A DNA stretch of 64,000 nt from Kordiimonadaceae bacterium (GTDB taxonomy: Bacteria; Pseudomonadota; Alphaproteobacteria; Sphingomonadales; Kordiimonadaceae): NCBI GenBank assembly GCA_017640725.1, contig JAEPQB010000001.1, forward strand, positions 186,001 to 250,000. The letters run 5' to 3'. Below, piece by piece: positions 1 through 64,000 of the stretch. The first letter of the stretch is position 1. The number at the start of each line of letters is the position of its first letter. A program made the translations under genes and the position numbers. The notes beneath the pieces were generated by a model that worked only from the letters and a program-made list of their open reading frames with translations, did no database searches and had not been told where the DNA came from.

Positions 1-518
1 GTGTCAGGAGAGATGTAAATCCGGGTGCCGTCCGGGTCATCCAAATTAACCCGCCACACGGGTAGCGAACGACGAAAATCGCCCGGCTCTTCCGTAATCC
101 AATCTACCGACATCACAGAAACATCAATATTTTCAGTGCGATAGTCAAAGTCAAGGAGTGCAACCTGTTCGGCTAGCTCCGCTCCGATTGGCGACAATAG
201 GCTGCCAGTAGCTCCAGAATAAAGTTGTGTCTTGCCTGCCCCGTCAGTTACCTGCAAAACACGGCCTCCGGCAAGTGTGCGTGCCGAAATCTGCCGGGCA
301 TCCGCAACGTTTATGTGAGGCAATACAGCTTGCAATTCATCGCTGCTAAAGGAAACCGGTGCCTGTTCCGCCATGGAGCGTTCGCCGCGCACCAGGTCGA
401 GTGGCAGCACGGTCATCACCAATCCACCCACAAACCAGAATATAATCTGAAGCCCTACCAGAAGGCCCATCCAGTTGTGGAGCGAAAGTGCCAATCGCCT
501 GATGTTATTTGATTTCAC
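1..518 (-). CDS. PepSY-type membrane protein, 3' part outside window
   Basis: 172 codons are visible and the C-terminus lies beyond base 1. A GTG start at 518 is preceded by AAGGA nine bases upstream. The N-terminus (LHNWMGLLVGLQIIFWFVGG, residues about 13-32) is a membrane segment of the kind that opens PepSY-associated TM proteins, followed by an extracytoplasmic stretch that looks like a PepSY domain (residues about 55-170). Such proteins often accompany TonB receptors and act in siderophore or metal handling at the inner membrane. It diverges from the small His/Cys protein at 678, and the whole neighbourhood is metal-related. The family call is by pattern; the metal role is inferred from neighbours. 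Confidence 0.7.
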   Translation of the reverse strand, partial: MKSNNIRRLALSLHNWMGLLVGLQIIFWFVGGLVMTVLPLDLVRGERSMAEQAPVSFSSDELQAVLPHINVADARQISARTLAGGRVLQVTDGAGKTQLYSGATGSLLSPIGAELAEQVALLDFDYRTENIDVSVMSVDWITEEPGDFRRSLPVWRVNLDDPDGTRIYISPD

Positions 519-594
519 AGACTTGTATCCTTGAGTGATTGGAATGCAGCAAAAGCGATGAACCGTTAGATAGCGTCGATAATCGAATTTGTCA

Positions 595-607
595 GCTATG
601 GTATACA
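595..607 (+). promoter_or_regulatory. Possible weak metal-regulator box
   Basis: The sequence GCTATGGTATACA lies in front of the small His/Cys protein at 678. With its flanks (GTCA before, GTTTC after) it aligns, allowing one indel, with the element upstream of the second small His/Cys protein (8295-8307 read on the minus strand: GCTATAGTATAAC). One half is degenerate as a palindrome, so it could equally be a shared -10 region. Confidence 0.35.
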
Positions 608-677
608 GTTTCTTTTTAATGTAGCATTCTGGTTGGTGTCTGATGCTCGACCAGGGCAATCGGACAGGGGGCCAGTT

Positions 678-983
678 ATGACACAAGCATTTGTCAGAAC
701 AACATGGATGCGCGCTGCTAGTTTGGCGGCGCTGCTTGCCTGGTTCCTTTTGCTGGGTCAGACCATTGTTCACGCAGACCACGGCGACCACTCCAGCACA
801 GCCGCGCACCAGTGTGTTGCTTGTTCTTTCAGTGGTCTCGAAGGTGACCTATTCCCCCCGGCTAAGCCAGCAAACACAAACGTGCCGGCGCAATCATTGG
901 CTGCCAAACGGCATGACCCAATCGAAGTGCCTGTATCTGGAGACCACCGTAAGCCCGCCACGCGCGCGCCGCCTCGTTCTTAA
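678..983 (+). CDS. Small secreted His/Cys protein, DUF2946-like
   Basis: 101 residues. The ATG at 678 has AGGGGG eight bases upstream. An N-terminal signal or membrane segment (residues about 8-31) is followed by HADHGDHSSTAAHQCVACS, a His-rich stretch with a CxxC pair, then a low-complexity basic tail ending in RAPPRS. This architecture resembles the short DUF2946-type proteins found beside copper or zinc genes. A protein of the same design, also ending in a RAPP tail, is encoded at 7956-8270 in the same metal block. Probable role: periplasmic metal binding or chaperoning, inferred only. It is followed after 153 bp by the ABC transporter operon and may lead it. Confidence 0.6.
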   Translation: MTQAFVRTTWMRAASLAALLAWFLLLGQTIVHADHGDHSSTAAHQCVACSFSGLEGDLFPPAKPANTNVPAQSLAAKRHDPIEVPVSGDHRKPATRAPPRS

Positions 984-1136
984 GCGCGGACGTCTCCATC
1001 AGGGCATAGTTGCTCTCTGTGAACACAACTTCACACTGACCAATATCCTCTCATTCTCTGTTCGCGCTTCTTTCCGCAGATCTTCCGCACGAAGCCACCT
1101 GCCACCGAACAACGGAACGAAATAAAGGGGACCACC

Positions 1137-1913
1137 ATGTCTTTGACTGATGAATTTACCAGTGGTCAGCAAGCCATGCTGCAAACAACCAATCTTCGAA
1201 AAACCTTTGATGGTGTCGTCGCACTCGAAGGCCTTAACATTAGCGTCAAACCGGGGGAAACCCTTTGTCTTTTGGGGGCAAACGGTGCTGGCAAGACAAC
1301 CACCATCAATTTGCTGCTCGGGTTTCTTGAGCCGACATCAGGCGAAGCGTTTGTCAATGGCCGCAATGTTGCCGAAGAGCCGGTTGAGACGAAACGGGAT
1401 CTTGCCTACATCCCGGAACAAGTCGCCTTATATCCCTCCCTGTCTGGCCTGGAAAATCTGAAGTATTTCGCCGCACTTGCAGGCCAGGACAGCTATTCGG
1501 ACGCAGACCTTTACGCATTCATTGAGCGATCCGGACTGTCAAAAGAGCAAGCCGACCGATCTGTTTCTGCATACTCGAAAGGCATGCGTCAGAAAATCGG
1601 AGTCGCCACCGCGCTCGCCAAACAAGCCAAAGCCTTCTTGCTGGATGAACCCCTGTCTGGCCTTGACCCAAGCGCCGCCAACGAGTTCGCCCGACTGGCC
1701 GGTGAACTGCGCGCGAGCGGTGCAGCAATTCTGATGGCAACACACGATATTTTCCGGGCAACAGAACTTGCTTCACGAATCGGCATCATGAAAGCCGGCC
1801 AACTGGTCGAAGAACTGGACCCACAAGCATTGCATGGCAAAGAGATCGAAGCCATTTACCTCAATCACATGCGCACTGATCACGCCGCACCTGCCAAAGG
1901 AGCTGCAGCATGA
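1137..1913 (+). CDS. ABC transporter ATP-binding protein (NosF-like)
   Basis: 258 residues. The ATG at 1137 follows AAGGGG. It is a complete ABC ATPase: Walker A GANGAGKTT at residues 47-55, signature YSKGMRQK near 146-153, Walker B AFLLDEP near 166-172, and switch His in ATHD near 203. The lack of any export-fused domain and the two ABC-2 permeases directly behind make it the motor of a NosDFY/CcmA-like transporter. Its stop overlaps the next start (ATGA at 1910), so the genes are translationally coupled. Substrate unknown; the surrounding Zur-like regulator, MerC protein and TonB receptor suggest metal or metallo-cofactor traffic (inference). Confidence 0.9.
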   Translation: MSLTDEFTSGQQAMLQTTNLRKTFDGVVALEGLNISVKPGETLCLLGANGAGKTTTINLLLGFLEPTSGEAFVNGRNVAEEPVETKRDLAYIPEQVALYPSLSGLENLKYFAALAGQDSYSDADLYAFIERSGLSKEQADRSVSAYSKGMRQKIGVATALAKQAKAFLLDEPLSGLDPSAANEFARLAGELRASGAAILMATHDIFRATELASRIGIMKAGQLVEELDPQALHGKEIEAIYLNHMRTDHAAPAKGAAA

Positions 1914-3343
1914 TCAAAGCCATTATTTGGAAAGAGCTGCTGCAGTATCGGCGTGATGGCCGAATACTCGCTGTATTGCTTATCACGCTCGCGCTCGGTT
2001 TTGCGGCAACGCTTAATAGCTGGTCAACGGTCGAAACCCAACAGCGGGAGCGGCAAGCGGCCGTTGCAAGTGACCGCGCCACATGGGACAATCAAGGCAA
2101 GAAAAACCCGCACTCCGCGGCACATTTCTCACGGTATGCGTTTCAGCCCACGTCAAGCCTTTCGGTGTTTGATCCCGGCCTTAAAGATTATATGGGTAGC
2201 GCCATTTGGCTCGAGGCTCACTACCGAGACCCGGCCACGTTGCGTTCAGTTGAAGATGCCGTTGAAATTCAGCGGTTTGCACGGCTGACACCTGCGTGGA
2301 TCTTGCAGGTGTTTGCACCACTCTTGGCTATTCTGCTGGCTTTTGCCGGCATTGCTGCGGAACGGGAACGCGGCACCTTACGGCAAATCATGAGTTCTGG
2401 CGTCCCGCCTCAGCACCTATTTGTCGGAAAGGCCATTGCAGCCCTATGCATTGTTGGTTTGTTAGCACCCAGTGTTATTGCCGCGGTTGCCCTTGCGGCA
2501 AACACTCATGACGAAGTTGGCCTGCCCGGCACAGGCGGGCGTCTGGCTGGAATTGTCCTTTCTTACATTTTGTATATCGGTGCGTTCACGTTTGCCGCCA
2601 TTGGCATTTCCGCACGTGTTGCCAAATCCAAAACCGCCCTTGTTGTGCTGGTTGGCTTCTGGGCGGCATCCGTTGTGTTTGTTCCTCGACTGGCAAGCGA
2701 TGTGGGCTCCGCGCTGTCACCTGCGCCGTCTGCCGCAGATTTTCAGGCGCGCATGTCTGATGATGCCTCGGGTGCGTTCTGGGGTGGATCTGAAGAAGCC
2801 CAACAGCGCCGCGCCGACGTGGAAGCCAATGTCCTCAAACAATACGGCGTCGACAAAATCGAGGACCTGCCCATCAATTATGATGGCTATTTGCTGCAGG
2901 AAAGCGAAGAGTTCGCGAATGGGGTCTTTGATAGATATTACGACGAACTTTGGGGCACCTATGAGGCTCAATCCGATATAGTTCGCTTGTTTTCCATTGT
3001 TTCGCCAACTTTGGCGCTCAGCAACATTTCAAGTGCGCTCGCAGGGTCAGACTTGTTTGCCCACCGACATTTCGCGGATAGCGCCGAGTTGTTTCGCCGC
3101 GATTTTGTAAAACTTCTGAATGAAGAAATGATCCAGAAAGGTGGACAGGATGGCTATGGCTACATGGCTGACAATGACTTCTGGCAAACCAACCCTGACT
3201 TCACTTACACCCCGCCACCGCTGGGCGCAGTTATGTCCAACATTTGGGTCGACATACTGGTTCTCTTAGGCTGGACGTTCGCCGCACTTCTGCTTGCGTT
3301 CCGCGGTGTCCGCTTCAGCTTCAAACAGGAGGCTGTGGCATGA
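1910..3343 (+). CDS. ABC-2 type permease (DUF3526-like), first of two
   Basis: 477 residues. One membrane helix near residues 18-36 is followed by a large extracytoplasmic region (about 40-135) and then several helices from about residue 137 to 265. A second long soluble insert follows, with a last helix near 445-465. AAERERGTL, a conserved turn in ABC-2/NosY-type permeases, sits near residue 152. Overlaps of four bases with the ATPase upstream and the second permease downstream mark a three-gene operon. The big periplasmic inserts match DUF3526 ABC-2 proteins. Substrate not determinable. Confidence 0.8.
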   Translation: MIKAIIWKELLQYRRDGRILAVLLITLALGFAATLNSWSTVETQQRERQAAVASDRATWDNQGKKNPHSAAHFSRYAFQPTSSLSVFDPGLKDYMGSAIWLEAHYRDPATLRSVEDAVEIQRFARLTPAWILQVFAPLLAILLAFAGIAAERERGTLRQIMSSGVPPQHLFVGKAIAALCIVGLLAPSVIAAVALAANTHDEVGLPGTGGRLAGIVLSYILYIGAFTFAAIGISARVAKSKTALVVLVGFWAASVVFVPRLASDVGSALSPAPSAADFQARMSDDASGAFWGGSEEAQQRRADVEANVLKQYGVDKIEDLPINYDGYLLQESEEFANGVFDRYYDELWGTYEAQSDIVRLFSIVSPTLALSNISSALAGSDLFAHRHFADSAELFRRDFVKLLNEEMIQKGGQDGYGYMADNDFWQTNPDFTYTPPPLGAVMSNIWVDILVLLGWTFAALLLAFRGVRFSFKQEAVA

Positions 3344-4773
3344 GCGTTCAAGCAATCACTTCACAAGAAAAAAAGGCGCTCAAGACAGAGCCCATGCAGC
3401 TGGTTCTTTTAGTCACCTTTTTGATCGCAAGTCTTTATGCGGTGCTACAAGGAACATTCTTCAGGCAAGCACAAATGGAAGCGATAACGAGTTTCACAGC
3501 CGCACAGGAAGAAAGCATAGGCGCTTGGCGGGACCGATTGATCGCTGTTGAAAATGGCACCACAGCACCAACGGAGGACCGCTGGGCAGGGCTTGCGATG
3601 GATGTCACGTTTCCGGCCACCATCAGCCCAGGCCCGCTTTCCGATCTGGCGCATGGCGTATCTGATGTGAAGCCTGCCGCTTCACGCGTGTCTTTGTGGC
3701 GCAGTGTTGACCGGCTGTTTGGCAACTATCAGTTTCAAAGCCCGATCGACACTGCGGCAGGTGCGTTTGACCTCGCGTTTGTCATCATTTTCATCATGCC
3801 TTTGTTAATGATCGCGCTTTCATACGATGCGCTTTCTGAAGACCGGGAGTTGGGACGCTTAGGCCTATTGCTTTCGCAACCCATTTCGATACGCCAGCTT
3901 GTTGCCGCACGGCTGAAAGTAAGGTTTGGCGCAGTCGCCGTGATTGTTCTGATTGCTTGCCTTGTGGGACTAATTGCCGGTTCTGCCGGGCAGGATATTG
4001 GCGCGCGCCTTCCGTTTATGGGGATTTGGCTGTTGGTGGCCGCTGCGTACTTTGCGCTGTGGGCGGCCCTCATTGCCTGGGCCATCAGCCTTAACCTGAA
4101 AGGTGAAACAACGGCCCTGTTGCTCGCAGGCATTTGGATCGTGAATGGTCTGGTAGGACCAGCGAGCCTGTCTGCCGCAGCGGAAGGCTTGTACCCCACT
4201 CCTTCTCGTTTGGCGTTCCTCAGTGAAGCCAGAGAAGCGTCAGCCGCAGCCTACAAATCGCAGGCAGACATCATGCAAGGCATGCTGCTCGATCATCCTG
4301 ATCTGACGGCCGAGAATTATTCAATCCCCGAATACATTCGTACTGCGTTTTTGGTAAACAAGACCGTAGACGATTCAGTGGTGCCAATTCTCGCCAAGTT
4401 TGATGCCGTGCAGGCAGAAAGGCGCAGTTTCCTCTCTAAATTGCAGTTTGCGGCGCCATCTGTGCTCACTCTGCAGGCCTTCAATCTTGCTGCAGGGACA
4501 GACCTTGAGCGTCATATCGCGTTCGAAAAATCAGTTCGCGACTACAAACAATCTGTTGCTGAAGCCGTGGAGGGGAATGTGATCGTTGGCGAACGCCTAT
4601 CGCTTGCCCAGTATGACGCCCTGCCCCGCTTCTACCATCAAGGCCCGACAGTCAGCGGCGCATTGGGCAGCATTTTCATACCGGTGCTGTTCCTGCTCGC
4701 GCTTTCCACCCTTCTGGGTACCATTGCTCACGCCAATCTTGGCAATCTCCAGAATCGAATTCGGGAGAATTGA
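3340..4773 (+). CDS. ABC-2 type permease (DUF3526-like), second of two
   Basis: The start chosen is the ATG at 3340, which overlaps the stop of the first permease (ATGA), giving 477 residues, the same length as its partner. Layout parallels the partner: one N-terminal helix (about 22-42), a periplasmic insert (about 45-145), a helix block with SEDRELGRLGLLLSQPIS (the ABC-2 cytoplasmic turn), then helices around 205-305 and one C-terminal helix. The two presumably form a heterodimeric channel with the ATPase at 1137. Last gene of the operon; it ends against a convergent TonB receptor. Confidence 0.8.
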   Translation: MSVQAITSQEKKALKTEPMQLVLLVTFLIASLYAVLQGTFFRQAQMEAITSFTAAQEESIGAWRDRLIAVENGTTAPTEDRWAGLAMDVTFPATISPGPLSDLAHGVSDVKPAASRVSLWRSVDRLFGNYQFQSPIDTAAGAFDLAFVIIFIMPLLMIALSYDALSEDRELGRLGLLLSQPISIRQLVAARLKVRFGAVAVIVLIACLVGLIAGSAGQDIGARLPFMGIWLLVAAAYFALWAALIAWAISLNLKGETTALLLAGIWIVNGLVGPASLSAAAEGLYPTPSRLAFLSEAREASAAAYKSQADIMQGMLLDHPDLTAENYSIPEYIRTAFLVNKTVDDSVVPILAKFDAVQAERRSFLSKLQFAAPSVLTLQAFNLAAGTDLERHIAFEKSVRDYKQSVAEAVEGNVIVGERLSLAQYDALPRFYHQGPTVSGALGSIFIPVLFLLALSTLLGTIAHANLGNLQNRIREN

Positions 4774-4795
4774 GCACCCCCTTTCCGGTACCCAC

Positions 4796-4850
4796 CTCGG
4801 GCGCTTTTTGCTTGGCTTACCCTGAACTCGCCAAGCGGAAGGCGCCCGAG
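4796..4850. terminator. Two-storey hairpin between convergent genes
   Basis: Outer arms CTCGGGCGC (4796-4804) and GCGCCCGAG (4842-4850) enclose a second pair GCTTGGC (4810-4816) and GCCAAGC (4830-4836). It lies in the 87-bp gap between the convergent permease and TonB-receptor genes. The 3' T-run is short (ACACTTTT), so it may be a bidirectional terminator of moderate strength. Confidence 0.6.
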
Positions 4851-4860
4851 ACACTTTTCC

Positions 4861-6948
4861 CTAAAACTGGCCAGCAATCGTCAGCGACACAAAAGCACCT
4901 CTGTTGCGATCAATTACCTCCGAGCCAGACGTATCTGCAGCCCGGCTTGGGTCGAAGAAGGCTCGTTCCCTGAAGAAGTTCTGTCCCCCGATATCTCTGA
5001 CCTCAAGCGTTGTCCGCCATCCTTTAATGTGAGTGGATTGCAGAAACGCCCGCCAGTTTTCCCCTTCTCGGGTGAAACTGATTTCGTCCGCAAAAAAGAA
5101 ACGCCTTTCCTGTGCAGCACGGTAAGACACACCCCATGCCAGTTTCTTGTCTGGCAGGTCTTGCCGAAACTCAACCAATACGGTCGGCGACGACACATTG
5201 GAAATATCCCGTCGCGTGCCCGAAAGGGGGTCGCGAAATGTGGACTCTCGAAAATCAGCTTCAACTTCAAGAAGACCACCCGGAACAACCGGCGACAACG
5301 GAATACTGGTGTTAGCTGTTACGCCCCATATCCTGCCGTTCCCGGCGTTAGCTGAACCAAACGCACCGCTTGGAAGCTCTACCTGCTCAATAATGTCATC
5401 GCGCCACTCATGGAATAGCTCTACATTGAGTGCGCCGCGTTTTTCAGACCGTAAGTCCACGGTGAAGGATGCCCGTGTGGTTTGATCCGGCCCCAGTTCC
5501 GGATTGCCAGCCAAAAGCCTGTCATCCGCTGCAGAGGCGGATGCGGCAAACTGGTTGAAGTCCAATTGACCAACAGTTCGCCGAAGCCCGAGGCGAAGTT
5601 GCAATCCTTTTTGCACATCATAAATCGCAGTTGCGAAAGGCTTTACGAAGAAAAAAGACTGAGTGCTTTCCGCGTCGCCGGACACAGTAATTTGTGACAG
5701 CTCCGCAGCCACACCGGTTTCCATCGAAAATCCACCACCGGCTTGCCAGATAAGGTTTGAATAGGCTTCACCGCGCACCTCTTCCACCAACACATTGGCA
5801 GCAGGCAAGTTGATAATACTGACACCACCAGCAGCATCCGTTGACGACAAGGCCAGTTTGCTGTCGGTGCGATTGTAAGCGAATTCAGCGCCGAACTCGG
5901 GTTTAAACTTTCTGCCCCCTGCGCTCGTCAACGACCCCCGCAACACGCTTTCAAACTGGTCGCGTGCTCGGGTAAACAGCGAGCTCGAGTCCAGCGTTCC
6001 AAAAGGTTCCTCATCGCTAACTGTTTGTTGCTGGTCCAGGTCCTGAAATGAAGACAAAGACAGCAATTTGAGCGTCCAGCCGCTATCCAGCTTTTTATTC
6101 CAGTCTGCGCCAAATTCGCCTTCATAGAAGATGCTATCAAAATCGATGAACAAGCGATCGTCAGGGCGCGCGTCAGGTAGCCTGCCATCAAAGCCAAGCC
6201 GGTCGGTTTTTGAGAAGAAAGCACTGCGTCCAAAGCGGCCAGTCAGCGTCAAAGTACCACCACCGAGCGGTCGTTCTGCTTCCGATGATATGAATGCGTC
6301 CGTGAGGGTGGTGGGGCGGTTCTCGTCCTGAGACGATGTTAGATTACCCTCAGCATCAAGTTGACTGCGCAGCGCCCTTGAAGGAAAGCGTTCCCAGAAA
6401 GCATTAACCCTTGTGGATGTTTTCCATCCAGCGACTTGCCTTACGACAGTAACTTCGCCTGCAGGATAGAGAATGCCGTCCGCAGCGCGCTCTAGCTTCA
6501 CTTCCCAGCTGCCGGCTGCGCCCTGCTTGACGCGGATGACATTGGCGACCACCGCTTGCCCCGCTGCTTCACCAGACCCGGCCGAGCCGCGAATAACTTC
6601 GATGCGGGCCACCTGGTTGGCAGGAATGCGGCCAAGCGCCTCGGCAATACCTCCTACCTTGGATGATGGCCGCTCGCCGTCAATCAATACATTGCCTGCT
6701 GCGCCGCCAAACCCGCGCAGGTTGTCGCCCGAGTCGAGTGTAAAGCCAGGTAGCCTGTCGATCATGTCACGCGCGGTTTGCGGTGTGAACTGATCAAAGA
6801 AATTGCGCTCATACACCTGGGCAGTGTCCCTGCCTGCGACCAGGGTGCCTTGTTCACTTGAGTTGGTTGCTTGTTCCTGTGCCTGAACGGCTGGCATGCC
6901 TGCAAGGCAAGCCACTACCGCGAAACGCGATACTGCTTGTTTGTACAC
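4861..6948 (-). CDS. TonB-dependent outer-membrane receptor
   Basis: 695 residues from a GTG at 6948 with GGAGG eight bases upstream. A signal peptide (residues 1-23, cleaved after VQAQ or nearby) is followed by a plug domain in which RDMIDRLPGFTLDSGDNLRG and IEVIRGSAGSGEAAGQAVVA are recognisable. The rest is a beta-barrel ending in LTIAGQF, with the C-terminal Phe expected for BAM insertion. The barrel is at the short end for the family. It takes up a ligand across the outer membrane using TonB energy. Head-to-tail with the MerC and Zur-like genes on the same strand, so metal or metallophore uptake is the likely job (inference). Confidence 0.9.
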   Translation of the reverse strand: MYKQAVSRFAVVACLAGMPAVQAQEQATNSSEQGTLVAGRDTAQVYERNFFDQFTPQTARDMIDRLPGFTLDSGDNLRGFGGAAGNVLIDGERPSSKVGGIAEALGRIPANQVARIEVIRGSAGSGEAAGQAVVANVIRVKQGAAGSWEVKLERAADGILYPAGEVTVVRQVAGWKTSTRVNAFWERFPSRALRSQLDAEGNLTSSQDENRPTTLTDAFISSEAERPLGGGTLTLTGRFGRSAFFSKTDRLGFDGRLPDARPDDRLFIDFDSIFYEGEFGADWNKKLDSGWTLKLLSLSSFQDLDQQQTVSDEEPFGTLDSSSLFTRARDQFESVLRGSLTSAGGRKFKPEFGAEFAYNRTDSKLALSSTDAAGGVSIINLPAANVLVEEVRGEAYSNLIWQAGGGFSMETGVAAELSQITVSGDAESTQSFFFVKPFATAIYDVQKGLQLRLGLRRTVGQLDFNQFAASASAADDRLLAGNPELGPDQTTRASFTVDLRSEKRGALNVELFHEWRDDIIEQVELPSGAFGSANAGNGRIWGVTANTSIPLSPVVPGGLLEVEADFRESTFRDPLSGTRRDISNVSSPTVLVEFRQDLPDKKLAWGVSYRAAQERRFFFADEISFTREGENWRAFLQSTHIKGWRTTLEVRDIGGQNFFRERAFFDPSRAADTSGSEVIDRNRGAFVSLTIAGQF

Positions 6949-7008
6949 GGTGTTTCCTCCCCATCGTGTGTCGTGTGTCCGCTCTTGTGTGGAGTGGTGA
7001 GCGGTTTA

Positions 7009-7410
7009 TTAAGTTTGTTGGCTGCAAGGGCAGCATTCGCACGCCGCACGTAAATTTTTTACGTGTGCAACCGCCATTATGGGTGCACCAATTATGGCAA
7101 AAAATTCAGCTAACTCTCCTAGCTGGGCTTCTGCGAGCGATGCCATGAGGAGCATCATGCCAAGTGCTGCGATGGCGGCTGGTGCTTTTTGGCGATGCCT
7201 TGAGTTTCCAACGACCATAGCGTAACCGCCGAGCGCGACGGCAAACAGGACAAGTGGCATATGAAGCCATTCGGTGTCAGGTGCAAAACTGCCCAAAACA
7301 GGCGCTGCAAATACAGCGAACGGCAACAGGGCGCAGTGCGTCAGGCAGACAGCCGCTGCGACCATGCCACAGCGGTCCAATCCGGTTCTGTATGCCGTCA
7401 AGGCATTCAT
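7009..7410 (-). CDS. MerC-domain membrane protein with Cys-rich tail
   Basis: 133 residues from the ATG at 7410, which overlaps the stop of the upstream regulator gene (ATGA). Four predicted membrane segments; the first holds AAVCLTHCALLPF, matching the Cys-containing helix of MerC-family proteins. The last residues are ACECCPCSQQT, a cluster of four cysteines that looks like a metal-binding tail. MerC proteins move Hg(II) in mer operons, but in Zur-type operons MerC-domain proteins are presumed to carry other soft metals. Co-translation with the regulator supports metal-responsive expression. Confidence 0.8.
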   Translation of the reverse strand: MNALTAYRTGLDRCGMVAAAVCLTHCALLPFAVFAAPVLGSFAPDTEWLHMPLVLFAVALGGYAMVVGNSRHRQKAPAAIAALGMMLLMASLAEAQLGELAEFFAIIGAPIMAVAHVKNLRAACECCPCSQQT

Positions 7411-7871
7411 GAAGTACGCGCCTTGCATTCCCCGCCACAAGACGTCGCGATCTCGACATGGTAGGACTTGACGGAGAAACCCGACTTCCGGGCCTGTGAT
7501 TTGAGAACATTGATGAGCTGCTTGCTTTCCATTGTTCTGGCTTCACCGCAATCTTCACAAATGAAAGTCACGCTTTCCTCAAGGTTGTTTTCCACCTCTT
7601 TCAAGGCAACAAATGTGCGCGATGAAACGATGTGCTGCACCAGCCCCTTGTCCCGCAGTTCATGCAAGGCGCGATAAACCGTGGGGGCGGCTTTCACGCC
7701 GTCGGCCCTCAGCATGTCTAGAAGCTCATAGGCCTTGGCGGCGCGGCCGAGACCAAGCAACGCTTCATAGACCATGCGCTGGTTACCGGTAAGGGGCGGC
7801 AACTTACTTTCTGGTATGGTGTCCCCGATTGGGGTTCGGCGGCCCTCCGGCCGCACAGGTTCAATAGTCAT
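7407..7871 (-). CDS. zur: Fur-family regulator, Zur-like
   Basis: 154 residues from the ATG at 7871; an in-frame TTG 12 bases upstream lacks a better ribosome site. The N-terminal winged helix (residues about 25-90) includes KAAPTVYRALHELRDKGLV, the Fur-family recognition helix. The dimer/metal domain carries CEDCGEA and a late CGGEC, the two cysteine pairs of the structural zinc site. The Fur HHDH stretch is replaced by EESVTFIC, as in Zur-type members. It probably represses zinc-uptake genes when zinc is plentiful. It is followed by the MerC gene with a 4-bp overlap. Zur rather than Fur or Mur is my judgement. Confidence 0.75.
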   Translation of the reverse strand: MTIEPVRPEGRRTPIGDTIPESKLPPLTGNQRMVYEALLGLGRAAKAYELLDMLRADGVKAAPTVYRALHELRDKGLVQHIVSSRTFVALKEVENNLEESVTFICEDCGEARTMESKQLINVLKSQARKSGFSVKSYHVEIATSCGGECKARTS

Positions 7872-7955
7872 GAGATATTCCAAACACTGGCTCGCTGCCC
7901 GCTACCGGACAGGAGACACATCAACAGGCCAGCATGGCTGGCGGCTCAGGATGGA

Positions 7956-8270
7956 CTAGAGTGTTTGGGGTGGTGCCCGTGGGCCGCCTGAACGAGCGAT
8001 GGAGCTCTTGGCAGCGTTTAAAGCGCTTGGGGGTAGCGCCAGAGCTTCAGGCTTGGGGGCTTCGAGTGAATGGCTGACTGTTGGCGCGTCCAATGCGCCA
8101 GGAGCGATTGTACAGATATCGCATTCAACGACAAAGTCATGCTCGTCAGCGTGTGCGTCGCTGTGGTGGTGAAAACTGATCAGCAACTGCGCAAACACAA
8201 ACATCGCTGCAAGGGCCGCATATCTGATGCCCTGCATGTCAATTTTCAGCGATGTCAAACCGTTGCGCAC
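7956..8270 (-). CDS. Small secreted His/Cys protein, DUF2946-like
   Basis: 104 residues from a GTG at 8270 preceded by AAAGGA eight bases upstream; an internal ATG at 8237 has no clear ribosome site. A membrane or signal segment (residues about 14-30) is followed by FHHHSDAHADEHDFVVECDIC, a strongly His/Asp-rich stretch with a CxxC, then a basic low-complexity tail with RAPP. The design mirrors the protein at 678-983. A Zur-box-like palindrome sits 25-37 bases upstream of the start. Likely a zinc-regulated periplasmic metal-binding protein (inference). Confidence 0.65.
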   Translation of the reverse strand: MRNGLTSLKIDMQGIRYAALAAMFVFAQLLISFHHHSDAHADEHDFVVECDICTIAPGALDAPTVSHSLEAPKPEALALPPSALNAAKSSIARSGGPRAPPQTL

Positions 8271-8294
8271 AATGCGTTTCCTTTGTGGCCGAAA

Positions 8295-8307
8295 GTTATA
8301 CTATAGC
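8295..8307 (-). promoter_or_regulatory. Zur-box-like palindrome
   Basis: GTTATACTATAGC is two six-base arms (GTTATA/TATAGC) around one base, with a single arm mismatch. It resembles the proteobacterial Zur box, whose core I recall as close to GTTATANTATAAC. It sits 25 bases upstream of the GTG of the small His/Cys protein and near the Zur-like gene. Not tested by a matrix scan. Confidence 0.5.
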
Positions 8308-8434
8308 GACACCACCGCAGGCAAAACAAAAAAGGAATGCCCACAAACTATCGACGCAGGTCCTGGGATTTGGTGCAACCACGCGAACGAGCTATGATCG
8401 CGACATGGTTCGCACATATCAAAAGGGGGATGTG

Positions 8435-8851
8435 ATGGCGGCGTTCATTAAAAAATGGCAACTATGGATCGTTTATGCAGTGTTTGCTGCAATTGCTGTA
8501 GGCACACATGACGGTGAAGCCTTGTTTGCTTCGGGCGGCGATTATGCCGCCGGCAAATATGTGGTTTGGTCCATCTATTTTGCGTTTCTTGGCTATTCTT
8601 TTTACTGCACCACGCAGGAGAATTTCTTCAAAACACTTGGGGTGATGACGCAAATGCATTGGGCCCGCCAGGTGGGCATTGACCTTTACATCGGCCTGTT
8701 TGCCGCTCTGTTTTTGATGTATCTTGTTGAAGGGTCGCTGCTTGTCGTCGCGCTGTGGCTGGTACCAGTGCTGATCTACGCCAACATGGCCATTTTCCTG
8801 TATTTCGCGCTTAATTACACGGAAATCGTCGCGCATTTCACCGGTGCCTAA
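8435..8851 (+). CDS. Small four-helix membrane protein, unknown function
   Basis: 138 residues. The ATG at 8435 is favoured over the in-frame ATG at 8405 because AGGGGG lies just upstream of it. Four hydrophobic segments span roughly residues 8-25, 40-60, 80-105 and 108-130. There are no Cys pairs or recognised catalytic motifs, and I do not recognise the family. It is transcribed away from the Zur-box-like element but not obviously controlled by it, and is followed directly by a strong hairpin terminator. Confidence 0.7.
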   Translation: MAAFIKKWQLWIVYAVFAAIAVGTHDGEALFASGGDYAAGKYVVWSIYFAFLGYSFYCTTQENFFKTLGVMTQMHWARQVGIDLYIGLFAALFLMYLVEGSLLVVALWLVPVLIYANMAIFLYFALNYTEIVAHFTGA

Positions 8852-8856
8852 CAAAA

Positions 8857-8882
8857 AAAGGCGCCCCAAAGAGCGCCTTTCT
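8857..8882. terminator. Bidirectional intrinsic terminator
   Basis: AAAGGCGC (8857-8864) pairs with GCGCCTTT (8873-8880) around an eight-base loop, with an A-run before and T-run after. It serves the membrane protein gene ending at 8851 and the convergent aldehyde dehydrogenase ending at 8901. Confidence 0.85.
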
Positions 8883-8900
8883 TAGCCAAAATGGTTGGCC

Positions 8901-10334
8901 CTACTCGGCGGCGTGGTAGCCCAGCACGGACTTGAGCTCCAGGAAGTCATTGAACGCATGTGCGCCCCACTCGCGGCCGTTGCCGGATTGCTTGTAACCG
9001 CCAAACGGGGCGCTCAGGTCGCCCGCGGCGCCGTTGATGTAGACCATGCCCGTGCGCATGCGCGATGCCACCTTACGCGCGCGGTCCACGTCGGCGGACT
9101 GCACCGCACCCGACAGGCCATACGGGCTGTCGTTTGCGATCCGCACCGCATCATCTTCGTCTTCATAGCCAATGATCGACAGCACCGGACCGAAGATTTC
9201 TTCGCGGGCAATGGTCATATCTGGCGTCACGTCCGCAAACACTGTGGGCTTAACGAAATAGCCTTTGTCGATGCCGTCTGGCCGGCCTGTGCCACCCGCC
9301 ACGACGCGCGCACCTTCTTCAATGCCTTTTTCAATCAGGATGCCGACTTTTTCAAACTGCTGCGCATTTGAAATGGGCCCCATGGTGGTGGTTTCAGACT
9401 TGGGGTCACCGGTGATGACCGTCTCGGCCGCTTTGGCTGCGATGGCTGCGGCTTCGTTCATACGGTCGGCAGGCACCAGCATGCGGGTGAGCGCCGTGCA
9501 GGTCTGGCCTGTATTGCGCATCACCGAAAGGGTTTCCCGCGCCACCGCTTCTTCAAAATTCGCATCATCAAGGAGAATGTTTGCCGACTTGCCGCCAAGC
9601 TCCTGCGTTACGCGCTTGATGGTTTTGGCGGCATTCGCCTGCACTGCCGCACCCATGCGGGTTGAACCGGTTACTGACACCATGTCCACATCCGGGTGAC
9701 CAGAGATAGCTTCGCCAACCGTCATGCCTTCGCCGTACACAACATTGTAAACGCCCGCAGGCACGCCTGCCGCGTCCATAGTTTCGGTGAACAGCTGGCA
9801 GCTGTAGGGCGCCACTTCACTGGGCTTCAGCACCATGGTGCAACCGGTTGCGATCGCTGGCGCCACCTTGCAAGCGATCTGGTTGATCGGCCAGTTCCAC
9901 GGCGTGATCATGCCCACAACACCGATCGCCTCTTTGGCAACGCGTGTCAGGCCATTGTCTTCTTCAAAGGAGAATGTCTCCAAAATCTGCCGGGCCGTCA
10001 TCAGGTGACCAAGGCCAGACGGTGCGTGCGCCTTGTTGGCGAGGAACGCTGGCGCGCCCATCTCAAGGGTGATGACGTCCGCCATCTCAGGCATGCGCTT
10101 TTTATATTCTTCGATTATGCGGTCGAGAATGGCGAGCCGCTCTTCCCGCGTGGTTTGGCTGAAGCTTTCAAATGCTTGCTTTGCAGCTGCAACAGCAGCG
10201 TCCACGTCACCCGCTGTGCCCAACAGCATCTTGCCGGAAACTTCTTCGGTCGCCGGGTTTACCACATCGCGGAAGTCAGCATTTTCGCCTTCAACCCAGG
10301 CACCATTGATGTAATTTTTGTCGAGCATTTTCAT
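8901..10334 (-). CDS. NAD(P)-dependent aldehyde dehydrogenase family protein
   Basis: 477 residues from the ATG at 10334, with GGAG eight bases upstream; an ATG six bases earlier is too close to that site. The full fold is present: PWNWP (oxyanion Asn about 147), VLKPSE (Lys about 170), VTGSTRMG, ELGGK (general base Glu about 245), GQTCTA (catalytic Cys about 279) and EEIFGPVL. It oxidises an aldehyde to an acid; the aldehyde cannot be read from sequence. It precedes an SDR and an esterase on the same strand, suggesting a degradation or detoxification block, with 106 bp between it and the SDR stop. Confidence 0.92.
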   Translation of the reverse strand: MKMLDKNYINGAWVEGENADFRDVVNPATEEVSGKMLLGTAGDVDAAVAAAKQAFESFSQTTREERLAILDRIIEEYKKRMPEMADVITLEMGAPAFLANKAHAPSGLGHLMTARQILETFSFEEDNGLTRVAKEAIGVVGMITPWNWPINQIACKVAPAIATGCTMVLKPSEVAPYSCQLFTETMDAAGVPAGVYNVVYGEGMTVGEAISGHPDVDMVSVTGSTRMGAAVQANAAKTIKRVTQELGGKSANILLDDANFEEAVARETLSVMRNTGQTCTALTRMLVPADRMNEAAAIAAKAAETVITGDPKSETTTMGPISNAQQFEKVGILIEKGIEEGARVVAGGTGRPDGIDKGYFVKPTVFADVTPDMTIAREEIFGPVLSIIGYEDEDDAVRIANDSPYGLSGAVQSADVDRARKVASRMRTGMVYINGAAGDLSAPFGGYKQSGNGREWGAHAFNDFLELKSVLGYHAAE

Positions 10335-10440
10335 GATCATTTCTCCAACTCGCCTTTGGGGACAGGCGTAAAAAACTGGCGGCAAATGTACCCAAGGGGA
10401 GCACCGCTTGCCAACCAAGATTATCTATTGTGTGCGCGAG

Positions 10441-11271
10441 CTATTTTGCTGCCGCTTCTTCGCCCTCAAACGCACCTTTCATCAGGCGCGGAAAGATTTT
10501 GCGCCACGCGTTTGGCATCCAGCGCTGCAGACGATCAATCAGGCGGGCGTCGCCACCAACAAGAATGCGGTATTTACCACGCGCGACGCCATCCAAAATT
10601 ACTTTGGCAGCGTCATCCGGCGTGGTGCGCGCGTTATCCTTGAAGCGTTGCTCCATCTCTTCCCGGTCCACTTCGCCGTTCAGGGAGTTTTTATGCACAC
10701 CGTGCTTGACGATGCCCGTGTCCACGCCGCCCGGATGCACGCTGTGCACCTGCACGCCGGTGTCTTCAAGCTCGTAAAAAAGCGACTCGTTAAAGCCTTT
10801 AACTGCGTGCTTTGCAGCGCAGTAAGCGGCCTGACTTGGCACACCAATGATGCCGAAAATACTGCTGATGTTGATGACATGGCCTGTGCCGCGCTCAATC
10901 ATTTTGGGCAGTACAGCTTTGGTGCCATGCACCACACCCCAAAAATCCACATCCATGACTTTTTCAAAGTCATCATATTCGTGGCTGACGACCAGATCAG
11001 AAAAGGAAATGCCGGCATTGTTAAACATGCCATCAATGGGGCCAATTTTTGCTTCCGCATCTGCGGCGGCCGCGAATACATCGTCTTTCTTGGAAACATC
11101 AAGCACGCGGGCGTGCACATTCACCTGCTTGGCCTTGAGTTCCTGTTCCACTTTCGCGAGGTTTTCGCCGTTGATGTCAGTAATATAAATGGCACAGCCC
11201 TTGGCCGCGAGCGCATGCGCAAGTGAGCGACCGATGCCGGATCCGGCGCCTGTAATGAATGCTGTTTGCAT
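10441..11271 (-). CDS. Short-chain dehydrogenase/reductase
   Basis: 276 residues from the ATG at 11271 (GGGGAG upstream). Classical SDR: TGAGSGIG dinucleotide loop at residues 8-15, NNAG near 83, a Ser ahead of the YCAAKHAV active-site Tyr/Lys pair near 150-157, then HPGGVDT. The C-terminal 60 residues are basic and may touch the membrane. It starts 11 bp after the stop of the esterase gene, so the two form an operon reading from 12200. Substrate unknown; alcohol or ketone interconversion of a lipid-like compound would fit the neighbours. Confidence 0.9.
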   Translation of the reverse strand: MQTAFITGAGSGIGRSLAHALAAKGCAIYITDINGENLAKVEQELKAKQVNVHARVLDVSKKDDVFAAAADAEAKIGPIDGMFNNAGISFSDLVVSHEYDDFEKVMDVDFWGVVHGTKAVLPKMIERGTGHVINISSIFGIIGVPSQAAYCAAKHAVKGFNESLFYELEDTGVQVHSVHPGGVDTGIVKHGVHKNSLNGEVDREEMEQRFKDNARTTPDDAAKVILDGVARGKYRILVGGDARLIDRLQRWMPNAWRKIFPRLMKGAFEGEEAAAK

Positions 11272-11282
11272 GGTTGCTCCCC

Positions 11283-12200
11283 CTACCAATGCTTGTTGAA
11301 AAAGTCAGCAATCTGCTGGATGGCTTGTTTGCCTTCGGGCACAATGCCTGCGCTCATGTGCCAGACATGATGCATCTTGTTCCAGACCTTCAATGTGCTA
11401 TTGCCGCCTGCTTTCACGATACTGGCATGCATGCGCACACTGTCATCCAGCAGGATTTCCTCGCTGCCTGCCTGCATCAATATGGGCGGCAGGTTGCTGT
11501 GGTCCGCGAACAAGGGTGATGGTTGTGGGTCAGACGGATCGATATCCCCCGCATAAGCGGCGGCTGCCATGGCAATACCGTCAGGCCGAAGCATCACATC
11601 TTTTTTGCCGTTGGTTTTGATGCTGTCGCCGCTGCCCGTCAGGTCAAGCCAAGGAGAAATCATGGAAATCACGTCGGCAGGCTTGCGGCCACTGTCGCGC
11701 ATGGCCAGCATCAGGGCGGCCGTTAGGTTGCCGCCTGCACTATCGCCTGACATGGCAAATTTGGCATCTGGATGCGCGGCGCGGATATAATCAATTGCGG
11801 CCAGGCCCTCATTGATTTGCGTTGGACATTTGGCATCCGGGGCCAACGAATAATCCAGCAAAAAAACGCGCGCATCACAGGCCTTTAAAAGCCGCCAGGC
11901 CAGGTCACGGTAGACCTTCGGTGACCCCCATACATAGCCGCCGCCATGCGAATAAAATAGAATGCGGTCCTTGCGGGTGCCGGGTTCTGCCACCCATTCG
12001 CCTTTGAATTTCACGCCGTCCTGCTCGGCCTCGACCGCCTCAACTTCGGTTGACTTGGGTGGCTGCGGCATGCGGCTTTCGGAATAAGAAAGAGCCTCAT
12101 GGAAATTGGGTTCCGGCACCGGCTCACCGGGTTTTGCAAACAGATCGCGCCGGAACAGTTTCCGGATTTGGCGGCGTACCAGCCAGGCCCTGATGGACAT
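11283..12200 (-). CDS. Alpha/beta hydrolase, HSL-type esterase
   Basis: 305 residues from the ATG at 12200. HGGG (residues about 85-88, oxyanion hole) and GDSAGG (nucleophile Ser about 154) are the hallmark pair of the hormone-sensitive-lipase esterases; the C-terminal acid is in the GSEEILLDDS region and the His in HHVWH. It hydrolyses a carboxylic ester, probably cytoplasmic because no signal peptide is seen. First gene of a two-gene operon with the SDR. A TAATGA/TCATTA inverted repeat at 12283-12297 lies between it and the divergent GST-like gene. Confidence 0.9.
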   Translation of the reverse strand: MSIRAWLVRRQIRKLFRRDLFAKPGEPVPEPNFHEALSYSESRMPQPPKSTEVEAVEAEQDGVKFKGEWVAEPGTRKDRILFYSHGGGYVWGSPKVYRDLAWRLLKACDARVFLLDYSLAPDAKCPTQINEGLAAIDYIRAAHPDAKFAMSGDSAGGNLTAALMLAMRDSGRKPADVISMISPWLDLTGSGDSIKTNGKKDVMLRPDGIAMAAAAYAGDIDPSDPQPSPLFADHSNLPPILMQAGSEEILLDDSVRMHASIVKAGGNSTLKVWNKMHHVWHMSAGIVPEGKQAIQQIADFFNKHW

Positions 12201-12282
12201 GTATTTCTCTCCCCATTACGATCACACAGGCTTGATCACCTGAAACCTGCCATCTGCTTGACAGCGGACCGCGGCGCCATAG

Positions 12283-12297
12283 TAATGACATTCATTA
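12283..12297. promoter_or_regulatory. Inverted repeat in divergent promoter, possible TetR operator
   Basis: TAATGA (12283-12288) and TCATTA (12292-12297) are perfect inverted arms around CAT. The site lies 83 bp before the esterase start and 27 bp before the GST-like start. Arm length and spacing suit a TetR dimer, and a TetR gene lies 1.3 kb downstream, but no copy is seen in front of that gene itself. Confidence 0.4.
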
Positions 12298-12323
12298 TCT
12301 AGTCAAATGATCGGACTTTTCAA

Positions 12324-13469
12324 ATGTCGCTTAAAACACCAGTCACATTATATGGTGCACCGCCCAGCCTTTACTCCGGCAAAGCCAGAAGCTATCTGCG
12401 CAAGGCTGGCATTGATTACATTGAGCGACTGCAATGCCACCCGGACTATGCGAGCCGCATATTGCCGGCCATAGGGCGCTTCGTGATACCAGTGCTTGAG
12501 CATGATCAGACGATCGTTCAGGACACGACAGAGATCATTGATTATCTGGAAGAAAACGGTGATGCACCCATTGGCGTTTACCCCGAAACGCCAAAACAGA
12601 AAATTATCTCCCTGATCCTCGAGGTGTTTGGTGATGAAGGTTTACTACGTCCGGCCATGCATTACCGCTGGAACTTCCCGGAAGAAAACGACTATTTCAT
12701 TTCTATGGAATTTGGCCGTTTCATGAACCCGCAGGCCGACGACGATGAAGCGCGCCAACTGGCGGGCATGCCCAAAGCCGCCATGCAAAAATATCTGCCG
12801 GGCCTTGGCATAACCGAGGATACCATCCCGGAAATTGAACGCACGTACGAGGACCTTTTGGCTGCACTGGATGCACATTTCCTGAAGCATCCCTACTTGC
12901 TGGGGGGCAAGCCAACTATCGCTGATTTTGGCCTGTACGGGCCGATGTATGCGCACCTGGCCCGCGACCCAAAGCCAGAGATGTTGATGAAAACGACAGC
13001 CAACCGCGTTTGGCGTTGGGTGGAACGCATGACAGCCCCAGACCTCGACAAGCCTGAGTTTTCAGGCCTGCCTGACGCGACAGTAGCGGGCGACGCAATC
13101 CCTGACACCCTGAAAACCGTACTGAAGCTGGTTGGGCGCGATCATGCCCCAGAAGTCACCGCACTGGTTGATTTTGTGAATGGGCATTTGGAATCTGGCC
13201 CTGAGGCTGGCTCGCCCGTCATTACCGATGCAACACGGCGCGTGCTGGGCCGCATCACCATCCCGGTAGGTGATATGGAGGTGCCAGTTGGCGCGCGTCA
13301 CTTCACACTGTGGATGCTTCAGCGCGTGCACGATGCCTATGATGCGCTGGGTGACAATGACAAAGCTGAAGTGGATACCCTCCTTGAGGAGCTTGGACTA
13401 GAGGCCTATGTTCATCACCGCCCATCGCGCCGCATCAAGCGCGTAAACTATGCAGAAGTCTGGGCCTGA
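12324..13469 (+). CDS. Glutathione S-transferase-like protein, long form
   Basis: 381 residues, far longer than a normal GST (about 200-230). The thioredoxin-like N-domain (residues about 8-80: TLYGAPPSLYSGKARSYLRK, then VIPVLEHDQTIVQDTTEIIDYLEE) is followed by an enlarged helical domain with FLLGGKPTIADFG-like motif (LLGGKPTIADFGLYGP near 200-215), then about 150 extra residues. Such long GST-like proteins are common in alphaproteobacteria and their reaction is mostly unknown. Divergent from the esterase/SDR operon and 118 bp ahead of a TetR regulator. Confidence 0.8.
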   Translation: MSLKTPVTLYGAPPSLYSGKARSYLRKAGIDYIERLQCHPDYASRILPAIGRFVIPVLEHDQTIVQDTTEIIDYLEENGDAPIGVYPETPKQKIISLILEVFGDEGLLRPAMHYRWNFPEENDYFISMEFGRFMNPQADDDEARQLAGMPKAAMQKYLPGLGITEDTIPEIERTYEDLLAALDAHFLKHPYLLGGKPTIADFGLYGPMYAHLARDPKPEMLMKTTANRVWRWVERMTAPDLDKPEFSGLPDATVAGDAIPDTLKTVLKLVGRDHAPEVTALVDFVNGHLESGPEAGSPVITDATRRVLGRITIPVGDMEVPVGARHFTLWMLQRVHDAYDALGDNDKAEVDTLLEELGLEAYVHHRPSRRIKRVNYAEVWA

Positions 13470-13587
13470 TCTATCGCATTGATCTTTCCCTCCCATAATT
13501 TGATCGTCTCCCTGCTTTACTAAGCGGTGTCATAAATGCTTAACTGTTCTTTGTGGGAAGAGTTACATAGTTCAAGGGGGGACATGC

Positions 13588-14211
13588 TTGAACGTGCAAA
13601 ATGGGAACAAGCTCAAGCGGGCCGATGCAACACGTATTGCGCTGATCGAAGCGGCAGAACGGTTGATTGCTGAAAAAGGCCTGGCCGACGTTTCAACGAG
13701 GGAAATTCTCCAGGAAGCGGGACAGCGCAACCAGTCTGCGTTGCAGTATCATTTTGGCTCCAAAAAGGGGCTGATCAGTGCAACGATCAACGAGCGCACA
13801 AAACAGATCGACCGCGTGCGCCAGGAGATGCTGGAGAAGGTTGGAGACAATCCTTCCATGCGGCAACTGATCGAAGTTTTGATCATGCCACTTGCGGATT
13901 TGATGCGCGAGAAAGCGGCTGGTGCCAATTATCTGAATTTCCTGAGCCAAGCGATTACGCAACCTGAGTGGGAACTGCGCCGCGTTCTTGAAGAATTCAA
14001 TGTTGTTGGCATGTTAAAAGCCTATGAGCTGCTGGATGCCAAATTTGAAAACATGAGCGAAAAAGAGCGCTTAACTCGCCAATACGTTCTGTTCGACTTT
14101 GCCATATTGGCGCTCAATCGCTGGTGTCTGGACGAAAAACCCGAGCGATCTCTGGAGGACACATTGAAGTTTGTTATCGACGGCTCGCTCGCCCTGGCGA
14201 AACTGGATTAG
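13588..14211 (+). CDS. TetR-family transcriptional regulator
   Basis: 207 residues from a TTG at 13588, preceded by GGGGGG; no in-frame ATG exists near the N-terminus. The HTH is at residues about 14-60 (ALIEAAERLIAEKG, then VSTREILQEAGQRNQSALQYHFGSKKGLI), which is canonical TetR. The C-terminal helical ligand domain has no family signature I can place. Neighbouring GST, reductase and esterase genes suggest that it senses a hydrophobic or electrophilic compound (inference). Confidence 0.92.
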   Translation: MNVQNGNKLKRADATRIALIEAAERLIAEKGLADVSTREILQEAGQRNQSALQYHFGSKKGLISATINERTKQIDRVRQEMLEKVGDNPSMRQLIEVLIMPLADLMREKAAGANYLNFLSQAITQPEWELRRVLEEFNVVGMLKAYELLDAKFENMSEKERLTRQYVLFDFAILALNRWCLDEKPERSLEDTLKFVIDGSLALAKLD

Positions 14212-14293
14212 AAGAAGTCGGACTGGCCGCTTGAAAAGCTGAAGAACGCACCAGATTACGCTTCAGTGCCAACACTCATTTAGGAACACCACC

Positions 14294-14986
14294 ATGACAT
14301 TGACGGTCTGCGGCCTCATTGGCTCGCCTTTCTTTCGCAAAATCCTGACGCAGCTGAATGAAAAAGGCGTTGCCTATGACGTAGAAAACGTTAGCCCTTT
14401 TGGTGCCGATGAAAACTTTACCAAAATGAGCCCTGCGCGTCGGATTCCATTGCTGAAAGACAGCGACCATGGCGACGATTGGGTGCTTCCGGACTCGACC
14501 GCCATTTTCCATTATCTGGAGAAGAAAATCTCCGAGCCTGCATTGGTGCCATCGGACCTTGCAGACTATGGCCGGGCCTTGTGGTTCGAGGAATATGCCG
14601 ACACCGAAATGGCGTCGACGATCGGGCTTGGTATATTCAGGAAGATCGTGTTCCCGCAGATGCAGAAAAAGGCCCCGGACATTGACGGCGCGATGGAAGT
14701 GATCCGCGGCAAATTGATTGGCATTAATGACTATATTGAGCAATCCCTTGAGGGTCGCGAATGGCTGGTTGGGGACAGCTTCTCGGTCGCTGACATTTCT
14801 GTTGCGGTTCAATATGCGAACCTCTCGTTTACGGGGTATGTACCGTCAGCCGAACGCTGGCCAAACATCAGCGCCTTCATGCGCCGCGTCGGAGAACGCG
14901 ACAGCTTTGCCGGACCTCACGTGAAAGCTGTTGGAGCTTTTGCCAACATGCAGAAAATTGAAATTGACCCGGCGGAGGGTCTTTAA
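14294..14986 (+). CDS. Glutathione S-transferase family protein
   Basis: 230 residues, normal GST length. The N-terminal thioredoxin fold starts VCGLIGSPFFRKILTQL, where Ser11 is in the position of the GST catalytic Ser/Cys. RRIPLLKD (cis-Pro) and DSTAIFHYLE (Glu/Asp-Ser glutathione contact) follow. The C-domain holds WLVGDSFSVADISVA, the N-capping-box motif. Its stop overlaps the next start (TAATG at 14984-14988), coupling it to the reductase at 14986. Confidence 0.88.
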   Translation: MTLTVCGLIGSPFFRKILTQLNEKGVAYDVENVSPFGADENFTKMSPARRIPLLKDSDHGDDWVLPDSTAIFHYLEKKISEPALVPSDLADYGRALWFEEYADTEMASTIGLGIFRKIVFPQMQKKAPDIDGAMEVIRGKLIGINDYIEQSLEGREWLVGDSFSVADISVAVQYANLSFTGYVPSAERWPNISAFMRRVGERDSFAGPHVKAVGAFANMQKIEIDPAEGL

Positions 14987-16044
14987 TGGCGATCGGCAAA
15001 AAATGGATGGTGTACGGTGCCACCGGCTACACCGGTCAATTGATCGCGAGAGAGGCCGTTGCAAAGGGTGAAAAACCAACCCTTGCTGGACGCAACGCAG
15101 ACAAAGTGCGCCCCTTGGCTGAAGAGTTGGGATTGCCCTGGGCTGCATTTTCCGTTGATGACAATGACGCCGTTCTGGCCGCGCTCAAGGACCATGACCT
15201 GGTTCTTTCGGTCGCGGGGCCTTTCTCTGCGACGGCAGAGCAAATGATGCAGGCCTGCATTGATAGCGGCACTCACTATCTGGATGTGACCGGCGAAATA
15301 GCAGTATTTGAACTGGCGGCAAGCAAAGGTGATGCAGCAGCCGCTGCTGGCATTACCCTTATGCCGGGAGTTGGTTTCGATGTTGTTCCAAGTGACTGTT
15401 TGGCGGCCCATACAGCGGCGCGAGCGAAAGATCCGCAATCCTTGATGATCGCCATCAAAGGACTTGGCGGCCCATCACAGGGCACCGCCAAAACAGCGGT
15501 AGAATCGCTCGGTGCCGGTACAATGGCGCGCAAAGACGGCAAGATCACAACCTTCCCCGCTGGCAAACTGAAACGCGACATTGACATGGGCGAAGGACCC
15601 GAGCCGTATTTGGCTGTTTCCTGGGGTGATGTGTCAACGGCGCATTACAGCACTGGCATAAACGACATTGAAGTCTACTTCCCGAATGCTGGCCCCATCA
15701 AATCCATGACGACCCTGAGCCGTTTTCTGGGGCCTGTCATGGGCAGCAATGCGGTGAAAAACTTCTTGAAGAAACAAATTGATAAGATGCCCGCTGGCCC
15801 AACGGACGCCGAGCGCGAACGGGACACTTCGTTGTTGCTGGCTGTTGTCATTGACGCAGATGGAACCGTTTACAAAAGCAGGCTGGCGGCCCCCAATGGC
15901 TATACGCTGACAGCCGAATCAGCCGTAAAAAGTGCACTTCTAAAGCTGGAGAGCAACGGTGAACCCGGGTTCCAAACGCCGTCCATGGCCTTTGGGGCAG
16001 ACTTTGTACAGACGCTTAGCGGGTGTTCGCTGGAAGACCTTTAA
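14986..16044 (+). CDS. Saccharopine-dehydrogenase-like NAD(P)-binding reductase
   Basis: 352 residues. The N-terminus (MVYGATGYTGQLIAREA, residues about 8-24) is the Rossmann loop of the saccharopine dehydrogenase / trans-acting enoyl reductase group. The next blocks, AGRNADKV and VLSVAGPF, are also typical. Members reduce enoyl or imine bonds in lipid or secondary metabolism; here the substrate is unknown. It is co-translated with the GST at 14294 and ends 8 bp from the convergent EAL gene. Confidence 0.85.
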   Translation: MAIGKKWMVYGATGYTGQLIAREAVAKGEKPTLAGRNADKVRPLAEELGLPWAAFSVDDNDAVLAALKDHDLVLSVAGPFSATAEQMMQACIDSGTHYLDVTGEIAVFELAASKGDAAAAAGITLMPGVGFDVVPSDCLAAHTAARAKDPQSLMIAIKGLGGPSQGTAKTAVESLGAGTMARKDGKITTFPAGKLKRDIDMGEGPEPYLAVSWGDVSTAHYSTGINDIEVYFPNAGPIKSMTTLSRFLGPVMGSNAVKNFLKKQIDKMPAGPTDAERERDTSLLLAVVIDADGTVYKSRLAAPNGYTLTAESAVKSALLKLESNGEPGFQTPSMAFGADFVQTLSGCSLEDL

Positions 16045-16052
16045 GAGATCAT

Positions 16053-17642
16053 TCAGGCAGATTTAACAATCTGAGCAGCCATCAAGCCGTTGGTTGGCTT
16101 GCCATAATAATAGCCTTGCCCATAGTCCACGCCGATATCTTTCAAAAGCTCTGCGTGGTCTTTGGTTTCGATCCATTCGCCGACCGTCTCAATGCCCAAC
16201 TCTTTGCAGAGCATCACCATCGAGCGAAGGAAGGCACGGTCTTCGCGTGACTCGGTGGCATCTTTGATGTAGGCGCCGTCAATTTTAACAGCATCAACAC
16301 GCAGGTTTTTCAGGTATTGGAAGCCAGCTGCACCCGCACCAAAGTCGTCCAGATACACCTTGAAGCCAAGCGCCCGGATTTGTTGTACCACGTCACCAAT
16401 AGCCTTCAGATCCAGGATGCGCGCACTTTCCGTGATTTCAAGCGACATAAATGGCGAGACGTCCTGATTATCCTCAAGGATTTTCAGTAGGTCTTTGATG
16501 AAGTCTGGTTCAGAAAGCGAGCGGCCTGATACGTTCACTGCAATCCCAGGAGCCCCACCTTGTACTTGCAGATTTTTTATCTTCTTTATGACCCGCTTGA
16601 TCACAGCCCGATCAAAATCATCAATCAAGCCGACATCCTCAGCAAAACGGATCATTTCCCACTGGCTTTTCATCACTTCCGGAAGGTCAAAACGAGTAAG
16701 CGCCTCAAAATGATGGGTCGTCATGCGTTTCATATCAACAATGGGCTGATACACGAGCGAAAAGGCGCCTTCTGCAAGCACTTGCCGGAAAGCGCGCACG
16801 CGCTCTGATGTTTCCCCAATCAGCGTGCTGCAGTTTTCTTCAATTTCATTGATGTCGAAACCTTCGCCGTCGTCAGCAAATTGCTGCAAGCTGAACACCA
16901 GTGCCTTCATGCTGTCTTTGTCGCTCAGGTTACTGGATGCGGCGTCAATCGTTGCCGCACTGATTTCAACGCCCGTCGCCTGAGTGATGGCTGCGCTGAT
17001 AGACTCCGTAGACGTACTGGTGTCAGTTTTGTCCGTAACAACAGCAAACTTGTCATCCGCCATGCGCGAAGCAGAATGACCATCATATGAAACTGACTGT
17101 AGATAGTGCTCGATATTGGCCTGTTGGCCTGCGTTCAATTCTTGGCCCGCGTCGGCTTCAATAACAGTTACCTGAACTTTATCTTCTGCCTCCGGGTCAT
17201 CCTCCAGCAATTTTTCCAGATTGCTAAAGAATTGTTGTTTCTTCTCTTCTGCCACCATCTGACCCGTGGGTGACGTTTCCCGCGTACCAAGGCGTTGAGG
17301 CCGTGAAAGCACAACGTAAATTGAATTAGGCTCCGACGGCAATTTGGCGATAAAGGCACCAAATTTCTCTTTGCCGTCGTCATCTATTCCAACGCTCAAA
17401 TTGATTGGCCCCAGCCGGTTGGTGCCAGTTAATTTATCAACGTTTTTCTTGAAAAGACCGCGCCCCTTAAGGTCCAGCAAATCCATAAAGTTCGTTTCAT
17501 TGCCAGGGACAGCCAGAATGCCCAGCGTTGATTTCACCGCACCATCCGCGTTTTGGATGACGAAGTCATTATCCATTTCCAATAACAGGTCACCGACGCA
17601 AAATGCGTAGCCTAAAAACCTGTTTGGAACCTTAAAAGTCAT
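16053..17642 (-). CDS. EAL-domain c-di-GMP phosphodiesterase-like protein
   Basis: 529 residues from the ATG at 17642; an in-frame TTG 18 bases upstream is less likely. The EAL domain occupies about residues 285-529. EALTR (313-317), NVSG, EITE, DDFGAG, KIDG and a final VGEWIE are all present, so catalytic metal ligands look intact although EALTR and VGEWIE differ from the usual EALLR and AEGVE. The first 280 residues have no signature I recognise; 20-110 look like a PAS-like sensory fold and 130-160 are charged and probably helical. Cytoplasmic. Monocistronic; role in lifestyle switching is a family-level expectation. Confidence 0.88.
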   Translation of the reverse strand: MTFKVPNRFLGYAFCVGDLLLEMDNDFVIQNADGAVKSTLGILAVPGNETNFMDLLDLKGRGLFKKNVDKLTGTNRLGPINLSVGIDDDGKEKFGAFIAKLPSEPNSIYVVLSRPQRLGTRETSPTGQMVAEEKKQQFFSNLEKLLEDDPEAEDKVQVTVIEADAGQELNAGQQANIEHYLQSVSYDGHSASRMADDKFAVVTDKTDTSTSTESISAAITQATGVEISAATIDAASSNLSDKDSMKALVFSLQQFADDGEGFDINEIEENCSTLIGETSERVRAFRQVLAEGAFSLVYQPIVDMKRMTTHHFEALTRFDLPEVMKSQWEMIRFAEDVGLIDDFDRAVIKRVIKKIKNLQVQGGAPGIAVNVSGRSLSEPDFIKDLLKILEDNQDVSPFMSLEITESARILDLKAIGDVVQQIRALGFKVYLDDFGAGAAGFQYLKNLRVDAVKIDGAYIKDATESREDRAFLRSMVMLCKELGIETVGEWIETKDHAELLKDIGVDYGQGYYYGKPTNGLMAAQIVKSA

Positions 17643-17902
17643 GTGCCTGAACGCCCCCAAAGCGTGCCTGTTTCATCAGATGCAGCCCGATACCCAATAT
17701 GCTGCTCTTTGCTCTCTTGTCATATTCTTGTTGTTTTAGGTTATTAAAAGGTAAATCCATCGTCGATTTCGTCGAATTTTTGTTAACCAATTGGATTTGC
17801 TCATAATTTTTTGCTGACATTTTTGTTTTTAATCAGCCGTGAATCAGTGCAGAATTTGGTAACGCGAATGACACTCTACATCGCCATCAGAAAGGGACTG
17901 CT

Positions 17903-19756
17903 GTGTTCAACGAATTTGAGAAAAACAATCGTGGCATGCGTGTAAACCGGCGCACGGTTCTTCGTGGTACATCGGGAATTGTCGGCACTGCTCTGGTAGC
18001 GCCATTAGTCAGTGCTCAGTCTGAAGGACCAGTTTCGTTTACCCATGGCGTGGCAAGCGGTGACCCGCTTCAGGACCGGGTGATCCTATGGACAAGAGTT
18101 GCCCCCTCCGACAACACCGCGCGCAATCTGCAAATAGAATGGCAGGTGTCTGCAGACAAAGAATTTGCAAATGTGATTGCTTCGGGTGGCGGCAGCAGCG
18201 GACCAGCGTCAGATTTCACTTTTAAAACCGATGCTTCTGGCCTCAAAGCCGACAGGACTTATTATTACCGTTTCACGTGTGAAGGCGTCACTAGCGAAAC
18301 CGGTCGCACACGAACCCTTGCAGCCAGCGGAACTGATCCCCTTTCATTGGCGGTGGTGTCCTGCTCCAATTATCCACAAGGTTTTTTTCACGTTTACAAA
18401 GAAATCGCCAAACGCGATGTGGCAATGGTACTGCACCTGGGTGACTATCTTTATGAATACCCAGCGGGCGGCTATTCCAACGAGCGCATGACTGGAGAGT
18501 TTGGCCGAAAAGTTGACCCCAAAGGCGAGGTGATCGCACTTGATGACTATCGCAGACGATACGCTCTTTATCGGACCGACCCAGACCTGCAGGCCGTGCA
18601 CGCGGCGCACCCATTCGTATGCGTTTGGGATGACCACGAAATTGCTAACGATACTTGGCGCACTGGTGCACAGAACCACAATGAAGGCGAAGGGCCGTTT
18701 GAAGCGCGGAAGAAAGCTGCACTTCAGGCTTACCATGAGTGGCTTCCCATTCGAGAAAATGCTGAGGCGGACCACAGTAAAATTTATCGGAGCTTTGAAC
18801 TTGGCGACCTGGCGTCGCTGATCATGCTCGATACCCGTTTGGTGGGCAGAAGCAAGCCCCTCACTTACGGTGAGGACTTGCCATTGCGGAGCCTGCCCTT
18901 CCGTTTTGAAGAGGGTAAAACGCCCGTGTTCTCGCCAGATGAATCGGGCGATGGTGTCCGCCAAGTCCCTGTGCCATTCAAAGTAAATGGCGCAGACGCA
19001 GAACCCATTACCGATTGGGCCGAAATCCAGGCGTTGGACCCCAAAAATCTGCCCAAAGGCATAACCTATCTGCCTGACCTCAAGAAATTCAAAGATGAAA
19101 TCCTGCCAGCTGCTGACCGAACCATGCTTGGCGATGCTCAGCAAAACTGGTTTGATGGCGCGCTTCAAAGCTCCACAGCCAGCGGCAAGCCCTGGCAAAT
19201 AATCGGCCAACAGGTGCTGAGCGGGAAAGTCGGCATCCCAAACATTCCGGACGAAGATATCGATAAGGATAAAGGCAGCTTTGTCACGCCCGCACAAATC
19301 GCACAGTTCCGTGCACTGTCCGCAATGGGCCTGCCCCTTAATTTGGATGCATGGGATGGTTATCCCGCAGCCCGCGACCAGCTGCTAGCCAGCATAAAAA
19401 TGAATGGCACCAATGCGGTTATGCTGGCTGGAGACACCCACAACGCCTGGGCATTTGATCTTGCGGATAACGAAGGCGACGCAGTTGGCGTTGAGTTTGG
19501 CACGGCGGGCGTATCTTCCCCTGGCATGGAAGAATATCTGCCTGTGGCGCCAGATAAGGTTCGGTCAGCCATTATGGCTCGCAGTCCAGAATTGAAGTTT
19601 TTGGATAGTCAACGTAGAGGATGGCTGGAGCTGGACATCACGATGGAAGCAATCACAGCACGCTTTGAATTTGTCTCAACTGTGCGCGAAAAAGCCTATG
19701 AAGTGGAGGCACCCACAATCAAGCGGGTGTCTACGGGCGCACACAAGCTGGATTAA
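17903..19756 (+). CDS. phoD: Alkaline phosphatase D (PhoD-type), Tat-exported
   Basis: 617 residues from a GTG at 17903 (AAGGGA upstream); an ATG at 17936 is an alternative. The Tat signal (NRRTVLRGTSG, then a hydrophobic stretch ending VSAQS) directs folded export. The PhoD N-domain (VSFTHGVASGDPLQDRVILWTRV) and phosphoesterase motifs follow: SCSNYPQGFFHVY, HLGDYLYEY, WDDHEIAND, and AGDTHNAW near the end. These supply the Fe/Ca ligands of PhoD. It releases phosphate from phosphomono- or diesters in the periplasm. An insert around residues 305-400 makes it somewhat long. No PHO box was recognised upstream. Confidence 0.93.
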   Translation: MFNEFEKNNRGMRVNRRTVLRGTSGIVGTALVAPLVSAQSEGPVSFTHGVASGDPLQDRVILWTRVAPSDNTARNLQIEWQVSADKEFANVIASGGGSSGPASDFTFKTDASGLKADRTYYYRFTCEGVTSETGRTRTLAASGTDPLSLAVVSCSNYPQGFFHVYKEIAKRDVAMVLHLGDYLYEYPAGGYSNERMTGEFGRKVDPKGEVIALDDYRRRYALYRTDPDLQAVHAAHPFVCVWDDHEIANDTWRTGAQNHNEGEGPFEARKKAALQAYHEWLPIRENAEADHSKIYRSFELGDLASLIMLDTRLVGRSKPLTYGEDLPLRSLPFRFEEGKTPVFSPDESGDGVRQVPVPFKVNGADAEPITDWAEIQALDPKNLPKGITYLPDLKKFKDEILPAADRTMLGDAQQNWFDGALQSSTASGKPWQIIGQQVLSGKVGIPNIPDEDIDKDKGSFVTPAQIAQFRALSAMGLPLNLDAWDGYPAARDQLLASIKMNGTNAVMLAGDTHNAWAFDLADNEGDAVGVEFGTAGVSSPGMEEYLPVAPDKVRSAIMARSPELKFLDSQRRGWLELDITMEAITARFEFVSTVREKAYEVEAPTIKRVSTGAHKLD

Positions 19757-19788
19757 ATTTTATTGAAGCTGAGGAATGGTCGAAGTCG

Positions 19789-20730
19789 TTATTGACCGCT
19801 TCGACCGTAGCTTTTCAAAAGCCATTCACCGTCGACTTGCTCAAGCGTGAATTTCATACCGCTTCCCATCAGGGACGCCATGCCCAAATTGCGCCGCATC
19901 ACTGGGTTTCCTGCGCTCGCCTGAATAACCAGCTCCGAGTTGGTGTCGACATAGTCGGACGAAACAAAGTTCCAGTTGCGCGGCTGCAACTGTGAAAACG
20001 TCATCATAGAACGCCCTAGTGACTGAGAGGCGTCTTCGGTTGGCATCCACATTGGCGACAGTTTTTCCTCCACTTGCGGTGCCAGCTGCATGCTTTCTTT
20101 GGCGTTCTTCGGAGAATAATAGGTCTCGATCTGGTCCATGTATGTTGTGAAAACGGCTTCGGGGCTCGAGCTATCACCGGTCAACACAAGGTTTTGCCAG
20201 CCTTCATGCTCACCTCCCATAGATCGCAAGTCCAGATAGCCGCCAATTTTCCATCGTTTACCAGCCCGCAAAAACTTGAATCCAAACGGAATGGGGTCCG
20301 GCCGCGTTTCATCTACAGAGACAAAGTATACTTTGGCAAACGCGCTGTCTTCGAGCATGTCGAGCTCGGTAATCACCCAAGTTTTTGGACCGTGCAACCA
20401 TAGTTTCGCAATAAGACCACGCGCTGAATCCAGTGGGTTAGCACCACGAGCTGACGCAGGGCTCTGCTCATACTTGGCCCGAGTGTGCCGAAGCAGCGGC
20501 ACCATGGCACGACTGTTTTCCACACTTCTGCGACTTTCGGAGAGTTTGGAGAACCGCTCAAAAAAACCGTCGAGAAAAATCTCGATGTCTTTCGCTGGGC
20601 CGGTAAGTTCAAGACCTTGCAAACTTTGCGATAAAGAAGGTGACGAAGGCACAAACACAAGCCCAGTCAACCCGAGCGCCGCAACGAGTTGTCTAAGCTT
20701 TATTCCCAAGTCTAACGAGTAAATTCGCAC
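19789..20730 (-). CDS. Secreted protein of unknown function
   Basis: 313 residues. A hydrophobic N-terminus (residues about 14-32, ending SSPSLSQS) looks like a signal peptide. The mature part is mixed alpha/beta with no cysteines and no motif I recognise. A 50-residue C-terminal stretch with FTLEQVDGEWLLKSYGRSG resembles the last strands of an NTF2-like/lumazine-binding fold, but that is weak. Convergent with phoD, 32 bp apart. Confidence 0.6.
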   Translation of the reverse strand: MRIYSLDLGIKLRQLVAALGLTGLVFVPSSPSLSQSLQGLELTGPAKDIEIFLDGFFERFSKLSESRRSVENSRAMVPLLRHTRAKYEQSPASARGANPLDSARGLIAKLWLHGPKTWVITELDMLEDSAFAKVYFVSVDETRPDPIPFGFKFLRAGKRWKIGGYLDLRSMGGEHEGWQNLVLTGDSSSPEAVFTTYMDQIETYYSPKNAKESMQLAPQVEEKLSPMWMPTEDASQSLGRSMMTFSQLQPRNWNFVSSDYVDTNSELVIQASAGNPVMRRNLGMASLMGSGMKFTLEQVDGEWLLKSYGRSGQ

Positions 20731-20823
20731 CAGCGAGCTCCTCTCAAACTCTTCCCCAAGGCCTACACCTCAGACATTACTATATTGAGAAAAGCTGGAT
20801 ATTGCTAGTGCAGCTCGCGGAAA

Positions 20824-22218
20824 TCAGCGGCTCTCCAGGTCCTGTCTAATCTTTTGTGCAATGGCTTCAACATCTTGGCGCATTTTTGCTATATCAATAG
20901 TTGAGACCTCGCCGTCCAGCATCACAATTTGACCGTCAATAATGGATGTTACAACGTCTTCGCCGGTTGCAACATACACCAGGTGAGAAGCGACATTGTA
21001 AAGTGGGTCGAATCGCGGACTATCAAACGAAACTTGAATCAGGTCCGCGCGTTTGCCCGCTTCCAGCGTACCGACAATGTCACCCAAGCCGACAGCGTTC
21101 GCCCCCATGCGTGTCGCCATATCCAACGCTTGCTGTGCCGTTACCACGGTGGGGTCGTTGCTAACGCCTTTATGGATCAGTGCTGCCAACCGCATTTCTT
21201 GCCATAAATTCAGGTCATTGTTGGATGCAGCACCATCGGTGCCGAGGCCAACATTTACGCCGGCCTCCAACATCTGCGGGACCGGGGAAATACCGGCGCC
21301 AGTTTTCATATTGGATGTGGGGTTGTGAATTGGCCCAGCAAGCGAGCCAGCGAGCTTTTGTATTTCGCTGTCTGTTGGCCAAACAACGTGCGCAGCAACA
21401 GTTCGCTGGCCAAGCATGCCAACGCCTTCCAGCAAGTCGATTGGTGTCATGCCGTAGCGTTCTTGAGCCGTTTTGATGCCTGCCTGATCTTCTGACACAT
21501 GGATGGATACCGGCACGTTCAGGTCACGAGCAGCACCAAACGCCGCCCGCAAATGGTCCAGTGAAACGGTGTAAGGCGCATGCGGCGCAAGCGCGGGCGT
21601 TATGCGCGGATGTTTGCCGTTCCAGCGTTTCACATAATCCACCCCGGCGGCGAAACTGTCGTCCCACCCTTTGAAACCGGGGCTTGGAAAGTCGATCATC
21701 GGTGCACCCACAATTGCGCGCATGCCGCAATCGACAACAACGTCCGAAATGACATCTGGGTAGAAGTACATATCCACGAAACTGGTGGTGCCACTTTTGA
21801 TCATTTCATAGCAGGCGAGGCGTGTGCCCGCTTCCACAAGGGCGGCATCAACATAGCGGCCTTCCATCGGAAAAATATAATTCTGCAGCCAGGTCATCAA
21901 AGGCAGGTCGTCCGCCATGCCGCGAAACAGCACCATTGACGTGTGCGTGTGACCATTGACCATGCCTGGCATCAATACTTTGTTTGTGCCTGAAACGGTC
22001 CGTGCAGCAGCGAAATTACCAGCAATTTCCTGCTGACTTCCAACTGCCACGATGGCACCGCCTTTGACCGCAACTGCACCCTGGGGAATGACAGCGGCCC
22101 CTGGCTCCATCGTGAGGACATAGTCGCCATTAACAATCAGGTCGACAGATTGCTTGGATTGAGCAATCACGCCTTGCGACAGCAAAACGGCCCATAAAGC
22201 CACAAACATTCTAAGCAT
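20824..22218 (-). CDS. Secreted MtaD/TrzN-type amidohydrolase
   Basis: 464 residues. The N-terminal 20 residues (ending GVIAQ) are a signal peptide, unusual for this normally cytoplasmic family. The metallo-dependent hydrolase core follows: GHTHTSM (metal His about 90 and 92), RGMADDLPLMTWL, SIHVSE, AHVVW, HNPTSNMKTGAG and GLGTDGAASNNDLNLW. These match methylthioadenosine / S-adenosylhomocysteine deaminases and triazine hydrolases. It probably deaminates or dechlorinates a heteroaromatic amine in the periplasm; the substrate is unproved. Divergent from the BASS transporter operon at 22379. Confidence 0.85.
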   Translation of the reverse strand: MLRMFVALWAVLLSQGVIAQSKQSVDLIVNGDYVLTMEPGAAVIPQGAVAVKGGAIVAVGSQQEIAGNFAAARTVSGTNKVLMPGMVNGHTHTSMVLFRGMADDLPLMTWLQNYIFPMEGRYVDAALVEAGTRLACYEMIKSGTTSFVDMYFYPDVISDVVVDCGMRAIVGAPMIDFPSPGFKGWDDSFAAGVDYVKRWNGKHPRITPALAPHAPYTVSLDHLRAAFGAARDLNVPVSIHVSEDQAGIKTAQERYGMTPIDLLEGVGMLGQRTVAAHVVWPTDSEIQKLAGSLAGPIHNPTSNMKTGAGISPVPQMLEAGVNVGLGTDGAASNNDLNLWQEMRLAALIHKGVSNDPTVVTAQQALDMATRMGANAVGLGDIVGTLEAGKRADLIQVSFDSPRFDPLYNVASHLVYVATGEDVVTSIIDGQIVMLDGEVSTIDIAKMRQDVEAIAQKIRQDLESR

Positions 22219-22378
22219 GAAAAATCCTTACATGATGAAAATACAGCACCGTAACCCGGCGGCGAACATGGCTACTTGTATCGCATTCAGCCAAAGTCCT
22301 CACAAGACAGAATTGTCATAGAAAGCTGCTTGTTAATGACGGCCATTATCGCGTAACCTCAAATTTGGGGAGAGATAA

Positions 22379-23302
22379 ATGGACGAGCAACTAGGCGCGG
22401 CAGGCGCAGCGGCAATAGCTGTGGACCCGGTTACTCAGCTGATATTGTCGCTCTCACTCGCGTTCACGATGTTGACGGTGGCCTTAAGCCTGCAACCACA
22501 GGATTTTCGTTTTGTTAGGGCTCATCCAACTTCCATTTTTGTCGGGTTCATTGCGCAGGTGGTCGCCCTGCCGGCTGTGACCTTGCTGATAATCAAACTG
22601 TTGGACGTGTCGCCTGGATTGGCGCTGGGCATGGTGATTGTAGCTTGTTGTCCAGGTGGTGCCATGTCCAACCTGATTACCAAAATATCTGGTGGCGACG
22701 CGGCGTATTCCGTGGCTCTTACCATGGTGTCTTCGGTTTTTTCCGCCCTTCTCCTACCGATCGCTATTCTATTTTGGGTCAGCCTGCATGAGCCCGCCAA
22801 TCAGTTAATTAACAACATCAATATTGACCGAGCCGCCTTCATCCAAAATACAACAACAATCTTGGTTATCCCGCTGGCAGTTGGACTTCTGGTTTCGTGG
22901 CAAAAGCCGGTTCTGGCTGACAAGCTTCAACGCCGCTTTATGCCGATTTCGCTTTTGATTTTGGTGGCTCTTATTATTGCCGGATTGCATGATAACTTTG
23001 ACGTGGTGGTAGAGCACGGCAGCCGCCTGTTCCCACTCGTGATTTTGCATAATGCCCTCGCCTTTTTAACAGGAGCACTTATCGGCCGATTTTTCCTGCC
23101 TGACAGAAAGAAAGCACGCGCGCTAACGATAGAGGTCGGCATTCAAAACGCTGGTCTGGGGCTGATTATCGTGATGGCGGAGCTTGGTGGTTTTGGGGAC
23201 GCTGCCCTGATGGTGGGCACATGGGGTCTTTGGCATTTGGTCGCCGGGTTTGGCCTCGCAACAACGCTTAGAAAGTTTGCGCCGCTCAAAGACGAGCGGT
23301 AG
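22379..23302 (+). CDS. BASS-family (bile acid:sodium symporter-like) transporter
   Basis: 307 residues, about ten hydrophobic segments. Two family signatures are visible: ACCPGGAMSN in the first crossover helix (about residues 89-98) and GIQNAGLG in the second (about 250-257). BASS carriers co-transport Na+ with organic anions such as bile acids, keto acids or pantoate. It is followed after 17 bp by the D-aminoacylase-like gene, which suggests that the pair imports and hydrolyses an N-acyl or carbamoyl acid (inference). No operator is evident in the 160-bp divergent gap. Confidence 0.9.
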   Translation: MDEQLGAAGAAAIAVDPVTQLILSLSLAFTMLTVALSLQPQDFRFVRAHPTSIFVGFIAQVVALPAVTLLIIKLLDVSPGLALGMVIVACCPGGAMSNLITKISGGDAAYSVALTMVSSVFSALLLPIAILFWVSLHEPANQLINNINIDRAAFIQNTTTILVIPLAVGLLVSWQKPVLADKLQRRFMPISLLILVALIIAGLHDNFDVVVEHGSRLFPLVILHNALAFLTGALIGRFFLPDRKKARALTIEVGIQNAGLGLIIVMAELGGFGDAALMVGTWGLWHLVAGFGLATTLRKFAPLKDER

Positions 23303-23319
23303 CGAAAGTGGAGGCTGAC

Positions 23320-25086
23320 ATGAGTTACGATTTACTGATCAAAGATGGCCTGGTTTATGATGGTGGAGGTGGGCAACCGTTTAAAGCCGACGTAGCGGTG
23401 AAGAATGGCATCATCGCGGAAATTGGTACCTGCGAACTGGACGCAGCAGAAGTGATCGACGCGTCAGGAGCTATCGTAACACCTGGGTTTATTGATCTTC
23501 ATACTCACTATGATGGGCAAGTCAGCTGGGATGAAAAGTTCGAGCCAAGCGTCTACCATGGTGTCACCACTGTCGTGATGGGTAGCTGCGGCGTTGGTTT
23601 TGCGCCGGTGAAACCACAGGACCATGATAAGTTGGTGCGCCTGATGGAAGGCGTCGAAGACATTCCCGGAACCGCCCTTTCCGAGGGCATCACCTGGAAC
23701 TGGGAAAGTTTTGAAGACTATATGTCTGCCATCGATTTCCCCCATACGATTGATTTCGCAGCCCAAGTGGTACACGACCCGCTGCGCGTCTATGTGATGG
23801 GGGACAGGGCGGTGTTTGATGAACCGGCTACCGCTGACGATATCGAAAAAATGCGGGACCTGACGCGAAAAGCGCTCGAAGCGGGTGCCGTAGGGTTTTC
23901 AACAGGCCGGTCGGATGTTCATCGGTCTGCCGACGGCGAATGGACGCCGTCATCAGAGGCAACGGCCGAGGAACTGTCGGGTATCGCAGCTGCATTCAAA
24001 GGCTTGGACCACGGAGTCCTGCAGGCCGTGAATGACTTTGACCTTGAGCGCGGAGACCCGGCCGCTTTTGACCGCGAGTGGGGACTTCTGGAAGACTTTG
24101 CGGCTGGCGCCGATGGTCGGCCATTTTCCCTATCCCTGATGCAACGTGATTTTGCGCCTAAACAATGGCGTCAAATTTTGGCTAAAAGCGAAGACGCCAA
24201 AAAGCGCGGCCTGGATGTCAATCTGCAGGTGGCTCCACGTGGAATTGGGGTGATTTTGGGCCTGCAGTGCACGTTCCACCCCTTCATCGGTTTCCCCAGT
24301 TATAAGAAAATCAGCCATTTGCCGCTTTCAGAGCGGGTGGAAATCATGCGCGACCCTGCTTTCAAAGCGCAGCTGTTAACGGAAAATACTGAAAAACTCG
24401 CTGGCGACGGCACCCCTATTCCACCAATCGCAGACATGCTTCTGGCGCAGATCGATTTTATTTCCTGCAAAATGTTTAGGCTGGGCGAAAACCCCGATTA
24501 CGAGCAGTCGGTTGACAACTCAGTGTATAAGGCCGCTGAGGCAGACGGTGTAAAACCACTGGACAAAATATATGACATCTTGCTGGAGAATGACGGCAAA
24601 GAGTTTCTGTATTTCCCGATCTATAATTATACCGACCTGAATTATGACGCGGTGTTTGAGATGATGAAGCATCCGCAGGCCATCATGGGCTTGTCCGATG
24701 GCGGCGCGCACGTTGGCACGATTTGTGACGCAAGTTTCCCGAGTTATCTGCTTTTGCATTGGGCACGGGACCGCGGTGGGAAAGGGTCTATTCCGCTGGA
24801 AACAGCTGTCAAAAAGCTCACGTCGGAGCTGGCTGATTTCGCAGGCTTCACCGACCGCGGCCGCCTGAAAGTGGGCATGAAAGCCAACATCAATGTGATT
24901 GACCACGTACGATTGCGGTTGATGCCGCCCAGAATGGTTCAAGACCTGCCGGCCGGTGGTCAGCGATTGCTTCAGAATGCAGAAGGCTATCGAGCTACAA
25001 TTGTTGGCGGTGTGCCGGTGATCAGAAACGACCAGCTCACCGGGGCGTTGCCGGGTCGTCTTGTGCGTGCAGGACAAGCTGCCTAG
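23320..25086 (+). CDS. N-acyl-D-amino-acid deacylase-like amidohydrolase
   Basis: 588 residues. The ATG at 23320 has GGAGG five bases upstream, so the in-frame GTG 12 bases earlier is rejected. The opening [15 protein letters not shown], then [19 protein letters not shown] (metal-binding HxH), [17 protein letters not shown], and late LSDGGAHVG (Asp ligand) define the D-aminoacylase / dihydroorotase-like branch. Length is above D-aminoacylase (about 480) and typical for the larger DAN family members. Cytoplasmic. Co-transcribed with the BASS carrier. Its end overlaps the convergent S26-like gene by four bases. Confidence 0.88.
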
Positions 25087-25586
25087 CGCGAAGCTTTTTT
25101 CGCCTGCTCCTGAGGGACAAAGCCGAAGATATCCCATTTTTCAATTAGGCCCACGCGGGTGGAATCAACGCTGCCCGGGTGCCCTAAGACCAGGTAACCC
25201 GTTAGTTTCCCCTCAAATTTTTTGAACCGAGTTTTTGCGTACCCCAAAAGCACGTACGGCCTGCCAAACGGCGTTTTTGCTTCAACACCGTTGATGGAGA
25301 ACTTCCCTTTTTCCAAAAGCTTCAATTCGTCACCCGGCAAGCCCCATACCTGCTTGATCACTTGGGCTTCTTTATCCTCAACTTCGAAAACAATATAATC
25401 GTAGCGTTTTGGTGAGCCGCAACCCCAGCCCAAAACCGTTATTTCCTGGTCTGGCCATAATTGCCCCTCAAGCGAGTTGCCCTCGACCGTGGTTTGCACA
25501 GTGATGCACTCCTCGGCACGAACGGCACCACCCAAAAAAATCACCATGCAAAAGAAAATCAGGTTGTTCAGTTTCAAAAGAAACAC
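25083..25586 (-). CDS. Miniature S26 signal-peptidase-like protein
   Basis: 167 residues. A signal or anchor segment (8-24) leads into a compact S26 core: GNSLEGQLWPDQEI (Ser38 in the position of the signal-peptidase nucleophile), YDYIVFEV, VIKQVWGLPGDELKL (Lys78 in the position of the general base), FSINGV, then GYLVLGHPGSVDSTRVGLI. All blocks are in the order seen in LepB/TraF. It lacks the second TM helix and the large beta domain of LepB. It could process a dedicated secreted substrate or be a TraF relative; no conjugation genes are nearby. Confidence 0.65.
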   Translation of the reverse strand: MFLLKLNNLIFFCMVIFLGGAVRAEECITVQTTVEGNSLEGQLWPDQEITVLGWGCGSPKRYDYIVFEVEDKEAQVIKQVWGLPGDELKLLEKGKFSINGVEAKTPFGRPYVLLGYAKTRFKKFEGKLTGYLVLGHPGSVDSTRVGLIEKWDIFGFVPQEQAKKASR

Positions 25587-25671
25587 TCCAGTTGATTTTC
25601 ATCATATTGACAAAAGACGCCTGAAAATAAAAGGTGCCTGCAGGAATCCTAGTGTAGGTGGAGTTGATCAT

Positions 25672-26274
25672 ATGTATCCAGCAATGCGAGGCTTTGTCTT
25701 ATTGTTGGTCGTTGCATTCGCAGGGCCTGCGCTTGGGCAGCAAACAACAGGGCAAGAACAAACTGTCCCCAATCGTGACCCCAGATTTGTCGACAGCACG
25801 CGTGGTAACATTCCAATTCCGACCAACCCTGAGGAACTGCGCGGTGTTTCACTGGAACTTTGGCTGAAATTTCGCCGTACAAACCAGAGCCTCTACCGCT
25901 ACATTAAAGAGGCTGCGGAGTTTCGCGCCTACGCTTATTCCTGCAAGCGTCATGACCTGAATGTCAATTTCACTCAAATCAATGCACTGGTCAGCAGGCA
26001 TTTGCAGCAGATATTGCTCGCTCATTATGAAGAACCGGATTACGCCGTGTTGGAAGACCTCTCGAAAGAGAAACAAGCCGACCTGATGGCCGATATGGCG
26101 GCAGACGTTTACGGATTCGAGTATGGCTATCAAATGTCTGCCCAGCGCACGCTGATAGAGCAGGCTGGAGCCACGACCAATAATTATTGTGTTCAGGCAG
26201 AGGACAATTATTACGGCAAATATATCTCATTATTGAGGACGGCTCGCAGAGAAATTGGCGCCGTGCAACAATAG
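25672..26274 (+). CDS. Secreted protein of unknown function
   Basis: 200 residues from the ATG at 25672, with GGAG eight bases upstream. A clear signal peptide (residues 5-22, GFVLLLVVAFAGPALGQQ) is followed by a helical mature part with two widely spaced cysteines (in YSCKRHD and NNYCVQA) that could form a disulfide. I recognise no family. Divergent from the S26-like gene across an 85-bp gap; the shared promoter region invites the idea that this protein is a partner or substrate of that peptidase, but nothing proves it. Confidence 0.6.
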   Translation: MYPAMRGFVLLLVVAFAGPALGQQTTGQEQTVPNRDPRFVDSTRGNIPIPTNPEELRGVSLELWLKFRRTNQSLYRYIKEAAEFRAYAYSCKRHDLNVNFTQINALVSRHLQQILLAHYEEPDYAVLEDLSKEKQADLMADMAADVYGFEYGYQMSAQRTLIEQAGATTNNYCVQAEDNYYGKYISLLRTARREIGAVQQ

Positions 26275-26466
26275 GTAAAGCACTATTCCACCTGCGATAG
26301 TTGATAGGTTTTACGTCAAAAAAATGTAGCAAATAGTGTACTGATACAATAAGATTATAGGAGCAGAAGGGGAATTGGTTTGCGACGGGCGTATGCACAG
26401 GCCCACTTAGGTCGCAGAACAGGGTTCCTTCACGGGGGGTTCACAAGGGGTTCTGTGAGTTAATCT

Positions 26467-27135
26467 ATGACATATACATATGAATATCCGCATCCAGCCG
26501 TTACCACGGATGTGGTGATATTGACGGTACTTGATGGGGCACTGAAAGTACTGTTAATCAAACGCGGGATGGATCCATTTAAAGGCAAATGGGCTTTGCC
26601 TGGTGGGTTCGTAAAAATTGATGAGAGCGTAGACACCTGCGCCGTCAGAGAATTGGAAGAAGAGGCTGGCATCAAAGATGTCTACCTTGAGCAGCTATAT
26701 ACGTTTGGCCGGGTCAACCGTGATCCTCGGGAGCGCGTGATAAGCGTTGCCTACTACGCCCTCATTCCAGGCGATGACGTGGAACTGAAAGCTGGCACCG
26801 ATGCTGCAGAAGCCAAATGGTTTGATGTTGGTGAGTTGCCTGAACTTTCTTTTGATCATTCAGAAATTTTGGCCATGGCGCGCCAACGCCTGGCAGCCAA
26901 AATGGATTACTCTACGGTTGGATTAAAGCTGATGCCGGACGAGTTCACACTCAGCTATCTGCAGGATGTCTACGAAAAGGCAACGGACAAGCCGCGCGAT
27001 AAAAGAAACTTCCGCAAGTGGATATTCTCCCTCAATGTGATTGAAGCAACCGGAAAAAAGTATTCAAGCGGTCCGCATCGCCCTGCAATGCTTTACAAGG
27101 TGATCAACCCTGAGGAAGTTCGCAACATCCGCTAG
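26467..27135 (+). CDS. Nudix protein with C-terminal winged helix (NrtR-like)
   Basis: 222 residues. The Nudix box is complete at residues 47-69 (GGFVKIDESVDTCAVRELEE then EAGI), so hydrolase activity is possible. The C-terminal 80 residues (LSYLQDVYEKATDKPRDKRN, FRKWIFSLNVIEATG) match the winged-helix part of NrtR-type regulators of NAD metabolism and of related sugar regulators. It is therefore either an ADP-ribose-sensing repressor or an ADP-ribose pyrophosphatase. No NAD genes lie nearby. It stands alone and ends at a strong bidirectional terminator. Confidence 0.8.
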   Translation: MTYTYEYPHPAVTTDVVILTVLDGALKVLLIKRGMDPFKGKWALPGGFVKIDESVDTCAVRELEEEAGIKDVYLEQLYTFGRVNRDPRERVISVAYYALIPGDDVELKAGTDAAEAKWFDVGELPELSFDHSEILAMARQRLAAKMDYSTVGLKLMPDEFTLSYLQDVYEKATDKPRDKRNFRKWIFSLNVIEATGKKYSSGPHRPAMLYKVINPEEVRNIR

Positions 27136-27160
27136 TTGAAATACTTCGGGAAAAAAATTA

Positions 27161-27186
27161 AGGGCGCCAGTGGCGCCCTTTTTTTG
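27161..27186. terminator. Bidirectional intrinsic terminator
   Basis: AGGGCGCCA (27161-27169) and TGGCGCCCT (27171-27179) form a perfect GC-rich stem flanked by an A-run and a seven-base T-run. It separates the Nudix gene from the convergent TonB receptor. Confidence 0.9.
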
Positions 27187-27207
27187 ATCCATTATTTCTG
27201 GCTGCCA

Positions 27208-29811
27208 TCAGAAGCGATAGCTCAGCTCCACACCATACGACCGGCGAGAACCAGGGTGAATGAAGGATCCCCCAAATTCTGGTGCCGGGATCACCTCTTC
27301 CAAATAGTTGGTGTTGGTCAGGTTTCGGGCAAAGCCCATCAAAGCCCAATTTTCACCTTGGATACCCGCACGCACATCGAGTGTTGTATAGGCGTCGCGG
27401 CGAGCGTTGCTGAAGTCAGCATTACCAAGTGCGCCTGAGTCGGGTCCGAAAATTGACAAGGCAAACAGCGGGTTAAAGATTGTCGCATTGGTGCCACCCT
27501 GCTGGGTGTGGAACCAAGTGGGCCCAACCACTGTCACGTCTGCACGCGCCAGAAAGCTATAATCTTCGTTCACGTCAAAGTCGAACTGTGAGCCAAAGTT
27601 CAGCGTATAGTCCGGCGTATATGGCGCTTTGTTGCCAACGGTATCAGGCCGTGACGCATTCGCTTTGATTTCGCTTTCAGTGACACTCACACCACCATAC
27701 AAGGACCACCAGTCGGTCATCCGGGCGTTCGCGGCAAATTCGAAACCATACAGCTCCAACTCATCGATGTTGGAAACAACACGCAACAGGCCAAACGTTC
27801 CCACGAAAAACTCAAAGAACTGGCTGTCGGTCACGTCGGTATAGTAAGCGGCGCCTTCAAGGTTTAGCCGACCATCGAGCAAGCTTGATTTAAAGCCAGC
27901 TTCGAAAGCACTTGAGGTTTCCTTGCGGTAATCATCAGTGATGTTTGGCAGGCTATCGCCAATCTGATCCGCAAAATCTGAGATCTGATTGTTGATAAAG
28001 CTGTTGATGAAGATATCAACTGTCGCAGCGCTGCCCGCATTATTGAAACCACCCGCTTTAAAGCCAACTCCCCAGCTGGCAAATAGCGTTGTACTGTCAG
28101 ATACGTCCCAAGTCAGAGAGAGTTTGGGCTGCAGTTCCTCAAACGTACGCTCTTGGTCTTCAATCACGCCAGACGGGTTTACCAGGCTTGAAAGACCAGG
28201 GTTTAGTGGATCATTGAAAATACCGTCGAAGTTGAGGTCGATAACCGTCGACGTCAAATCAGTCGGAACGAGGTTGGAGACACTGCGCTCCTCACGGTCG
28301 TAACGCAGGGCAGCCGAGAACTCCACATCGTCATTAACGTCATATTGAACCTGACCAAATACAGCATAAACGTTGCTGTCGAAGTCATCATACACAAGCG
28401 CTTCTGTGCGGTTGGGGCCACTGGCTTGTACCAACCCACGAATTGGATCCGCGCCGCTGTCACGGTTCAACGAGACGCCCACTTGCCTGTCGATATCAAG
28501 GAAGTAGATGCCTGCCATCCAGCGCAGGTCTGCGCTGTCATCCGACGCGAGCCGCAGCTCAAAGCTGAAGTCTTGCTGATTACGAAGTTGTTCTTGGATA
28601 CCGTCACAAGTGGTCGGCGTATAAGGTCCAAAGAAAGACCCTGAAAAATCAGGTGTGAAGATAATGCCAACAGGTGACTGACCCAAAATTTGTGGCGCGG
28701 GCAGTGTTACACCTGCCGCGTTCAAGTCTGCCGTCGTTTGCTGACACGTTGGATCACCGTTAAAGAAACCGAATGCAGCGGATGTACCATCCGCGATCAA
28801 ATCGTTTTCGATGTCACTATAAAGCACCCACCCTGTCAGCGTCATGCCGTCCATCTCATAGTCGAACTTGGATGAAAACTCGAACGCTGTTTGGTTGTTG
28901 TCCGAGACAATGTTTGGCTGGAACACAAACTCATGGTCATTCACGTCTTCATTTGCGAGCGGCGCATTTGCACCCTGAGCAAAGTTCGGCAGATGGAACG
29001 TGGCGTTAAAAGTAATTGAGCTGGCGTCCACTTCACCGTAGCGAATTTTGGTATCAATTTCGAGCTCGTCAGAAGGGGTCCAGACCAAACGACCATCCAC
29101 ATTGTAACCTTCAAATCGGTCTACAATGGCATCGTTGTTCTGGAAACTGTTGCGGAAGAATCCATCGGTCGTGCGATAATCAGCCCCTAGACGGAAAGCC
29201 AGTTTATCTTCCACAAGCGGGCCTTCAACTGCGCCTTGGATGTCAAAACTTTCATTGTTTCCGTAGCTGCCCTCCAGCTGCATGCCAAACTCGTTGCCCG
29301 GTTTGCTCGTGGTTGCAATGATAGCTCCAGCCGCAGCGTTACGACCATAGATCGCGCCCTGTGGACCTTTGAAAATTTCGATCTGGCTCAAGTTGGTGAA
29401 TTCGCGGTTAAATGCGGCCGGGTTGGTCATCAATACGCCGTCGAGCACAAACGCAAAGCTGTTTTCAGCATCACGTGAGCCATTGATACCCCGGATATTC
29501 ACTTGGCTGTCGCCAACCTCGGCGGCATCCACGATTGATACGCCGGGCGTCAGGGCGATAAAGTCTTCGGCACGCTCAACACCAGCATCCCGAATGGTCG
29601 ACGCTGAAACAACTGAAACCGAACCGGGAACATCTTTCAGACTCTCCGACCGGCGGCGCGCTGTTACGACAATTTCTTCAAATGAAAAGGCTTCTTCTTC
29701 GTCGGCATCAGCGTCCTGGGCCAACGCGGAATTTCCAATAAATGCTGATGTTAATATAGCTACGCTAGAAACACCCGCGATAACGCGGGCGCGCGATTTG
29801 TATGAGATCAT
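27208..29811 (-). CDS. TonB-dependent receptor of catabolic island A
   Basis: 867 residues. The ATG at 29811 follows a GGAGGAGGAG run; ATGs further upstream are weaker. The signal peptide ends near NSALAQD, then the TonB-box/plug start FEEIVVTARRRSESLKDVPG. The plug holds IEIFKGPQGAIYGRNAAAGA and the 22-stranded barrel ends GVELSYRF. This subclass is abundant in marine and sphingomonad-type alphaproteobacteria and is used for sterols, aromatics, peptides and oligosaccharides. The gene is divergent from the FCD GntR regulator, with GTATAC-centred operators between, so it is probably induced by the substrate of island A. Confidence 0.92.
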   Translation of the reverse strand: MISYKSRARVIAGVSSVAILTSAFIGNSALAQDADADEEEAFSFEEIVVTARRRSESLKDVPGSVSVVSASTIRDAGVERAEDFIALTPGVSIVDAAEVGDSQVNIRGINGSRDAENSFAFVLDGVLMTNPAAFNREFTNLSQIEIFKGPQGAIYGRNAAAGAIIATTSKPGNEFGMQLEGSYGNNESFDIQGAVEGPLVEDKLAFRLGADYRTTDGFFRNSFQNNDAIVDRFEGYNVDGRLVWTPSDELEIDTKIRYGEVDASSITFNATFHLPNFAQGANAPLANEDVNDHEFVFQPNIVSDNNQTAFEFSSKFDYEMDGMTLTGWVLYSDIENDLIADGTSAAFGFFNGDPTCQQTTADLNAAGVTLPAPQILGQSPVGIIFTPDFSGSFFGPYTPTTCDGIQEQLRNQQDFSFELRLASDDSADLRWMAGIYFLDIDRQVGVSLNRDSGADPIRGLVQASGPNRTEALVYDDFDSNVYAVFGQVQYDVNDDVEFSAALRYDREERSVSNLVPTDLTSTVIDLNFDGIFNDPLNPGLSSLVNPSGVIEDQERTFEELQPKLSLTWDVSDSTTLFASWGVGFKAGGFNNAGSAATVDIFINSFINNQISDFADQIGDSLPNITDDYRKETSSAFEAGFKSSLLDGRLNLEGAAYYTDVTDSQFFEFFVGTFGLLRVVSNIDELELYGFEFAANARMTDWWSLYGGVSVTESEIKANASRPDTVGNKAPYTPDYTLNFGSQFDFDVNEDYSFLARADVTVVGPTWFHTQQGGTNATIFNPLFALSIFGPDSGALGNADFSNARRDAYTTLDVRAGIQGENWALMGFARNLTNTNYLEEVIPAPEFGGSFIHPGSRRSYGVELSYRF

Positions 29812-29945
29812 AGTCTCCTCCTCCATGTCGCGGCGCACTCGTCGTTTTGGTCCCTGGTTGTTTGCCTGCGATCAAACACCCTGGCGCTCGCGTCTCCTTA
29901 GAATACAACTCTCAACTAGGTCATTGTATTGCATCTTCAACAATA

Positions 29946-29955
29946 TTGTATACAT
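29946..29955. promoter_or_regulatory. GntR(FCD) operator-like site A1
   Basis: TTGTATACAT matches nine of ten bases of the palindrome TTGTATACAA found twice in the other divergent promoter of this island (32573 and 32596). It lies 47-38 bases before the GntR start and 135 bases before the TonB receptor start. Confidence 0.6.
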
Positions 29956-29979
29956 TAAAGACCGACACTGTACGACGGA

Positions 29980-29987
29980 GTATACAA
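29980..29987. promoter_or_regulatory. GntR(FCD) operator-like half-strong site A2
   Basis: GTATACAA, the 3' eight bases of the TTGTATACAA palindrome, sits 6-13 bases ahead of the GntR ATG, over its ribosome-binding region. This position would suit tight autoregulation. Confidence 0.5.
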
Positions 29988-29992
29988 ATCGG

Positions 29993-30661
29993 ATGTCCAA
30001 AGCGACAGAAAAAGCCTATTCACTCATTCGTGAAAACATCTTAAGTGGCACTTTTGCACCAGGTGCGCACCTCAAAGAAGGCGAGTTGGTGGACTTATGT
30101 GGTGTCAGCCGCACGCCTGTGAGAGACGCTCTCAGGCAACTTGCAACTGACAGATACGTTGTAACCCGCCGCAATCAGGGTGTGTTTGTGAATGAATGGA
30201 CAGTCGACGACATCAACGACATTTTCGAATTGCGCGCCATACTAGAGTCGATGGTCGCGGAGCGGGCGGCCACCCACATCTCTGAAGGTCAAGTACAGGA
30301 ACTGGGGAAAATTCATCAAGCCATTCAGGCCATGCTGGATGAAAACGGCCCTTTGTTGGTTGATTTCTTTCTGGAGCAAAATAAACGATTTCATGCCATT
30401 TTGCTGGAAGCGACACGAAGTCGTGCTTTGGCAGACTCGTTGAGCCAAATTGTACAGCCTCCCCTCATTGCACAGACCGCCAGGCAATATTCAAGGCAGG
30501 AATTACAAAACAGCAATGATCACCACCGTGACATCGTGGCCGCCCTGGAGGCCCGGGATGGCGCCCTGGCTGCATCTGTTATGAAAATCCACATCATTTC
30601 TGCGCAACGCAAATTTATGAACAGCTATGTAGCAAGCGAAGCAACTGAAGCCGCTGAATAA
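29993..30661 (+). CDS. GntR-family regulator, FadR/FCD subfamily
   Basis: 222 residues from the ATG at 29993. The winged helix (residues about 5-70) contains CGVSRTPVRDALRQL, the classic GntR recognition helix, and VTRRNQGVFV as wing. The FCD helical domain (about 80-210) carries DDINDIFELRAILE, NKRFH and NDHHRDIVAAL, giving the Asp/His set that binds a metal plus an organic acid effector. Expected to repress in the absence of a catabolic intermediate. The likely target palindrome TTGTATACAA occurs in front of this gene, the TonB receptor, and the CaiB/HMG-lyase pair. It ends 2 bp from the convergent isochorismatase gene. Confidence 0.92.
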   Translation: MSKATEKAYSLIRENILSGTFAPGAHLKEGELVDLCGVSRTPVRDALRQLATDRYVVTRRNQGVFVNEWTVDDINDIFELRAILESMVAERAATHISEGQVQELGKIHQAIQAMLDENGPLLVDFFLEQNKRFHAILLEATRSRALADSLSQIVQPPLIAQTARQYSRQELQNSNDHHRDIVAALEARDGALAASVMKIHIISAQRKFMNSYVASEATEAAE

Positions 30662-30663
30662 GC

Positions 30664-31305
30664 CTAGGCCCAGCCAGCCATCAGCCTTTCAATTACCTGT
30701 TCCGTTGATACCAGATCAGCATACTTGGCCTGCAGGTCAAACATATTCGCTTTGTGAACGACTTCGTCCCTGTCACCGCAAGCATCCTCAACCACCAAAG
30801 GTATAAACCCGTTCTGGATGGTGTCCAGGGCACTCGCCCGAACGCAGCCTGAAGTGCTGACGCCAGTGACCACAACCGTGTCGCATCCTAGCGCCGACAA
30901 AGTACTGGCGAGCGATGTCCCAAAATATGCACTGGCATATTGTTTTGTGACGATTACCTCGCCATCAATAGGCTGGAGTTCTTTTGGCGGGTCAGCAAAA
31001 GGATTGCCTTTATCGAAACACTTGAGGGCAGAGATTTTTTTATAAAACAGGCCACCATCGGCACCGCCCGGCACATATTCCACGCGCGTATGAATGACAG
31101 GACGCTTTGCGTCGCGGAAAGCCTTCAGCAGACGTTCGATCTGCCTCGCTTCCTGGTCAATGCCAGCATACAACGGTGCGGCAGGGTCGAGGTAAGCCAT
31201 ACACATATCAATAACCAGCAAAGCCGGGACTTTCCCAAACCCAAGTGCGCCGCCAAACCCTGCAGCAGCATAGTCTTCTTCAAGCGAAAGATCGTCAGCT
31301 GGCAT
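30664..31305 (-). CDS. Isochorismatase-fold amidohydrolase (N-carbamoylsarcosine amidase-like)
   Basis: 213 residues. The cysteine-hydrolase triad is intact: Asp33 in LLVIDMC, Lys121 in VTKQYASAYFGTSL, Cys154 in TGVSTSGCVRASALD. The TSGCVRA block is the one seen in N-carbamoylsarcosine amidases and maleamate amidases rather than nicotinamidases. It would hydrolyse an amide or carbamoyl group to ammonia (and CO2) plus acid. Its start overlaps the CaiB stop (TAATG), so both are in the operon reading from 32501. With HyuA/HyuB nearby, a carbamoyl product of ring opening is a sensible substrate (inference). Confidence 0.88.
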   Translation of the reverse strand: MPADDLSLEEDYAAAGFGGALGFGKVPALLVIDMCMAYLDPAAPLYAGIDQEARQIERLLKAFRDAKRPVIHTRVEYVPGGADGGLFYKKISALKCFDKGNPFADPPKELQPIDGEVIVTKQYASAYFGTSLASTLSALGCDTVVVTGVSTSGCVRASALDTIQNGFIPLVVEDACGDRDEVVHKANMFDLQAKYADLVSTEQVIERLMAGWA

Positions 31306-32501
31306 TAAATGGTTCCGGCTTCCCGCATGGCTTCAATTTCCTCCTGAGACTTACCCAGAAGGTCAGCATAGACCTGATCATTATGCTCGCCAAGTGTGTG
31401 TGGCCCAGCCCAGCGAATCTCGCCTGGTGTCTGGGAAAGCTTTGGAAACACATTCTGCATATAGAGCTTTTCATATTCCGGGTGGTCGACTTTCACCACC
31501 GCGTCCCGCGCTTCATATTGCGGATCTGTCAGCATATCAGGAGCTTTAAAAATCTTACCAGCCGGCACCCCATGTTCATCCATAAGTGCCTGCATTTCAT
31601 CGCTGGTAAAGTCCTTGGTCCAATCGGCGATTATTTCATCAAGTTCTTCCTGCACTTTACCCCGCGCCATATGGGTCGCATAGCGCTCTTCCTCCGCCAT
31701 CTCGGGGCGCCCCATGGCGGCAGCAAGTCTGCGGAATACAGTGTCTTGGTTGGCAGCGATTAAAATATCGCCATCCTTCGTGGGGTAGGCGTTTGACGGT
31801 GCCACTTTTGGCAGCACAGACCCTGTACGCTCCCGGACAAATCCTTGCTCCGTATATTCTGGCACGACAGACTCCATCATCGCTAGCACCGCTTCATAGA
31901 TGGCGCTATCGACCACCTGCCCTTCACCGGTTTGATCGCGGTGTCTAAGGGCCATTAGCGCGCCTAGCGTGGCATATGTTGCCGCGAGCGAATCGCCGAT
32001 CGACAAACCAATCCGACTTGGCGGTGTAGACGGATCGCCAGCCAAATTCCGCATACCACCCATTGCCTCCCCAATAGAGCCATAACCTGCCTTTTTCGCG
32101 TACGGTCCGGTCTGTCCAAATCCGGAAACGCGGATCATAATGAGCTTTGGATTTATCTTGGAGAGCTCCTCATAGCTCAGGCCCCATTTTTCCATGGTGC
32201 CCGCGCGGAAGTTCTCCAGCAGAAAATCCGTCTTTTTCACCATTTCCTTCAGGATATCCTGACCTTCTTTTTCCCGAAGATTGAGAGTCACACATTTTTT
32301 ATTGCGGGCAACAACAGGCCACCACAGCGGTGCGCTTTGGCCCCACTTGCGCATGGGGTCCCCAATCCCAGGCGCCTCCACCTTGATCACTTCGACACCA
32401 TGGTCAGCCATCAACTGGCCGCAGAAAGGGCCAGCAATCAGCTGCCCCAGCTCGATCATGCGAAGGCCCTTGAGGGCACCAAAATTAGGGGCACTCGTCA
32501 C
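31305..32501 (-). CDS. CaiB/BaiF family III CoA transferase (island A)
   Basis: 398 residues from a GTG at 32501 with GGAGAG upstream. The N-terminal block (LIAGPFCGQLMADHGVEVIK, VEAPGIGDPMRKWG), the KCVTLNLR strand, LLENFRAGTMEKWG and the catalytic Asp170 in LSIGDSLAA are all standard. It transfers CoA from an acyl-CoA donor to a carboxylate, and is cytoplasmic. First gene of a two-gene operon; the 153-bp promoter region shared with the HMG-lyase-like gene holds two TTGTATACAA palindromes. Pairing a CoA transferase with an HMG-CoA-lyase-like enzyme suggests activation, then C-C cleavage, of a hydroxyacid. Confidence 0.92.
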   Translation of the reverse strand: MTSAPNFGALKGLRMIELGQLIAGPFCGQLMADHGVEVIKVEAPGIGDPMRKWGQSAPLWWPVVARNKKCVTLNLREKEGQDILKEMVKKTDFLLENFRAGTMEKWGLSYEELSKINPKLIMIRVSGFGQTGPYAKKAGYGSIGEAMGGMRNLAGDPSTPPSRIGLSIGDSLAATYATLGALMALRHRDQTGEGQVVDSAIYEAVLAMMESVVPEYTEQGFVRERTGSVLPKVAPSNAYPTKDGDILIAANQDTVFRRLAAAMGRPEMAEEERYATHMARGKVQEELDEIIADWTKDFTSDEMQALMDEHGVPAGKIFKAPDMLTDPQYEARDAVVKVDHPEYEKLYMQNVFPKLSQTPGEIRWAGPHTLGEHNDQVYADLLGKSQEEIEAMREAGTI

Positions 32502-32572
32502 TGTTTCTCTCCTAATGATTTATCTCAACGATCCACATCGCTATATTGGTTAGGAATCGTTCCGAAGAATTT

Positions 32573-32582
32573 TTGTATACAA
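32573..32582. promoter_or_regulatory. GntR(FCD) operator-like site A3
   Basis: Perfect palindrome TTGTATACAA in the divergent promoter of the CaiB and HMG-CoA-lyase-like genes. Its centre is 23 bases from that of the second copy, about two helical turns, which would place two dimers on one DNA face. Confidence 0.7.
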
Positions 32583-32595
32583 TCTGGATTGTGAA

Positions 32596-32605
32596 TTGTA
32601 TACAA
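32596..32605. promoter_or_regulatory. GntR(FCD) operator-like site A4
   Basis: Second perfect copy of TTGTATACAA, 50 bases upstream of the HMG-CoA-lyase-like ATG. See the copy at 32573. Confidence 0.7.
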
Positions 32606-32654
32606 ATTTCGGCGGAGCACCCTGCTCTAAATCAAATCAGTTCAAAGGACGCAC

Positions 32655-33578
32655 ATGACGTCGACAGTTGAAATTCTGGAAGTTGGGCCGCGGGATGGCC
32701 TGCAGAATGAAAAAGTGGTCTTCTCCACCGCCGATAAACTCAAGATGATTAATGGAGCCATTGATGCTGGCGTGCGCCGGCTTGAGGTTGCCAGCTTCGT
32801 GCACCCAAAGCGAGTGCCTCAAATGGCCGATGCCGAGGACGTGATTGCCGGCCTGGATGACCGCAAGGACGTCACCTATATCGGGCTTGTTCTCAATAAG
32901 CGTGGACTGTTGCGCGCACTGGCAACGCGCGAAGATGGCAAACGCGGCGTTGATGAAGCTGGATGTGTCGCCATCGCCAGCGACACCTTCGCCGACAAAA
33001 ACCAGGGCCAGACCTCTGCTGAGTCTGTCGAAATCACCAAGGACATGATCAGGCTTGCGAAATCTGAAGGCATGAGCGCACAGGCAACCATCTCAGCGTC
33101 TTTTGGATGCCCGTTTGAAGGCCGTGTAGACCCTGCTCGCGTAATCGCCATGGCGGAAGACATCGCCGAAGCAGGCCCGCGCGAGATCGCAATTGCCGAT
33201 ACAATCGGGGTGGGTTCACCAAAGCGCGTGACCGAAATCGTGAGCGCCATTCGGGAGCGTCTTCCGGACATGCCGCTCAGGGCGCATTTCCACAACACCC
33301 GCAACACAGGTCTTGCAAACGCATGGGCCGCATATGAAGCGGGCGTAACCACACTGGATGCGTCAGTTGCCGGCCTTGGCGGCTGCCCATTTGCGCCCAA
33401 AGCCACCGGCAATATCGGAACAGAAGACCTTTTGTATCTCTTGGAAGAATCCGACGTAAATACGGGTGTAGATCTTAACCAAATGATTTCACTGGCCAAC
33501 TGGGTTGAAGGTGTGCTTGGCCGCACACCGCCTGCGATGGTGAGCCAAGCTGGCGGCTTTCCAGTCGCCGCATCATAA
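32655..33578 (+). CDS. HMG-CoA-lyase-like enzyme (island A)
   Basis: 307 residues; ATG 32655 after AAAGGA. A complete DRE-TIM lyase: EVGPRDGLQNE (Arg/Asp of the DRE site, residues 9-19), LEVASFVHPKRVPQMAD, ISASFGCPFEG, HFHNTRNTG (metal His about 211 and 213), and SVAGLGGCPFAPKATGN with catalytic Cys about 244. It cleaves a 3-hydroxy-3-methylglutaryl-CoA-like thioester, giving acetyl-CoA or propionyl-CoA plus a keto acid. The same fold also serves as citramalyl-CoA lyase, so the true substrate is open. It heads the operon with HyuA and HyuB (57-bp gap). Confidence 0.92.
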   Translation: MTSTVEILEVGPRDGLQNEKVVFSTADKLKMINGAIDAGVRRLEVASFVHPKRVPQMADAEDVIAGLDDRKDVTYIGLVLNKRGLLRALATREDGKRGVDEAGCVAIASDTFADKNQGQTSAESVEITKDMIRLAKSEGMSAQATISASFGCPFEGRVDPARVIAMAEDIAEAGPREIAIADTIGVGSPKRVTEIVSAIRERLPDMPLRAHFHNTRNTGLANAWAAYEAGVTTLDASVAGLGGCPFAPKATGNIGTEDLLYLLEESDVNTGVDLNQMISLANWVEGVLGRTPPAMVSQAGGFPVAAS

Positions 33579-33635
33579 TTCGAACCGAATAGTAACAGGA
33601 ATTTCTCGCACCGCGTGAAACAGGGAGACTAAAGA

Positions 33636-35690
33636 ATGCCTTACAGACTAGGCGTAGACGTGGGGGGCACGTTCACAGACCTTCTACTGATCGACGAAGA
33701 AACCGGCGCCACTTGGCGTGACAAGGTGCCCAGCACGCCGCATGACCCCTCAGTGGCCGTCATCAATGGTACAAAAGCCATTTGTGAGCAAGCCAGCATC
33801 AGCCCTTCTGATGTCGGGCAGTTCCTGCATGGCACAACGGTGGCCACCAACGCGGTACTTGAGGGTAAAGGCGCAAAAACCGGCCTTGTGGTCACGGAAG
33901 GCTACCGACAAATTTTGCAAGTGGCGCGTTCGCTGGTTCCAGGCGGTTTGGCTGCTTGGATTACCTGGCCAAAGCCAGAACCGCTCGCCGCGCTTGAGTG
34001 TACGGTAGAAATTGAAGAGCGGCTTGACGCCAATGGTGGTGTCGTGAAGCCAGTTAACAAAGAGCAAGCCCGCGCTGCGCTTGAAAGCCTGAAAAGTGAA
34101 GGCATTGAGGCGCTGACGATCTGCACGATCAACAGTTACATAAACGGTGTGCATGAGCAGGAAATTGGCGAGATTGCCAAAGAAGTCTTCCCGGACATTC
34201 CAATTTCATTGAGCCACGAAGTACTGCCCGAAATGCAGGAATACGAACGCGCTTTGACGTCTGTTGCCAATTCGCTCGTGCGTCCGATCATGGCCATGTA
34301 TGTGTCGAACCTGAGGAACGAACTCCGCAAACTCGGCATGGAAGGCCGGATCAACCTGCTTCGTTCAGACGGTGGCCTGATGGGGTCTGAGAAATCAGAA
34401 GGTCACCCTGTGAACCTTCTGATGTCTGGCCCGGCTGGCGGCGTTACCGGCGCTCTTTGGTCAGCGAAAAACGCGGGCCTCAAAAATATTCTCACACTCG
34501 ATGTGGGCGGAACATCCACCGATGTTGCTCTCATTGAAAATAGTGAACCGCGCCTGCGCCGTGAAACAAGTGTGGGGCACCTCACGGTTCGCGCTTCCTC
34601 GCTTGACGTGAAAACAGTTGGTGCTGGCGGCGGTTCAATCGCACACGTGCCAGAACTCACTGGTGCCCTGCGCGTCGGACCCGAGAGTGCGGGCGCTGTG
34701 CCCGGACCTGCGGCATACGGCAAAGGCGGAGAGTTGCCAACAGTTACAGATGCGCACGTTGTACTTGGTAACCTGCCTGAAGCTCTGCTGGGTGGTTCTT
34801 TCAAACTTGATGTGGAAGCAGCTCACACAGCGATGCAAACCATCGCTGACGCTTTGAGCGTAACCATTCAGGAAGCCGCACAAGGCATTATCGATATTGC
34901 CAATGAAAACATGTTCGGCGCGCTTCGTCTTGTGTCGGTTCAGCAAGGGTACGACCCGCGCGACTTTGCCCTGATGGGCTTCGGCGGAGCGGGTTCCCTG
35001 CATTCAAATGCGGTTGGCAAACTGATGGGCAGCTATCCGGTTGTCGTACCGGTCAGCCCCGGTGTTTTGTGCGCCACAGGTGATGCCACAACACAAATGC
35101 GGTACGAGCACGCGCGGTCTTTCAACCGCACCATCAAGCAAACTGATGACGCCGAAGTTGCCAAATGGCTAGCCGAAATGGGCGAGACAGTTGCGCGTGA
35201 ACTGGAAGAAGAAGGCGTGTCCCGTGACGAGCAAACCATCACATTCGAGGCAGGTGTTCGCTATGCGGGCCAAGGCTTTGAAGTGGACCTGCCAATCAAC
35301 ATCGCAGACTTTGAAGCGGGTGATGGCATAGCAACACTGCAAGCCGCGTTTGACGAAGAGCACAAACGCCTCTTCACCTTCAACCTCGATGTGGTGCATG
35401 AGATCGTAAACCTGCGTGCCATTGCACTTGGTCAGGGCACGGAAATGCCAGCCATCAAAGTACCTGAGGGTGACGGTGATCCAGCGCAGGCCAAAGTCAG
35501 CGATCACACAATGTGGGCCAACGGTGAAAAGCACGATGCCGCAATTTACGACCGCGCGAAGCTGGAGGCCGGGGACAAAATCCTTGGGCCGTGCATTGTC
35601 ACAGAAATGGACAGTACAGCAGTCATTTTGCCGGACCATGAGGGCACTGTTGATGCCTACGGCACCATTCTTATCAATCCGGTCGCGTAA
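33636..35690 (+). CDS. hyuA: Hydantoinase/oxoprolinase subunit A
   Basis: 684 residues, the normal HyuA length. The actin-like ATPase core is visible: YRLGVDVGGTFTDLLLID at the N-terminus, LHGTTVATNAVLEGKGAKTGLV, then LTLDVGGTSTDVALIE and VKTVGAGGGSIAHV. The family performs ATP-dependent opening of hydantoin, N-methylhydantoin or 5-oxoproline rings, and a branch carboxylates acetone or acetophenone. It works as a heteromer with HyuB, whose gene follows after 14 bp. The presence of N-carbamoylsarcosine-amidase-like proteins favours the hydantoinase branch over the carboxylase branch (inference). Confidence 0.93.
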   Translation: MPYRLGVDVGGTFTDLLLIDEETGATWRDKVPSTPHDPSVAVINGTKAICEQASISPSDVGQFLHGTTVATNAVLEGKGAKTGLVVTEGYRQILQVARSLVPGGLAAWITWPKPEPLAALECTVEIEERLDANGGVVKPVNKEQARAALESLKSEGIEALTICTINSYINGVHEQEIGEIAKEVFPDIPISLSHEVLPEMQEYERALTSVANSLVRPIMAMYVSNLRNELRKLGMEGRINLLRSDGGLMGSEKSEGHPVNLLMSGPAGGVTGALWSAKNAGLKNILTLDVGGTSTDVALIENSEPRLRRETSVGHLTVRASSLDVKTVGAGGGSIAHVPELTGALRVGPESAGAVPGPAAYGKGGELPTVTDAHVVLGNLPEALLGGSFKLDVEAAHTAMQTIADALSVTIQEAAQGIIDIANENMFGALRLVSVQQGYDPRDFALMGFGGAGSLHSNAVGKLMGSYPVVVPVSPGVLCATGDATTQMRYEHARSFNRTIKQTDDAEVAKWLAEMGETVARELEEEGVSRDEQTITFEAGVRYAGQGFEVDLPINIADFEAGDGIATLQAAFDEEHKRLFTFNLDVVHEIVNLRAIALGQGTEMPAIKVPEGDGDPAQAKVSDHTMWANGEKHDAAIYDRAKLEAGDKILGPCIVTEMDSTAVILPDHEGTVDAYGTILINPVA

Positions 35691-35704
35691 GGGGAGGACG
35701 AACA

Positions 35705-37564
35705 ATGCCTGCAACAATCCTTGAAACCAATACCACCCCATTTGAAAAAGTCGCGGTGGATACAATTACTCTCGATATCGTCGAGAATGCACTCAGAAAC
35801 GCGCGCGAAGAAATGGACGCCACGCTCTTTCGCACAGCGATGAGCCCAGGCATCCGGGAACAAGGCGACGCCTTCCCGCTTATCGCGGACCGGGACGGCC
35901 TGATGGTCGTTGGCCAATTCGGCAGCTTCATCGATGGCTTCCTCAAGGGCTATAACGGAGACATCGAAGAAGGGGACATGATCTGGCTCGCAGACCCGTA
36001 TTCTTGTGAAGGCGCCGTATCGCATAACAATGACTGGCTGATCATCCGGCCGATCTTTGTAAAAGGTCGCCTCATCAGCTGGGCTTGCATGTTCGGCCAC
36101 ATGACAGACATTGGCGGCAAGGTGCCTGGCAGCTTGCCGACAGATGCCACCAGCATCTTTGAGGAAGGTGTGCGCATCCCGCCGATCAAGCTTTATAAAA
36201 ACGATGTGCTGCAAGAAGACATCCTGACGCTGGTGCTGCATCAGGTACGCATGCCTGAGTGGTGCCGAGCTGACCTGCTTGCAATTGTCGCAAGCTGCCG
36301 TGTGGCTGAGAAGCGCGTGCATGAGATTTGTGAGCGCTTCGGCGATGATTTCTTCGCATCAGCAACTGACGAGCTTCTGGACCGCAACAAGCGCGCCATG
36401 GGCCACCTCATAAACACTGCGGTCAGCACAGAAAAGGTCAGCTTCGAAGACTATATCTGTGATGATGGCCGCGGTTTTGGTCCATACAAAATGAAGTGCA
36501 CCATGTGGCGCGAGGGCGAGAAAGTCATTCTCGACTTCGACGGCACAGATCCGCAAGCCGTTGGCTCAATTAACTTTTACCTGAACGAAAACATGTTCAA
36601 GATGTTCTTTGGCATCTATATGGTCATGGTGTTCGACCCGCAGGTTATGTTCAACGATGGCTTTTATGACCTTGTTGACGTACGCATCCCGGAGGGCAGT
36701 TTGCTGAAGCCGAACTTCCCGGCGGCCCTGTCGTGCCGGACGCACGCACTGGGTCGTATCTTCGATATTTTGGGCGGCCTCTTGGGCCAAGGGCAACCAG
36801 AGTTCTTGAACGCGGCTGGCTTCTCATCAAGCCCGCACCTGATGTTCTCAGGTTTTGACAAAGACAGCGGCGACTGGTTCCAGCTATTCCAGATCGGCTT
36901 TGGCGGCATTCCTGGTCGCCCATGGGGTGATGGACCAGACGGCCACAGCCTGTGGCCTGGGTTCACCAACGTACCCAACGAGTTTCTTGAGCGCTATTTC
37001 CCGATGCGCATCAAGCACTATACCTCGATCCCAGATAGTGGTGGCGCGGGCTTGAACCGTGGTGGCAACGGCATATTGATGACCTACGAGTTCCTGAACA
37101 AAGGCACGGTATCGATCCATGATGACCGCTGGTTCACCTACCCATGGGGCGTGAACGGTGGTGCTCCCGGAGAGCGCTCAACCAAGGTCCTGCGCCGGGC
37201 GGATGGGACGGAAGAAATCATTCCGTCCAAGTGCGACCGCATCGAGGTGTTTGAAGGCGACGAGCTGGATTACATCACCTGGGGTGGTGGCGGATGGGGC
37301 AACCCGCTGGAGCGCGACCCCGAGCTGGTATCGCTGGAGGTCAGCCGCGGCCTCGTGAGCACAGAGGGTGCCTTCGAGAACTACGGTGTGAAAGTGAACA
37401 CGGATGGCAGCGTTGACGCCGCCGCCACCGAAGCAAAGCGCGCAGAGCTAGCGAAAGATCAAACCGAAGGCGAGATCTTCAACTTCGGGCCGGATATCGA
37501 AACGATCCGCGCCAACTGTAAGGCAGAGACGGGCCTTGATGCCCCCATTCAGCCACAGTGGTAA
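35705..37564 (+). CDS. hyuB: Hydantoinase/oxoprolinase subunit B
   Basis: 619 residues with GGGGAGG upstream of ATG 35705. HyuB hallmarks: IVENALRNAREEMDATLFRT, SPGIREQGDAFPLIADRDG, then MIWLADPYSCEGAVSHNNDW, and TSIPDSGGAGLNRGGNG near residue 450. Partner of HyuA in an ATP-dependent amidohydrolase. Last gene of the HMGL-hyuA-hyuB operon, closed by a strong terminator. The high density of G/C-ending codons here and in hyuA, compared with the regulators, suggests high expression. Confidence 0.93.
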   Translation: MPATILETNTTPFEKVAVDTITLDIVENALRNAREEMDATLFRTAMSPGIREQGDAFPLIADRDGLMVVGQFGSFIDGFLKGYNGDIEEGDMIWLADPYSCEGAVSHNNDWLIIRPIFVKGRLISWACMFGHMTDIGGKVPGSLPTDATSIFEEGVRIPPIKLYKNDVLQEDILTLVLHQVRMPEWCRADLLAIVASCRVAEKRVHEICERFGDDFFASATDELLDRNKRAMGHLINTAVSTEKVSFEDYICDDGRGFGPYKMKCTMWREGEKVILDFDGTDPQAVGSINFYLNENMFKMFFGIYMVMVFDPQVMFNDGFYDLVDVRIPEGSLLKPNFPAALSCRTHALGRIFDILGGLLGQGQPEFLNAAGFSSSPHLMFSGFDKDSGDWFQLFQIGFGGIPGRPWGDGPDGHSLWPGFTNVPNEFLERYFPMRIKHYTSIPDSGGAGLNRGGNGILMTYEFLNKGTVSIHDDRWFTYPWGVNGGAPGERSTKVLRRADGTEEIIPSKCDRIEVFEGDELDYITWGGGGWGNPLERDPELVSLEVSRGLVSTEGAFENYGVKVNTDGSVDAAATEAKRAELAKDQTEGEIFNFGPDIETIRANCKAETGLDAPIQPQW

Positions 37565-37586
37565 AGCAAGCATAGTTAACCAACGA

Positions 37587-37615
37587 AAGGCCGGGTGAAT
37601 CCCCGGCCTTTTTTT
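37587..37615. terminator. Intrinsic terminator after hyuB
   Basis: AAGGCCGGG (37587-37595) pairs with CCCGGCCTT (37602-37610) around TGAATC, followed by seven T. It may also serve the convergent ABM gene ending at 37614. Confidence 0.9.
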
Positions 37616-37997
37616 ATTGGTTTGGCAACATTGTTGTGTATTGCATCACCGGCGCTGACGAGAGCATTTCGCGAAGATTTTTCCAGTCACCTGACGCGAC
37701 AATTCTGTCGAAATGTTCCAGATGCAACGCTTTGCTCTGCCATCGCTCAATCAATATGAACTGGTTCGGAGCATCTATGCCAGTCAGCACATGGGCATCC
37801 TCAAATCCTGACTCAGTTGTCATGGCCTGCTTTACGCCCGACATAATCCTGGTGAACTCCTCCAGACGTTCTGCACGAACTTCAAACTGAATGATCAAAT
37901 ATACCGGCTTTTCGTCTACATCCTGTGCCATAACCACTCCCCCAATGAATACTAGAAACAAGCACGCTCCGACCAAAATTCTAGCCGTGTTTTTCAT
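37614..37997 (-). CDS. Secreted antibiotic-biosynthesis-monooxygenase-fold protein
   Basis: 127 residues. Signal peptide 1-24 (ILVGACLFLVFIGGVVMAQ) is followed by one ABM-type ferredoxin-like domain (VYLIIQFEVRAERLEEFTRI, ESGFEDAHVL, NQFILIERWQSKALHLEHF). ABM proteins are small dimers; some oxygenate polyketides, others are stress or quinone-modifying factors. Export is unusual. Upstream lies GTATAC (38003-38008), but without the TTG/CAA flanks. Role in the island unknown. Confidence 0.8.
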   Translation of the reverse strand: MKNTARILVGACLFLVFIGGVVMAQDVDEKPVYLIIQFEVRAERLEEFTRIMSGVKQAMTTESGFEDAHVLTGIDAPNQFILIERWQSKALHLEHFDRIVASGDWKNLREMLSSAPVMQYTTMLPNQ

Positions 37998-38082
37998 AAT
38001 CGGTATACTCTTTGGTGTTGATTAGTAAGACATACAGCGCCATAAACGCGCATTCGAGGGGCAATAGCGAAATCTGAATTTC

Positions 38083-38979
38083 ATGAATGAAACATTAAAT
38101 TGGCATGACCTTCAGTTGTTTGTTGCGGTGGCAATTGCAGGTGGACTTGCTGGTGCAACAAAAACAACAGGATTGTCGGCACCTACGCTTGGCCGCCGCA
38201 TGACGGCACTTGAGCATGCAGCCGGCGGGCAACTATTTTTCAGACACAAAAATGGCTATCGACTGACAGAATTGGGGGCCGAACTGCTCGATCACGCCAC
38301 AAAAATGCAAGACGCTGCAGCGGGCGTGGAGCGATGGCGATCGAAGAAAGACCCCACCCCAGTCGTCAAGTTGACCGCTGGTGCATGGACCAGCCGGTTT
38401 GTTGCCCAAAATGCTATGTTACTACCCTCGGGCACGAACTATCGAATTGTGCCCGATAGTCATTTTTTTGACCTGCGGCGACGCGAGGCACACTTGGCCA
38501 TTCGCAATCGGCGCCCAACGCAGCAAGGGCTTGCGGCTAGAAAACTCGGGAGTGTCGCTTTTGCCCTGTACGGCGCGAAAGAATTGACCGAGAGTGGCCC
38601 GCCCACATCAGCTGCCGACCTTTTGAACACAATACCTTGCCTTTCATTCGAGCCAAGCGGCGCTGCAACAGCTTCTGCGGCGTGGCTGAAAGAAAAAACC
38701 GATAGGCTTGCGGCGATGTCATTTTCCAGTCCGACCCTTGTGCTGGAGGCAGCGATTGCAGGAGCCGGGCTGTGTGTGCTGCCATGTTTTGTGGGTGACC
38801 TAGAAGCGAGGCTGCAAAGATACTCAGAGCCCATTCCGGAACTGGAACATGTTCAGTGGCTCGTCAGTCATGATGAAGACCGACACCTGGCACACGTTAA
38901 GCAAACAGCAAAAGCCCTGCATTCAATGTTCAGTGAAAGGCGGGCACTGTTCGCAGGAGAGGAACCTACAGCTCCATGA
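38083..38979 (+). CDS. LysR-family transcriptional regulator
   Basis: 298 residues. The N-terminal HTH (LNWHDLQLFVAVAIAGGLAG, LSAPTLGRRMTALEHAAGGQ, then LFFRHKNGYRLTELG) is canonical LysR. The effector domain from about residue 95 contains FDLRRREAHLAIR-like strands and the AGAGLCVLPCFVGD segment. Divergent from the ABM gene, and its 3' end overlaps the convergent symporter gene by 14 bp. It may provide a second input to island A; target unknown. Confidence 0.92.
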   Translation: MNETLNWHDLQLFVAVAIAGGLAGATKTTGLSAPTLGRRMTALEHAAGGQLFFRHKNGYRLTELGAELLDHATKMQDAAAGVERWRSKKDPTPVVKLTAGAWTSRFVAQNAMLLPSGTNYRIVPDSHFFDLRRREAHLAIRNRRPTQQGLAARKLGSVAFALYGAKELTESGPPTSAADLLNTIPCLSFEPSGAATASAAWLKEKTDRLAAMSFSSPTLVLEAAIAGAGLCVLPCFVGDLEARLQRYSEPIPELEHVQWLVSHDEDRHLAHVKQTAKALHSMFSERRALFAGEEPTAP

Positions 38980-40462
38980 TACGGTTGATGTCTTTGGCGA
39001 TTTCTTCTTCAGGGGTGGCGAACGACACCAGGATAAACAGGACCATGGACACGAGCAGCGCCAGAAACCCTGGGTGCATGGCGTACGGGAGCGACCAACC
39101 CAAGACCTGAAACGCCAAGTTTATCACAAGGCTGAAAATAATCGCTGTGATCGCAGCCGGACGGGTTGCGCGCTTCCAATTCAGGCCAATCACCACAATC
39201 GGCACAATCGCTGCAGCAAAAGTGCCCCATCCAAACGCGCCTAAGAGCGCCACCAATTGACCGCTGCCATAGTGGGCATAGAGCGCAAACCCGGTTGCAA
39301 TTAGGGAAATTATGACGGTCGCCCAGCGCGCAGACGTTAGTTCCGCCTTCATTGCCATGCCGCGCACGGCTTTGGGGATATCATGGACAATTGCAGCTGC
39401 GCCAATGTTCAGGAACGCGTCCGCCGTTGACATTATGGCGGCAAACAAGCCCGCAAACACAATGCCTGCAAGCAAAGGGTGCGCATACTCTGAGAGGAAA
39501 ACCGGTGCGGCCTGATCTGCCGCCTCTAGCGGTGTGAGCATATCACCAACCACCACGGCGCGCATGACAAGCCCTACGCTCACCCACAGCAAGACCGCAA
39601 CCGCATAGCCAAGCATGGACATGGGCAGGATGATTTTATTGTCCTCAATGCGCCGGTTCATCATCATTTTCGTAATGATGTGCGGCTGGCCGGCGAGGCC
39701 AAATCCAAATAAGAAAAACCAACTGAGCACACCCACCGCCCCAACAGTACCAAAGGGCATAATAGCTTCGGGGTCATCGGCAAAGATGGTTTGACTGACT
39801 TCAGTCATGCCGCCGTCGAACACGTTGGCCGCGGTGATCACAACCAGAATGCCGGCCACGATCATGATCGAACCCTGCACAAGGTCGGTGTAGACTGACG
39901 CAATAATACCGCCCGTCACAGAATAAAAAATAAGGACCGAAGTCGAAATCACGGCGCACGTGACCAAGCTAATATCAGCAAACATGGGGGTGGCAGCTAA
40001 AAGCGCCTTCAAGACCATCGCCATCGCCAGAATTTGTGTCGCCATGTAACCGAGCACGCCAAGAAGAATAGTAACCCCCGTCAGGCCGCGCGCGAGCTCG
40101 CTGTTGTAGCGCGCTGCCACTATGTCTGGCAGCGAGAGCGTATCGCGCACTTCCGCAATCATGCGGATGCGTTTAGCGATCAGGAAAAAGCCAATAGCAA
40201 ACCCAAATGCCGTGACTGTGCTCATCCACACGGAACTGAGCCCGGTGGAGTAAACAAGCCCCGGGCCGCCAACAAAGCCAAAGCCCGAGAGGGAGCTGGA
40301 GAAAACGGCAAGGCCAACAACAATGGGGCCCAGGCTGCGGCCTGCGACAAAGAAATCACCCGCTGACTTTGTTTTTCGCATGGCCCAAAGGCCGATCCCA
40401 ATGCACAGCACCATGTAGAAAAGCACAGAGCCAAGAATGATCGGTTGCCGGAGCTCTTCCAT
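38966..40462 (-). CDS. Sodium:solute symporter (SSS family)
   Basis: 498 residues, about 13 membrane helices. SAGDFFVAGRSLGPIVVGLA (TM1 entry) and SSLSGFGFVGGPGLVY are typical SSS blocks, as is the central FLLFGFGLAGQPHIITKMM. The family imports pantothenate, proline, solutes and hydantoins with Na+. It overlaps the upstream small membrane protein gene by one base (40462). Probably the inner-membrane carrier for the ligand that enters through the TonB receptor, or for its first breakdown product (inference). Confidence 0.92.
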   Translation of the reverse strand: MEELRQPIILGSVLFYMVLCIGIGLWAMRKTKSAGDFFVAGRSLGPIVVGLAVFSSSLSGFGFVGGPGLVYSTGLSSVWMSTVTAFGFAIGFFLIAKRIRMIAEVRDTLSLPDIVAARYNSELARGLTGVTILLGVLGYMATQILAMAMVLKALLAATPMFADISLVTCAVISTSVLIFYSVTGGIIASVYTDLVQGSIMIVAGILVVITAANVFDGGMTEVSQTIFADDPEAIMPFGTVGAVGVLSWFFLFGFGLAGQPHIITKMMMNRRIEDNKIILPMSMLGYAVAVLLWVSVGLVMRAVVVGDMLTPLEAADQAAPVFLSEYAHPLLAGIVFAGLFAAIMSTADAFLNIGAAAIVHDIPKAVRGMAMKAELTSARWATVIISLIATGFALYAHYGSGQLVALLGAFGWGTFAAAIVPIVVIGLNWKRATRPAAITAIIFSLVINLAFQVLGWSLPYAMHPGFLALLVSMVLFILVSFATPEEEIAKDINRIMEL

Positions 40463-40995
40463 TAGGACTCACCCTCGTGCTCTCGTAGGAGCGCTTCAAA
40501 GCCCTCTCTATCCTCGTTGGTATAGATGAACCTGTTGAACCCAAAGACGTAGAAGAAGGTGAGCAAAAGACCAACACCCCACACCGCATACACCGCCAGG
40601 GCAGAAGGCAGCGGAAACCCGGCAATGAAATTCAGGTTTTCCATCTCTTGAGGGCCGGTCAGGAAACGCTCGTAACTCATGTTGATTGCAAGCCAAACAA
40701 TCACGCTCAACCCCAGAACAAGCATCAGCCTCCGGCGCATGCCGTGCTGCCGCAAGGGTGTTTTGAATGGCAACAACAAAAGCGATGCCATCGCTGTGAG
40801 CGTAGCAGTTTGCAGAATTAGAATCGGCGCAGAAATCGGCGTGTAACGCGCCTCGCCATCAACAGCGACGCGCATGGAAGGCACGTCAGGGTGAGGTGAG
40901 CCAGTAGCACCGATGGGCTCCGGAGTGAACACAATCCATAAGACACAAGCAATTGCAACAAGCAGCGAATACAAAAGTGTATTGATTGGTTTCAT
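40462..40995 (-). CDS. Small membrane protein, partner of the symporter
   Basis: 177 residues with about four hydrophobic segments (residues 5-24, 55-78, 90-108, 125-150) and an acidic C-terminus (EDREGFEALLREHEGES). It is translated immediately before the SSS gene with one shared base, an arrangement seen for accessory subunits of some SSS and TRAP carriers. Part of it (LNFIAGFPLPSALAVYAVWG, then FYVFGFNRFIY) recalls the DUF997/YhdT-type small partner of PanF, though this protein is longer. Function inferred from coupling only. Confidence 0.65.
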   Translation of the reverse strand: MKPINTLLYSLLVAIACVLWIVFTPEPIGATGSPHPDVPSMRVAVDGEARYTPISAPILILQTATLTAMASLLLLPFKTPLRQHGMRRRLMLVLGLSVIVWLAINMSYERFLTGPQEMENLNFIAGFPLPSALAVYAVWGVGLLLTFFYVFGFNRFIYTNEDREGFEALLREHEGES

Positions 40996-41137
40996 GATTT
41001 TCCCCAGGGCCCATTCCAGGCGAAAACCTGAGCGAAATCAAGTGACTTGCCATTGATGTGGGTCATTGAGCAATCAGCATCCCGCTGCTTCCATGACAAA
41101 AGGGATTCCTAACTTAAGACACTCATGAGGAAACAGC

Positions 41138-41827
41138 ATGGCGAACGAGTCCACCATGGTAACGTCCGATAAAACGGCCCGTGAAATTTTTGAAGAGGTC
41201 TGGGCTAACCCAGCGCGTGCAAAATTCGGGTTTGGCGAGAAAATCGCAATTGTGAATGTGGATCCGCAAAAAGCCTACACTCGTCCGGATCTGTTTCCGA
41301 AAACGGCATATATTACGGATCCGGAACAAATGGAATATGTCAATGAAATCAGTTCGTTGGCGCGCGGCAAGGGGTTGCCGGTGGTGTGGACGCATGTTGC
41401 TTATATGGATAATGCGTCTGATGCCGGTGTGTGGGGCACGCGTACTGATACGCCAGACAGCTTGCAAAACATCAAGTATGGGTCAGAACGGCATGAATTT
41501 GATGACCGCCTGACGATCGAAGAGAGCGTGGATGCGGTTTACACCAAACGCATGCCTTCGGCGTTTTTTGAAACGCCGCTCGCCTCGTTCCTGACATGGC
41601 ACAAAGTGGACACGGTAGTAATTACCGGCGGCTCCACCTCAGGCTGTATCAGGGCGACAGCGGTTGATGCATTGAGCCATGGTTACCGCGCCATCGTGCC
41701 TATCGAATGTGTTGCCGACAAACACGAAAGCTATCACTTCGCCAACCTGACGGACCTGCAGATCAAATACGCAGACGTCGTGCGCGTACAGGAAGTGATT
41801 GACCAAATCAACGCCTACAAGGACTGA
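41138..41827 (+). CDS. Isochorismatase-fold amidohydrolase, second copy
   Basis: 229 residues; ATG 41138 after AGGAAAC. Triad intact: Asp42 in IVNVDPQKAY, Lys137 in VYTKRMPSAFFETPLAS, Cys170 in GSTSGCIRATAVDA. It belongs to the same N-carbamoylsarcosine-amidase-like group as the protein at 30664, with a longer N-terminus. First gene of a three-gene operon with two deacetylases (9-bp gap, then a TGATG overlap). It likely removes an amide or carbamoyl group from an intermediate. Confidence 0.88.
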   Translation: MANESTMVTSDKTAREIFEEVWANPARAKFGFGEKIAIVNVDPQKAYTRPDLFPKTAYITDPEQMEYVNEISSLARGKGLPVVWTHVAYMDNASDAGVWGTRTDTPDSLQNIKYGSERHEFDDRLTIEESVDAVYTKRMPSAFFETPLASFLTWHKVDTVVITGGSTSGCIRATAVDALSHGYRAIVPIECVADKHESYHFANLTDLQIKYADVVRVQEVIDQINAYKD

Positions 41828-41836
41828 TGACACGCC

Positions 41837-42760
41837 ATGAAGTATGACCCCGAGCATTATGATTATTGGCCCTACCAAAACCGGCCCAAGATTGTTTGGC
41901 CCGGTGGCAAAAAAGTAGCTTTTTGGGTTGCACCCAACATTGAGTTTTATGAGCTCAATCCACCCGCGAACCCACAGCGCAAAAGCTGGCCTCGTCCTTA
42001 CCCAGACATAACGCCCTATAGCTACCGGGATCACGGCAACCGGGTTGGCCATTGGCGCTTGATGGAAATGATGGACGAGTTTGGTGTGCGCGGCTCAATC
42101 TCGCTTTCTGTGGCCATGTGCCAGCACCACCCTGAGATTATTGAAGCGTGCGCGGCCCGCAAGTGGGAGTTTTTCAGCCACGGCATCTACAACACCCGGT
42201 ACATTTATGGGATGGATCATGCACAGGAACAAGCGATCCTGACGGATTCGATCAAGACCGTTGAAACTGCCACAGGCCAGCGCATCCGGGGGTATCTGGC
42301 CCCAGCATTGACGCACACCGAACACACCATCGACCTGCTCGCTGAAAATGATTTTTGGTATAGCTGCGACTTGTTCCAGGATGACCAGCCGCAACCCCTG
42401 AAAACCAAGTCAGGTAAAAAACTCGTTTCCATGCCCTACAGCCTGGAAGTGAACGATCATTATGCCTTCAATGTTTATGGCCAAAGCGCCCGTCAGTATG
42501 CAGACCTGCTGAAACGCCAGTTTGATACGCTATTGGAAGAAGGCGCTGAAAGCGGCACAGTCATGTGTATACCCCTGCACGCCTACCTGATAGGCCGCGC
42601 CCACCGTATGGGGCCATTCCGCGAAGTGCTAGACTATATCACGGGTCACAAAGATGACGTTTGGGTCACTACGGCTATTGAGATAGCAGACTATTACCTT
42701 AACAATTGCTACGACGATGCGCTCAAGAGTATCGAGGCCGCGCAAAGGGAGGCCAGCTGA
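41837..42760 (+). CDS. Polysaccharide-deacetylase-fold hydrolase, PuuE-like, first
   Basis: 307 residues. The NodB-homology fold is recognisable, in the version seen in cytoplasmic allantoinase-like PuuE proteins: SYRDHGNRVGHWRLMEMMDE, then FFSHGIYNTRYIYGMDHAQE and GYLAPALTHTEHTIDLLAEN. The classic TFDD metal motif is absent, as in PuuE. These enzymes hydrolyse cyclic ureides or amides rather than sugars. No signal peptide. Its stop overlaps the paralogue's start (TGATG at 42758-42762). Substrate unknown; fits a ring-opening or deacylation step of island A. Confidence 0.82.
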   Translation: MKYDPEHYDYWPYQNRPKIVWPGGKKVAFWVAPNIEFYELNPPANPQRKSWPRPYPDITPYSYRDHGNRVGHWRLMEMMDEFGVRGSISLSVAMCQHHPEIIEACAARKWEFFSHGIYNTRYIYGMDHAQEQAILTDSIKTVETATGQRIRGYLAPALTHTEHTIDLLAENDFWYSCDLFQDDQPQPLKTKSGKKLVSMPYSLEVNDHYAFNVYGQSARQYADLLKRQFDTLLEEGAESGTVMCIPLHAYLIGRAHRMGPFREVLDYITGHKDDVWVTTAIEIADYYLNNCYDDALKSIEAAQREAS

Positions 42761-43680
42761 TGACGCTTCCTGAGGATTATCTGAAGTATCCGCATCGCAG
42801 TCATGGCATGGATCATGATCTGTATCCCTGGTCGAACCTTTTTAACCGCCCAACTGTACGTTGGCCGGGCGACAAGTCGGTCGCTCTATGGATAACCGTC
42901 GCGCTTGAGTATTTTCCGCTCACGCCAAATGACGGTCCGTTTCGCGCCCCCGGCCACATGGTGACGCCCTATCCGGATTATCGAACCTACACAACACGGG
43001 ATTATGGCAACAGGGTTGGCGTGTTCCGTATCATGAAAGTTCTGGACGCACTTGGCCTCAAGGCCTCGACGCCAATGAGTGCCAAAATCGCTGAACGCTA
43101 CCCAGCGTTACTGAAGGCCGTACAGGACCGGGATTGGGAAGTTATCGGTCACGGTGTTGATATGAACCATATCCACTATGGTGGCATGGATGCAGCGCAA
43201 GAAGCCCAACAAATCGAAGATGCGCTTGTTATGCTGGAAAAACATACCGGCTCAAAGCCCGTGGGCTGGTTCTCACCAGCGCGCAGCGAAAGTGAAAACA
43301 CCCTTGAGCTGTTGGCCGAACATGGAATTGATTATGCCTGCGACTGGGTCAATGACGACATGCCCTATGACATGACAACAAGCGCGGGTACCATTACTGC
43401 GATGCCACACACGATGGAATTGGATGACCGGCAACTGATGGTCACCCTTGGCCAGAACGAAGAAACATATCAGGAGCAAATTCTGGCTGCCTTTGACTTG
43501 CTCAGAAGCGAAGGCAAAAGCCATGGCGGGCGCATATTGCACCTATCGCTAACGCCTTATGTGATTGGTCAGCCGTTCCGCATTTGGGCACTTCGCAAAG
43601 TACTGGAAACAATTATGGCTAGCAATGATGTCTGGAGTGCGACCCCGAGCGAAATCCTGAAAGTTTGGCGCGGGAAATAA
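42760..43680 (+). CDS. Polysaccharide-deacetylase-fold hydrolase, PuuE-like, second
   Basis: 306 residues from the ATG at 42760, overlapping the first copy. Same fold and same order of motifs: TYTTRDYGNRVGVFRIMKVL, VIGHGVDMNHIHYGGMDAAQ and GWFSPARSESENTLELLAEH. The two are clear paralogues but well diverged, so they probably form a heteromer or act on successive substrates. It ends 12 bp from the convergent VOC gene, with no terminator visible in between. Confidence 0.82.
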   Translation: MTLPEDYLKYPHRSHGMDHDLYPWSNLFNRPTVRWPGDKSVALWITVALEYFPLTPNDGPFRAPGHMVTPYPDYRTYTTRDYGNRVGVFRIMKVLDALGLKASTPMSAKIAERYPALLKAVQDRDWEVIGHGVDMNHIHYGGMDAAQEAQQIEDALVMLEKHTGSKPVGWFSPARSESENTLELLAEHGIDYACDWVNDDMPYDMTTSAGTITAMPHTMELDDRQLMVTLGQNEETYQEQILAAFDLLRSEGKSHGGRILHLSLTPYVIGQPFRIWALRKVLETIMASNDVWSATPSEILKVWRGK

Positions 43681-43692
43681 CACCCTGCCCGC

Positions 43693-44706
43693 TCAGTCGC
43701 CTGTCACTTCATAAATCTCGATCTTCGTGCCGCCCGGGGCGGTTGCAACAAACACATTGACCGACCCAACCCCCGACATTGGCAAATCGTTCGAAATGTC
43801 AGTCACGGGGTATCCCAGGTTTGCTATATACTCCCGCACTTCAACGAGGCCTTCAGCGGGAAACCTGAGGCGCGCCAAACCGCGATTAGGCATATCTGTG
43901 CGACCGGAAAAATCAGAACCACTCGCACCTTCAAATGCCAATAGTTCAATACTGCCTTCGTTTTCGCCATTCGGATGCATGATAGAAACATCCCGCACAA
44001 TTTCGGTCGCCAAATTGTGAGGCAAACCAAGCACGTTGGGCCCAGCAGTTTTTGAGGGCGCCTTATGATCTAGATAAGACCGGAAGCCCATACCATCACG
44101 CCAGAAACGACGGGCATCCTCAATATCTGAAACGATCATGGTGGCATTAAACGCACGCGAAAATTTCTTCATATTCGGCCAGCCCTCAAGAGGGGGTTGA
44201 ATCCTCTCAATGACAGCAAGGCGAACACCATCAAGGCCGCGCGGCAACCATTCTTTCACTACAAAGGGACCGAATGAAAATTGAATGGGCTCGCTTGCCC
44301 CCGTCCAACCTGCATCCATAAGGGCACGACGTGTCGCGTTCATGTCAGCAACGCGCATGTTGAAATCAAACAGGCCACCAGTGTCCCAGGATTGGCCATT
44401 GGGCCGAATATAATCGCTGGCCTCGCCATCAAACTCGATGAGGCGAATAAAGCCGCGCTCCGTGCCAGGGTTGCCAATGACGGTGTATGAAGCAGATTGC
44501 TCAACACCCCACAGCGACAACCAACCGGCATCTACGGTTCCACTGCCACGCACTTCCCAGCCGGCGATGGGAGCAAACTCGTTCACCCACGCCGAGGCGT
44601 CAGCCGTTACGATCAGCAGCTCGTGGTATCCCTCAGTTATGCGCTGAGCATTTGCTGGCACAAGAGAAACAAATGAAAAAAGGATCAGGCCTAACAGGTG
44701 CTTCAT
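43693..44706 (-). CDS. Secreted two-domain VOC (glyoxalase-fold) protein
   Basis: 337 residues. A signal peptide (ending VPANAQ, residue 20) is followed by two VOC half-domains (about 25-165 and 180-335; the second starts FNATMIVSDIEDARRFWRDG and ends FVATAPGGTKIEIYE). Fused double VOC units resemble extradiol dioxygenases and fosfomycin-type enzymes, but periplasmic ones are rare. Metal ligands are not obvious. Last gene of the minus-strand operon 45961-43693, overlapping the hydrolase upstream by four bases. Role unknown. Confidence 0.78.
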   Translation of the reverse strand: MKHLLGLILFSFVSLVPANAQRITEGYHELLIVTADASAWVNEFAPIAGWEVRGSGTVDAGWLSLWGVEQSASYTVIGNPGTERGFIRLIEFDGEASDYIRPNGQSWDTGGLFDFNMRVADMNATRRALMDAGWTGASEPIQFSFGPFVVKEWLPRGLDGVRLAVIERIQPPLEGWPNMKKFSRAFNATMIVSDIEDARRFWRDGMGFRSYLDHKAPSKTAGPNVLGLPHNLATEIVRDVSIMHPNGENEGSIELLAFEGASGSDFSGRTDMPNRGLARLRFPAEGLVEVREYIANLGYPVTDISNDLPMSGVGSVNVFVATAPGGTKIEIYEVTGD

Positions 44707-45491
44707 TGATCAAGCCACTTCCTCATTCTGTAGGCAACTTCAGCCGCAGCCACATCAAACAAATCGCCTTTCAAGTCTGGCCATTCCTCTATTGTAGCAT
44801 TGTTGAACAGTTTGGCAGCTTCACGTGTGCTTTCTGCCAACATTTCATCAGGCACTGGTATGAACACGGGCTTGTCCAGCGAATTGATCGCTGCGTTTGG
44901 GTCAAAACGATATACAGCAGCAAAGCCGCGATTCATTCCAGAAACACCCGTGCGGACGCTCTCTGCGAACAAGGCAATGAAACGATCATCTGACTGATCA
45001 CCACGCCCCTTCAAGCCCAAGTCCCATCGCTTTTGCACATAGCCATCCTCGGTGAAGTAGGGCCTGTCACCAGAGAACATGGCCAACCGCTTATCACGCC
45101 CTTCGACATCCGCGTATGGGATACCAGGTAAAATAAGCTTGCGCACACGTTCTGGCGCCAAATCAGCAAGTGCCAGCGCCACAAAAGTGCCGGTATGGAA
45201 GCCCATCATATCTACCTGATCAAGCTCAAGGGCATCCAGCATATCAAGCATGGCCGCAGCAAAATCTGCCATAGTGGGTGCTTCGCCCGCTGAGTCTGAA
45301 CCACCATAACCGGGCGTGTCTGGTGCAATCACCAAACTGTCTTTTGCCATTTCCTTCATAAAGGGCTCGTAATGCAGGCCCGAATAGGGGCTCATATGAA
45401 AGCATACGAGGGGCAAGCCGCCCGCACCGGCAGTACGCAGATGCAGCTGACCATAGCGGCAATCGACATAGGACTTTCGAATGTCAGCCAT
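44703..45491 (-). CDS. Alpha/beta-hydrolase-fold protein with His for nucleophile Ser
   Basis: 262 residues. The fold is clear: LVCFHMSPYSG (oxyanion loop), VIAPDTPGYGGSD, nucleophile elbow MMGFHTGTFVALALA. In the elbow the expected GxSxG is GFHTG, so His99 replaces the nucleophile Ser. The usual C-terminal catalytic His is also missing (LKGDLFDVAAAE). It is thus unlikely to be a normal esterase. The protein at 59006 has the same GFHTG elbow. Overlaps the VOC gene upstream by one base and the secreted VOC gene downstream by four. Reaction unknown; a cofactor-free lyase or isomerase is conceivable. Confidence 0.85.
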   Translation of the reverse strand: MADIRKSYVDCRYGQLHLRTAGAGGLPLVCFHMSPYSGLHYEPFMKEMAKDSLVIAPDTPGYGGSDSAGEAPTMADFAAAMLDMLDALELDQVDMMGFHTGTFVALALADLAPERVRKLILPGIPYADVEGRDKRLAMFSGDRPYFTEDGYVQKRWDLGLKGRGDQSDDRFIALFAESVRTGVSGMNRGFAAVYRFDPNAAINSLDKPVFIPVPDEMLAESTREAAKLFNNATIEEWPDLKGDLFDVAAAEVAYRMRKWLDQ

Positions 45492-45961
45492 TAGCTTTCC
45501 GGATGCTCAAGGATCAGATAGATCACGATCAGATTGCCGTCATGATCAAGGAAACCGAGCTCTCTACCTTTGCGACCATCTTTGGTCACCAAGTTACCCT
45601 CTTCGAATACTTTTAATCCAGCAGCATTGGCACGGTCCTTGACGCCATCAAAATCTGTACACTCGAGCACAATAGCAGAACGACTGGGCAATGGCACATC
45701 GGCAAGGTCAACGCCTTTCAGCTCTGTCAGGGCCATACAATTGGGTTGCTCTGAAGTACCCAGAACTGCAAAACGCATCTTCGCAGCACGGTCAATTTGG
45801 AACACTTCGTATGAATAGCTGTCTTCCGCCGATTCCTTGACAAAAACAAGGTCGAGACCCAGAACCTCAGTATATACTGGCAGTGCCCTGTCCAGATCAC
45901 TGACTACATAGTTTGATCGCTGGAAACGAACCGGTGGTTTTTTGTCATTCGATTGTGCCAT
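45491..45961 (-). CDS. VOC-family (glyoxalase-fold) protein
   Basis: 156 residues from the ATG at 45961 with AAAGGGA upstream; an ORF extension to 46000 would run through the operator. One VOC domain: FQRSNYVVSDLDRALPVYTE, VLGLDLVFV, AIVLECTDFDGV and GRELGFLDHDGNLIVIYLI. Possible metal ligands are few. First gene of the three-gene minus-strand operon of island B and divergent from the tandem VOC genes at 46030. The B-type operator lies 12 bases before its start. Confidence 0.82.
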   Translation of the reverse strand: MAQSNDKKPPVRFQRSNYVVSDLDRALPVYTEVLGLDLVFVKESAEDSYSYEVFQIDRAAKMRFAVLGTSEQPNCMALTELKGVDLADVPLPSRSAIVLECTDFDGVKDRANAAGLKVFEEGNLVTKDGRKGRELGFLDHDGNLIVIYLILEHPES

Positions 45962-45972
45962 TGCATTCCCTT

Positions 45973-45989
45973 TTGTTATATAGATATAC
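45973..45989. promoter_or_regulatory. Island B operator-like element B1
   Basis: TTGTTATATAGATATAC aligns with the core element TTGTTATATCAATATAC at 49342. A second, degenerate copy on the other strand (CTTATATATCAT, 45989-46000) follows directly. It lies between divergent VOC genes, 12 bases from one start and 41 from the other. Confidence 0.65.
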
Positions 45990-46029
45990 TTATATATCAT
46001 TTAAGTGATGTGAGTAAAGCGAAGAGCAT

Positions 46030-46515
46030 ATGAACGCAGTGTTGGACAGGTTTGGTGACGAGCCGTTCTTGAAACGTACAACCATCCGGGTGCGGGACAT
46101 GGACAAGTCTATCGCCTTTTATGAACGTGTGATTGGCATGAGCCAATATTACAACAACGAGATTGTGCTCGATCGTCACTTTTTACCCGGTGAAAAACCG
46201 GGAGACAAAATTCATCTGGTGATAATGAAGGGCAAGGACCCCACAATTGGCATGATCGGCCTGCTAAAGTGGATTGATCCACCACAATCACCACCACCTG
46301 TCACCTATGATTTTGACTTTGGACAACCGGTTTTTGTCGTGCAATGCCCAGACGCCAAAAACCTGTATGAAAATGCGAAGGAGCTGGGATGTAAAATCCG
46401 GTCTGCGCTTACTGAAACTGAATATCCAGCCGCCGGTGGCGGTACAGTAAAAGTGCGTTCAGTGGGGCTTTTTGACCCCGACGGCCATTTTTTTGAATGT
46501 AATCAACGCCTATAG
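46030..46515 (+). CDS. VOC-family protein, tandem copy 1
   Basis: 161 residues. One VOC domain: TTIRVRDMDKSIAFYERVIG, LVIMKGKDPTIGMIGLL, YDFDFGQPVFVV and VKVRSVGLFDPDGHFFECNQ. The first metal position is Arg/Thr rather than His, so classic Ni/Zn glyoxalase chemistry is doubtful. The next gene (46532) shares long identical blocks, a recent tandem duplication. Divergent from the VOC gene at 45491, under element B1. Confidence 0.85.
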   Translation: MNAVLDRFGDEPFLKRTTIRVRDMDKSIAFYERVIGMSQYYNNEIVLDRHFLPGEKPGDKIHLVIMKGKDPTIGMIGLLKWIDPPQSPPPVTYDFDFGQPVFVVQCPDAKNLYENAKELGCKIRSALTETEYPAAGGGTVKVRSVGLFDPDGHFFECNQRL

Positions 46516-46531
46516 ATTTTGGGGGAAACAC

Positions 46532-46996
46532 ATGACTGCCATTATAAAACGCACGACACTCAAGGTTCGTGACATGGAAAAATCCATTGCCTTTTATGAA
46601 GGTGTTATGGGCATGTCTAAATACTATGACAATGAAATCACCCTTTCTGGCAACCTTTTACCAGGTGGCAACAAAGGCGACGTAACACGCCTTGTGATAA
46701 TGAAAGGCGAAGACCCTGTGATCGGCATGATTGGTCTTCTCGAATGGTTGAGCCCAAAACCCGACGCACCAGAAATTCCGTATGACTTTGACTTTGGCAA
46801 CCCCGTGTTTGTGGCGGCTGTCGAAGACGCAGAAGTGGCTTTTGAGAAAGCGCAAGCACTTGAGTGCGTTATTCGTGCGCCCTTGTCAGAGGCCGAGTAT
46901 CCAGGTGCAGTTGGCGGGGTGGTCAAAGTACGCTCCGTCGGCGTCTTTGACCCCGACGGACACTTCTTTGAGCTTAATCAGCGCCTTGAGGGATAA
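46532..46996 (+). CDS. VOC-family protein, tandem copy 2
   Basis: 154 residues from the ATG at 46532 (GGGGGAAACAC upstream), 16 bp after copy 1. It repeats the motifs of copy 1 (TTLKVRDMEKSIAFYEGVMG, LVIMKGEDPVIGMIGLLEW, YDFDFGNPVFV, VKVRSVGVFDPDGHFFELNQ). Middle segments differ, so substrates or a heterodimer interface may have diverged. Ends 5 bp from the convergent MFS gene. Confidence 0.85.
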   Translation: MTAIIKRTTLKVRDMEKSIAFYEGVMGMSKYYDNEITLSGNLLPGGNKGDVTRLVIMKGEDPVIGMIGLLEWLSPKPDAPEIPYDFDFGNPVFVAAVEDAEVAFEKAQALECVIRAPLSEAEYPGAVGGVVKVRSVGVFDPDGHFFELNQRLEG

Positions 46997-47001
46997 AGCC
47001 C

Positions 47002-48363
47002 TCAATCTGAGAATTTAGCAAGTTCCTGACGGTAAGCTTTGCCGATGGTACCAGACAGAAGCAAAATCGTGCCGCTGTATAATAGCGGCACCAGCGCCAT
47101 TGAGTATTTCAGTAGCGCTTCATCTTCGAACACTCTGTCCGTGAAAAACGGAACGGCACTTGGACCAATGATAAGTCCGGTTAGGCTGATAAACATATAG
47201 TATAGTGCGACTGACTGAGCCCGAATTTCGCTCGGCAAAATCGCCAGTAGCGCAGTAATGCCCCCCGCAGTAACCATCGTAAAGCCAACGTTAGCAATTT
47301 GCGACACCATGAAAGCAGCCCAAACATTGGGTAGCAGCGGGAAAATCACGCTGGCTATGACCAAAGTGGCCAAACCCGCCTGCGTAATGCGAAATGCTAT
47401 ATCCTTCTTGCCTTGCTGATTTAGCCTGTCCATCAACCAACCCCAAAACATGATAGACGTTGGTGCCAGAATGATTAGAAACCGGCCATTCCAGTAACTA
47501 AATTCAGCCGCAGTCCAGTCCCATGTCCGCTCAAACAAAGCGGGGAGCCAAAAACCAGTATAAGCGACGACTGTCATAGCGGATACCATCAGAGTTACGC
47601 CAAAAAGAGGTAACCAGTGTGTCCGCATATAACGCGCTGCGTCGCCAAGGGTTACTTTGTTTCCATCCGCCACACTTTGTTTGGTTTGCTTCCGGGCTGG
47701 CTCTTTCACCGTCAAGAACAAAAGGCCCAACAAAACACCAGGGAAACCCACAGCCAGAAAGACCACTTGCCAGGGCCGGTCTACGCCAAGGAACGCAAGT
47801 GTGGACAAGTCCATATTCTCTGCAAACAGCAGAATTTCCGTTACGATGATGTATGCGATGCCAGAACCGAGGCCGAGGCCTGTCGAATAAAGCGCAATTG
47901 CTTTTGCCCGGCGTTCTGGCGGAAACATATCGGAGATCAGGGACATGGCACTAGGGCTGAGAGATGCCTCACCAACACCCACTGTCATGCGGGCCATAAA
48001 CATCTGAACAAAGTTTTTTGAAAGCCCAGATGCCATTGTAGCCAATGACCACACAATGGCACCTGCGGCCACGATAAATTTTCTTGGCTTTCGATCGGCC
48101 AACCAACCGAGTGGAAGACCCATTGTGGCGTAAAAAATGGCGAAAGCCAGCCCAGCCAGCACCCCCATTTGAGTATCTGACAGCCCAAAATCCTCTTTTA
48201 GCGGGGTCACCAGCAGGCTTAAAACCTGGCGATCAATATAGGAAAAAATATAGGCGATGGTCAGTAAAACAACCACGTACCAACCATATGCCGCACTTGG
48301 ATATCCCTCAGACTGGCCGTCACTTTCTGCCGAGGTATCTTGAGTTTCAGCTGTGTCTGACAT
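47002..48363 (-). CDS. MFS transporter, spinster-like
   Basis: 453 residues, 12 membrane helices. The N-terminal WYVVVLLTIAYIFSYIDRQV, then LPLGWLADRKPRKFIVAAG (loop 2-3 motif A) and GVGEASLSPSAMSLISDMFP match the spinster-like MFS group, often annotated as hydrophobic organic-acid or sphingolipid carriers. It probably moves the island B substrate or a product across the inner membrane. Divergent from the membrane protein at 48525, with element B2 between. Confidence 0.92.
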   Translation of the reverse strand: MSDTAETQDTSAESDGQSEGYPSAAYGWYVVVLLTIAYIFSYIDRQVLSLLVTPLKEDFGLSDTQMGVLAGLAFAIFYATMGLPLGWLADRKPRKFIVAAGAIVWSLATMASGLSKNFVQMFMARMTVGVGEASLSPSAMSLISDMFPPERRAKAIALYSTGLGLGSGIAYIIVTEILLFAENMDLSTLAFLGVDRPWQVVFLAVGFPGVLLGLLFLTVKEPARKQTKQSVADGNKVTLGDAARYMRTHWLPLFGVTLMVSAMTVVAYTGFWLPALFERTWDWTAAEFSYWNGRFLIILAPTSIMFWGWLMDRLNQQGKKDIAFRITQAGLATLVIASVIFPLLPNVWAAFMVSQIANVGFTMVTAGGITALLAILPSEIRAQSVALYYMFISLTGLIIGPSAVPFFTDRVFEDEALLKYSMALVPLLYSGTILLLSGTIGKAYRQELAKFSD

Positions 48364-48412
48364 CGCATATTCTCCCCACTGCGATCAGAATTGATATCGC
48401 TTCTTTTTCTAC

Positions 48413-48429
48413 TTGTTATATCTTTATCA
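48413..48429. promoter_or_regulatory. Island B operator-like element B2
   Basis: TTGTTATATCTTTATCA matches the first ten bases of the island B core TTGTTATATCAATATA. It lies 50 bases before the MFS start and 96 before the membrane-protein start in a divergent promoter region. Confidence 0.6.
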
Positions 48430-48524
48430 CAACTTTTACCAGTTTATTGACGTGCATCAATGCAAAAAAGCCCCCCGAACCAGAGATTGAGGCCAACAAA
48501 GGGGTTACCTGTAGGGAGCATGTG

Positions 48525-49244
48525 ATGGACACATATCTAAACTTTTTGGGAATGGAGATCCCGCTGCATGACGTGCTGCGCTGGGTCCATATTATTTTGG
48601 CGGCCTATTGGCTGGGCGGCGAATGGGGCGTTTTTAACGCGTCCACTTTTGTTGCTGACCGCACCCTGACGCTCGAGGAACGGCGCCGCCATATGCAGAC
48701 CGCGGTGATGATCGACATCCTGCCGCGCTCTGCCATTATTTGGTTACTGCCGGTGGGATTCCACATGGCAAGCAACTATGGCTTGTCGCCAGTTAACGGC
48801 GTGTGGGTCACCGTTGCGTGGGTCGCGACCGCCATATGGTGGTGGGCACTCATTTGGCAAGCGTTCAAAAATCGGGGGACCGAGAAATATGTCCGCCTAA
48901 CCCAGATCGACAATAAAATCCGTTGGGTGCTTATTCCGGCGCTGATGATCGCAGGCCTTTACACCATTTTCACTGGCAAAGTGTTGTTCACTGGTGAAGA
49001 AGCCGGTCAATATTGGTTTGGATTCAAAATGGCCTTCTTTGGCTTTATCCTGATCATTGGCCTGTATCTGCGCTATGTGATGACAGATTGGGTCGGCGCC
49101 TTTAGAAAGCTTGAAGCTGATGGACCGAACGATGAGATCGAAGACCACATCTATGGTACGCTTCAGCAAGCACGCAAGGCAGCTTATCTTTATTGGATTA
49201 GCATCGGCACCATGGCCTTTGTCGGCGTTACCAAAGCATTCTGA
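48525..49244 (+). CDS. Membrane protein with about six helices, unknown function
   Basis: 239 residues from the ATG at 48525 with GGGAG eight bases upstream. The first segment WVHIILAAYWLGGEWGVFNA (about 17-36) recalls the haem-proximal helix of CopD-like or PuuD/urate-oxidase N-terminal membrane proteins. Further helices lie near 68-88, 95-115, 132-150, 164-184 and 212-232. Several His (H12?, H18, H77) could hold haem, but this is speculative. Alone in its transcription unit, closed by a strong terminator at 49267. Divergent from the MFS gene under element B2. Confidence 0.65.
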   Translation: MDTYLNFLGMEIPLHDVLRWVHIILAAYWLGGEWGVFNASTFVADRTLTLEERRRHMQTAVMIDILPRSAIIWLLPVGFHMASNYGLSPVNGVWVTVAWVATAIWWWALIWQAFKNRGTEKYVRLTQIDNKIRWVLIPALMIAGLYTIFTGKVLFTGEEAGQYWFGFKMAFFGFILIIGLYLRYVMTDWVGAFRKLEADGPNDEIEDHIYGTLQQARKAAYLYWISIGTMAFVGVTKAF

Positions 49245-49266
49245 GCCAAGGAAAACAGCACCATAG

Positions 49267-49291
49267 GGCAGGCCCAAGGCCTGCCTTTTTT
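49267..49291 (+). terminator. Intrinsic terminator
   Basis: GGCAGGCC (49267-49274), loop CAA, GGCCTGCC (49278-49285), then six T. It ends the membrane protein transcript and isolates the DUF1838-leuCD-like operon. Confidence 0.9.
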
Positions 49292-49340
49292 GTGGGCTGG
49301 TATTGCAAATATTCAATAACAAAAGGAATCAATTGATCCT

Positions 49341-49355
49341 ATTGTTATATCAATA
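49341..49355. promoter_or_regulatory. Island B operator-like element B3
   Basis: ATTGTTATATCAATA, identical over 15 bases to the reverse complement of the element at 53776. It lies 39 bases before the DUF1838 start. Confidence 0.7.
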
Positions 49356-49393
49356 TACTATTTAAACAGAATCCAGCAGTAAGGAGACATCTG

Positions 49394-50308
49394 ATGATGG
49401 GGATACTGAAAAAGGGACAGATGGCGCTAACGGGTGCGCTGGCTGCTTTGCTGGCGGGAACGACCGTTTCCGCTGCACCAATTGACTTAAACACACCGGA
49501 AGGTGCCGTTGCCGCCAACCGCAAAATCCAGTGCTCAACCGAGGATAACAAACCAGTCCTATACACGTGGGAGGGTTCTGTTTTTTCCCGCCGCATGGGC
49601 GAAGCTGACAAGCGCATGTTTGGCACGGTGGGCATGAACATCCGCACGTGCGTGACCGTGGATGGCGGCAAAAAAGGTATGGGTTACCGCCTGGTATCCA
49701 AAGAAATCCTGCTTTATCTCGACCCAAGGACTGGCGAAGCTCTGGAAACATGGGAAAACCCTTGGACTGGCACAACTGTTGACGTTTTGCATGTCGCCAA
49801 CGACCCGGTAAACCAGCGCCCCAGCTTCCCTTACGACGATGACGGCAACCCGCGCGCCCGTTGGTTTGCCCGGAACCAGGGAGAAAACTGGTTTATGACG
49901 GCACCAATTCCCTTGTTTTACCACAACGAGCTCGGCGGCGAGTACCAGCAGTATGTGGGCGGCGCATACCATGCGACCGAACTGTTTAACTTCATGGGAG
50001 ACCTCGACAGCCTGACCAGCGATCAGACAGATACCGCCAAAGCAAAAGTGGGCTGGGTGCGGATTTCTGATTGGCTCCCTTGGATGGAAATGCAGGGTCG
50101 TGAAGGTATCATTTACATTCACGCGGCTGGCCAGAAAGTGGATAGCTGGGATCAACTGCCCGACGTTATGAAGCGCTATGTTGCAGAAAAAGAGCCAACT
50201 TACACGGCACCGCCCCCAGGTGATGATGATCGCCCCAACGAAACCAGCTGGACTTACTTCAAAAGGAAAATTGAAGGCGGCAAGTTTCCACGTGGCGGTC
50301 ATAACTAG
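49394..50308 (+). CDS. DUF1838 family secreted protein
   Basis: 304 residues with a signal peptide (residues 1-27, ending TVSA). The mature start PIDLNTPEGAVAANRKIQCS and the motif APIPLFYHNELGGEYQQYVG are typical of DUF1838 proteins, an uncharacterised family often encoded beside lyases and TonB receptors in sphingomonads and relatives. Trp/Tyr-rich (WEGSVFSRR, WFARNQGENWF), suggesting a binding pocket for a hydrophobic ligand. First gene of an operon with the LeuC/LeuD-like pair (19-bp gap), so it may act on the same compound in the periplasm. Confidence 0.82.
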   Translation: MMGILKKGQMALTGALAALLAGTTVSAAPIDLNTPEGAVAANRKIQCSTEDNKPVLYTWEGSVFSRRMGEADKRMFGTVGMNIRTCVTVDGGKKGMGYRLVSKEILLYLDPRTGEALETWENPWTGTTVDVLHVANDPVNQRPSFPYDDDGNPRARWFARNQGENWFMTAPIPLFYHNELGGEYQQYVGGAYHATELFNFMGDLDSLTSDQTDTAKAKVGWVRISDWLPWMEMQGREGIIYIHAAGQKVDSWDQLPDVMKRYVAEKEPTYTAPPPGDDDRPNETSWTYFKRKIEGGKFPRGGHN

Positions 50309-50327
50309 TCTCGGCTAAGACATAACT

Positions 50328-51749
50328 ATGGCACAAACCCTGTTCGATAAATTGTGGGATGCGCATGTCGTTACCGACCTCGGCGACGGCAGCGCCCTAC
50401 TCTATATCGACAGGGTGTTTATCCATGAGCGCACCGGCAGTGTCGCGCTCAAATCACTTCAGGAAAGCGGTCGAAAAGTTCGCTTTCCTGCCCACGCGTT
50501 TGGCACCATGGACCATATTGTCGATACCATCGAAGGTCGTGACGACAATACAATTATGCCAAGCGGAAGAGAATTCATTGAAGCCATGCGCGACGGTTGC
50601 GAGTGGGCGGGCATACGACTATTCGACGTCAATGACAGCGACCAGGGCATTGTTCATGTCATTTCTCCGGAGCAAGGCATCGTCCTACCGGGCCTGAGCC
50701 TGGTTTGCCCCGACAGCCACACCTGCTCACAAGGGGCTTTTGGTGCCCTCGCGTGGGGCATAGGGTCTACCGAGGCAGAACATGCTTTAGCAACATCCAC
50801 GCTCAGGGCAATCAAACCAAAAACTATGCGCATACACATTAGTGGCGTATTGGACAAATCCCTTACAGCAAAAGATGTGATCATGCACATAATCGGGGAA
50901 TTGGGTGCCGCTGGCGGCAGCGGATACGCTATTGAATTTTGCGGCCCGGTCGTAGATGCCATGGACATGGAAGCCCGCATGACTTTGTGCAACATGGGCG
51001 TTGAACTTTCTGCCTTCACGGCGCTCATTGCGCCAGATGAAAAAACCATCCAATTTCTTCGCGGGCGACCGTACGCGCCTTCTGGTGAGGCCTGGGCAAA
51101 CGCTGTCGATGCTTGGGCGTCTCTCAAATCAGATGCTGACGCCTGCTTTGACAAACAAATCGAAATCAACATCGATACACTCTGCGAAACCGTGACTTGG
51201 GGCACTAGCCCAGAGCATGCACTGCCAATTGATGGTTTTATCCCAGAGCCGACAGGAGAAAGTACGGCCAAAGCCCTTGCTTATATCGGCTTGGAGGCTG
51301 GTTCAGCCATTCGCGGCACGCTAATAGACGGCGCATTCATTGGGTCTTGCACTAATGGGCGCCTCTCAGATTTGCGCCGCGCCGCTAACATACTAAAGGG
51401 GCACCATGTTGCACCCGGTGTGAAGGCCATTTGTGTGCCAGGCTCCATGGCAGTAAAGGCGGCGGCAGAATTGGAAGGCATTGACCGTATTTTCAAAGAT
51501 GCGGGTTTTGAATGGCGCCTGCCGGGTTGCTCAATGTGTTTTTTTGCTGGCGGCGAAAGCTTTGGTCAAAGGGCGCGTGTGATTTCCACCACAAACCGAA
51601 ACTTTGAAAACCGTCAAGGCCCCCGAACAAGGTCTCATCTTGCAAGCCCAGCAACAGTTGCTGCGTCCGCCATTATGGGACATATCGCCAGCGTGAGCGA
51701 TATTGACGAGCGTTCATCAGATCAGCTGATGTCCGCAGGCGGCCGGTGA
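50328..51749 (+). CDS. LeuC-like aconitase-family large subunit, diverged
   Basis: 473 residues, normal LeuC length, aligned by eye along its whole length. Fe-S cysteines intact: Cys341 in IGSCTNGR, Cys401 and Cys404 in PGCSMCFF. Departures from isopropylmalate isomerase are at the active site: GDSHTST becomes PDSHTCS (129-134), TNSR becomes TNGR, and the CLAMN stretch after the last ligand becomes CFFAGGE. The enzyme therefore probably (de)hydrates another malate-type acid, such as an alkyl-citraconate/citramalate pair. It sits in an inducible catabolic operon with DUF1838 and the small subunit, not with leucine genes. Confidence 0.88.
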   Translation: MAQTLFDKLWDAHVVTDLGDGSALLYIDRVFIHERTGSVALKSLQESGRKVRFPAHAFGTMDHIVDTIEGRDDNTIMPSGREFIEAMRDGCEWAGIRLFDVNDSDQGIVHVISPEQGIVLPGLSLVCPDSHTCSQGAFGALAWGIGSTEAEHALATSTLRAIKPKTMRIHISGVLDKSLTAKDVIMHIIGELGAAGGSGYAIEFCGPVVDAMDMEARMTLCNMGVELSAFTALIAPDEKTIQFLRGRPYAPSGEAWANAVDAWASLKSDADACFDKQIEINIDTLCETVTWGTSPEHALPIDGFIPEPTGESTAKALAYIGLEAGSAIRGTLIDGAFIGSCTNGRLSDLRRAANILKGHHVAPGVKAICVPGSMAVKAAAELEGIDRIFKDAGFEWRLPGCSMCFFAGGESFGQRARVISTTNRNFENRQGPRTRSHLASPATVAASAIMGHIASVSDIDERSSDQLMSAGGR

Positions 51750-51750
51750 C

Positions 51751-52380
51751 ATGGAGAAATTCACACGCATATCAGCGATTGCTGCACCTATTGTTCGTGA
51801 AAACATAGATACCGACATCATCATTCCGTCACGCGAAATGAAACACGTTTCGAAAAAAGGCCTGTCTGACGGCCTATTTGCAGGATGGCGGTATAGCGAC
51901 ATGGACGCACGAACGCCTGAACCGGATTTCGTTTTGAATGACCCGGCCTATCTCGGTACACAAATATTGATTGTTGGCGAAAATTTTGGCTGTGGATCGT
52001 CACGTGAACACGCTGTGTGGGCACTAGCAGAATACGGCATTCGCGCAATTGCAGCGCCCTCTTTCAGCGCAATTTTTCGAAGCAATTGCATTCAAAACGG
52101 TGTGCTTCCGATTGCCGTGGATAAAACCGAAATCGGCCGATTGGCAGAGCAAGCTGTTGGGGGCTCAAACGGAATCTTTACGGTTGATTTGCTTGAGCAG
52201 AAAATATTAATGCCAAGCGGCGAAAAGCTGACTTTCGACATCAGCCAACAGGATCGCCAATCGCTCATTGATGGACTGGATCCAATTGACCGAACTTTGC
52301 AGCTTTCTGACCAGATTAGCGCCTTTGAGGCGTCCAGGATTGGCGCCAATCCATGGGTGGACTTGCGGGTAAAACCCTAA
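51751..52380 (+). CDS. LeuD-like aconitase-family small subunit
   Basis: 209 residues, 1 bp after the large-subunit stop. The swivelling domain carries IVRENIDTDIIIPSREMK and the substrate-loop FGCGSSREHAVWAL (79-92). The canonical NVDTDQIIP is NIDTDIIIP, a small change near the substrate carboxylate. It completes the heterodimeric hydro-lyase with the gene at 50328. Its stop overlaps the convergent YCII gene by four bases. Confidence 0.88.
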   Translation: MEKFTRISAIAAPIVRENIDTDIIIPSREMKHVSKKGLSDGLFAGWRYSDMDARTPEPDFVLNDPAYLGTQILIVGENFGCGSSREHAVWALAEYGIRAIAAPSFSAIFRSNCIQNGVLPIAVDKTEIGRLAEQAVGGSNGIFTVDLLEQKILMPSGEKLTFDISQQDRQSLIDGLDPIDRTLQLSDQISAFEASRIGANPWVDLRVKP

Positions 52381-52715
52381 CGGTAGGTGACCCCACCTAC
52401 CGCCTCACCCAACGCCCCGCGAAACAAATGAAACTCAACGCTCTCCCAAATCGGGGCCTTGAAATAAGGATCTGCCTCCAACCATTTGCGGGCTTGTTCT
52501 TTGTCTTCAGTTTTATAGATGAGTGTGGAACCGATGAGTGTTTTGCCGTCATCATCAAACACCGGACCCGCCACCAATATATGCTCGAGTATAGATTCAA
52601 CGTGATCGAGATGACCCAACATATGCTCTTCTCTCGCGGCTTGAGCTTCTGGCCCCGACTTGTCTTTGCATACGGCCATAACAAACAGTTTTCGGTTGAC
52701 GTCAGCATCGCTCAT
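52377..52715 (-). CDS. YCII-related domain protein
   Basis: 112 residues. Ferredoxin-like YCII fold: LFVMAVCKDKSGPEAQAARE, HLDHVESILEHILVAGPV, then ADPYFKAPIWESVEFHLF with the conserved DP-F turn. The YCII group is related to muconolactone isomerase and EthD; some members are dehalogenases. Downstream of the HMG-CoA-lyase-like gene (17 bp gap) in the same operon. Role unknown, likely a small isomerase or lyase of island B. Confidence 0.8.
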   Translation of the reverse strand: MSDADVNRKLFVMAVCKDKSGPEAQAAREEHMLGHLDHVESILEHILVAGPVFDDDGKTLIGSTLIYKTEDKEQARKWLEADPYFKAPIWESVEFHLFRGALGEAVGGVTYR

Positions 52716-52732
52716 CTGAATTCCTTTCCAAA

Positions 52733-53680
52733 CTATGCAGCAGGCAAATAGCCGTGCGGATAGCCTTTTGGTAGTCCGGCATCTGGCGTGAAACCATAAA
52801 GCGGCTCACCTGGAAGCGCTTCTTCAACAATTGACCGAACTGCCAACAGTCTTTCCAAGTCAATGCCAGTTTTAAGGCCCATGCTATCGAGCATGTAGAC
52901 TAAATCCTCTGTCACTATGTTTCCGCTCGCACCCGGTGCAAACGGGCAGCCACCTATACCGCCCAAGGAGGCATCCAGTGTCGTAATTCCAACCTCGAGG
53001 GCTGCCATGACGTTCGCAAGACCAACACCGCGTGTATTGTGGAGATGCAATCCAGTCAACTTGTCGTCACCAACAGCGGCCTTCACCGCCTTAGTCAAGC
53101 GCTTAACCTGTCCCGGATTTGCATAGCCGGTGGTGTCTGACAGTCCTACTTCGCTGCAGCCCCGCTCCATCAAAGCCTCCGCCAAACGCACCACAACATC
53201 TTCCGCAATCGGGCCTTCAAGTGTGCATCCAAATGCCGTCGACAACCCGCCCTCAAAAACTGGCCGTTCACTTGCAGGCAAACTGTTAATCAACTCAACA
53301 ATGCGCGAAACTTCATCCAGCATTTGCGCGTGCGTACGACGGACATTCTTCAAACTGTGGGTTTCACTAACGCTCAGGGGTATAGTGATTTTGTCCGCAC
53401 CGGCTTTCACGGCGTTTTCCGCACCCCTAAAGTTAGGGACCAAAACGGCAACGGTCAGGTTTGGAATGGATTTGGCGAACCCGACCAGTTCAGCCGTATC
53501 CGCAAGTTGTGGCAGGATTTTCGCCGGTACGAATGACCCAACTTCAATTTCCGGCACACCAGCAGCAGCCTCTGCAGCCACCCAGGCCTTTTTAGCCTCC
53601 AGCGGCATAATGCGATCAATGCTTTGAAGACCATCCCGAGGCCCTACTTCGCTGATTTCAATATCAATACCAGGCGCCAT
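52733..53680 (-). CDS. HMG-CoA-lyase-like enzyme (island B)
   Basis: 315 residues from the ATG at 53680; the frame is open further upstream but no ATG lies there and the operator at 53776 is closer to a promoter. Complete DRE-TIM lyase: ISEVGPRDGLQS (10-20), STAFGCTLEG, SDTTGYANPGQVKRL, LHLHNTRGVG (metal His about 212/214) and GIGGCPFAPGASGN (Cys about 245). Cleaves an acyl-CoA with a tertiary 3-hydroxyl. Divergent from CaiB. With the LeuCD-like hydratase it suggests hydration, CoA transfer, cleavage to a 2-keto acid plus acyl-CoA. Confidence 0.92.
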   Translation of the reverse strand: MAPGIDIEISEVGPRDGLQSIDRIMPLEAKKAWVAAEAAAGVPEIEVGSFVPAKILPQLADTAELVGFAKSIPNLTVAVLVPNFRGAENAVKAGADKITIPLSVSETHSLKNVRRTHAQMLDEVSRIVELINSLPASERPVFEGGLSTAFGCTLEGPIAEDVVVRLAEALMERGCSEVGLSDTTGYANPGQVKRLTKAVKAAVGDDKLTGLHLHNTRGVGLANVMAALEVGITTLDASLGGIGGCPFAPGASGNIVTEDLVYMLDSMGLKTGIDLERLLAVRSIVEEALPGEPLYGFTPDAGLPKGYPHGYLPAA

Positions 53681-53775
53681 TCCAATGCAACTCCCACCCC
53701 TGAATTCGGGGCTAATATCTACTCGTATTGGTTCATTGTCACGAATTTCAGGTTGAACCAATCTTTTAATTGCTC

Positions 53776-53790
53776 TATTGATATAACAAT
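53776..53790. promoter_or_regulatory. Island B operator-like element B4
   Basis: TATTGATATAACAAT, the exact reverse complement of the element at 49341. It lies 96 bases before the HMG-lyase-like start and 79 before CaiB in their divergent promoter. Confidence 0.7.
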
Positions 53791-53868
53791 TGAGGTTTTG
53801 CGATCAAGTGACAATTTGACGTGCATTCCAAGGGGACGGTGCATGGCACCGTGGAATGAAGGGGCACT

Positions 53869-55062
53869 ATGACAGCCAAACAAAAACTGCCGTTATCCGG
53901 CATCAAAGTGATCGAATTCACCCACATGGTAATGGGGCCAACTGTTGGCGTCATGTTGGGTGACCTTGGTGCTGATGTTATCAAAATAGAACCCACTAAG
54001 GGTGACAATACACGCCGGTTGGTTGGTGCGGGTGCGGGATATTTCGCCATGTATAACCGCAACAAACGCAGCATCTGCCTGGACATGAAGTCGGATGAAG
54101 GCAAGGACATCGCCCGGTCATTAATAAAAGATGCCGATGTGGTGATTGAAAACTTCAGGCCCGGCGCAATGGATAAGTTGGGCTTTGGTTACGATGACCT
54201 TAGCGCACTTAATGATCGGCTGATTTATTGTTCTGAAAAAGGATTTCTGGCCGGGCCTTACGAGGAACGCACAGCTCTTGATGAAGTTGCGCAGATGATG
54301 GGGGGCCTTGCCTACATGACCGGTCCACCCGGCAGGCCACTAAGGGCTGGCTCAAGCGTGATTGATGTTGCTGGTGGCATGTTTGGCGTAATCGGTATTT
54401 TGGCTGCCATTGAAGAACGCCACCGTACAGGCAAAGGCCAGTATGTAAAAAGCTCACTGTATGAAACAACGGCTTATCTGGTAGGCCAGCATATGGCGCA
54501 ATATGCCGTGACTGGAACACCCGCACAGCCAATGCCTGCACGCATTTCAAGCTGGGCCATTTATGATGTGTTTGATACTGCGGACGACGATCATGTTTTT
54601 GTCGGTGTTGTCAGCGATACCCAGTGGGTAGTGTTTTGTGAGGCATTTGGCTTGCATGACCTGGCGGACAACCCGGAATATGCCACAAACCCAGAGCGAG
54701 TAAAAAGACGCGACACATTGATGCCAAAAGTGCGCGAATTATTTGGAAAGTTCACGAAACCTGAGTTGATGGCAAAGCTCGAGAAAACCGGTTTACCTTT
54801 CGCGCCGATTGCCAAGCCACAAGACCTTATTGATGACCCGCATCTTAATGCGGCAGGCGGCATGCTTGAGGTCACTCTTGATAACGGAACCAGGGCAAAA
54901 CTGCCTGCCATGCCGCTAGAAATGAACGGCGAACGCTTGGGCTTGCGAGAAGACCTTCCAGGAATTGGTGAACATACTGCCGAAGTTCTGAAGAGCCTTG
55001 GATACAGCGATTTCGATGTGGAAAAACTTGGCGCCACCGGCACGATCCGGTGCGGCAAATGA
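53869..55062 (+). CDS. CaiB/BaiF family III CoA transferase (island B)
   Basis: 397 residues; ATG 53869 after AAGGGG. Family blocks: VIEFTHMVMGPTVGVMLGDL, GADVIKIEP, YNRNKRSICLDMKSDEG, ENFRPGAMDKLGFGYDDL and the catalytic Asp166 in SSVIDVAGG. It diverges strongly from the island A CaiB at 31305, so it probably has its own substrate, plausibly the hydroxyacid made by the LeuCD-like pair. Overlaps the small gene downstream (ATGA at 55059). Confidence 0.92.
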   Translation: MTAKQKLPLSGIKVIEFTHMVMGPTVGVMLGDLGADVIKIEPTKGDNTRRLVGAGAGYFAMYNRNKRSICLDMKSDEGKDIARSLIKDADVVIENFRPGAMDKLGFGYDDLSALNDRLIYCSEKGFLAGPYEERTALDEVAQMMGGLAYMTGPPGRPLRAGSSVIDVAGGMFGVIGILAAIEERHRTGKGQYVKSSLYETTAYLVGQHMAQYAVTGTPAQPMPARISSWAIYDVFDTADDDHVFVGVVSDTQWVVFCEAFGLHDLADNPEYATNPERVKRRDTLMPKVRELFGKFTKPELMAKLEKTGLPFAPIAKPQDLIDDPHLNAAGGMLEVTLDNGTRAKLPAMPLEMNGERLGLREDLPGIGEHTAEVLKSLGYSDFDVEKLGATGTIRCGK

Positions 55063-55349
55063 ATGAACGGAGACCCTCTTTAGCGTCAATTGCCGCCGCT
55101 GCCGCGTTGGACCGGCCGCGTTATTTCGAAGACCCAAAGGTCGACGATTTACTGGCATTGCTCCTTGAAGTAGCCGAGGAAAACTGTGTGCTTGTCGACA
55201 GGTTAAAAACGGCGGAACTACTTTCACCTGGCCTATCAAACAAAATTGATGAACTTGCGCTGACTGACGAAGAAACGGCGGACCGACTTGCTGATCACAG
55301 TCAGAGACTGAATGCACTAATGGCGAAAGTCGCAAACATTATCGAGTAA
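55059..55349 (+). CDS. Small acidic helical protein, unknown function
   Basis: 96 residues from the ATG at 55059, overlapping the CaiB stop by four bases. Mostly amphipathic helix (VDDLLALLLEVAEENCVLVD, and the Glu/Asp-rich last 35 residues); no recognised family. Translational coupling suggests it is an accessory subunit of the CoA transferase or a regulator. Nine bases separate it from the convergent methyltransferase. Confidence 0.65.
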   Translation: MNERRPSLASIAAAAALDRPRYFEDPKVDDLLALLLEVAEENCVLVDRLKTAELLSPGLSNKIDELALTDEETADRLADHSQRLNALMAKVANIIE

Positions 55350-55357
55350 CCGCCTAT

Positions 55358-56482
55358 TTATGGCTTCTGCGCGGTCACCACATACCACTTCAGCGGACCA
55401 TCAAGCTGATCGAGATAATGAGCTTTCACATGGTCTCTTCCAAAGCCGCTTTTCACCAGCAACTCCGGCACATTCGCTGACGCATAATCAAGCCAAAAGG
55501 GTTCGCCGTTGTTCTCTTTTTGCCATTCAGACAAAAACTGAATGAAGGGCGGCAACATATCGAGCTGCACAGCAACATCCTGATGAAGGCAAAGGCCGCC
55601 GGGTGCCAACACCCGCTCGCACTCCCTCATGATCACCCGCTGATGACTGGCTTCTGTTTCGTGCAACATATTATGTGAAACGATCAGATCAAACTCGTTA
55701 TCCGCATAAGGAAGGTCGCCAGCATCGGCCAGTTGAAACTGTATATTTGCACCCAGCGTATCTGACCTTTTCTTGGCGTATCGCAGCATGGCAGGCGAAA
55801 CATCCACCGCATGGATCTCGGCACTCGGAAACGCTTCAGGGTAGTAGGTTGTTTGTGCTCCTGCCGAACACCCCAGCTCCAGAACTTTTCTGGGCTTTAA
55901 CCCGGGGAACTCTTCACAAATGAAATTGATGATGCGCTGCGCTTTAGAGTCTTTCGCGCCAATGTTTTGCCCCATGGCATAGATATTGCCGCCCATCTCA
56001 TACAAAAGACCCGCACCCAAGTCGCCGTCAAATCGGTCCAGCAAGTAGCCGCCCGGCTGGCAATGAATATCAGCCTGAGCGATATAGCCCGGCGCAGAAA
56101 AATCGACTGGTTCGACCAGGGAAGCATTGCCGGGCAAAGCCTGTGAAGCCTCTTCAATACGGTCATAGTCAGCATCGATTTGGTTCGAAAGCATTGTCCA
56201 CATTCGATGTTGCGCCGCCCGGTTTACGCTGGACCATAATCTATATTGCGGCGTATCTTTCAGTTCATTCCGAAAATCCTCAGCGTGCTTGACTGGACGA
56301 CCAAGTCGTTCCTCCGTGCGCGGTTTGACATTCGTTTCATATGACTTCATCAGTGCAGGTTGCAGCACGCCGCCAACCGCGCGCTTTAAAGCTAACACGG
56401 CCAAACGCCTGCTCATGCCGTCATGATCGGTTTGAGGCATCAGGTCATGGGTAAGGTCACGTGACACAACTGGCTCCAACAT
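55358..56482 (-). CDS. Class I SAM-dependent methyltransferase
   Basis: 374 residues from the ATG at 56482. The Rossmann-type core spans about 195-320: KVLELGCSAGAQT (SAM loop, 200-211), IHAVDVSPAMLRYAKK, DAGDLPYADNEFDLIVSHNM and APGGLCLHQDV. The first 190 residues are a separate helical domain without signature (with WSSVNRAAQHRMWTMLSNQI). Substrate unknown; quinone, phenol or acid methylation are possibilities. Divergent from the MFS gene at 56559, under the strongly palindromic element B5, so it belongs to the regulon. Confidence 0.85.
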   Translation of the reverse strand: MLEPVVSRDLTHDLMPQTDHDGMSRRLAVLALKRAVGGVLQPALMKSYETNVKPRTEERLGRPVKHAEDFRNELKDTPQYRLWSSVNRAAQHRMWTMLSNQIDADYDRIEEASQALPGNASLVEPVDFSAPGYIAQADIHCQPGGYLLDRFDGDLGAGLLYEMGGNIYAMGQNIGAKDSKAQRIINFICEEFPGLKPRKVLELGCSAGAQTTYYPEAFPSAEIHAVDVSPAMLRYAKKRSDTLGANIQFQLADAGDLPYADNEFDLIVSHNMLHETEASHQRVIMRECERVLAPGGLCLHQDVAVQLDMLPPFIQFLSEWQKENNGEPFWLDYASANVPELLVKSGFGRDHVKAHYLDQLDGPLKWYVVTAQKP

Positions 56483-56496
56483 TTGGCATTGCTTAG

Positions 56497-56516
56497 TTGT
56501 TATAGATATATAACAA
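56497..56516. promoter_or_regulatory. Island B operator-like element B5
   Basis: Inverted arms TTGTTATA (56497-56504) and TATAACAA (56509-56516) around GATA. This is the most symmetrical copy of the island B element and shows the likely dimer half-site TTGTTATA. It lies 15 bases from the methyltransferase start and 43 from the MFS start. Confidence 0.7.
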
Positions 56517-56558
56517 TATAAGCATGTTCGCCAATATTTATTGGTGCTGGGGGAACGG

Positions 56559-57857
56559 ATGACGCTCAAAAAAACATTTGTATGGGGTTGGGGCCTTGGA
56601 TCGATAGGCCTTGCGGTCGTGCACAACACGCTCAATGTACTGCTAATGGCGTATCTCATTCGCGTCGTTGGCATAGAGCCGGCACTTGCTGGCACCATTG
56701 TTTTAGCGACAAAACTTGTCGACGTACTCACAGACATGCCTGTTGGCTGGCTCTCAGATCGCACGCATTCGAGGTTCGGGCGCAGAAGACCGTTCATGCT
56801 TGCTGCCGCGCTCATTACACCGGCCGCTGCGTACCTGCTGTTCACAGCAGGCCCCGGTGGGCAGACCCAAGCGATTATCAGCTTATTGCTTTTGAGTGCG
56901 GTAGGATACACCCTCTTCAATGTTCCCTACCTTTCCATGCCGGCAGAGATGACCAAAAGTCCGGACGTTCGCACTCACATGGTTGGGATTCGTTCCAGCG
57001 CAATTGCCCTCGGAACGTTATTTGGCATTTCGGCTGCACCCATCATTGTGGGCCAACTTGGCGGCGGTGCAGCCGGTTACAATAGTCTGGCACTTATTAT
57101 GGCCGGCGCCATCTTTGTTGCCTTTTTCGGGAGCTTCACAAGTCTCAATGGCGCCCCTGATCACGCTGCAGGCGATCCACCCTCAGCTCTATTGCAACAA
57201 CTGAGGTCAATCATCAAAGGTCGCAGCTATCAGATGCTTTTGGCCATCAAAATTCTGCATTTGTTGGGACTTGCGGTCGGTGCTGGCAGCCTGCTGTTTT
57301 TCTTCACAGGTGCCCTGAAGTATGACGCAACAATGCTGGGCCTATATGGCATGGTTACCACCCTCACCTGGACAATCGTCATGCCGCTCTGGACTTGGCT
57401 TGCCAATAGGATCGGCAAGCGAAAAGGTTACATGCTGGCGACGGCCCTCTATACCATCGTGACGCTGACGTGGTTGCTGGCAGAGCCCCAGGAACCATTC
57501 GCCCAACTATACGGCCGCGCGTTCATGTTCGGTATTCTTTCGGGTGGCATGCTGTTGATGGGCAACGGCATGCTGCAAGACATTATGGATGATGATTTCC
57601 GCAAAAACGGCGAACGCAGGAACGGTGTTTTTGCCGCGAGCTACAGCCTCACTGAAAAAATCACCTCCGGTCTGGCGGCACAAATTCTTGGATTCATTCT
57701 GGCCTATACTGGCTATCAGCGCGGTGCGGAGGAACAATCGCCTGATGCGATTAGCGGCCTATACTTCTCAGTTGGTTTTGTGCCCGCAATTTGTATGGGG
57801 GCCAGCTTGTTGTTCATCTACTATTACACGCTTAGTGAAGAAGACCTGAGAAGCTGA
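56559..57857 (+). CDS. MFS transporter, GPH-type (MFS_2)
   Basis: 432 residues from the ATG at 56559 (GGGGGAAC upstream). Twelve hydrophobic segments and the MFS_2 signature DVLTDMPVGWLSDRTHSRFG, then RRRPFMLAA, around residues 56-85. GPH-type carriers move glycosides or organic acids with H+ or Na+. It is the second inner-membrane carrier of island B and probably takes a different intermediate from the one at 47002. It ends 14 bp from the convergent reductase gene. Confidence 0.9.
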   Translation: MTLKKTFVWGWGLGSIGLAVVHNTLNVLLMAYLIRVVGIEPALAGTIVLATKLVDVLTDMPVGWLSDRTHSRFGRRRPFMLAAALITPAAAYLLFTAGPGGQTQAIISLLLLSAVGYTLFNVPYLSMPAEMTKSPDVRTHMVGIRSSAIALGTLFGISAAPIIVGQLGGGAAGYNSLALIMAGAIFVAFFGSFTSLNGAPDHAAGDPPSALLQQLRSIIKGRSYQMLLAIKILHLLGLAVGAGSLLFFFTGALKYDATMLGLYGMVTTLTWTIVMPLWTWLANRIGKRKGYMLATALYTIVTLTWLLAEPQEPFAQLYGRAFMFGILSGGMLLMGNGMLQDIMDDDFRKNGERRNGVFAASYSLTEKITSGLAAQILGFILAYTGYQRGAEEQSPDAISGLYFSVGFVPAICMGASLLFIYYYTLSEEDLRS

Positions 57858-57871
57858 ACATCGCAAATTGG

Positions 57872-58897
57872 TCAATCATCGCCTGAGACATGAACAATTT
57901 GCTTGCCAACGTTCTTGCCTTCATACAGCCGCATAAGCGCAGTTGGCATCATCTCGAGGCCGTCAAGCCGGTCTTCCTGATACGTAAGCTCGCCGGCCGC
58001 AATCCAGTCTGCCATCACGCGCTCCGCTTCCTCGAACATTGGCTCATAGTCATAAACGAAAAAGCCGCGCATGGTCGCGCGGTTATGCCCAACCTGCCCC
58101 CAATTTCTGAGGCGGTACGGTTCGTCATTCAAATATTCAGAAATACGGCCGCAGCATATGATACGGGCATATCGGTTCAGGTGAAGCAGCACCGCATCGA
58201 GGATCGAGCCGCCAACATTGTCAAAGAATATATCAACACCGTTTGGCGCAACACGCTTTAGGTCTTCCTCCAAAGTACCATTTTTGTAGTTGATGGTGGC
58301 GTGGCAGCCCAGTTTGTCCTCGAGCAAACGGCATTTTTCTTCCGAGCCCGCGATGCCAATAACTTTGCACCCCATCAGGCGCGCCAGTTGCACTGCAATG
58401 TTGCCAACGCCGCCCAGCGCACCGGACACCACAACTGTCTCACCGTCCTTAGGTTGCCCAATATCTTTCAAAGAACAGTATGCCGTGAAGCCCGTCATGC
58501 CCAAAACACCCAAGCCCGTGGCTATCGGCGCCACTTTTTGTCGAATAGGAAACATAAGCGAACCCGGCTTTCCGGTCGCTACCGCATAATCCTGCCAGCC
58601 CAGCTTGCCCTGTACAAACGTGCCCACAGGCCAGTCAGCATTGTTGCTTTCGACAATCTCCCCAACGCCGCGACCTCTCATCACATCGCCGATGGCAAGC
58701 GGCTCTTCGATGCCGGCACCGTCAATCATGTAATTGCGCATGACGGGAGCGACGGAAAGATATCGTGTGCGCACCAAAAATTCACCGTCACCAATCTTGG
58801 GCACGGGCGCAACCTCAAAAGAAAAGTCGCTTTCTTTAACCGGACGGCCAATGGGTCGCTCTGCAAGGCACCACTGGCGATTTTCGGCGTTTGACAT
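57872..58897 (-). CDS. NADPH-dependent MDR-type enone reductase (CurA/prostaglandin-reductase-like)
   Basis: 341 residues from the ATG at 58897 (AAGGAG upstream). N-terminal RPIGRPVKESDF and VEVP-like block, LSVAPVMRNYM, then the cofactor loop VSGALGGVGNIAVQLARLMG (about 150-169), IGIAGSEEKC and FDNVGGSILDAVL are typical of the YncB/CurA/PTGR group of the MDR family, which lacks catalytic zinc. They reduce the C=C of alpha,beta-unsaturated ketones. Divergent from the hydrolase-fold gene at 59006 across a gap holding a perfect 14-bp palindrome but no B element. Confidence 0.9.
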   Translation of the reverse strand: MSNAENRQWCLAERPIGRPVKESDFSFEVAPVPKIGDGEFLVRTRYLSVAPVMRNYMIDGAGIEEPLAIGDVMRGRGVGEIVESNNADWPVGTFVQGKLGWQDYAVATGKPGSLMFPIRQKVAPIATGLGVLGMTGFTAYCSLKDIGQPKDGETVVVSGALGGVGNIAVQLARLMGCKVIGIAGSEEKCRLLEDKLGCHATINYKNGTLEEDLKRVAPNGVDIFFDNVGGSILDAVLLHLNRYARIICCGRISEYLNDEPYRLRNWGQVGHNRATMRGFFVYDYEPMFEEAERVMADWIAAGELTYQEDRLDGLEMMPTALMRLYEGKNVGKQIVHVSGDD

Positions 58898-58945
58898 ATT
58901 CTGCTCTCCTTGCGCCGTATCCTGCCTACAGGCGTTCGAGGTACC

Positions 58946-58959
58946 ATGACCTAGGTCAT
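58946..58959. promoter_or_regulatory. Perfect 14-bp palindrome between divergent genes
   Basis: ATGACCTAGGTCAT reads the same on both strands. It lies 49 bases before the reductase start and 47 before the hydrolase-fold start. Length and symmetry suit a dimeric repressor of the TetR, MarR or GntR class different from the one reading the B elements. No candidate gene for that regulator is adjacent. Confidence 0.5.
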
Positions 58960-59005
58960 TCACGGAGCCTGTGCGAAATTCCAAAGTAGTCGGCGGGAGA
59001 AAACT

Positions 59006-59812
59006 ATGCACAAACGGCGATATGCAGATTTGGACTTTGGCCAAATTCACTACCGGGAGGCAGGCACTGGCTCTCCCGTACTGTTGCTGCATCAATCGCC
59101 GCGCACATCCGAAGAACACAGCGACCTTATTGATCGCTTGTCAGACACATTCCATGTGATCGCGCCTGATAATCCGGGAAATGGTATGTCGGACCCGCTG
59201 CCGATGGCAGCACCAACAATGCATGATTATGCTCGTGCCCTTATTCAGTTGTTGGACGCGTTAGACATCGACAAAGTCATGATCTACGGCTTTCATACTG
59301 GGGGTAGCATCGCAACTGCCGCAGCCACGGGGTTTCCGCAGCGTGTTAAGTTTGCGATTGCAAATGGCCTTTCAATCCTGCGCGGTGAAGAGAAGGATGA
59401 TATTCTAAAACACTATGCCCCTGAATTTTATGCTCAGGATGATGGTGGGCACCTGACATGGCTTTGGAACCGGTTCCAAAAACAAGCACAATATTTTCCG
59501 TGGTATAAAGAAGGCGAATCCTACCGCCTGAACATTCCGCCCTATTCCGCTGAAAAGTGCCAAGGCATGGTTGAAGACATCTTAATGGCAGGAAACAATT
59601 ATGTTGCGCCCTACAAGGCTGCTTTCGCCTATGATCCGGTTGAAGAAGGCGCACTACCTGCAGACAATCTGTTGATTATGTCTTCCGAGTTGGATCCGCT
59701 GGTGGATTGCCTGCAACTCCTTCCTGAAGCCCAAGCAAAGCTAACTGCACCATCTCATTCCGAATGCTTGGACATTGCTATCGCCCAACTGACTGACCGC
59801 GTAAATTCGTAG
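59006..59812 (+). CDS. Alpha/beta-hydrolase-fold protein with His for nucleophile Ser
   Basis: 268 residues. Fold blocks: VLLLHQSPRTSEEHSDLIDR (oxyanion loop), VIAPDNPGNGMSD, and elbow MIYGFHTGGSIATAAA, where His97 replaces the nucleophile Ser. An Asp (SSELDPLVD) and a late His (APSHSE) remain. The same GFHTG elbow occurs in the protein at 44703, although the two differ elsewhere. Probably not an ordinary esterase; reaction unknown. Divergent from the enone reductase. Confidence 0.85.
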   Translation: MHKRRYADLDFGQIHYREAGTGSPVLLLHQSPRTSEEHSDLIDRLSDTFHVIAPDNPGNGMSDPLPMAAPTMHDYARALIQLLDALDIDKVMIYGFHTGGSIATAAATGFPQRVKFAIANGLSILRGEEKDDILKHYAPEFYAQDDGGHLTWLWNRFQKQAQYFPWYKEGESYRLNIPPYSAEKCQGMVEDILMAGNNYVAPYKAAFAYDPVEEGALPADNLLIMSSELDPLVDCLQLLPEAQAKLTAPSHSECLDIAIAQLTDRVNS

Positions 59813-59920
59813 CGCCATGCCTTAAACCACACCATCTAGAAATTCCAAGTGTGCTTAATTGGACACACATTTGCCGATGCTCGACGCCAAGCAAGACATT
59901 TGCGGCGATTTAGTTGACAT

Positions 59921-59937
59921 AGTATTATATCAATATT
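59921..59937. promoter_or_regulatory. Island B operator-like element B6
   Basis: AGTATTATATCAATATT shares TTATATCAATAT with the element at 49341. It lies about 115 bases before the TonB receptor ATG in a 239-bp intergenic stretch that otherwise shows nothing recognisable. Confidence 0.6.
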
Positions 59938-60051
59938 ACAAATAAACAGTGCTGAGATGCTGACAAATGCGCAAGTTTATGTCGTGTGTTCGGATTTGCA
60001 TCCAGCAGGGGAGTTTTCCAAAGCCACGGTTCCTTAACGGAGGGGAAGGAC

Positions 60052-62469
60052 ATGATCCATAAAAAGAGACTTCTGGCATCTGCCGCCATGAGCCTTGTGC
60101 TGGCTGTGCCAAGCGTTTCCATGGCAGTAACTGCGCAAGATGCAGCGGCTGACGATGAGAGTTTTGCAATTGACGAGATTATCATCACTGCGCGTAAACG
60201 TGAGCAGAGCTTGCAGGACACGCCGATTGCGATTTCTACGTTCAACACGCAACAGCTGTTTGACGCCGGCTTCAACAACATTGTTGATGTAGCGCGTGCA
60301 ACGCCTGGCCTATTTATTGAAGGCTATAACGATAGAAACGCACGTATCGCGACGTCTCCAAGATTCCGGGGAATAACCGTAGATAACAGCGATCCACTGT
60401 TGCGCACGGCATCGGTATTCATCGACGGCGTATATGTAACGGGCGGTATCCAGGGCATTGGCGTTCAGGAACTTGAACGCGTTGAAATCATTAAAGGCCC
60501 TCAGTCTGCTCTGTTTGGCCGGAACACGTTTGCCGGTGCAATCAACTACATCACAAAAGACCCGGGTGAAGAATTCAAAATCAACATGATGGGCCTTGCC
60601 GCAACACGCGATGAATATCGTGGTCAAATCGGCATCGAAGGTGGCATCACTGACAATGTTAACGGTCGACTGAATGTCAGCTACGATCATGTAGGCGGTC
60701 ATTACCGCAACAACAATGATCGCAGTCAGGAACTTGGCGAAGAAACAACTTGGTCCGTATCTGGCACGCTGGTCTTGAAGCCGACTGAAAATTTCCGCGT
60801 AAAGGCGCGGGCTCTTTATTATGAGGATTCTGACGGCCCTGCTGCTGTTGCGCGTGTAGGTGGCTTCGCCGAGCACAATTTTGGCGGCTTTCCTCTTGAA
60901 GGCGGTGGAACAACCGAGCGGGCTTTCCAAGGAACATTACGCATTCCGGGTGACGACGAGGTCGCCGCCAATACAACGCGGACAGATTTTGATCTGGCCA
61001 TGGCAGCTTTGGCACGGTTAGGCGAAGCAACTTCGTTGGGCCTGACTTTTGATGATTTGGATGGGTTTGGTCTGGAACGGGAAGCGTTCCGTGGCAGCAT
61101 AGCCAGCACTTATGACTTCGACAACGGCATGGCTCTTGATGTTCTGTTTGGTTACAACAAGGAAGAATACCTGTTCTTTGGTGACTTTGACAGCACAGGC
61201 ACCTATGGCTTTAACACGTCTGGCGCCAGCGATATTGAAGACATTAGTATTGAAGCGCGTCTGTCAGGCACTGCTTTTGATGACAAGTTGACCTGGACAA
61301 TTGGCGGTAACTATCTGGATATCGATATCCTCACTGCCGGTGGCTTTTATGATGGCATTCTGGATTTCTGGTTCTCTGGCGTGATCGCACCTGCGAATTC
61401 TACTGGTGCTAAAACGGCTGGCTTGTTTGGTATTCTCGACTATCAAATCAACGAGCAACTTCAGATCATTTTTGAAGGCCGGTACCAAGATGACGAAATC
61501 CGCAATGCAGCCGTGAACAATGGTGTTGGCAACTTCGATAAGTTCTTGCCTCGCGTTGTGTTGAACTGGACACCAAACGACGACACCACCGTTTACTTGA
61601 ACTACTCTGTCGGCAACTTGCCAGGGGGGTTCAATGCGGAGGTCGCCGAACTGGATGCGGAACAGCTTCGCCAGTTGGAACTCGACAACCCAGGCATCGA
61701 CCAAACGTTCAACGAGGAAAAACTTGAGAACTACGAAATCGGTCTGAAGCAATATTTTGACGAGCGCCGCGCGGCCATGAATGTTGCAGCATTTTACATG
61801 AAACGGTCCGATCAGATTTTCTCTGGTTTTGCCTTCATTGATGAAACGGATCCGAACGCGCCAAACCCTGTACGGACTGTTGCCTTCACTGGCAATGGCG
61901 CCACCACAGACATTTATGGTGTTGAAGTTGATCTTACTTACAATCTTTCGCAGGCTCTAACGTTCCAGGGGTCGGTATCATACATTGATGCGACAATTGA
62001 CAGCTTCCCTGAAGGTGCTGGGTCCGGTGATTTTGGCGATGTGTTTGGCCCTGACGCCAGTGTTGAAGGTCAACGTGCCCCGCGCTTCCCGAAATGGGCG
62101 TGGAACGCGAATCTGACATACGAGAAACCCATAAATGGGACATTCCTCGGCATCGAAGATCCAACATACTTTTGGCGTGCTGACAGTTTCTATTCCGGCA
62201 GTTTCTTTGACAGCAATACAAACCTTGCCCGCACGCAGACTGCTCTTGATATCAATTTCAGAACAGGCCTGCGGATGGACAATCTGTCAGTTGAGTTGTT
62301 TGTGACCAATCTGTTCAACGAAGATGCGCCGCCGTCTGCAAACAATATTGCGGACACCAGCGCGGATGTTCGCTTCGGCAGTGGTTTCTTTGACTTCTCG
62401 CAAGAAAGTATCCACGTGGCCCTGCGTCGCAAGCGCCAAGTTGGTATTCGCTTCAACTATAACTTCTAA
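60052..62469 (+). CDS. TonB-dependent receptor of catabolic island B
   Basis: 805 residues from the ATG at 60052, preceded by GGAGGGGAAGG. Signal peptide about 1-27, then the TonB-box/plug junction IDEIIITARKREQSLQDTPI, VDVARATPGLFIEGYNDRNA, VEIIKGPQSALFGRNTFAGA, and a barrel ending FNYNF. Same broad subclass as the receptor at 27208, but with different extracellular loops. Presumed outer-membrane entry for the island B substrate. Controlled by element B6; followed by two hairpins. Confidence 0.93.
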   Translation: MIHKKRLLASAAMSLVLAVPSVSMAVTAQDAAADDESFAIDEIIITARKREQSLQDTPIAISTFNTQQLFDAGFNNIVDVARATPGLFIEGYNDRNARIATSPRFRGITVDNSDPLLRTASVFIDGVYVTGGIQGIGVQELERVEIIKGPQSALFGRNTFAGAINYITKDPGEEFKINMMGLAATRDEYRGQIGIEGGITDNVNGRLNVSYDHVGGHYRNNNDRSQELGEETTWSVSGTLVLKPTENFRVKARALYYEDSDGPAAVARVGGFAEHNFGGFPLEGGGTTERAFQGTLRIPGDDEVAANTTRTDFDLAMAALARLGEATSLGLTFDDLDGFGLEREAFRGSIASTYDFDNGMALDVLFGYNKEEYLFFGDFDSTGTYGFNTSGASDIEDISIEARLSGTAFDDKLTWTIGGNYLDIDILTAGGFYDGILDFWFSGVIAPANSTGAKTAGLFGILDYQINEQLQIIFEGRYQDDEIRNAAVNNGVGNFDKFLPRVVLNWTPNDDTTVYLNYSVGNLPGGFNAEVAELDAEQLRQLELDNPGIDQTFNEEKLENYEIGLKQYFDERRAAMNVAAFYMKRSDQIFSGFAFIDETDPNAPNPVRTVAFTGNGATTDIYGVEVDLTYNLSQALTFQGSVSYIDATIDSFPEGAGSGDFGDVFGPDASVEGQRAPRFPKWAWNANLTYEKPINGTFLGIEDPTYFWRADSFYSGSFFDSNTNLARTQTALDINFRTGLRMDNLSVELFVTNLFNEDAPPSANNIADTSADVRFGSGFFDFSQESIHVALRRKRQVGIRFNYNF

Positions 62470-62478
62470 GACTATTCA

Positions 62479-62509
62479 GCTCTGGGCCCTGGCCCGGAGC
62501 TTTCGATTT
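62479..62509 (+). terminator. Hairpin after TonB receptor
   Basis: GCTCTGGGCC (62479-62488) pairs with GGCCCGGAGC (62491-62500) apart from one mismatch, followed by TTTCGATTT. Confidence 0.7.
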
Positions 62510-62580
62510 AGTTTTGAGTAAGTCTCGGCCAGGCTTGGCTATTTGCCAGAACGGCCATTCCTTCATGAGAACCTATTCAG

Positions 62581-62607
62581 CCGGCCCACTTGGGCCGGTC
62601 TTTTTTT
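62581..62607. terminator. Intrinsic terminator between convergent genes
   Basis: CCGGCCCA (62581-62588) and TGGGCCGG (62591-62598) form a strong stem followed by TCTTTTTTT. Backs up the hairpin at 62479 and lies before the convergent GntR gene. Confidence 0.85.
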
Positions 62608-62630
62608 ATTCTGTGGGTTTGGAAATGCGC

Positions 62631-63443
62631 TTAGTGCTCGGTTTTCCAGAAGTTGGAGTCTTCACCTTCAACACGCGAAAGGGTCATGTTCATCTGATAA
62701 AGATCCGGACGATAAAGAACGGTAATAAATTCGACCGGCCGGTCGTTACTGTCGATTACCACACGCGTCACCTTCAGGAGCGGACTGCCCACGTTCACGC
62801 TCAGCATGGATGCAGTCTTGCCGTCCGCCAAGGTTGCGGTGATAGACTGCCGGGCACGCGATATCTTAACACCTGCCCGTTCCAGCAGCGCGAGCAATGG
62901 CTGGTTTTCCATTTCTTCTTTCTTGAACGAACGGCCTATATCTTCGGGCACATATGTTTCGACATATGAAAACGGCGTATCATCCTTGTGGCGAACACGG
63001 ATCGCACGCTGAACCTTTGTACTGGGTGGCACTTCAAGTGCCTCGGCGGCACGGGGTGGCGCCGCCACATAATCGAACTCGTGAATGGTTACCTGCGTTT
63101 CAAGCACAATGGTCAGCAGGTTCTCAAGCAGCCCGTCCATTGATTCCGCACTTTTGGATGGCACAGGAGCAGAAAAGGTTACAACCGTACCGCGGCCGCG
63201 CTGACGGGCAACGAGACCATCCGCCGCAAGTTCATCTAAGGCGCGCTTTGCTGTAATCCGGGAAACATTGAATATTTTTTCAAGCTCATGCTCGCTCGGG
63301 ATCAAGGTTCCCTCAGCATAGTCCCCGGACACCACCTTTTCTCTCAAAAGGACGTAAATCTGGTGATAGAGCGGTGTTGGCAAGTCTTCATTGACGCGTT
63401 CCGTAGCAGAAAAAGTCACATCGCTATTTCGGTTTTTGCTCAT
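62631..63443 (-). CDS. GntR-family regulator with UTRA domain (HutC/FarR type)
   Basis: 270 residues from the ATG at 63443 with GGGGGA upstream. The winged helix spans about 20-90: LYHQIYVLLREKVVSGDYAE, LIPSEHELEKIFNVSRITAK, RALDELAADGLVARQRGRGT. The UTRA ligand domain (about 105-265) includes RAIRVRHKDDTPFSYVETYV and the final LYRPDLYQMNM block. UTRA members bind small metabolites and usually repress. A copy of the repeated island B element lies 83 bases upstream between it and the divergent DUF1330 gene, so it is the best candidate for the regulator of all seven copies, including its own promoter. Confidence 0.92.
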   Translation of the reverse strand: MSKNRNSDVTFSATERVNEDLPTPLYHQIYVLLREKVVSGDYAEGTLIPSEHELEKIFNVSRITAKRALDELAADGLVARQRGRGTVVTFSAPVPSKSAESMDGLLENLLTIVLETQVTIHEFDYVAAPPRAAEALEVPPSTKVQRAIRVRHKDDTPFSYVETYVPEDIGRSFKKEEMENQPLLALLERAGVKISRARQSITATLADGKTASMLSVNVGSPLLKVTRVVIDSNDRPVEFITVLYRPDLYQMNMTLSRVEGEDSNFWKTEH

Positions 63444-63525
63444 AAATTCCCCCATACTCAAAACGCTAGAAATCTTGCTGGCCAGCCCCATTGATATTGA
63501 TCAACGTGCGGGTCAACATCGCCGG

Positions 63526-63540
63526 ATATATTGATATATC
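63526..63540. promoter_or_regulatory. Island B operator-like element B7
   Basis: ATATATTGATATATC; its reverse complement GATATATCAATATAT aligns with TTATATCAATATA of the element at 49341. It lies in the divergent promoter of the GntR/UTRA gene and the DUF1330 gene, as expected for an autoregulatory site. Confidence 0.65.
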
Positions 63541-63630
63541 ATTTCGGGGGTAGTGGCAAATGGCTTTGCCCAATCACTGGCACCCCGGTTTTTTAGACCG
63601 CCAAATGGCGGCTAATCAGGAGTGGCACAC

Positions 63631-63927
63631 ATGGCAGCCTATATGGTGATATTGGCAGAAATTCAGGATATGCAAAGCTTTAGGGCTTACGGCGAGCGCG
63701 CGGCTGAACTCGTGGCACAATTTGGGGGCGAGTATGTTTCCCGTGGTGCCAAGCGTAGCGAATGCTTGGAGGGTGACTGGCCCGAAGAAACCAAAGTTGT
63801 TATATCCAAATGGCCCTCTTTCGAGGCAGCCAAAGCCTTTTGGGACTCTCCCGAATATGCCGAAGCGAAGAAGCTGCGGGAGGGCAATTCAACGGTGCGC
63901 GTGCGCCTGGTTGAAACCCTGGACTGA
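63631..63927 (+). CDS. DUF1330 family small protein
   Basis: 98 residues from the ATG at 63631 with AGGAG nine bases upstream; an in-frame GTG nine bases earlier is less likely. DUF1330 features: YMVILAEIQDMQSFRAYGER, ELVAQFGGEYVSRGAKRSEC, and VVISKWPSFEAAKAFWDSPE (the WDSPEY turn). A single ferredoxin-like dimer-forming domain related to ABM and EthD folds. Function unknown. Divergent from the regulator and 21 bp ahead of an aldehyde dehydrogenase start, so it belongs to an inducible operon running out of the window. Confidence 0.85.
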   Translation: MAAYMVILAEIQDMQSFRAYGERAAELVAQFGGEYVSRGAKRSECLEGDWPEETKVVISKWPSFEAAKAFWDSPEYAEAKKLREGNSTVRVRLVETLD

Positions 63928-63948
63928 TTACTTTTGCGGAGCGTGACT

Positions 63949-64000
63949 ATGAGTCTTGATGTTCGAAACCCCCACTCTGGCGAAGTCGATTATCGAATTG
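63949..64000 (+). CDS. Aldehyde dehydrogenase N-terminus, cut by window end
   Basis: Seventeen codons are visible: MSLDVRNPHSGEVDYRI. The NPxSGEVDYRI opening is the first strand of the coniferyl-/succinate-semialdehyde-type aldehyde dehydrogenases. GCGGAG lies eight or so bases upstream. Only 21 bp after the DUF1330 gene, so probably the same operon under element B7. The call rests on 17 residues. Confidence 0.5.
   Translation, partial: MSLDVRNPHSGEVDYRI

Follow-up and report, generated by a model that had tools for sequence, protein, structure and literature searches.

GntR regulators of the HutC (UTRA) subfamily, such as HutC, PhnF, NagR/YvoA, DasR and TreR, have in common a GntR winged-helix domain and a UTRA domain, and both are found in the protein encoded at 62631 in the 64,000-nt stretch of a Kordiimonadaceae genome analysed here (the window). 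In the part of PMC4494728 drawn on here the usual HutC-subfamily operator is GTMTAKAC, with its GT and AC spaced by 4 nt and with FarR, NagQ and SdhR as exceptions, and palindromic operators are described both in front of the gene for the regulator itself and in the gaps between divergent operons, an arrangement apparently shared by this locus. Unlike these, the predicted Kordiimonas operator WTGNTATANNNNTATANCAW has its GT and AC separated by 12 nt; the spacing is a usual rather than a strictly defining trait of the subfamily. Operators of the YtrA subfamily, in the same part of that source, also keep the conserved GT and AC well away from the centre of the palindrome, as in WTGNTATANNNNTATANCAW, but YtrA proteins have short C-terminal domains in contrast to the full UTRA domain seen here, and their sites are almost never between divergent operons whereas the Kordiimonas sites mostly lie between divergent genes (PMC4494728). 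The GntR domain of the 62631 protein (PF00392) scores 66.2 bits (cut-off 27) and the chorismate-lyase-like UTRA effector domain (PF07702) 115.6 bits (cut-off 23.8). Seventeen NCBIfam regulator models match it, every one under its cut-off, including those for named regulators such as TreR, HutC (112.8, cut-off 220) and PhnF (94.9, cut-off 156.8). YvoA and DasR are the nearest named solved structures, the predicted structure has a mean pLDDT of 74.5, and the residue aligned with FadR Arg35 is an Arg in none of 23 aligned homologues.

For the enzymes, the nearest described pair is the 2,3-dimethylmaleate hydratase (DmdAB) and dimethylmalate lyase (Dml) of nicotinate fermentation. Distant operons of the regulator likewise pair an aconitase-type hydratase with a lyase that is a relative of 3fa3, a 2,3-dimethylmalate lyase structure, and the hydratase small subunit of one examined distant operon belongs to the LeuD/DmdB subfamily. 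Unlike Dml, the lyase of the distant operons gives higher scores with methylisocitrate lyase and phosphorylmutase chains and falls below every NCBIfam cut-off among the models listed, and the Kordiimonas hydratase is of another LeuCD type. In the citramalyl-CoA route a CoA-transferase and a lyase give pyruvate and acetyl-CoA, and the Kordiimonas CaiB-type transferase likewise adjoins a lyase, for which a 3-hydroxy-3-methylacyl-CoA would be the expected substrate. In the part of PMC6689899 used here, one known enzyme cleaves both citramalyl-CoA and HMG-CoA, and it is outside the HMGL TIM-barrel sequence family to which the island protein belongs. No description of the regulon, the operator or the operon was found in the openly licensed PubMed Central literature.

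An inverted repeat confined to one region

The initial annotation had proposed seven AT-rich repeats, and all seven are present with an offset of 0-2 bases; the real unit behind them is the 20-bp inverted repeat WTGNTATANNNNTATANCAW (Table 1). At up to three mismatches the window contains 11 strand matches to TTGTTATATCAATATA (mean 0.20 and largest count 2 in 100 shuffles), nine of which fall in the seven elements, two elements being matched on both strands. The half-site TTGTTATA occurs exactly seven times in the window against 0.79 expected, in five of the elements (twice in that at 56497, the near-perfect palindrome recognised earlier) and in one coding copy at 63797, and the elements at 59922 and 63527 bear variants of it. 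Weight-matrix scores for the seven elements are 21.4-27.2, all of them belonging to the matrix training set. The claim that the window contains no other copy is essentially correct, because the two remaining TTGTTATATCAATATA matches, at 20886 and 63797, are within ORFs and have low matrix scores (10.7 and 6.2); neither was retained as an operator. A similar stretch is present in the DUF1330 coding region of relatives (scores of 14.0 in genomes G005 and G013 and 12.4 in G018). The layout of five sites between divergent genes and two between tandem genes holds if the VOC gene at 45491 begins at ATG 45961, not 46000, and the methyltransferase gene at ATG 56482.

Table 1. Predicted operators and genes of the island, in window coordinates
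Feature	Position	Strand	Context or domain matches
VOC-like protein, same operon as VOC 45491	43693-44706	-	PF13669 match, sub-cut-off only
Alpha/beta hydrolase, same operon as VOC 45491	44703-45491	-	PF00561
VOC protein, first in operon	45491-45961	-	PF00903; start ATG 45961
Operator 1	45973-45992	+	VOC/hydrolase operon / tandem VOC genes; overlapping second match 45981-46000, shifted 8 bp
Two VOC genes in tandem	46030-46996	+	PF00903
MFS_1 transporter	47002-48363	-	PF07690
Operator 2	48413-48432	+	MFS_1 transporter / small membrane protein
Small membrane protein	48525-49244	+	No Pfam match for the 193-aa part searched
Operator 3	49342-49361	+	Upstream of DUF1838-leuC-leuD
DUF1838 protein	49394-50308	+	PF08894
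LeuC-like and LeuD-like hydratase subunits	50328-52380	+	PF00330, PF00694; NCBIfam PRK12466 and leuD above cut-off
HMG-CoA-lyase-like protein and YCII protein	52377-53761	-	PF00682, PF03795; PRK05692 above cut-off
Operator 4	53770-53789	-	HMGL-YCII / CaiB
CaiB-type CoA-transferase	53869-55062	+	PF02515; under all NCBIfam cut-offs among the models listed
Methyltransferase	55358-56482	-	PF13649 and others; start ATG 56482
Operator 5	56497-56516	+	Methyltransferase / MFS_2 transporter; near-perfect palindrome
MFS_2 transporter	56541-57857	+	PF13347
Operator 6	59914-59941	+	Upstream of TonB receptor; overlapping matches 59914-59933 and 59922-59941
TonB-dependent receptor	59986-62469	+	PF00593, PF07715
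GntR/UTRA (HutC-type) regulator, proposed binder	62631-63491	-	PF00392, PF07702
Operator 7	63523-63542	-	GntR gene / DUF1330-ALDH; lowest matrix score of the seven
DUF1330 gene, then first part of ALDH-like gene	63622-64000	+	PF07045; ALDH from sequence; runs past the window end

Within the organism's own 4.04-Mb genome WTGNTATANNNNTATANCAW is found with 0-1 mismatch at nine places, all inside one stretch of 63 kb (G000:C6:231981-295399). Exactly two mismatches add 15 places, two in known operators and 13 scattered, and for the reversed WTGNTATANNNNTATANCAW control the total at up to two mismatches is 20 places. The weight matrix was trained on nine own-genome sites, of which two lie beyond the window; leave-one-out scores of these sites are 13.3-25.3, and the matrix detected a tenth site, absent from the training, between divergent genes. 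The regulon proposed earlier, of seven sites over 20 kb, is supported and is larger than was thought, with ten predicted operators spread across some 63 kb, of which three lie past the window end. A match at C6:155465 scores 14.9 but is some 76 kb from the first operator and in an AT-rich run, and the matrix scan gave no operator upstream of the nearby catabolic trio (41138-43680) or the HyuAB block (33636-37561).

That the copies are an AT-rich motif arisen by chance, or a dispersed repeat with no role in regulation, would fit the base composition of the sites and the behaviour of the 16-mer first annotated, which at up to three mismatches is unspecific genome-wide (23 strand matches, 27 for its reversed control); motif specificity across the genome is a property of the refined WTGNTATANNNNTATANCAW, with its single 63-kb stretch, and not of that 16-mer. 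Such an origin is very improbable, and was rejected, given the confinement of WTGNTATANNNNTATANCAW to one region, the far greater conservation of the site columns than of their flanks (140 of 160 columns invariant inside the sites, 373 of 1120 in the flanks, from the 3-5 Kordiimonas genomes with the site in each region) and its orthologous positions in four genomes. All ten operators are at orthologous positions in the Kordiimonas genomes G005, G013 and G018, from a scan reporting matches scoring >13 (>14 in the other matrix scans), and the operator before the GntR gene is conserved in four relatives. In genome G014 the methyltransferase/MFS_2 operator is absent and no site is found near the carbon-nitrogen hydrolase gene within the stretch scanned, both being counted against assignment of the sites to the GntR regulator.

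Coupling of the operator to the regulator clade

The GntR/UTRA regulator encoded at 62631-63491 probably uses the repeats as its operators, a reading from sequence to which we give a probability of about 0.85. The earlier argument, from a repeat that is intergenic and has one copy in front of a GntR gene, is only suggestive when taken alone, and it is independent tests that bear the assignment out, namely conservation in orthologous promoters, co-occurrence within the genus and the palindrome at distant homologues as seen with both the matrix and a de novo search. Within the genus the strict pattern is present in all five genomes with the GntR gene and in 2 of 14 without it; across all 147 relatives it is present in 16 of the 26 that have the gene and in 16 of the 121 that lack it, and this was counted against the assignment.

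The homologue loci are the best 80 of at least 550 confirmed GntR/UTRA relatives, and in 56 of these 80 the matrix trained on the own genome places a site upstream of the homologue (mean 0.6, maximum 6 with 100 permuted matrices). WTGNTATANNNNTATANCAW is the probable binding site of the regulator because so many of its relatives carry the same site upstream. Over the same best 80 loci there are 65 matrix hits per 36,035 upstream positions versus 30 per 1,303,134 positions elsewhere. Of these loci 62 are distant, 60 have usable upstream sequence and 52 remain after dereplication, and the de novo search recovers the same palindrome in 46 of the 52 with a log-likelihood of 519.8 versus 38.2-40.6 in four shuffles (150 starts for the real set, 40 for the shuffles). 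Counted against are the 24 of the best 80 loci with no upstream site scoring >14, two homologues at 43-44% identity with the site beyond the 3' end of the gene, and a comparison with gene content over 78 of the 80 loci (two with less than 150 bases upstream excluded), where 18 of 67 loci with pathway modules have no upstream site and 7 of 11 module-free loci have one.

Some other protein might be the binder, be it the CRP/FNR-like protein encoded at C6:255907, the LysR protein at 38083 or one encoded at a distance, the GntR gene then being merely one target. Many genes do have such a site in their promoter, and 15 of the best 80 of at least 550 loci, nearly all from close relatives, have a CRP-like gene in the vicinity of the GntR gene. 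However a CRP-like relative is in the flank of only one of the 62 distant loci in that set, against the palindrome in 46 of 52 distant upstream regions, and within the genus the strict pattern tracks the GntR gene. Another binder is therefore improbable, and the CRP-like and LysR proteins were rejected on the distant-locus flanks and the de novo palindrome.

With the GntR/UTRA protein as binder, most likely a regulator dimer would bind the 20-bp palindrome next to or inside promoters and would keep its own gene, together with nine further promoter regions across some 63 kb, repressed until the UTRA domain binds a compound of the pathway. Dimer, repression and ligand release are what the regulator family would lead one to expect. 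Computation here shows the motif, its confinement to one region, how well it is conserved and how it is coupled to the regulator clade.

Enzymes of the predicted regulon

Flank gene content was taken from tblastn, with matches spanning less than half of the query disregarded. At distant loci among the best 80 of at least 550 the regulator usually heads an operon of a Liv-type transporter, an aconitase-type hydratase, an isocitrate-lyase-family lyase and HyuB; Kordiimonas instead carries CaiB and the HMG-CoA-lyase-like enzyme. The isocitrate-lyase-family lyase is present in 47 and an HMGL relative in 10 of these 80 loci, never both. Gene content suggests, tentatively, that the regulon may serve the hydration and cleavage of an alkylmaleate-type dicarboxylate, and the mutual exclusion of the two lyases around the regulator was counted for this. 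The dicarboxylate, perhaps released from an amide or imide, would be hydrated by the LeuCD-like enzyme, converted via CaiB to a CoA thioester and cleaved by the HMG-CoA-lyase-like enzyme, with the isocitrate-lyase-family lyase presumably cleaving instead in many other bacteria with the regulator clade. This pathway is weakened because the LeuD- and HMGL-like proteins pass ordinary family cut-offs, and also because the amide-hydrolase-like genes of the island have no preceding operators. Of proteins near the island, those at 41837 and 42763 score 123.9 and 137.3 bits against the allantoinase PuuE equivalog_domain model (cut-off 424.6), and the nearest solved structure to that at 41837 is PuuE 3cl6. 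A fold search with the predicted structure of the DUF1838 protein gave two matches at E <= 0.001 (TM-scores 0.22-0.27), neither informative.

It is quite possible, if somewhat short of an even chance, that the regulon is right and its chemistry ordinary, LeuCD being a second isopropylmalate isomerase, HMGL the HMG-CoA lyase of a leucine-type breakdown, and the VOC, hydrolase and TonB proteins serving an unrelated aromatic or terpenoid substrate. The LeuD-like protein exceeds the NCBIfam leuD cut-off (191.5 versus 116.25), the LeuC-like protein exceeds those of two isopropylmalate dehydratase subfamilies (PRK12466 and PRK05478) and the HMGL-like protein that of the HMG-CoA lyase subfamily PRK05692 (278.5 versus 246). 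Yet LeuC is just under the leuC equivalog cut-off (552 versus 560.25), two more LeuC paralogues, at 47% identity, are encoded in the genome, one interrupted by an internal TAG, and leucine metabolism does not explain why LeuCD-like genes and two alternative lyases accompany the regulator across many genomes.

Implications

Sequence alone here links one regulator to a predicted operator and a regulon of ten operators, and the regulator clade is present in many Alphaproteobacteria (from the best 80 loci of at least 550 confirmed relatives). A broader and rather unlikely proposal is that the clade would be the cognate regulator of a widespread, mainly alphaproteobacterial and undescribed pathway in which a cyclic imide or lactam is opened and an alkylmaleate is freed, hydrated and cleaved, with unrelated enzymes substituted at several steps and no change in the regulator or its unusually wide-spaced operator; the imide could possibly be an alkylmaleimide of the kind that arises from tetrapyrrole oxidation. 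Since the operator spacing is unusual for the subfamily, a structure of the regulator with DNA would reveal how a GntR protein adapts to the half-site distance. Further, the shared regulator unites enzyme sets that are labelled leucine biosynthesis, HMG-CoA lyase, hydantoinase and polysaccharide deacetylase, and so may offer a handle on a catabolic pathway.

Predicted operator copies in the genome

The seven repeated elements recorded in the initial annotation are present in the window; once the flanking bases are included, each proves to be a copy of one inverted repeat of 20 bp, whose best form is WTGNTATANNNNTATANCAW. A weight matrix was trained on nine sites, these seven and the strong copies at C6:260350 and C6:295380 (C6 being the contig that carries the island), which scored 13.3-25.3 when each was left out in turn, and it picked up a tenth operator, absent from training, between divergent genes at C6:268378. 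Over 280 kb around the island, scores >14 fall at 12 positions within C6:206000-296000 and at 2 elsewhere. Across the 4.04-Mb genome nine places match the 20-bp pattern with <=1 mismatch, all of them in C6:231981-295399 and one for each of nine operator regions. Exactly two mismatches adds 15 places, 2 within known operators (that before the GntR gene included) and 13 scattered, and the reversed-pattern control gives 20 places at <=2 mismatches. The 16-mer initially proposed is unspecific genome-wide at <=3 mismatches, with 23 strand matches versus 27 for its control.

Predicted operators of the island and the genes that flank them
Feature	Position	Genes
Operator	window	between VOC operons
Operator	window	between MFS transporter and small membrane protein
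Operator	window	before DUF1838-leuC-leuD
Operator	window	between HMGL-YCII and CaiB
Operator	window	between methyltransferase and MFS_2 transporter
Operator	window	before TonB receptor
Operator	window	between GntR/UTRA gene and DUF1330-ALDH
Operator	C6:260350, beyond window	between carbon-nitrogen hydrolase and zinc-type oxidoreductase
Operator	C6:268378, beyond window	between VOC/methyltransferase-like/TRAP-transporter-like/FAD-oxidase run and amine oxidase
Operator	C6:295380, beyond window	before second TonB receptor, then PepSY protein
Overlapping operator matches, 8-bp shift	window 45973-46000 and 59914-59941	

The methyltransferase-like and TRAP-transporter-like genes at C6:268378 are named from sequence only. 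At three operators, those ahead of the VOC genes, DUF1838 and TonB, a second match overlaps the first with an 8-bp shift, and in the best 80 of 550 homologue loci 24 of 26 hit pairs scoring >10 within 30 bp lie exactly 8 bp apart, a spacing that stems partly from the internal symmetry of the motif. Such overlapping matches may reflect room for two bound dimers, or self-similarity of the motif. The DUF1330 gene itself contains a stretch resembling the operator (window 63797-63816), which recurs at the corresponding position in relatives; it probably reflects coding conservation, the alternative being a weak extra site. Three DUF1838 genes lie in or adjoin the regulon (window 49394-50308 and, in the same genome, G000:C6:299760-301648), and the DUF1838 predicted fold gave no informative match among solved structures.

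Probable assignment of the operators to the GntR/UTRA protein

Homologues of the regulator were taken as the best 80 of 550 confirmed relatives with named loci, an upstream stretch as 400 bases before to 60 after the match start, and a site as a matrix score >14. Such a site lies upstream in 56 of these 80 loci, leaving 24 without one, as against a mean of 0.6 and a maximum of 6 for 100 column-permuted matrices, and within the same loci there are 65 hits in 36,035 upstream positions versus 30 in 1,303,134 elsewhere. A de novo palindromic motif search with no input from the window was run on 52 dereplicated distant upstream regions and arrived at this palindrome again, in 46 of them, at a log-likelihood of 519.8 versus 38.2-40.6 for four shuffles run with fewer starts; an outer A/T common to the distant sites extends it to 22 bp. 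The modules of the pathway are present in 67 of the 78 loci included in this count, and 18 of these 67 have no upstream site; of the 11 loci that lack modules, 7 do have a site, among them Kordiimonas loci whose modules are outside the flank. In two homologues (43-44% identity) the site lies past the gene's 3' end. This, the module counts and the 24 loci lacking an upstream site speak against the assignment.

Within Kordiimonas, 140 of 160 columns are invariant in the sites versus 373 of 1120 in the flanks (eight operator regions, 3-5 genomes each). Three relatives (G005, G013 and G018) hold all ten operators at orthologous positions; a fourth, G014, holds 6 of the 7 window operators, that between methyltransferase and MFS_2 being missing, and its carbon-nitrogen hydrolase gene has no operator nearby within the stretch examined. 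A GntR homologue at E <= 1e-30 occurs in 26 of the 147 relatives searched, own genome included. The strict pattern WTGNTATATNNATATANCAW (<=1 mismatch) is matched in all 5 genus genomes with the gene, at 1-6 places each, and in 2 of the 14 without it, at one place each; its reversed control is matched in 3 of the 19, so that genomes lacking the gene resemble the control. Over all 147 relatives the figures are 16 of 26 with the gene and 16 of 121 without. Five relatives with no homologue at that threshold (G057, G088, G099, G122 and G134) carry single palindromes of type ATGTTATATNNATATAACAT, and palindromes of this type in such genomes are possibly operators of another regulator.

The seven-site regulon of the GntR/UTRA regulator initially put forward is supported by the matrix, the de novo motif, conservation and co-occurrence and is enlarged to ten operators, and the GntR/UTRA protein is, as judged from sequence, the likely binder of the operators. 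A comparative study gives the HutC consensus as GTMTAKAC, most sites having 4 nt between GT and AC, with FarR, NagQ and SdhR among the exceptions (PMC4494728); the distance in the island operator is 12 nt. FadR Arg35 is given there as a specific DNA contact (PMC4494728); in our own alignment of 23 homologues the matching residue is His, Asn, Lys, Gln, Met or Ala, and the Arg matched to FadR Arg45 is kept in 23 of 23. No report of the island operator was found in the literature searched, which is not proof of absence.

Genes around the regulator and inferred chemistry

The regulator gene is often the first of a gene run in the distant set of 62 loci, followed by genes for a Liv-type transporter (LivK in 44 loci), a LeuC-like protein (44), a small subunit (38), an isocitrate-lyase (ICL)-family protein (47) and HyuB (41). 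In one tested distant example the small subunit belongs to the LeuD/DmdB subfamily, and the ICL-family lyase falls below every NCBIfam cut-off listed and is related to methylisocitrate lyase, with a weaker relationship to chains of 2,3-dimethylmalate lyase; its closest match in the own genome is 29% identical and outside the island. Among the best 80 of 550 loci the ICL-family lyase (47) and the HMGL relative (10), HyuB (41) and the PuuE-like protein (10), and LivK (44) and the TonB receptor (3) never occur together, counts whose weight is limited by flanks of <=10 kb and by shared ancestry. The ICL lyase stands alongside a 33-34% CaiB relative in two of these 80 loci.

The island LeuD- and HMGL-like proteins take ordinary family names above model cut-off. 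Because two further LeuC paralogues at 47% exist in the own genome, one with an internal TAG (the match at G000:C6:743129-744532 contains one TAG), the island LeuCD pair is probably not the sole isopropylmalate isomerase. Nicotinate fermentation enzymes are the background to comparing hydratase and lyase, and citramalyl-CoA lyases of the HMGL family exist. The aconitase-type hydratase would act first and a lyase then cut the alkylmalate, and both lyase types could cut one same alkylmalate bond, in the free acid versus the CoA thioester. The amide-hydrolase-like genes may serve the opening of an amide or imide, by analogy with imide hydrolases; alkylmaleimides can have a tetrapyrrole origin. 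A citramalyl-CoA lyase from a different sequence family is described in PMC6689899.

An isochorismatase-like gene and two PuuE-like deacetylase-fold genes form a trio at window 41138-43680, also found near the regulator in 10 of the best 80 of 550 homologue loci. No operator lies ahead of the trio (best score -8.8) or of HyuAB at 33636-37561 (best score -5.4), which weakens the link for those genes. Window 30664-37561 carries isochorismatase, CaiB, HMGL, HyuA and HyuB genes once more, and this second set is likewise without an operator, scoring at best -5.4 between CaiB and HMGL, and a LysR gene lies nearby at window 38083.

It is plausible that the regulon controls a catabolic pathway, and it would be a new regulon under a known kind of regulator, with an atypical predicted operator.
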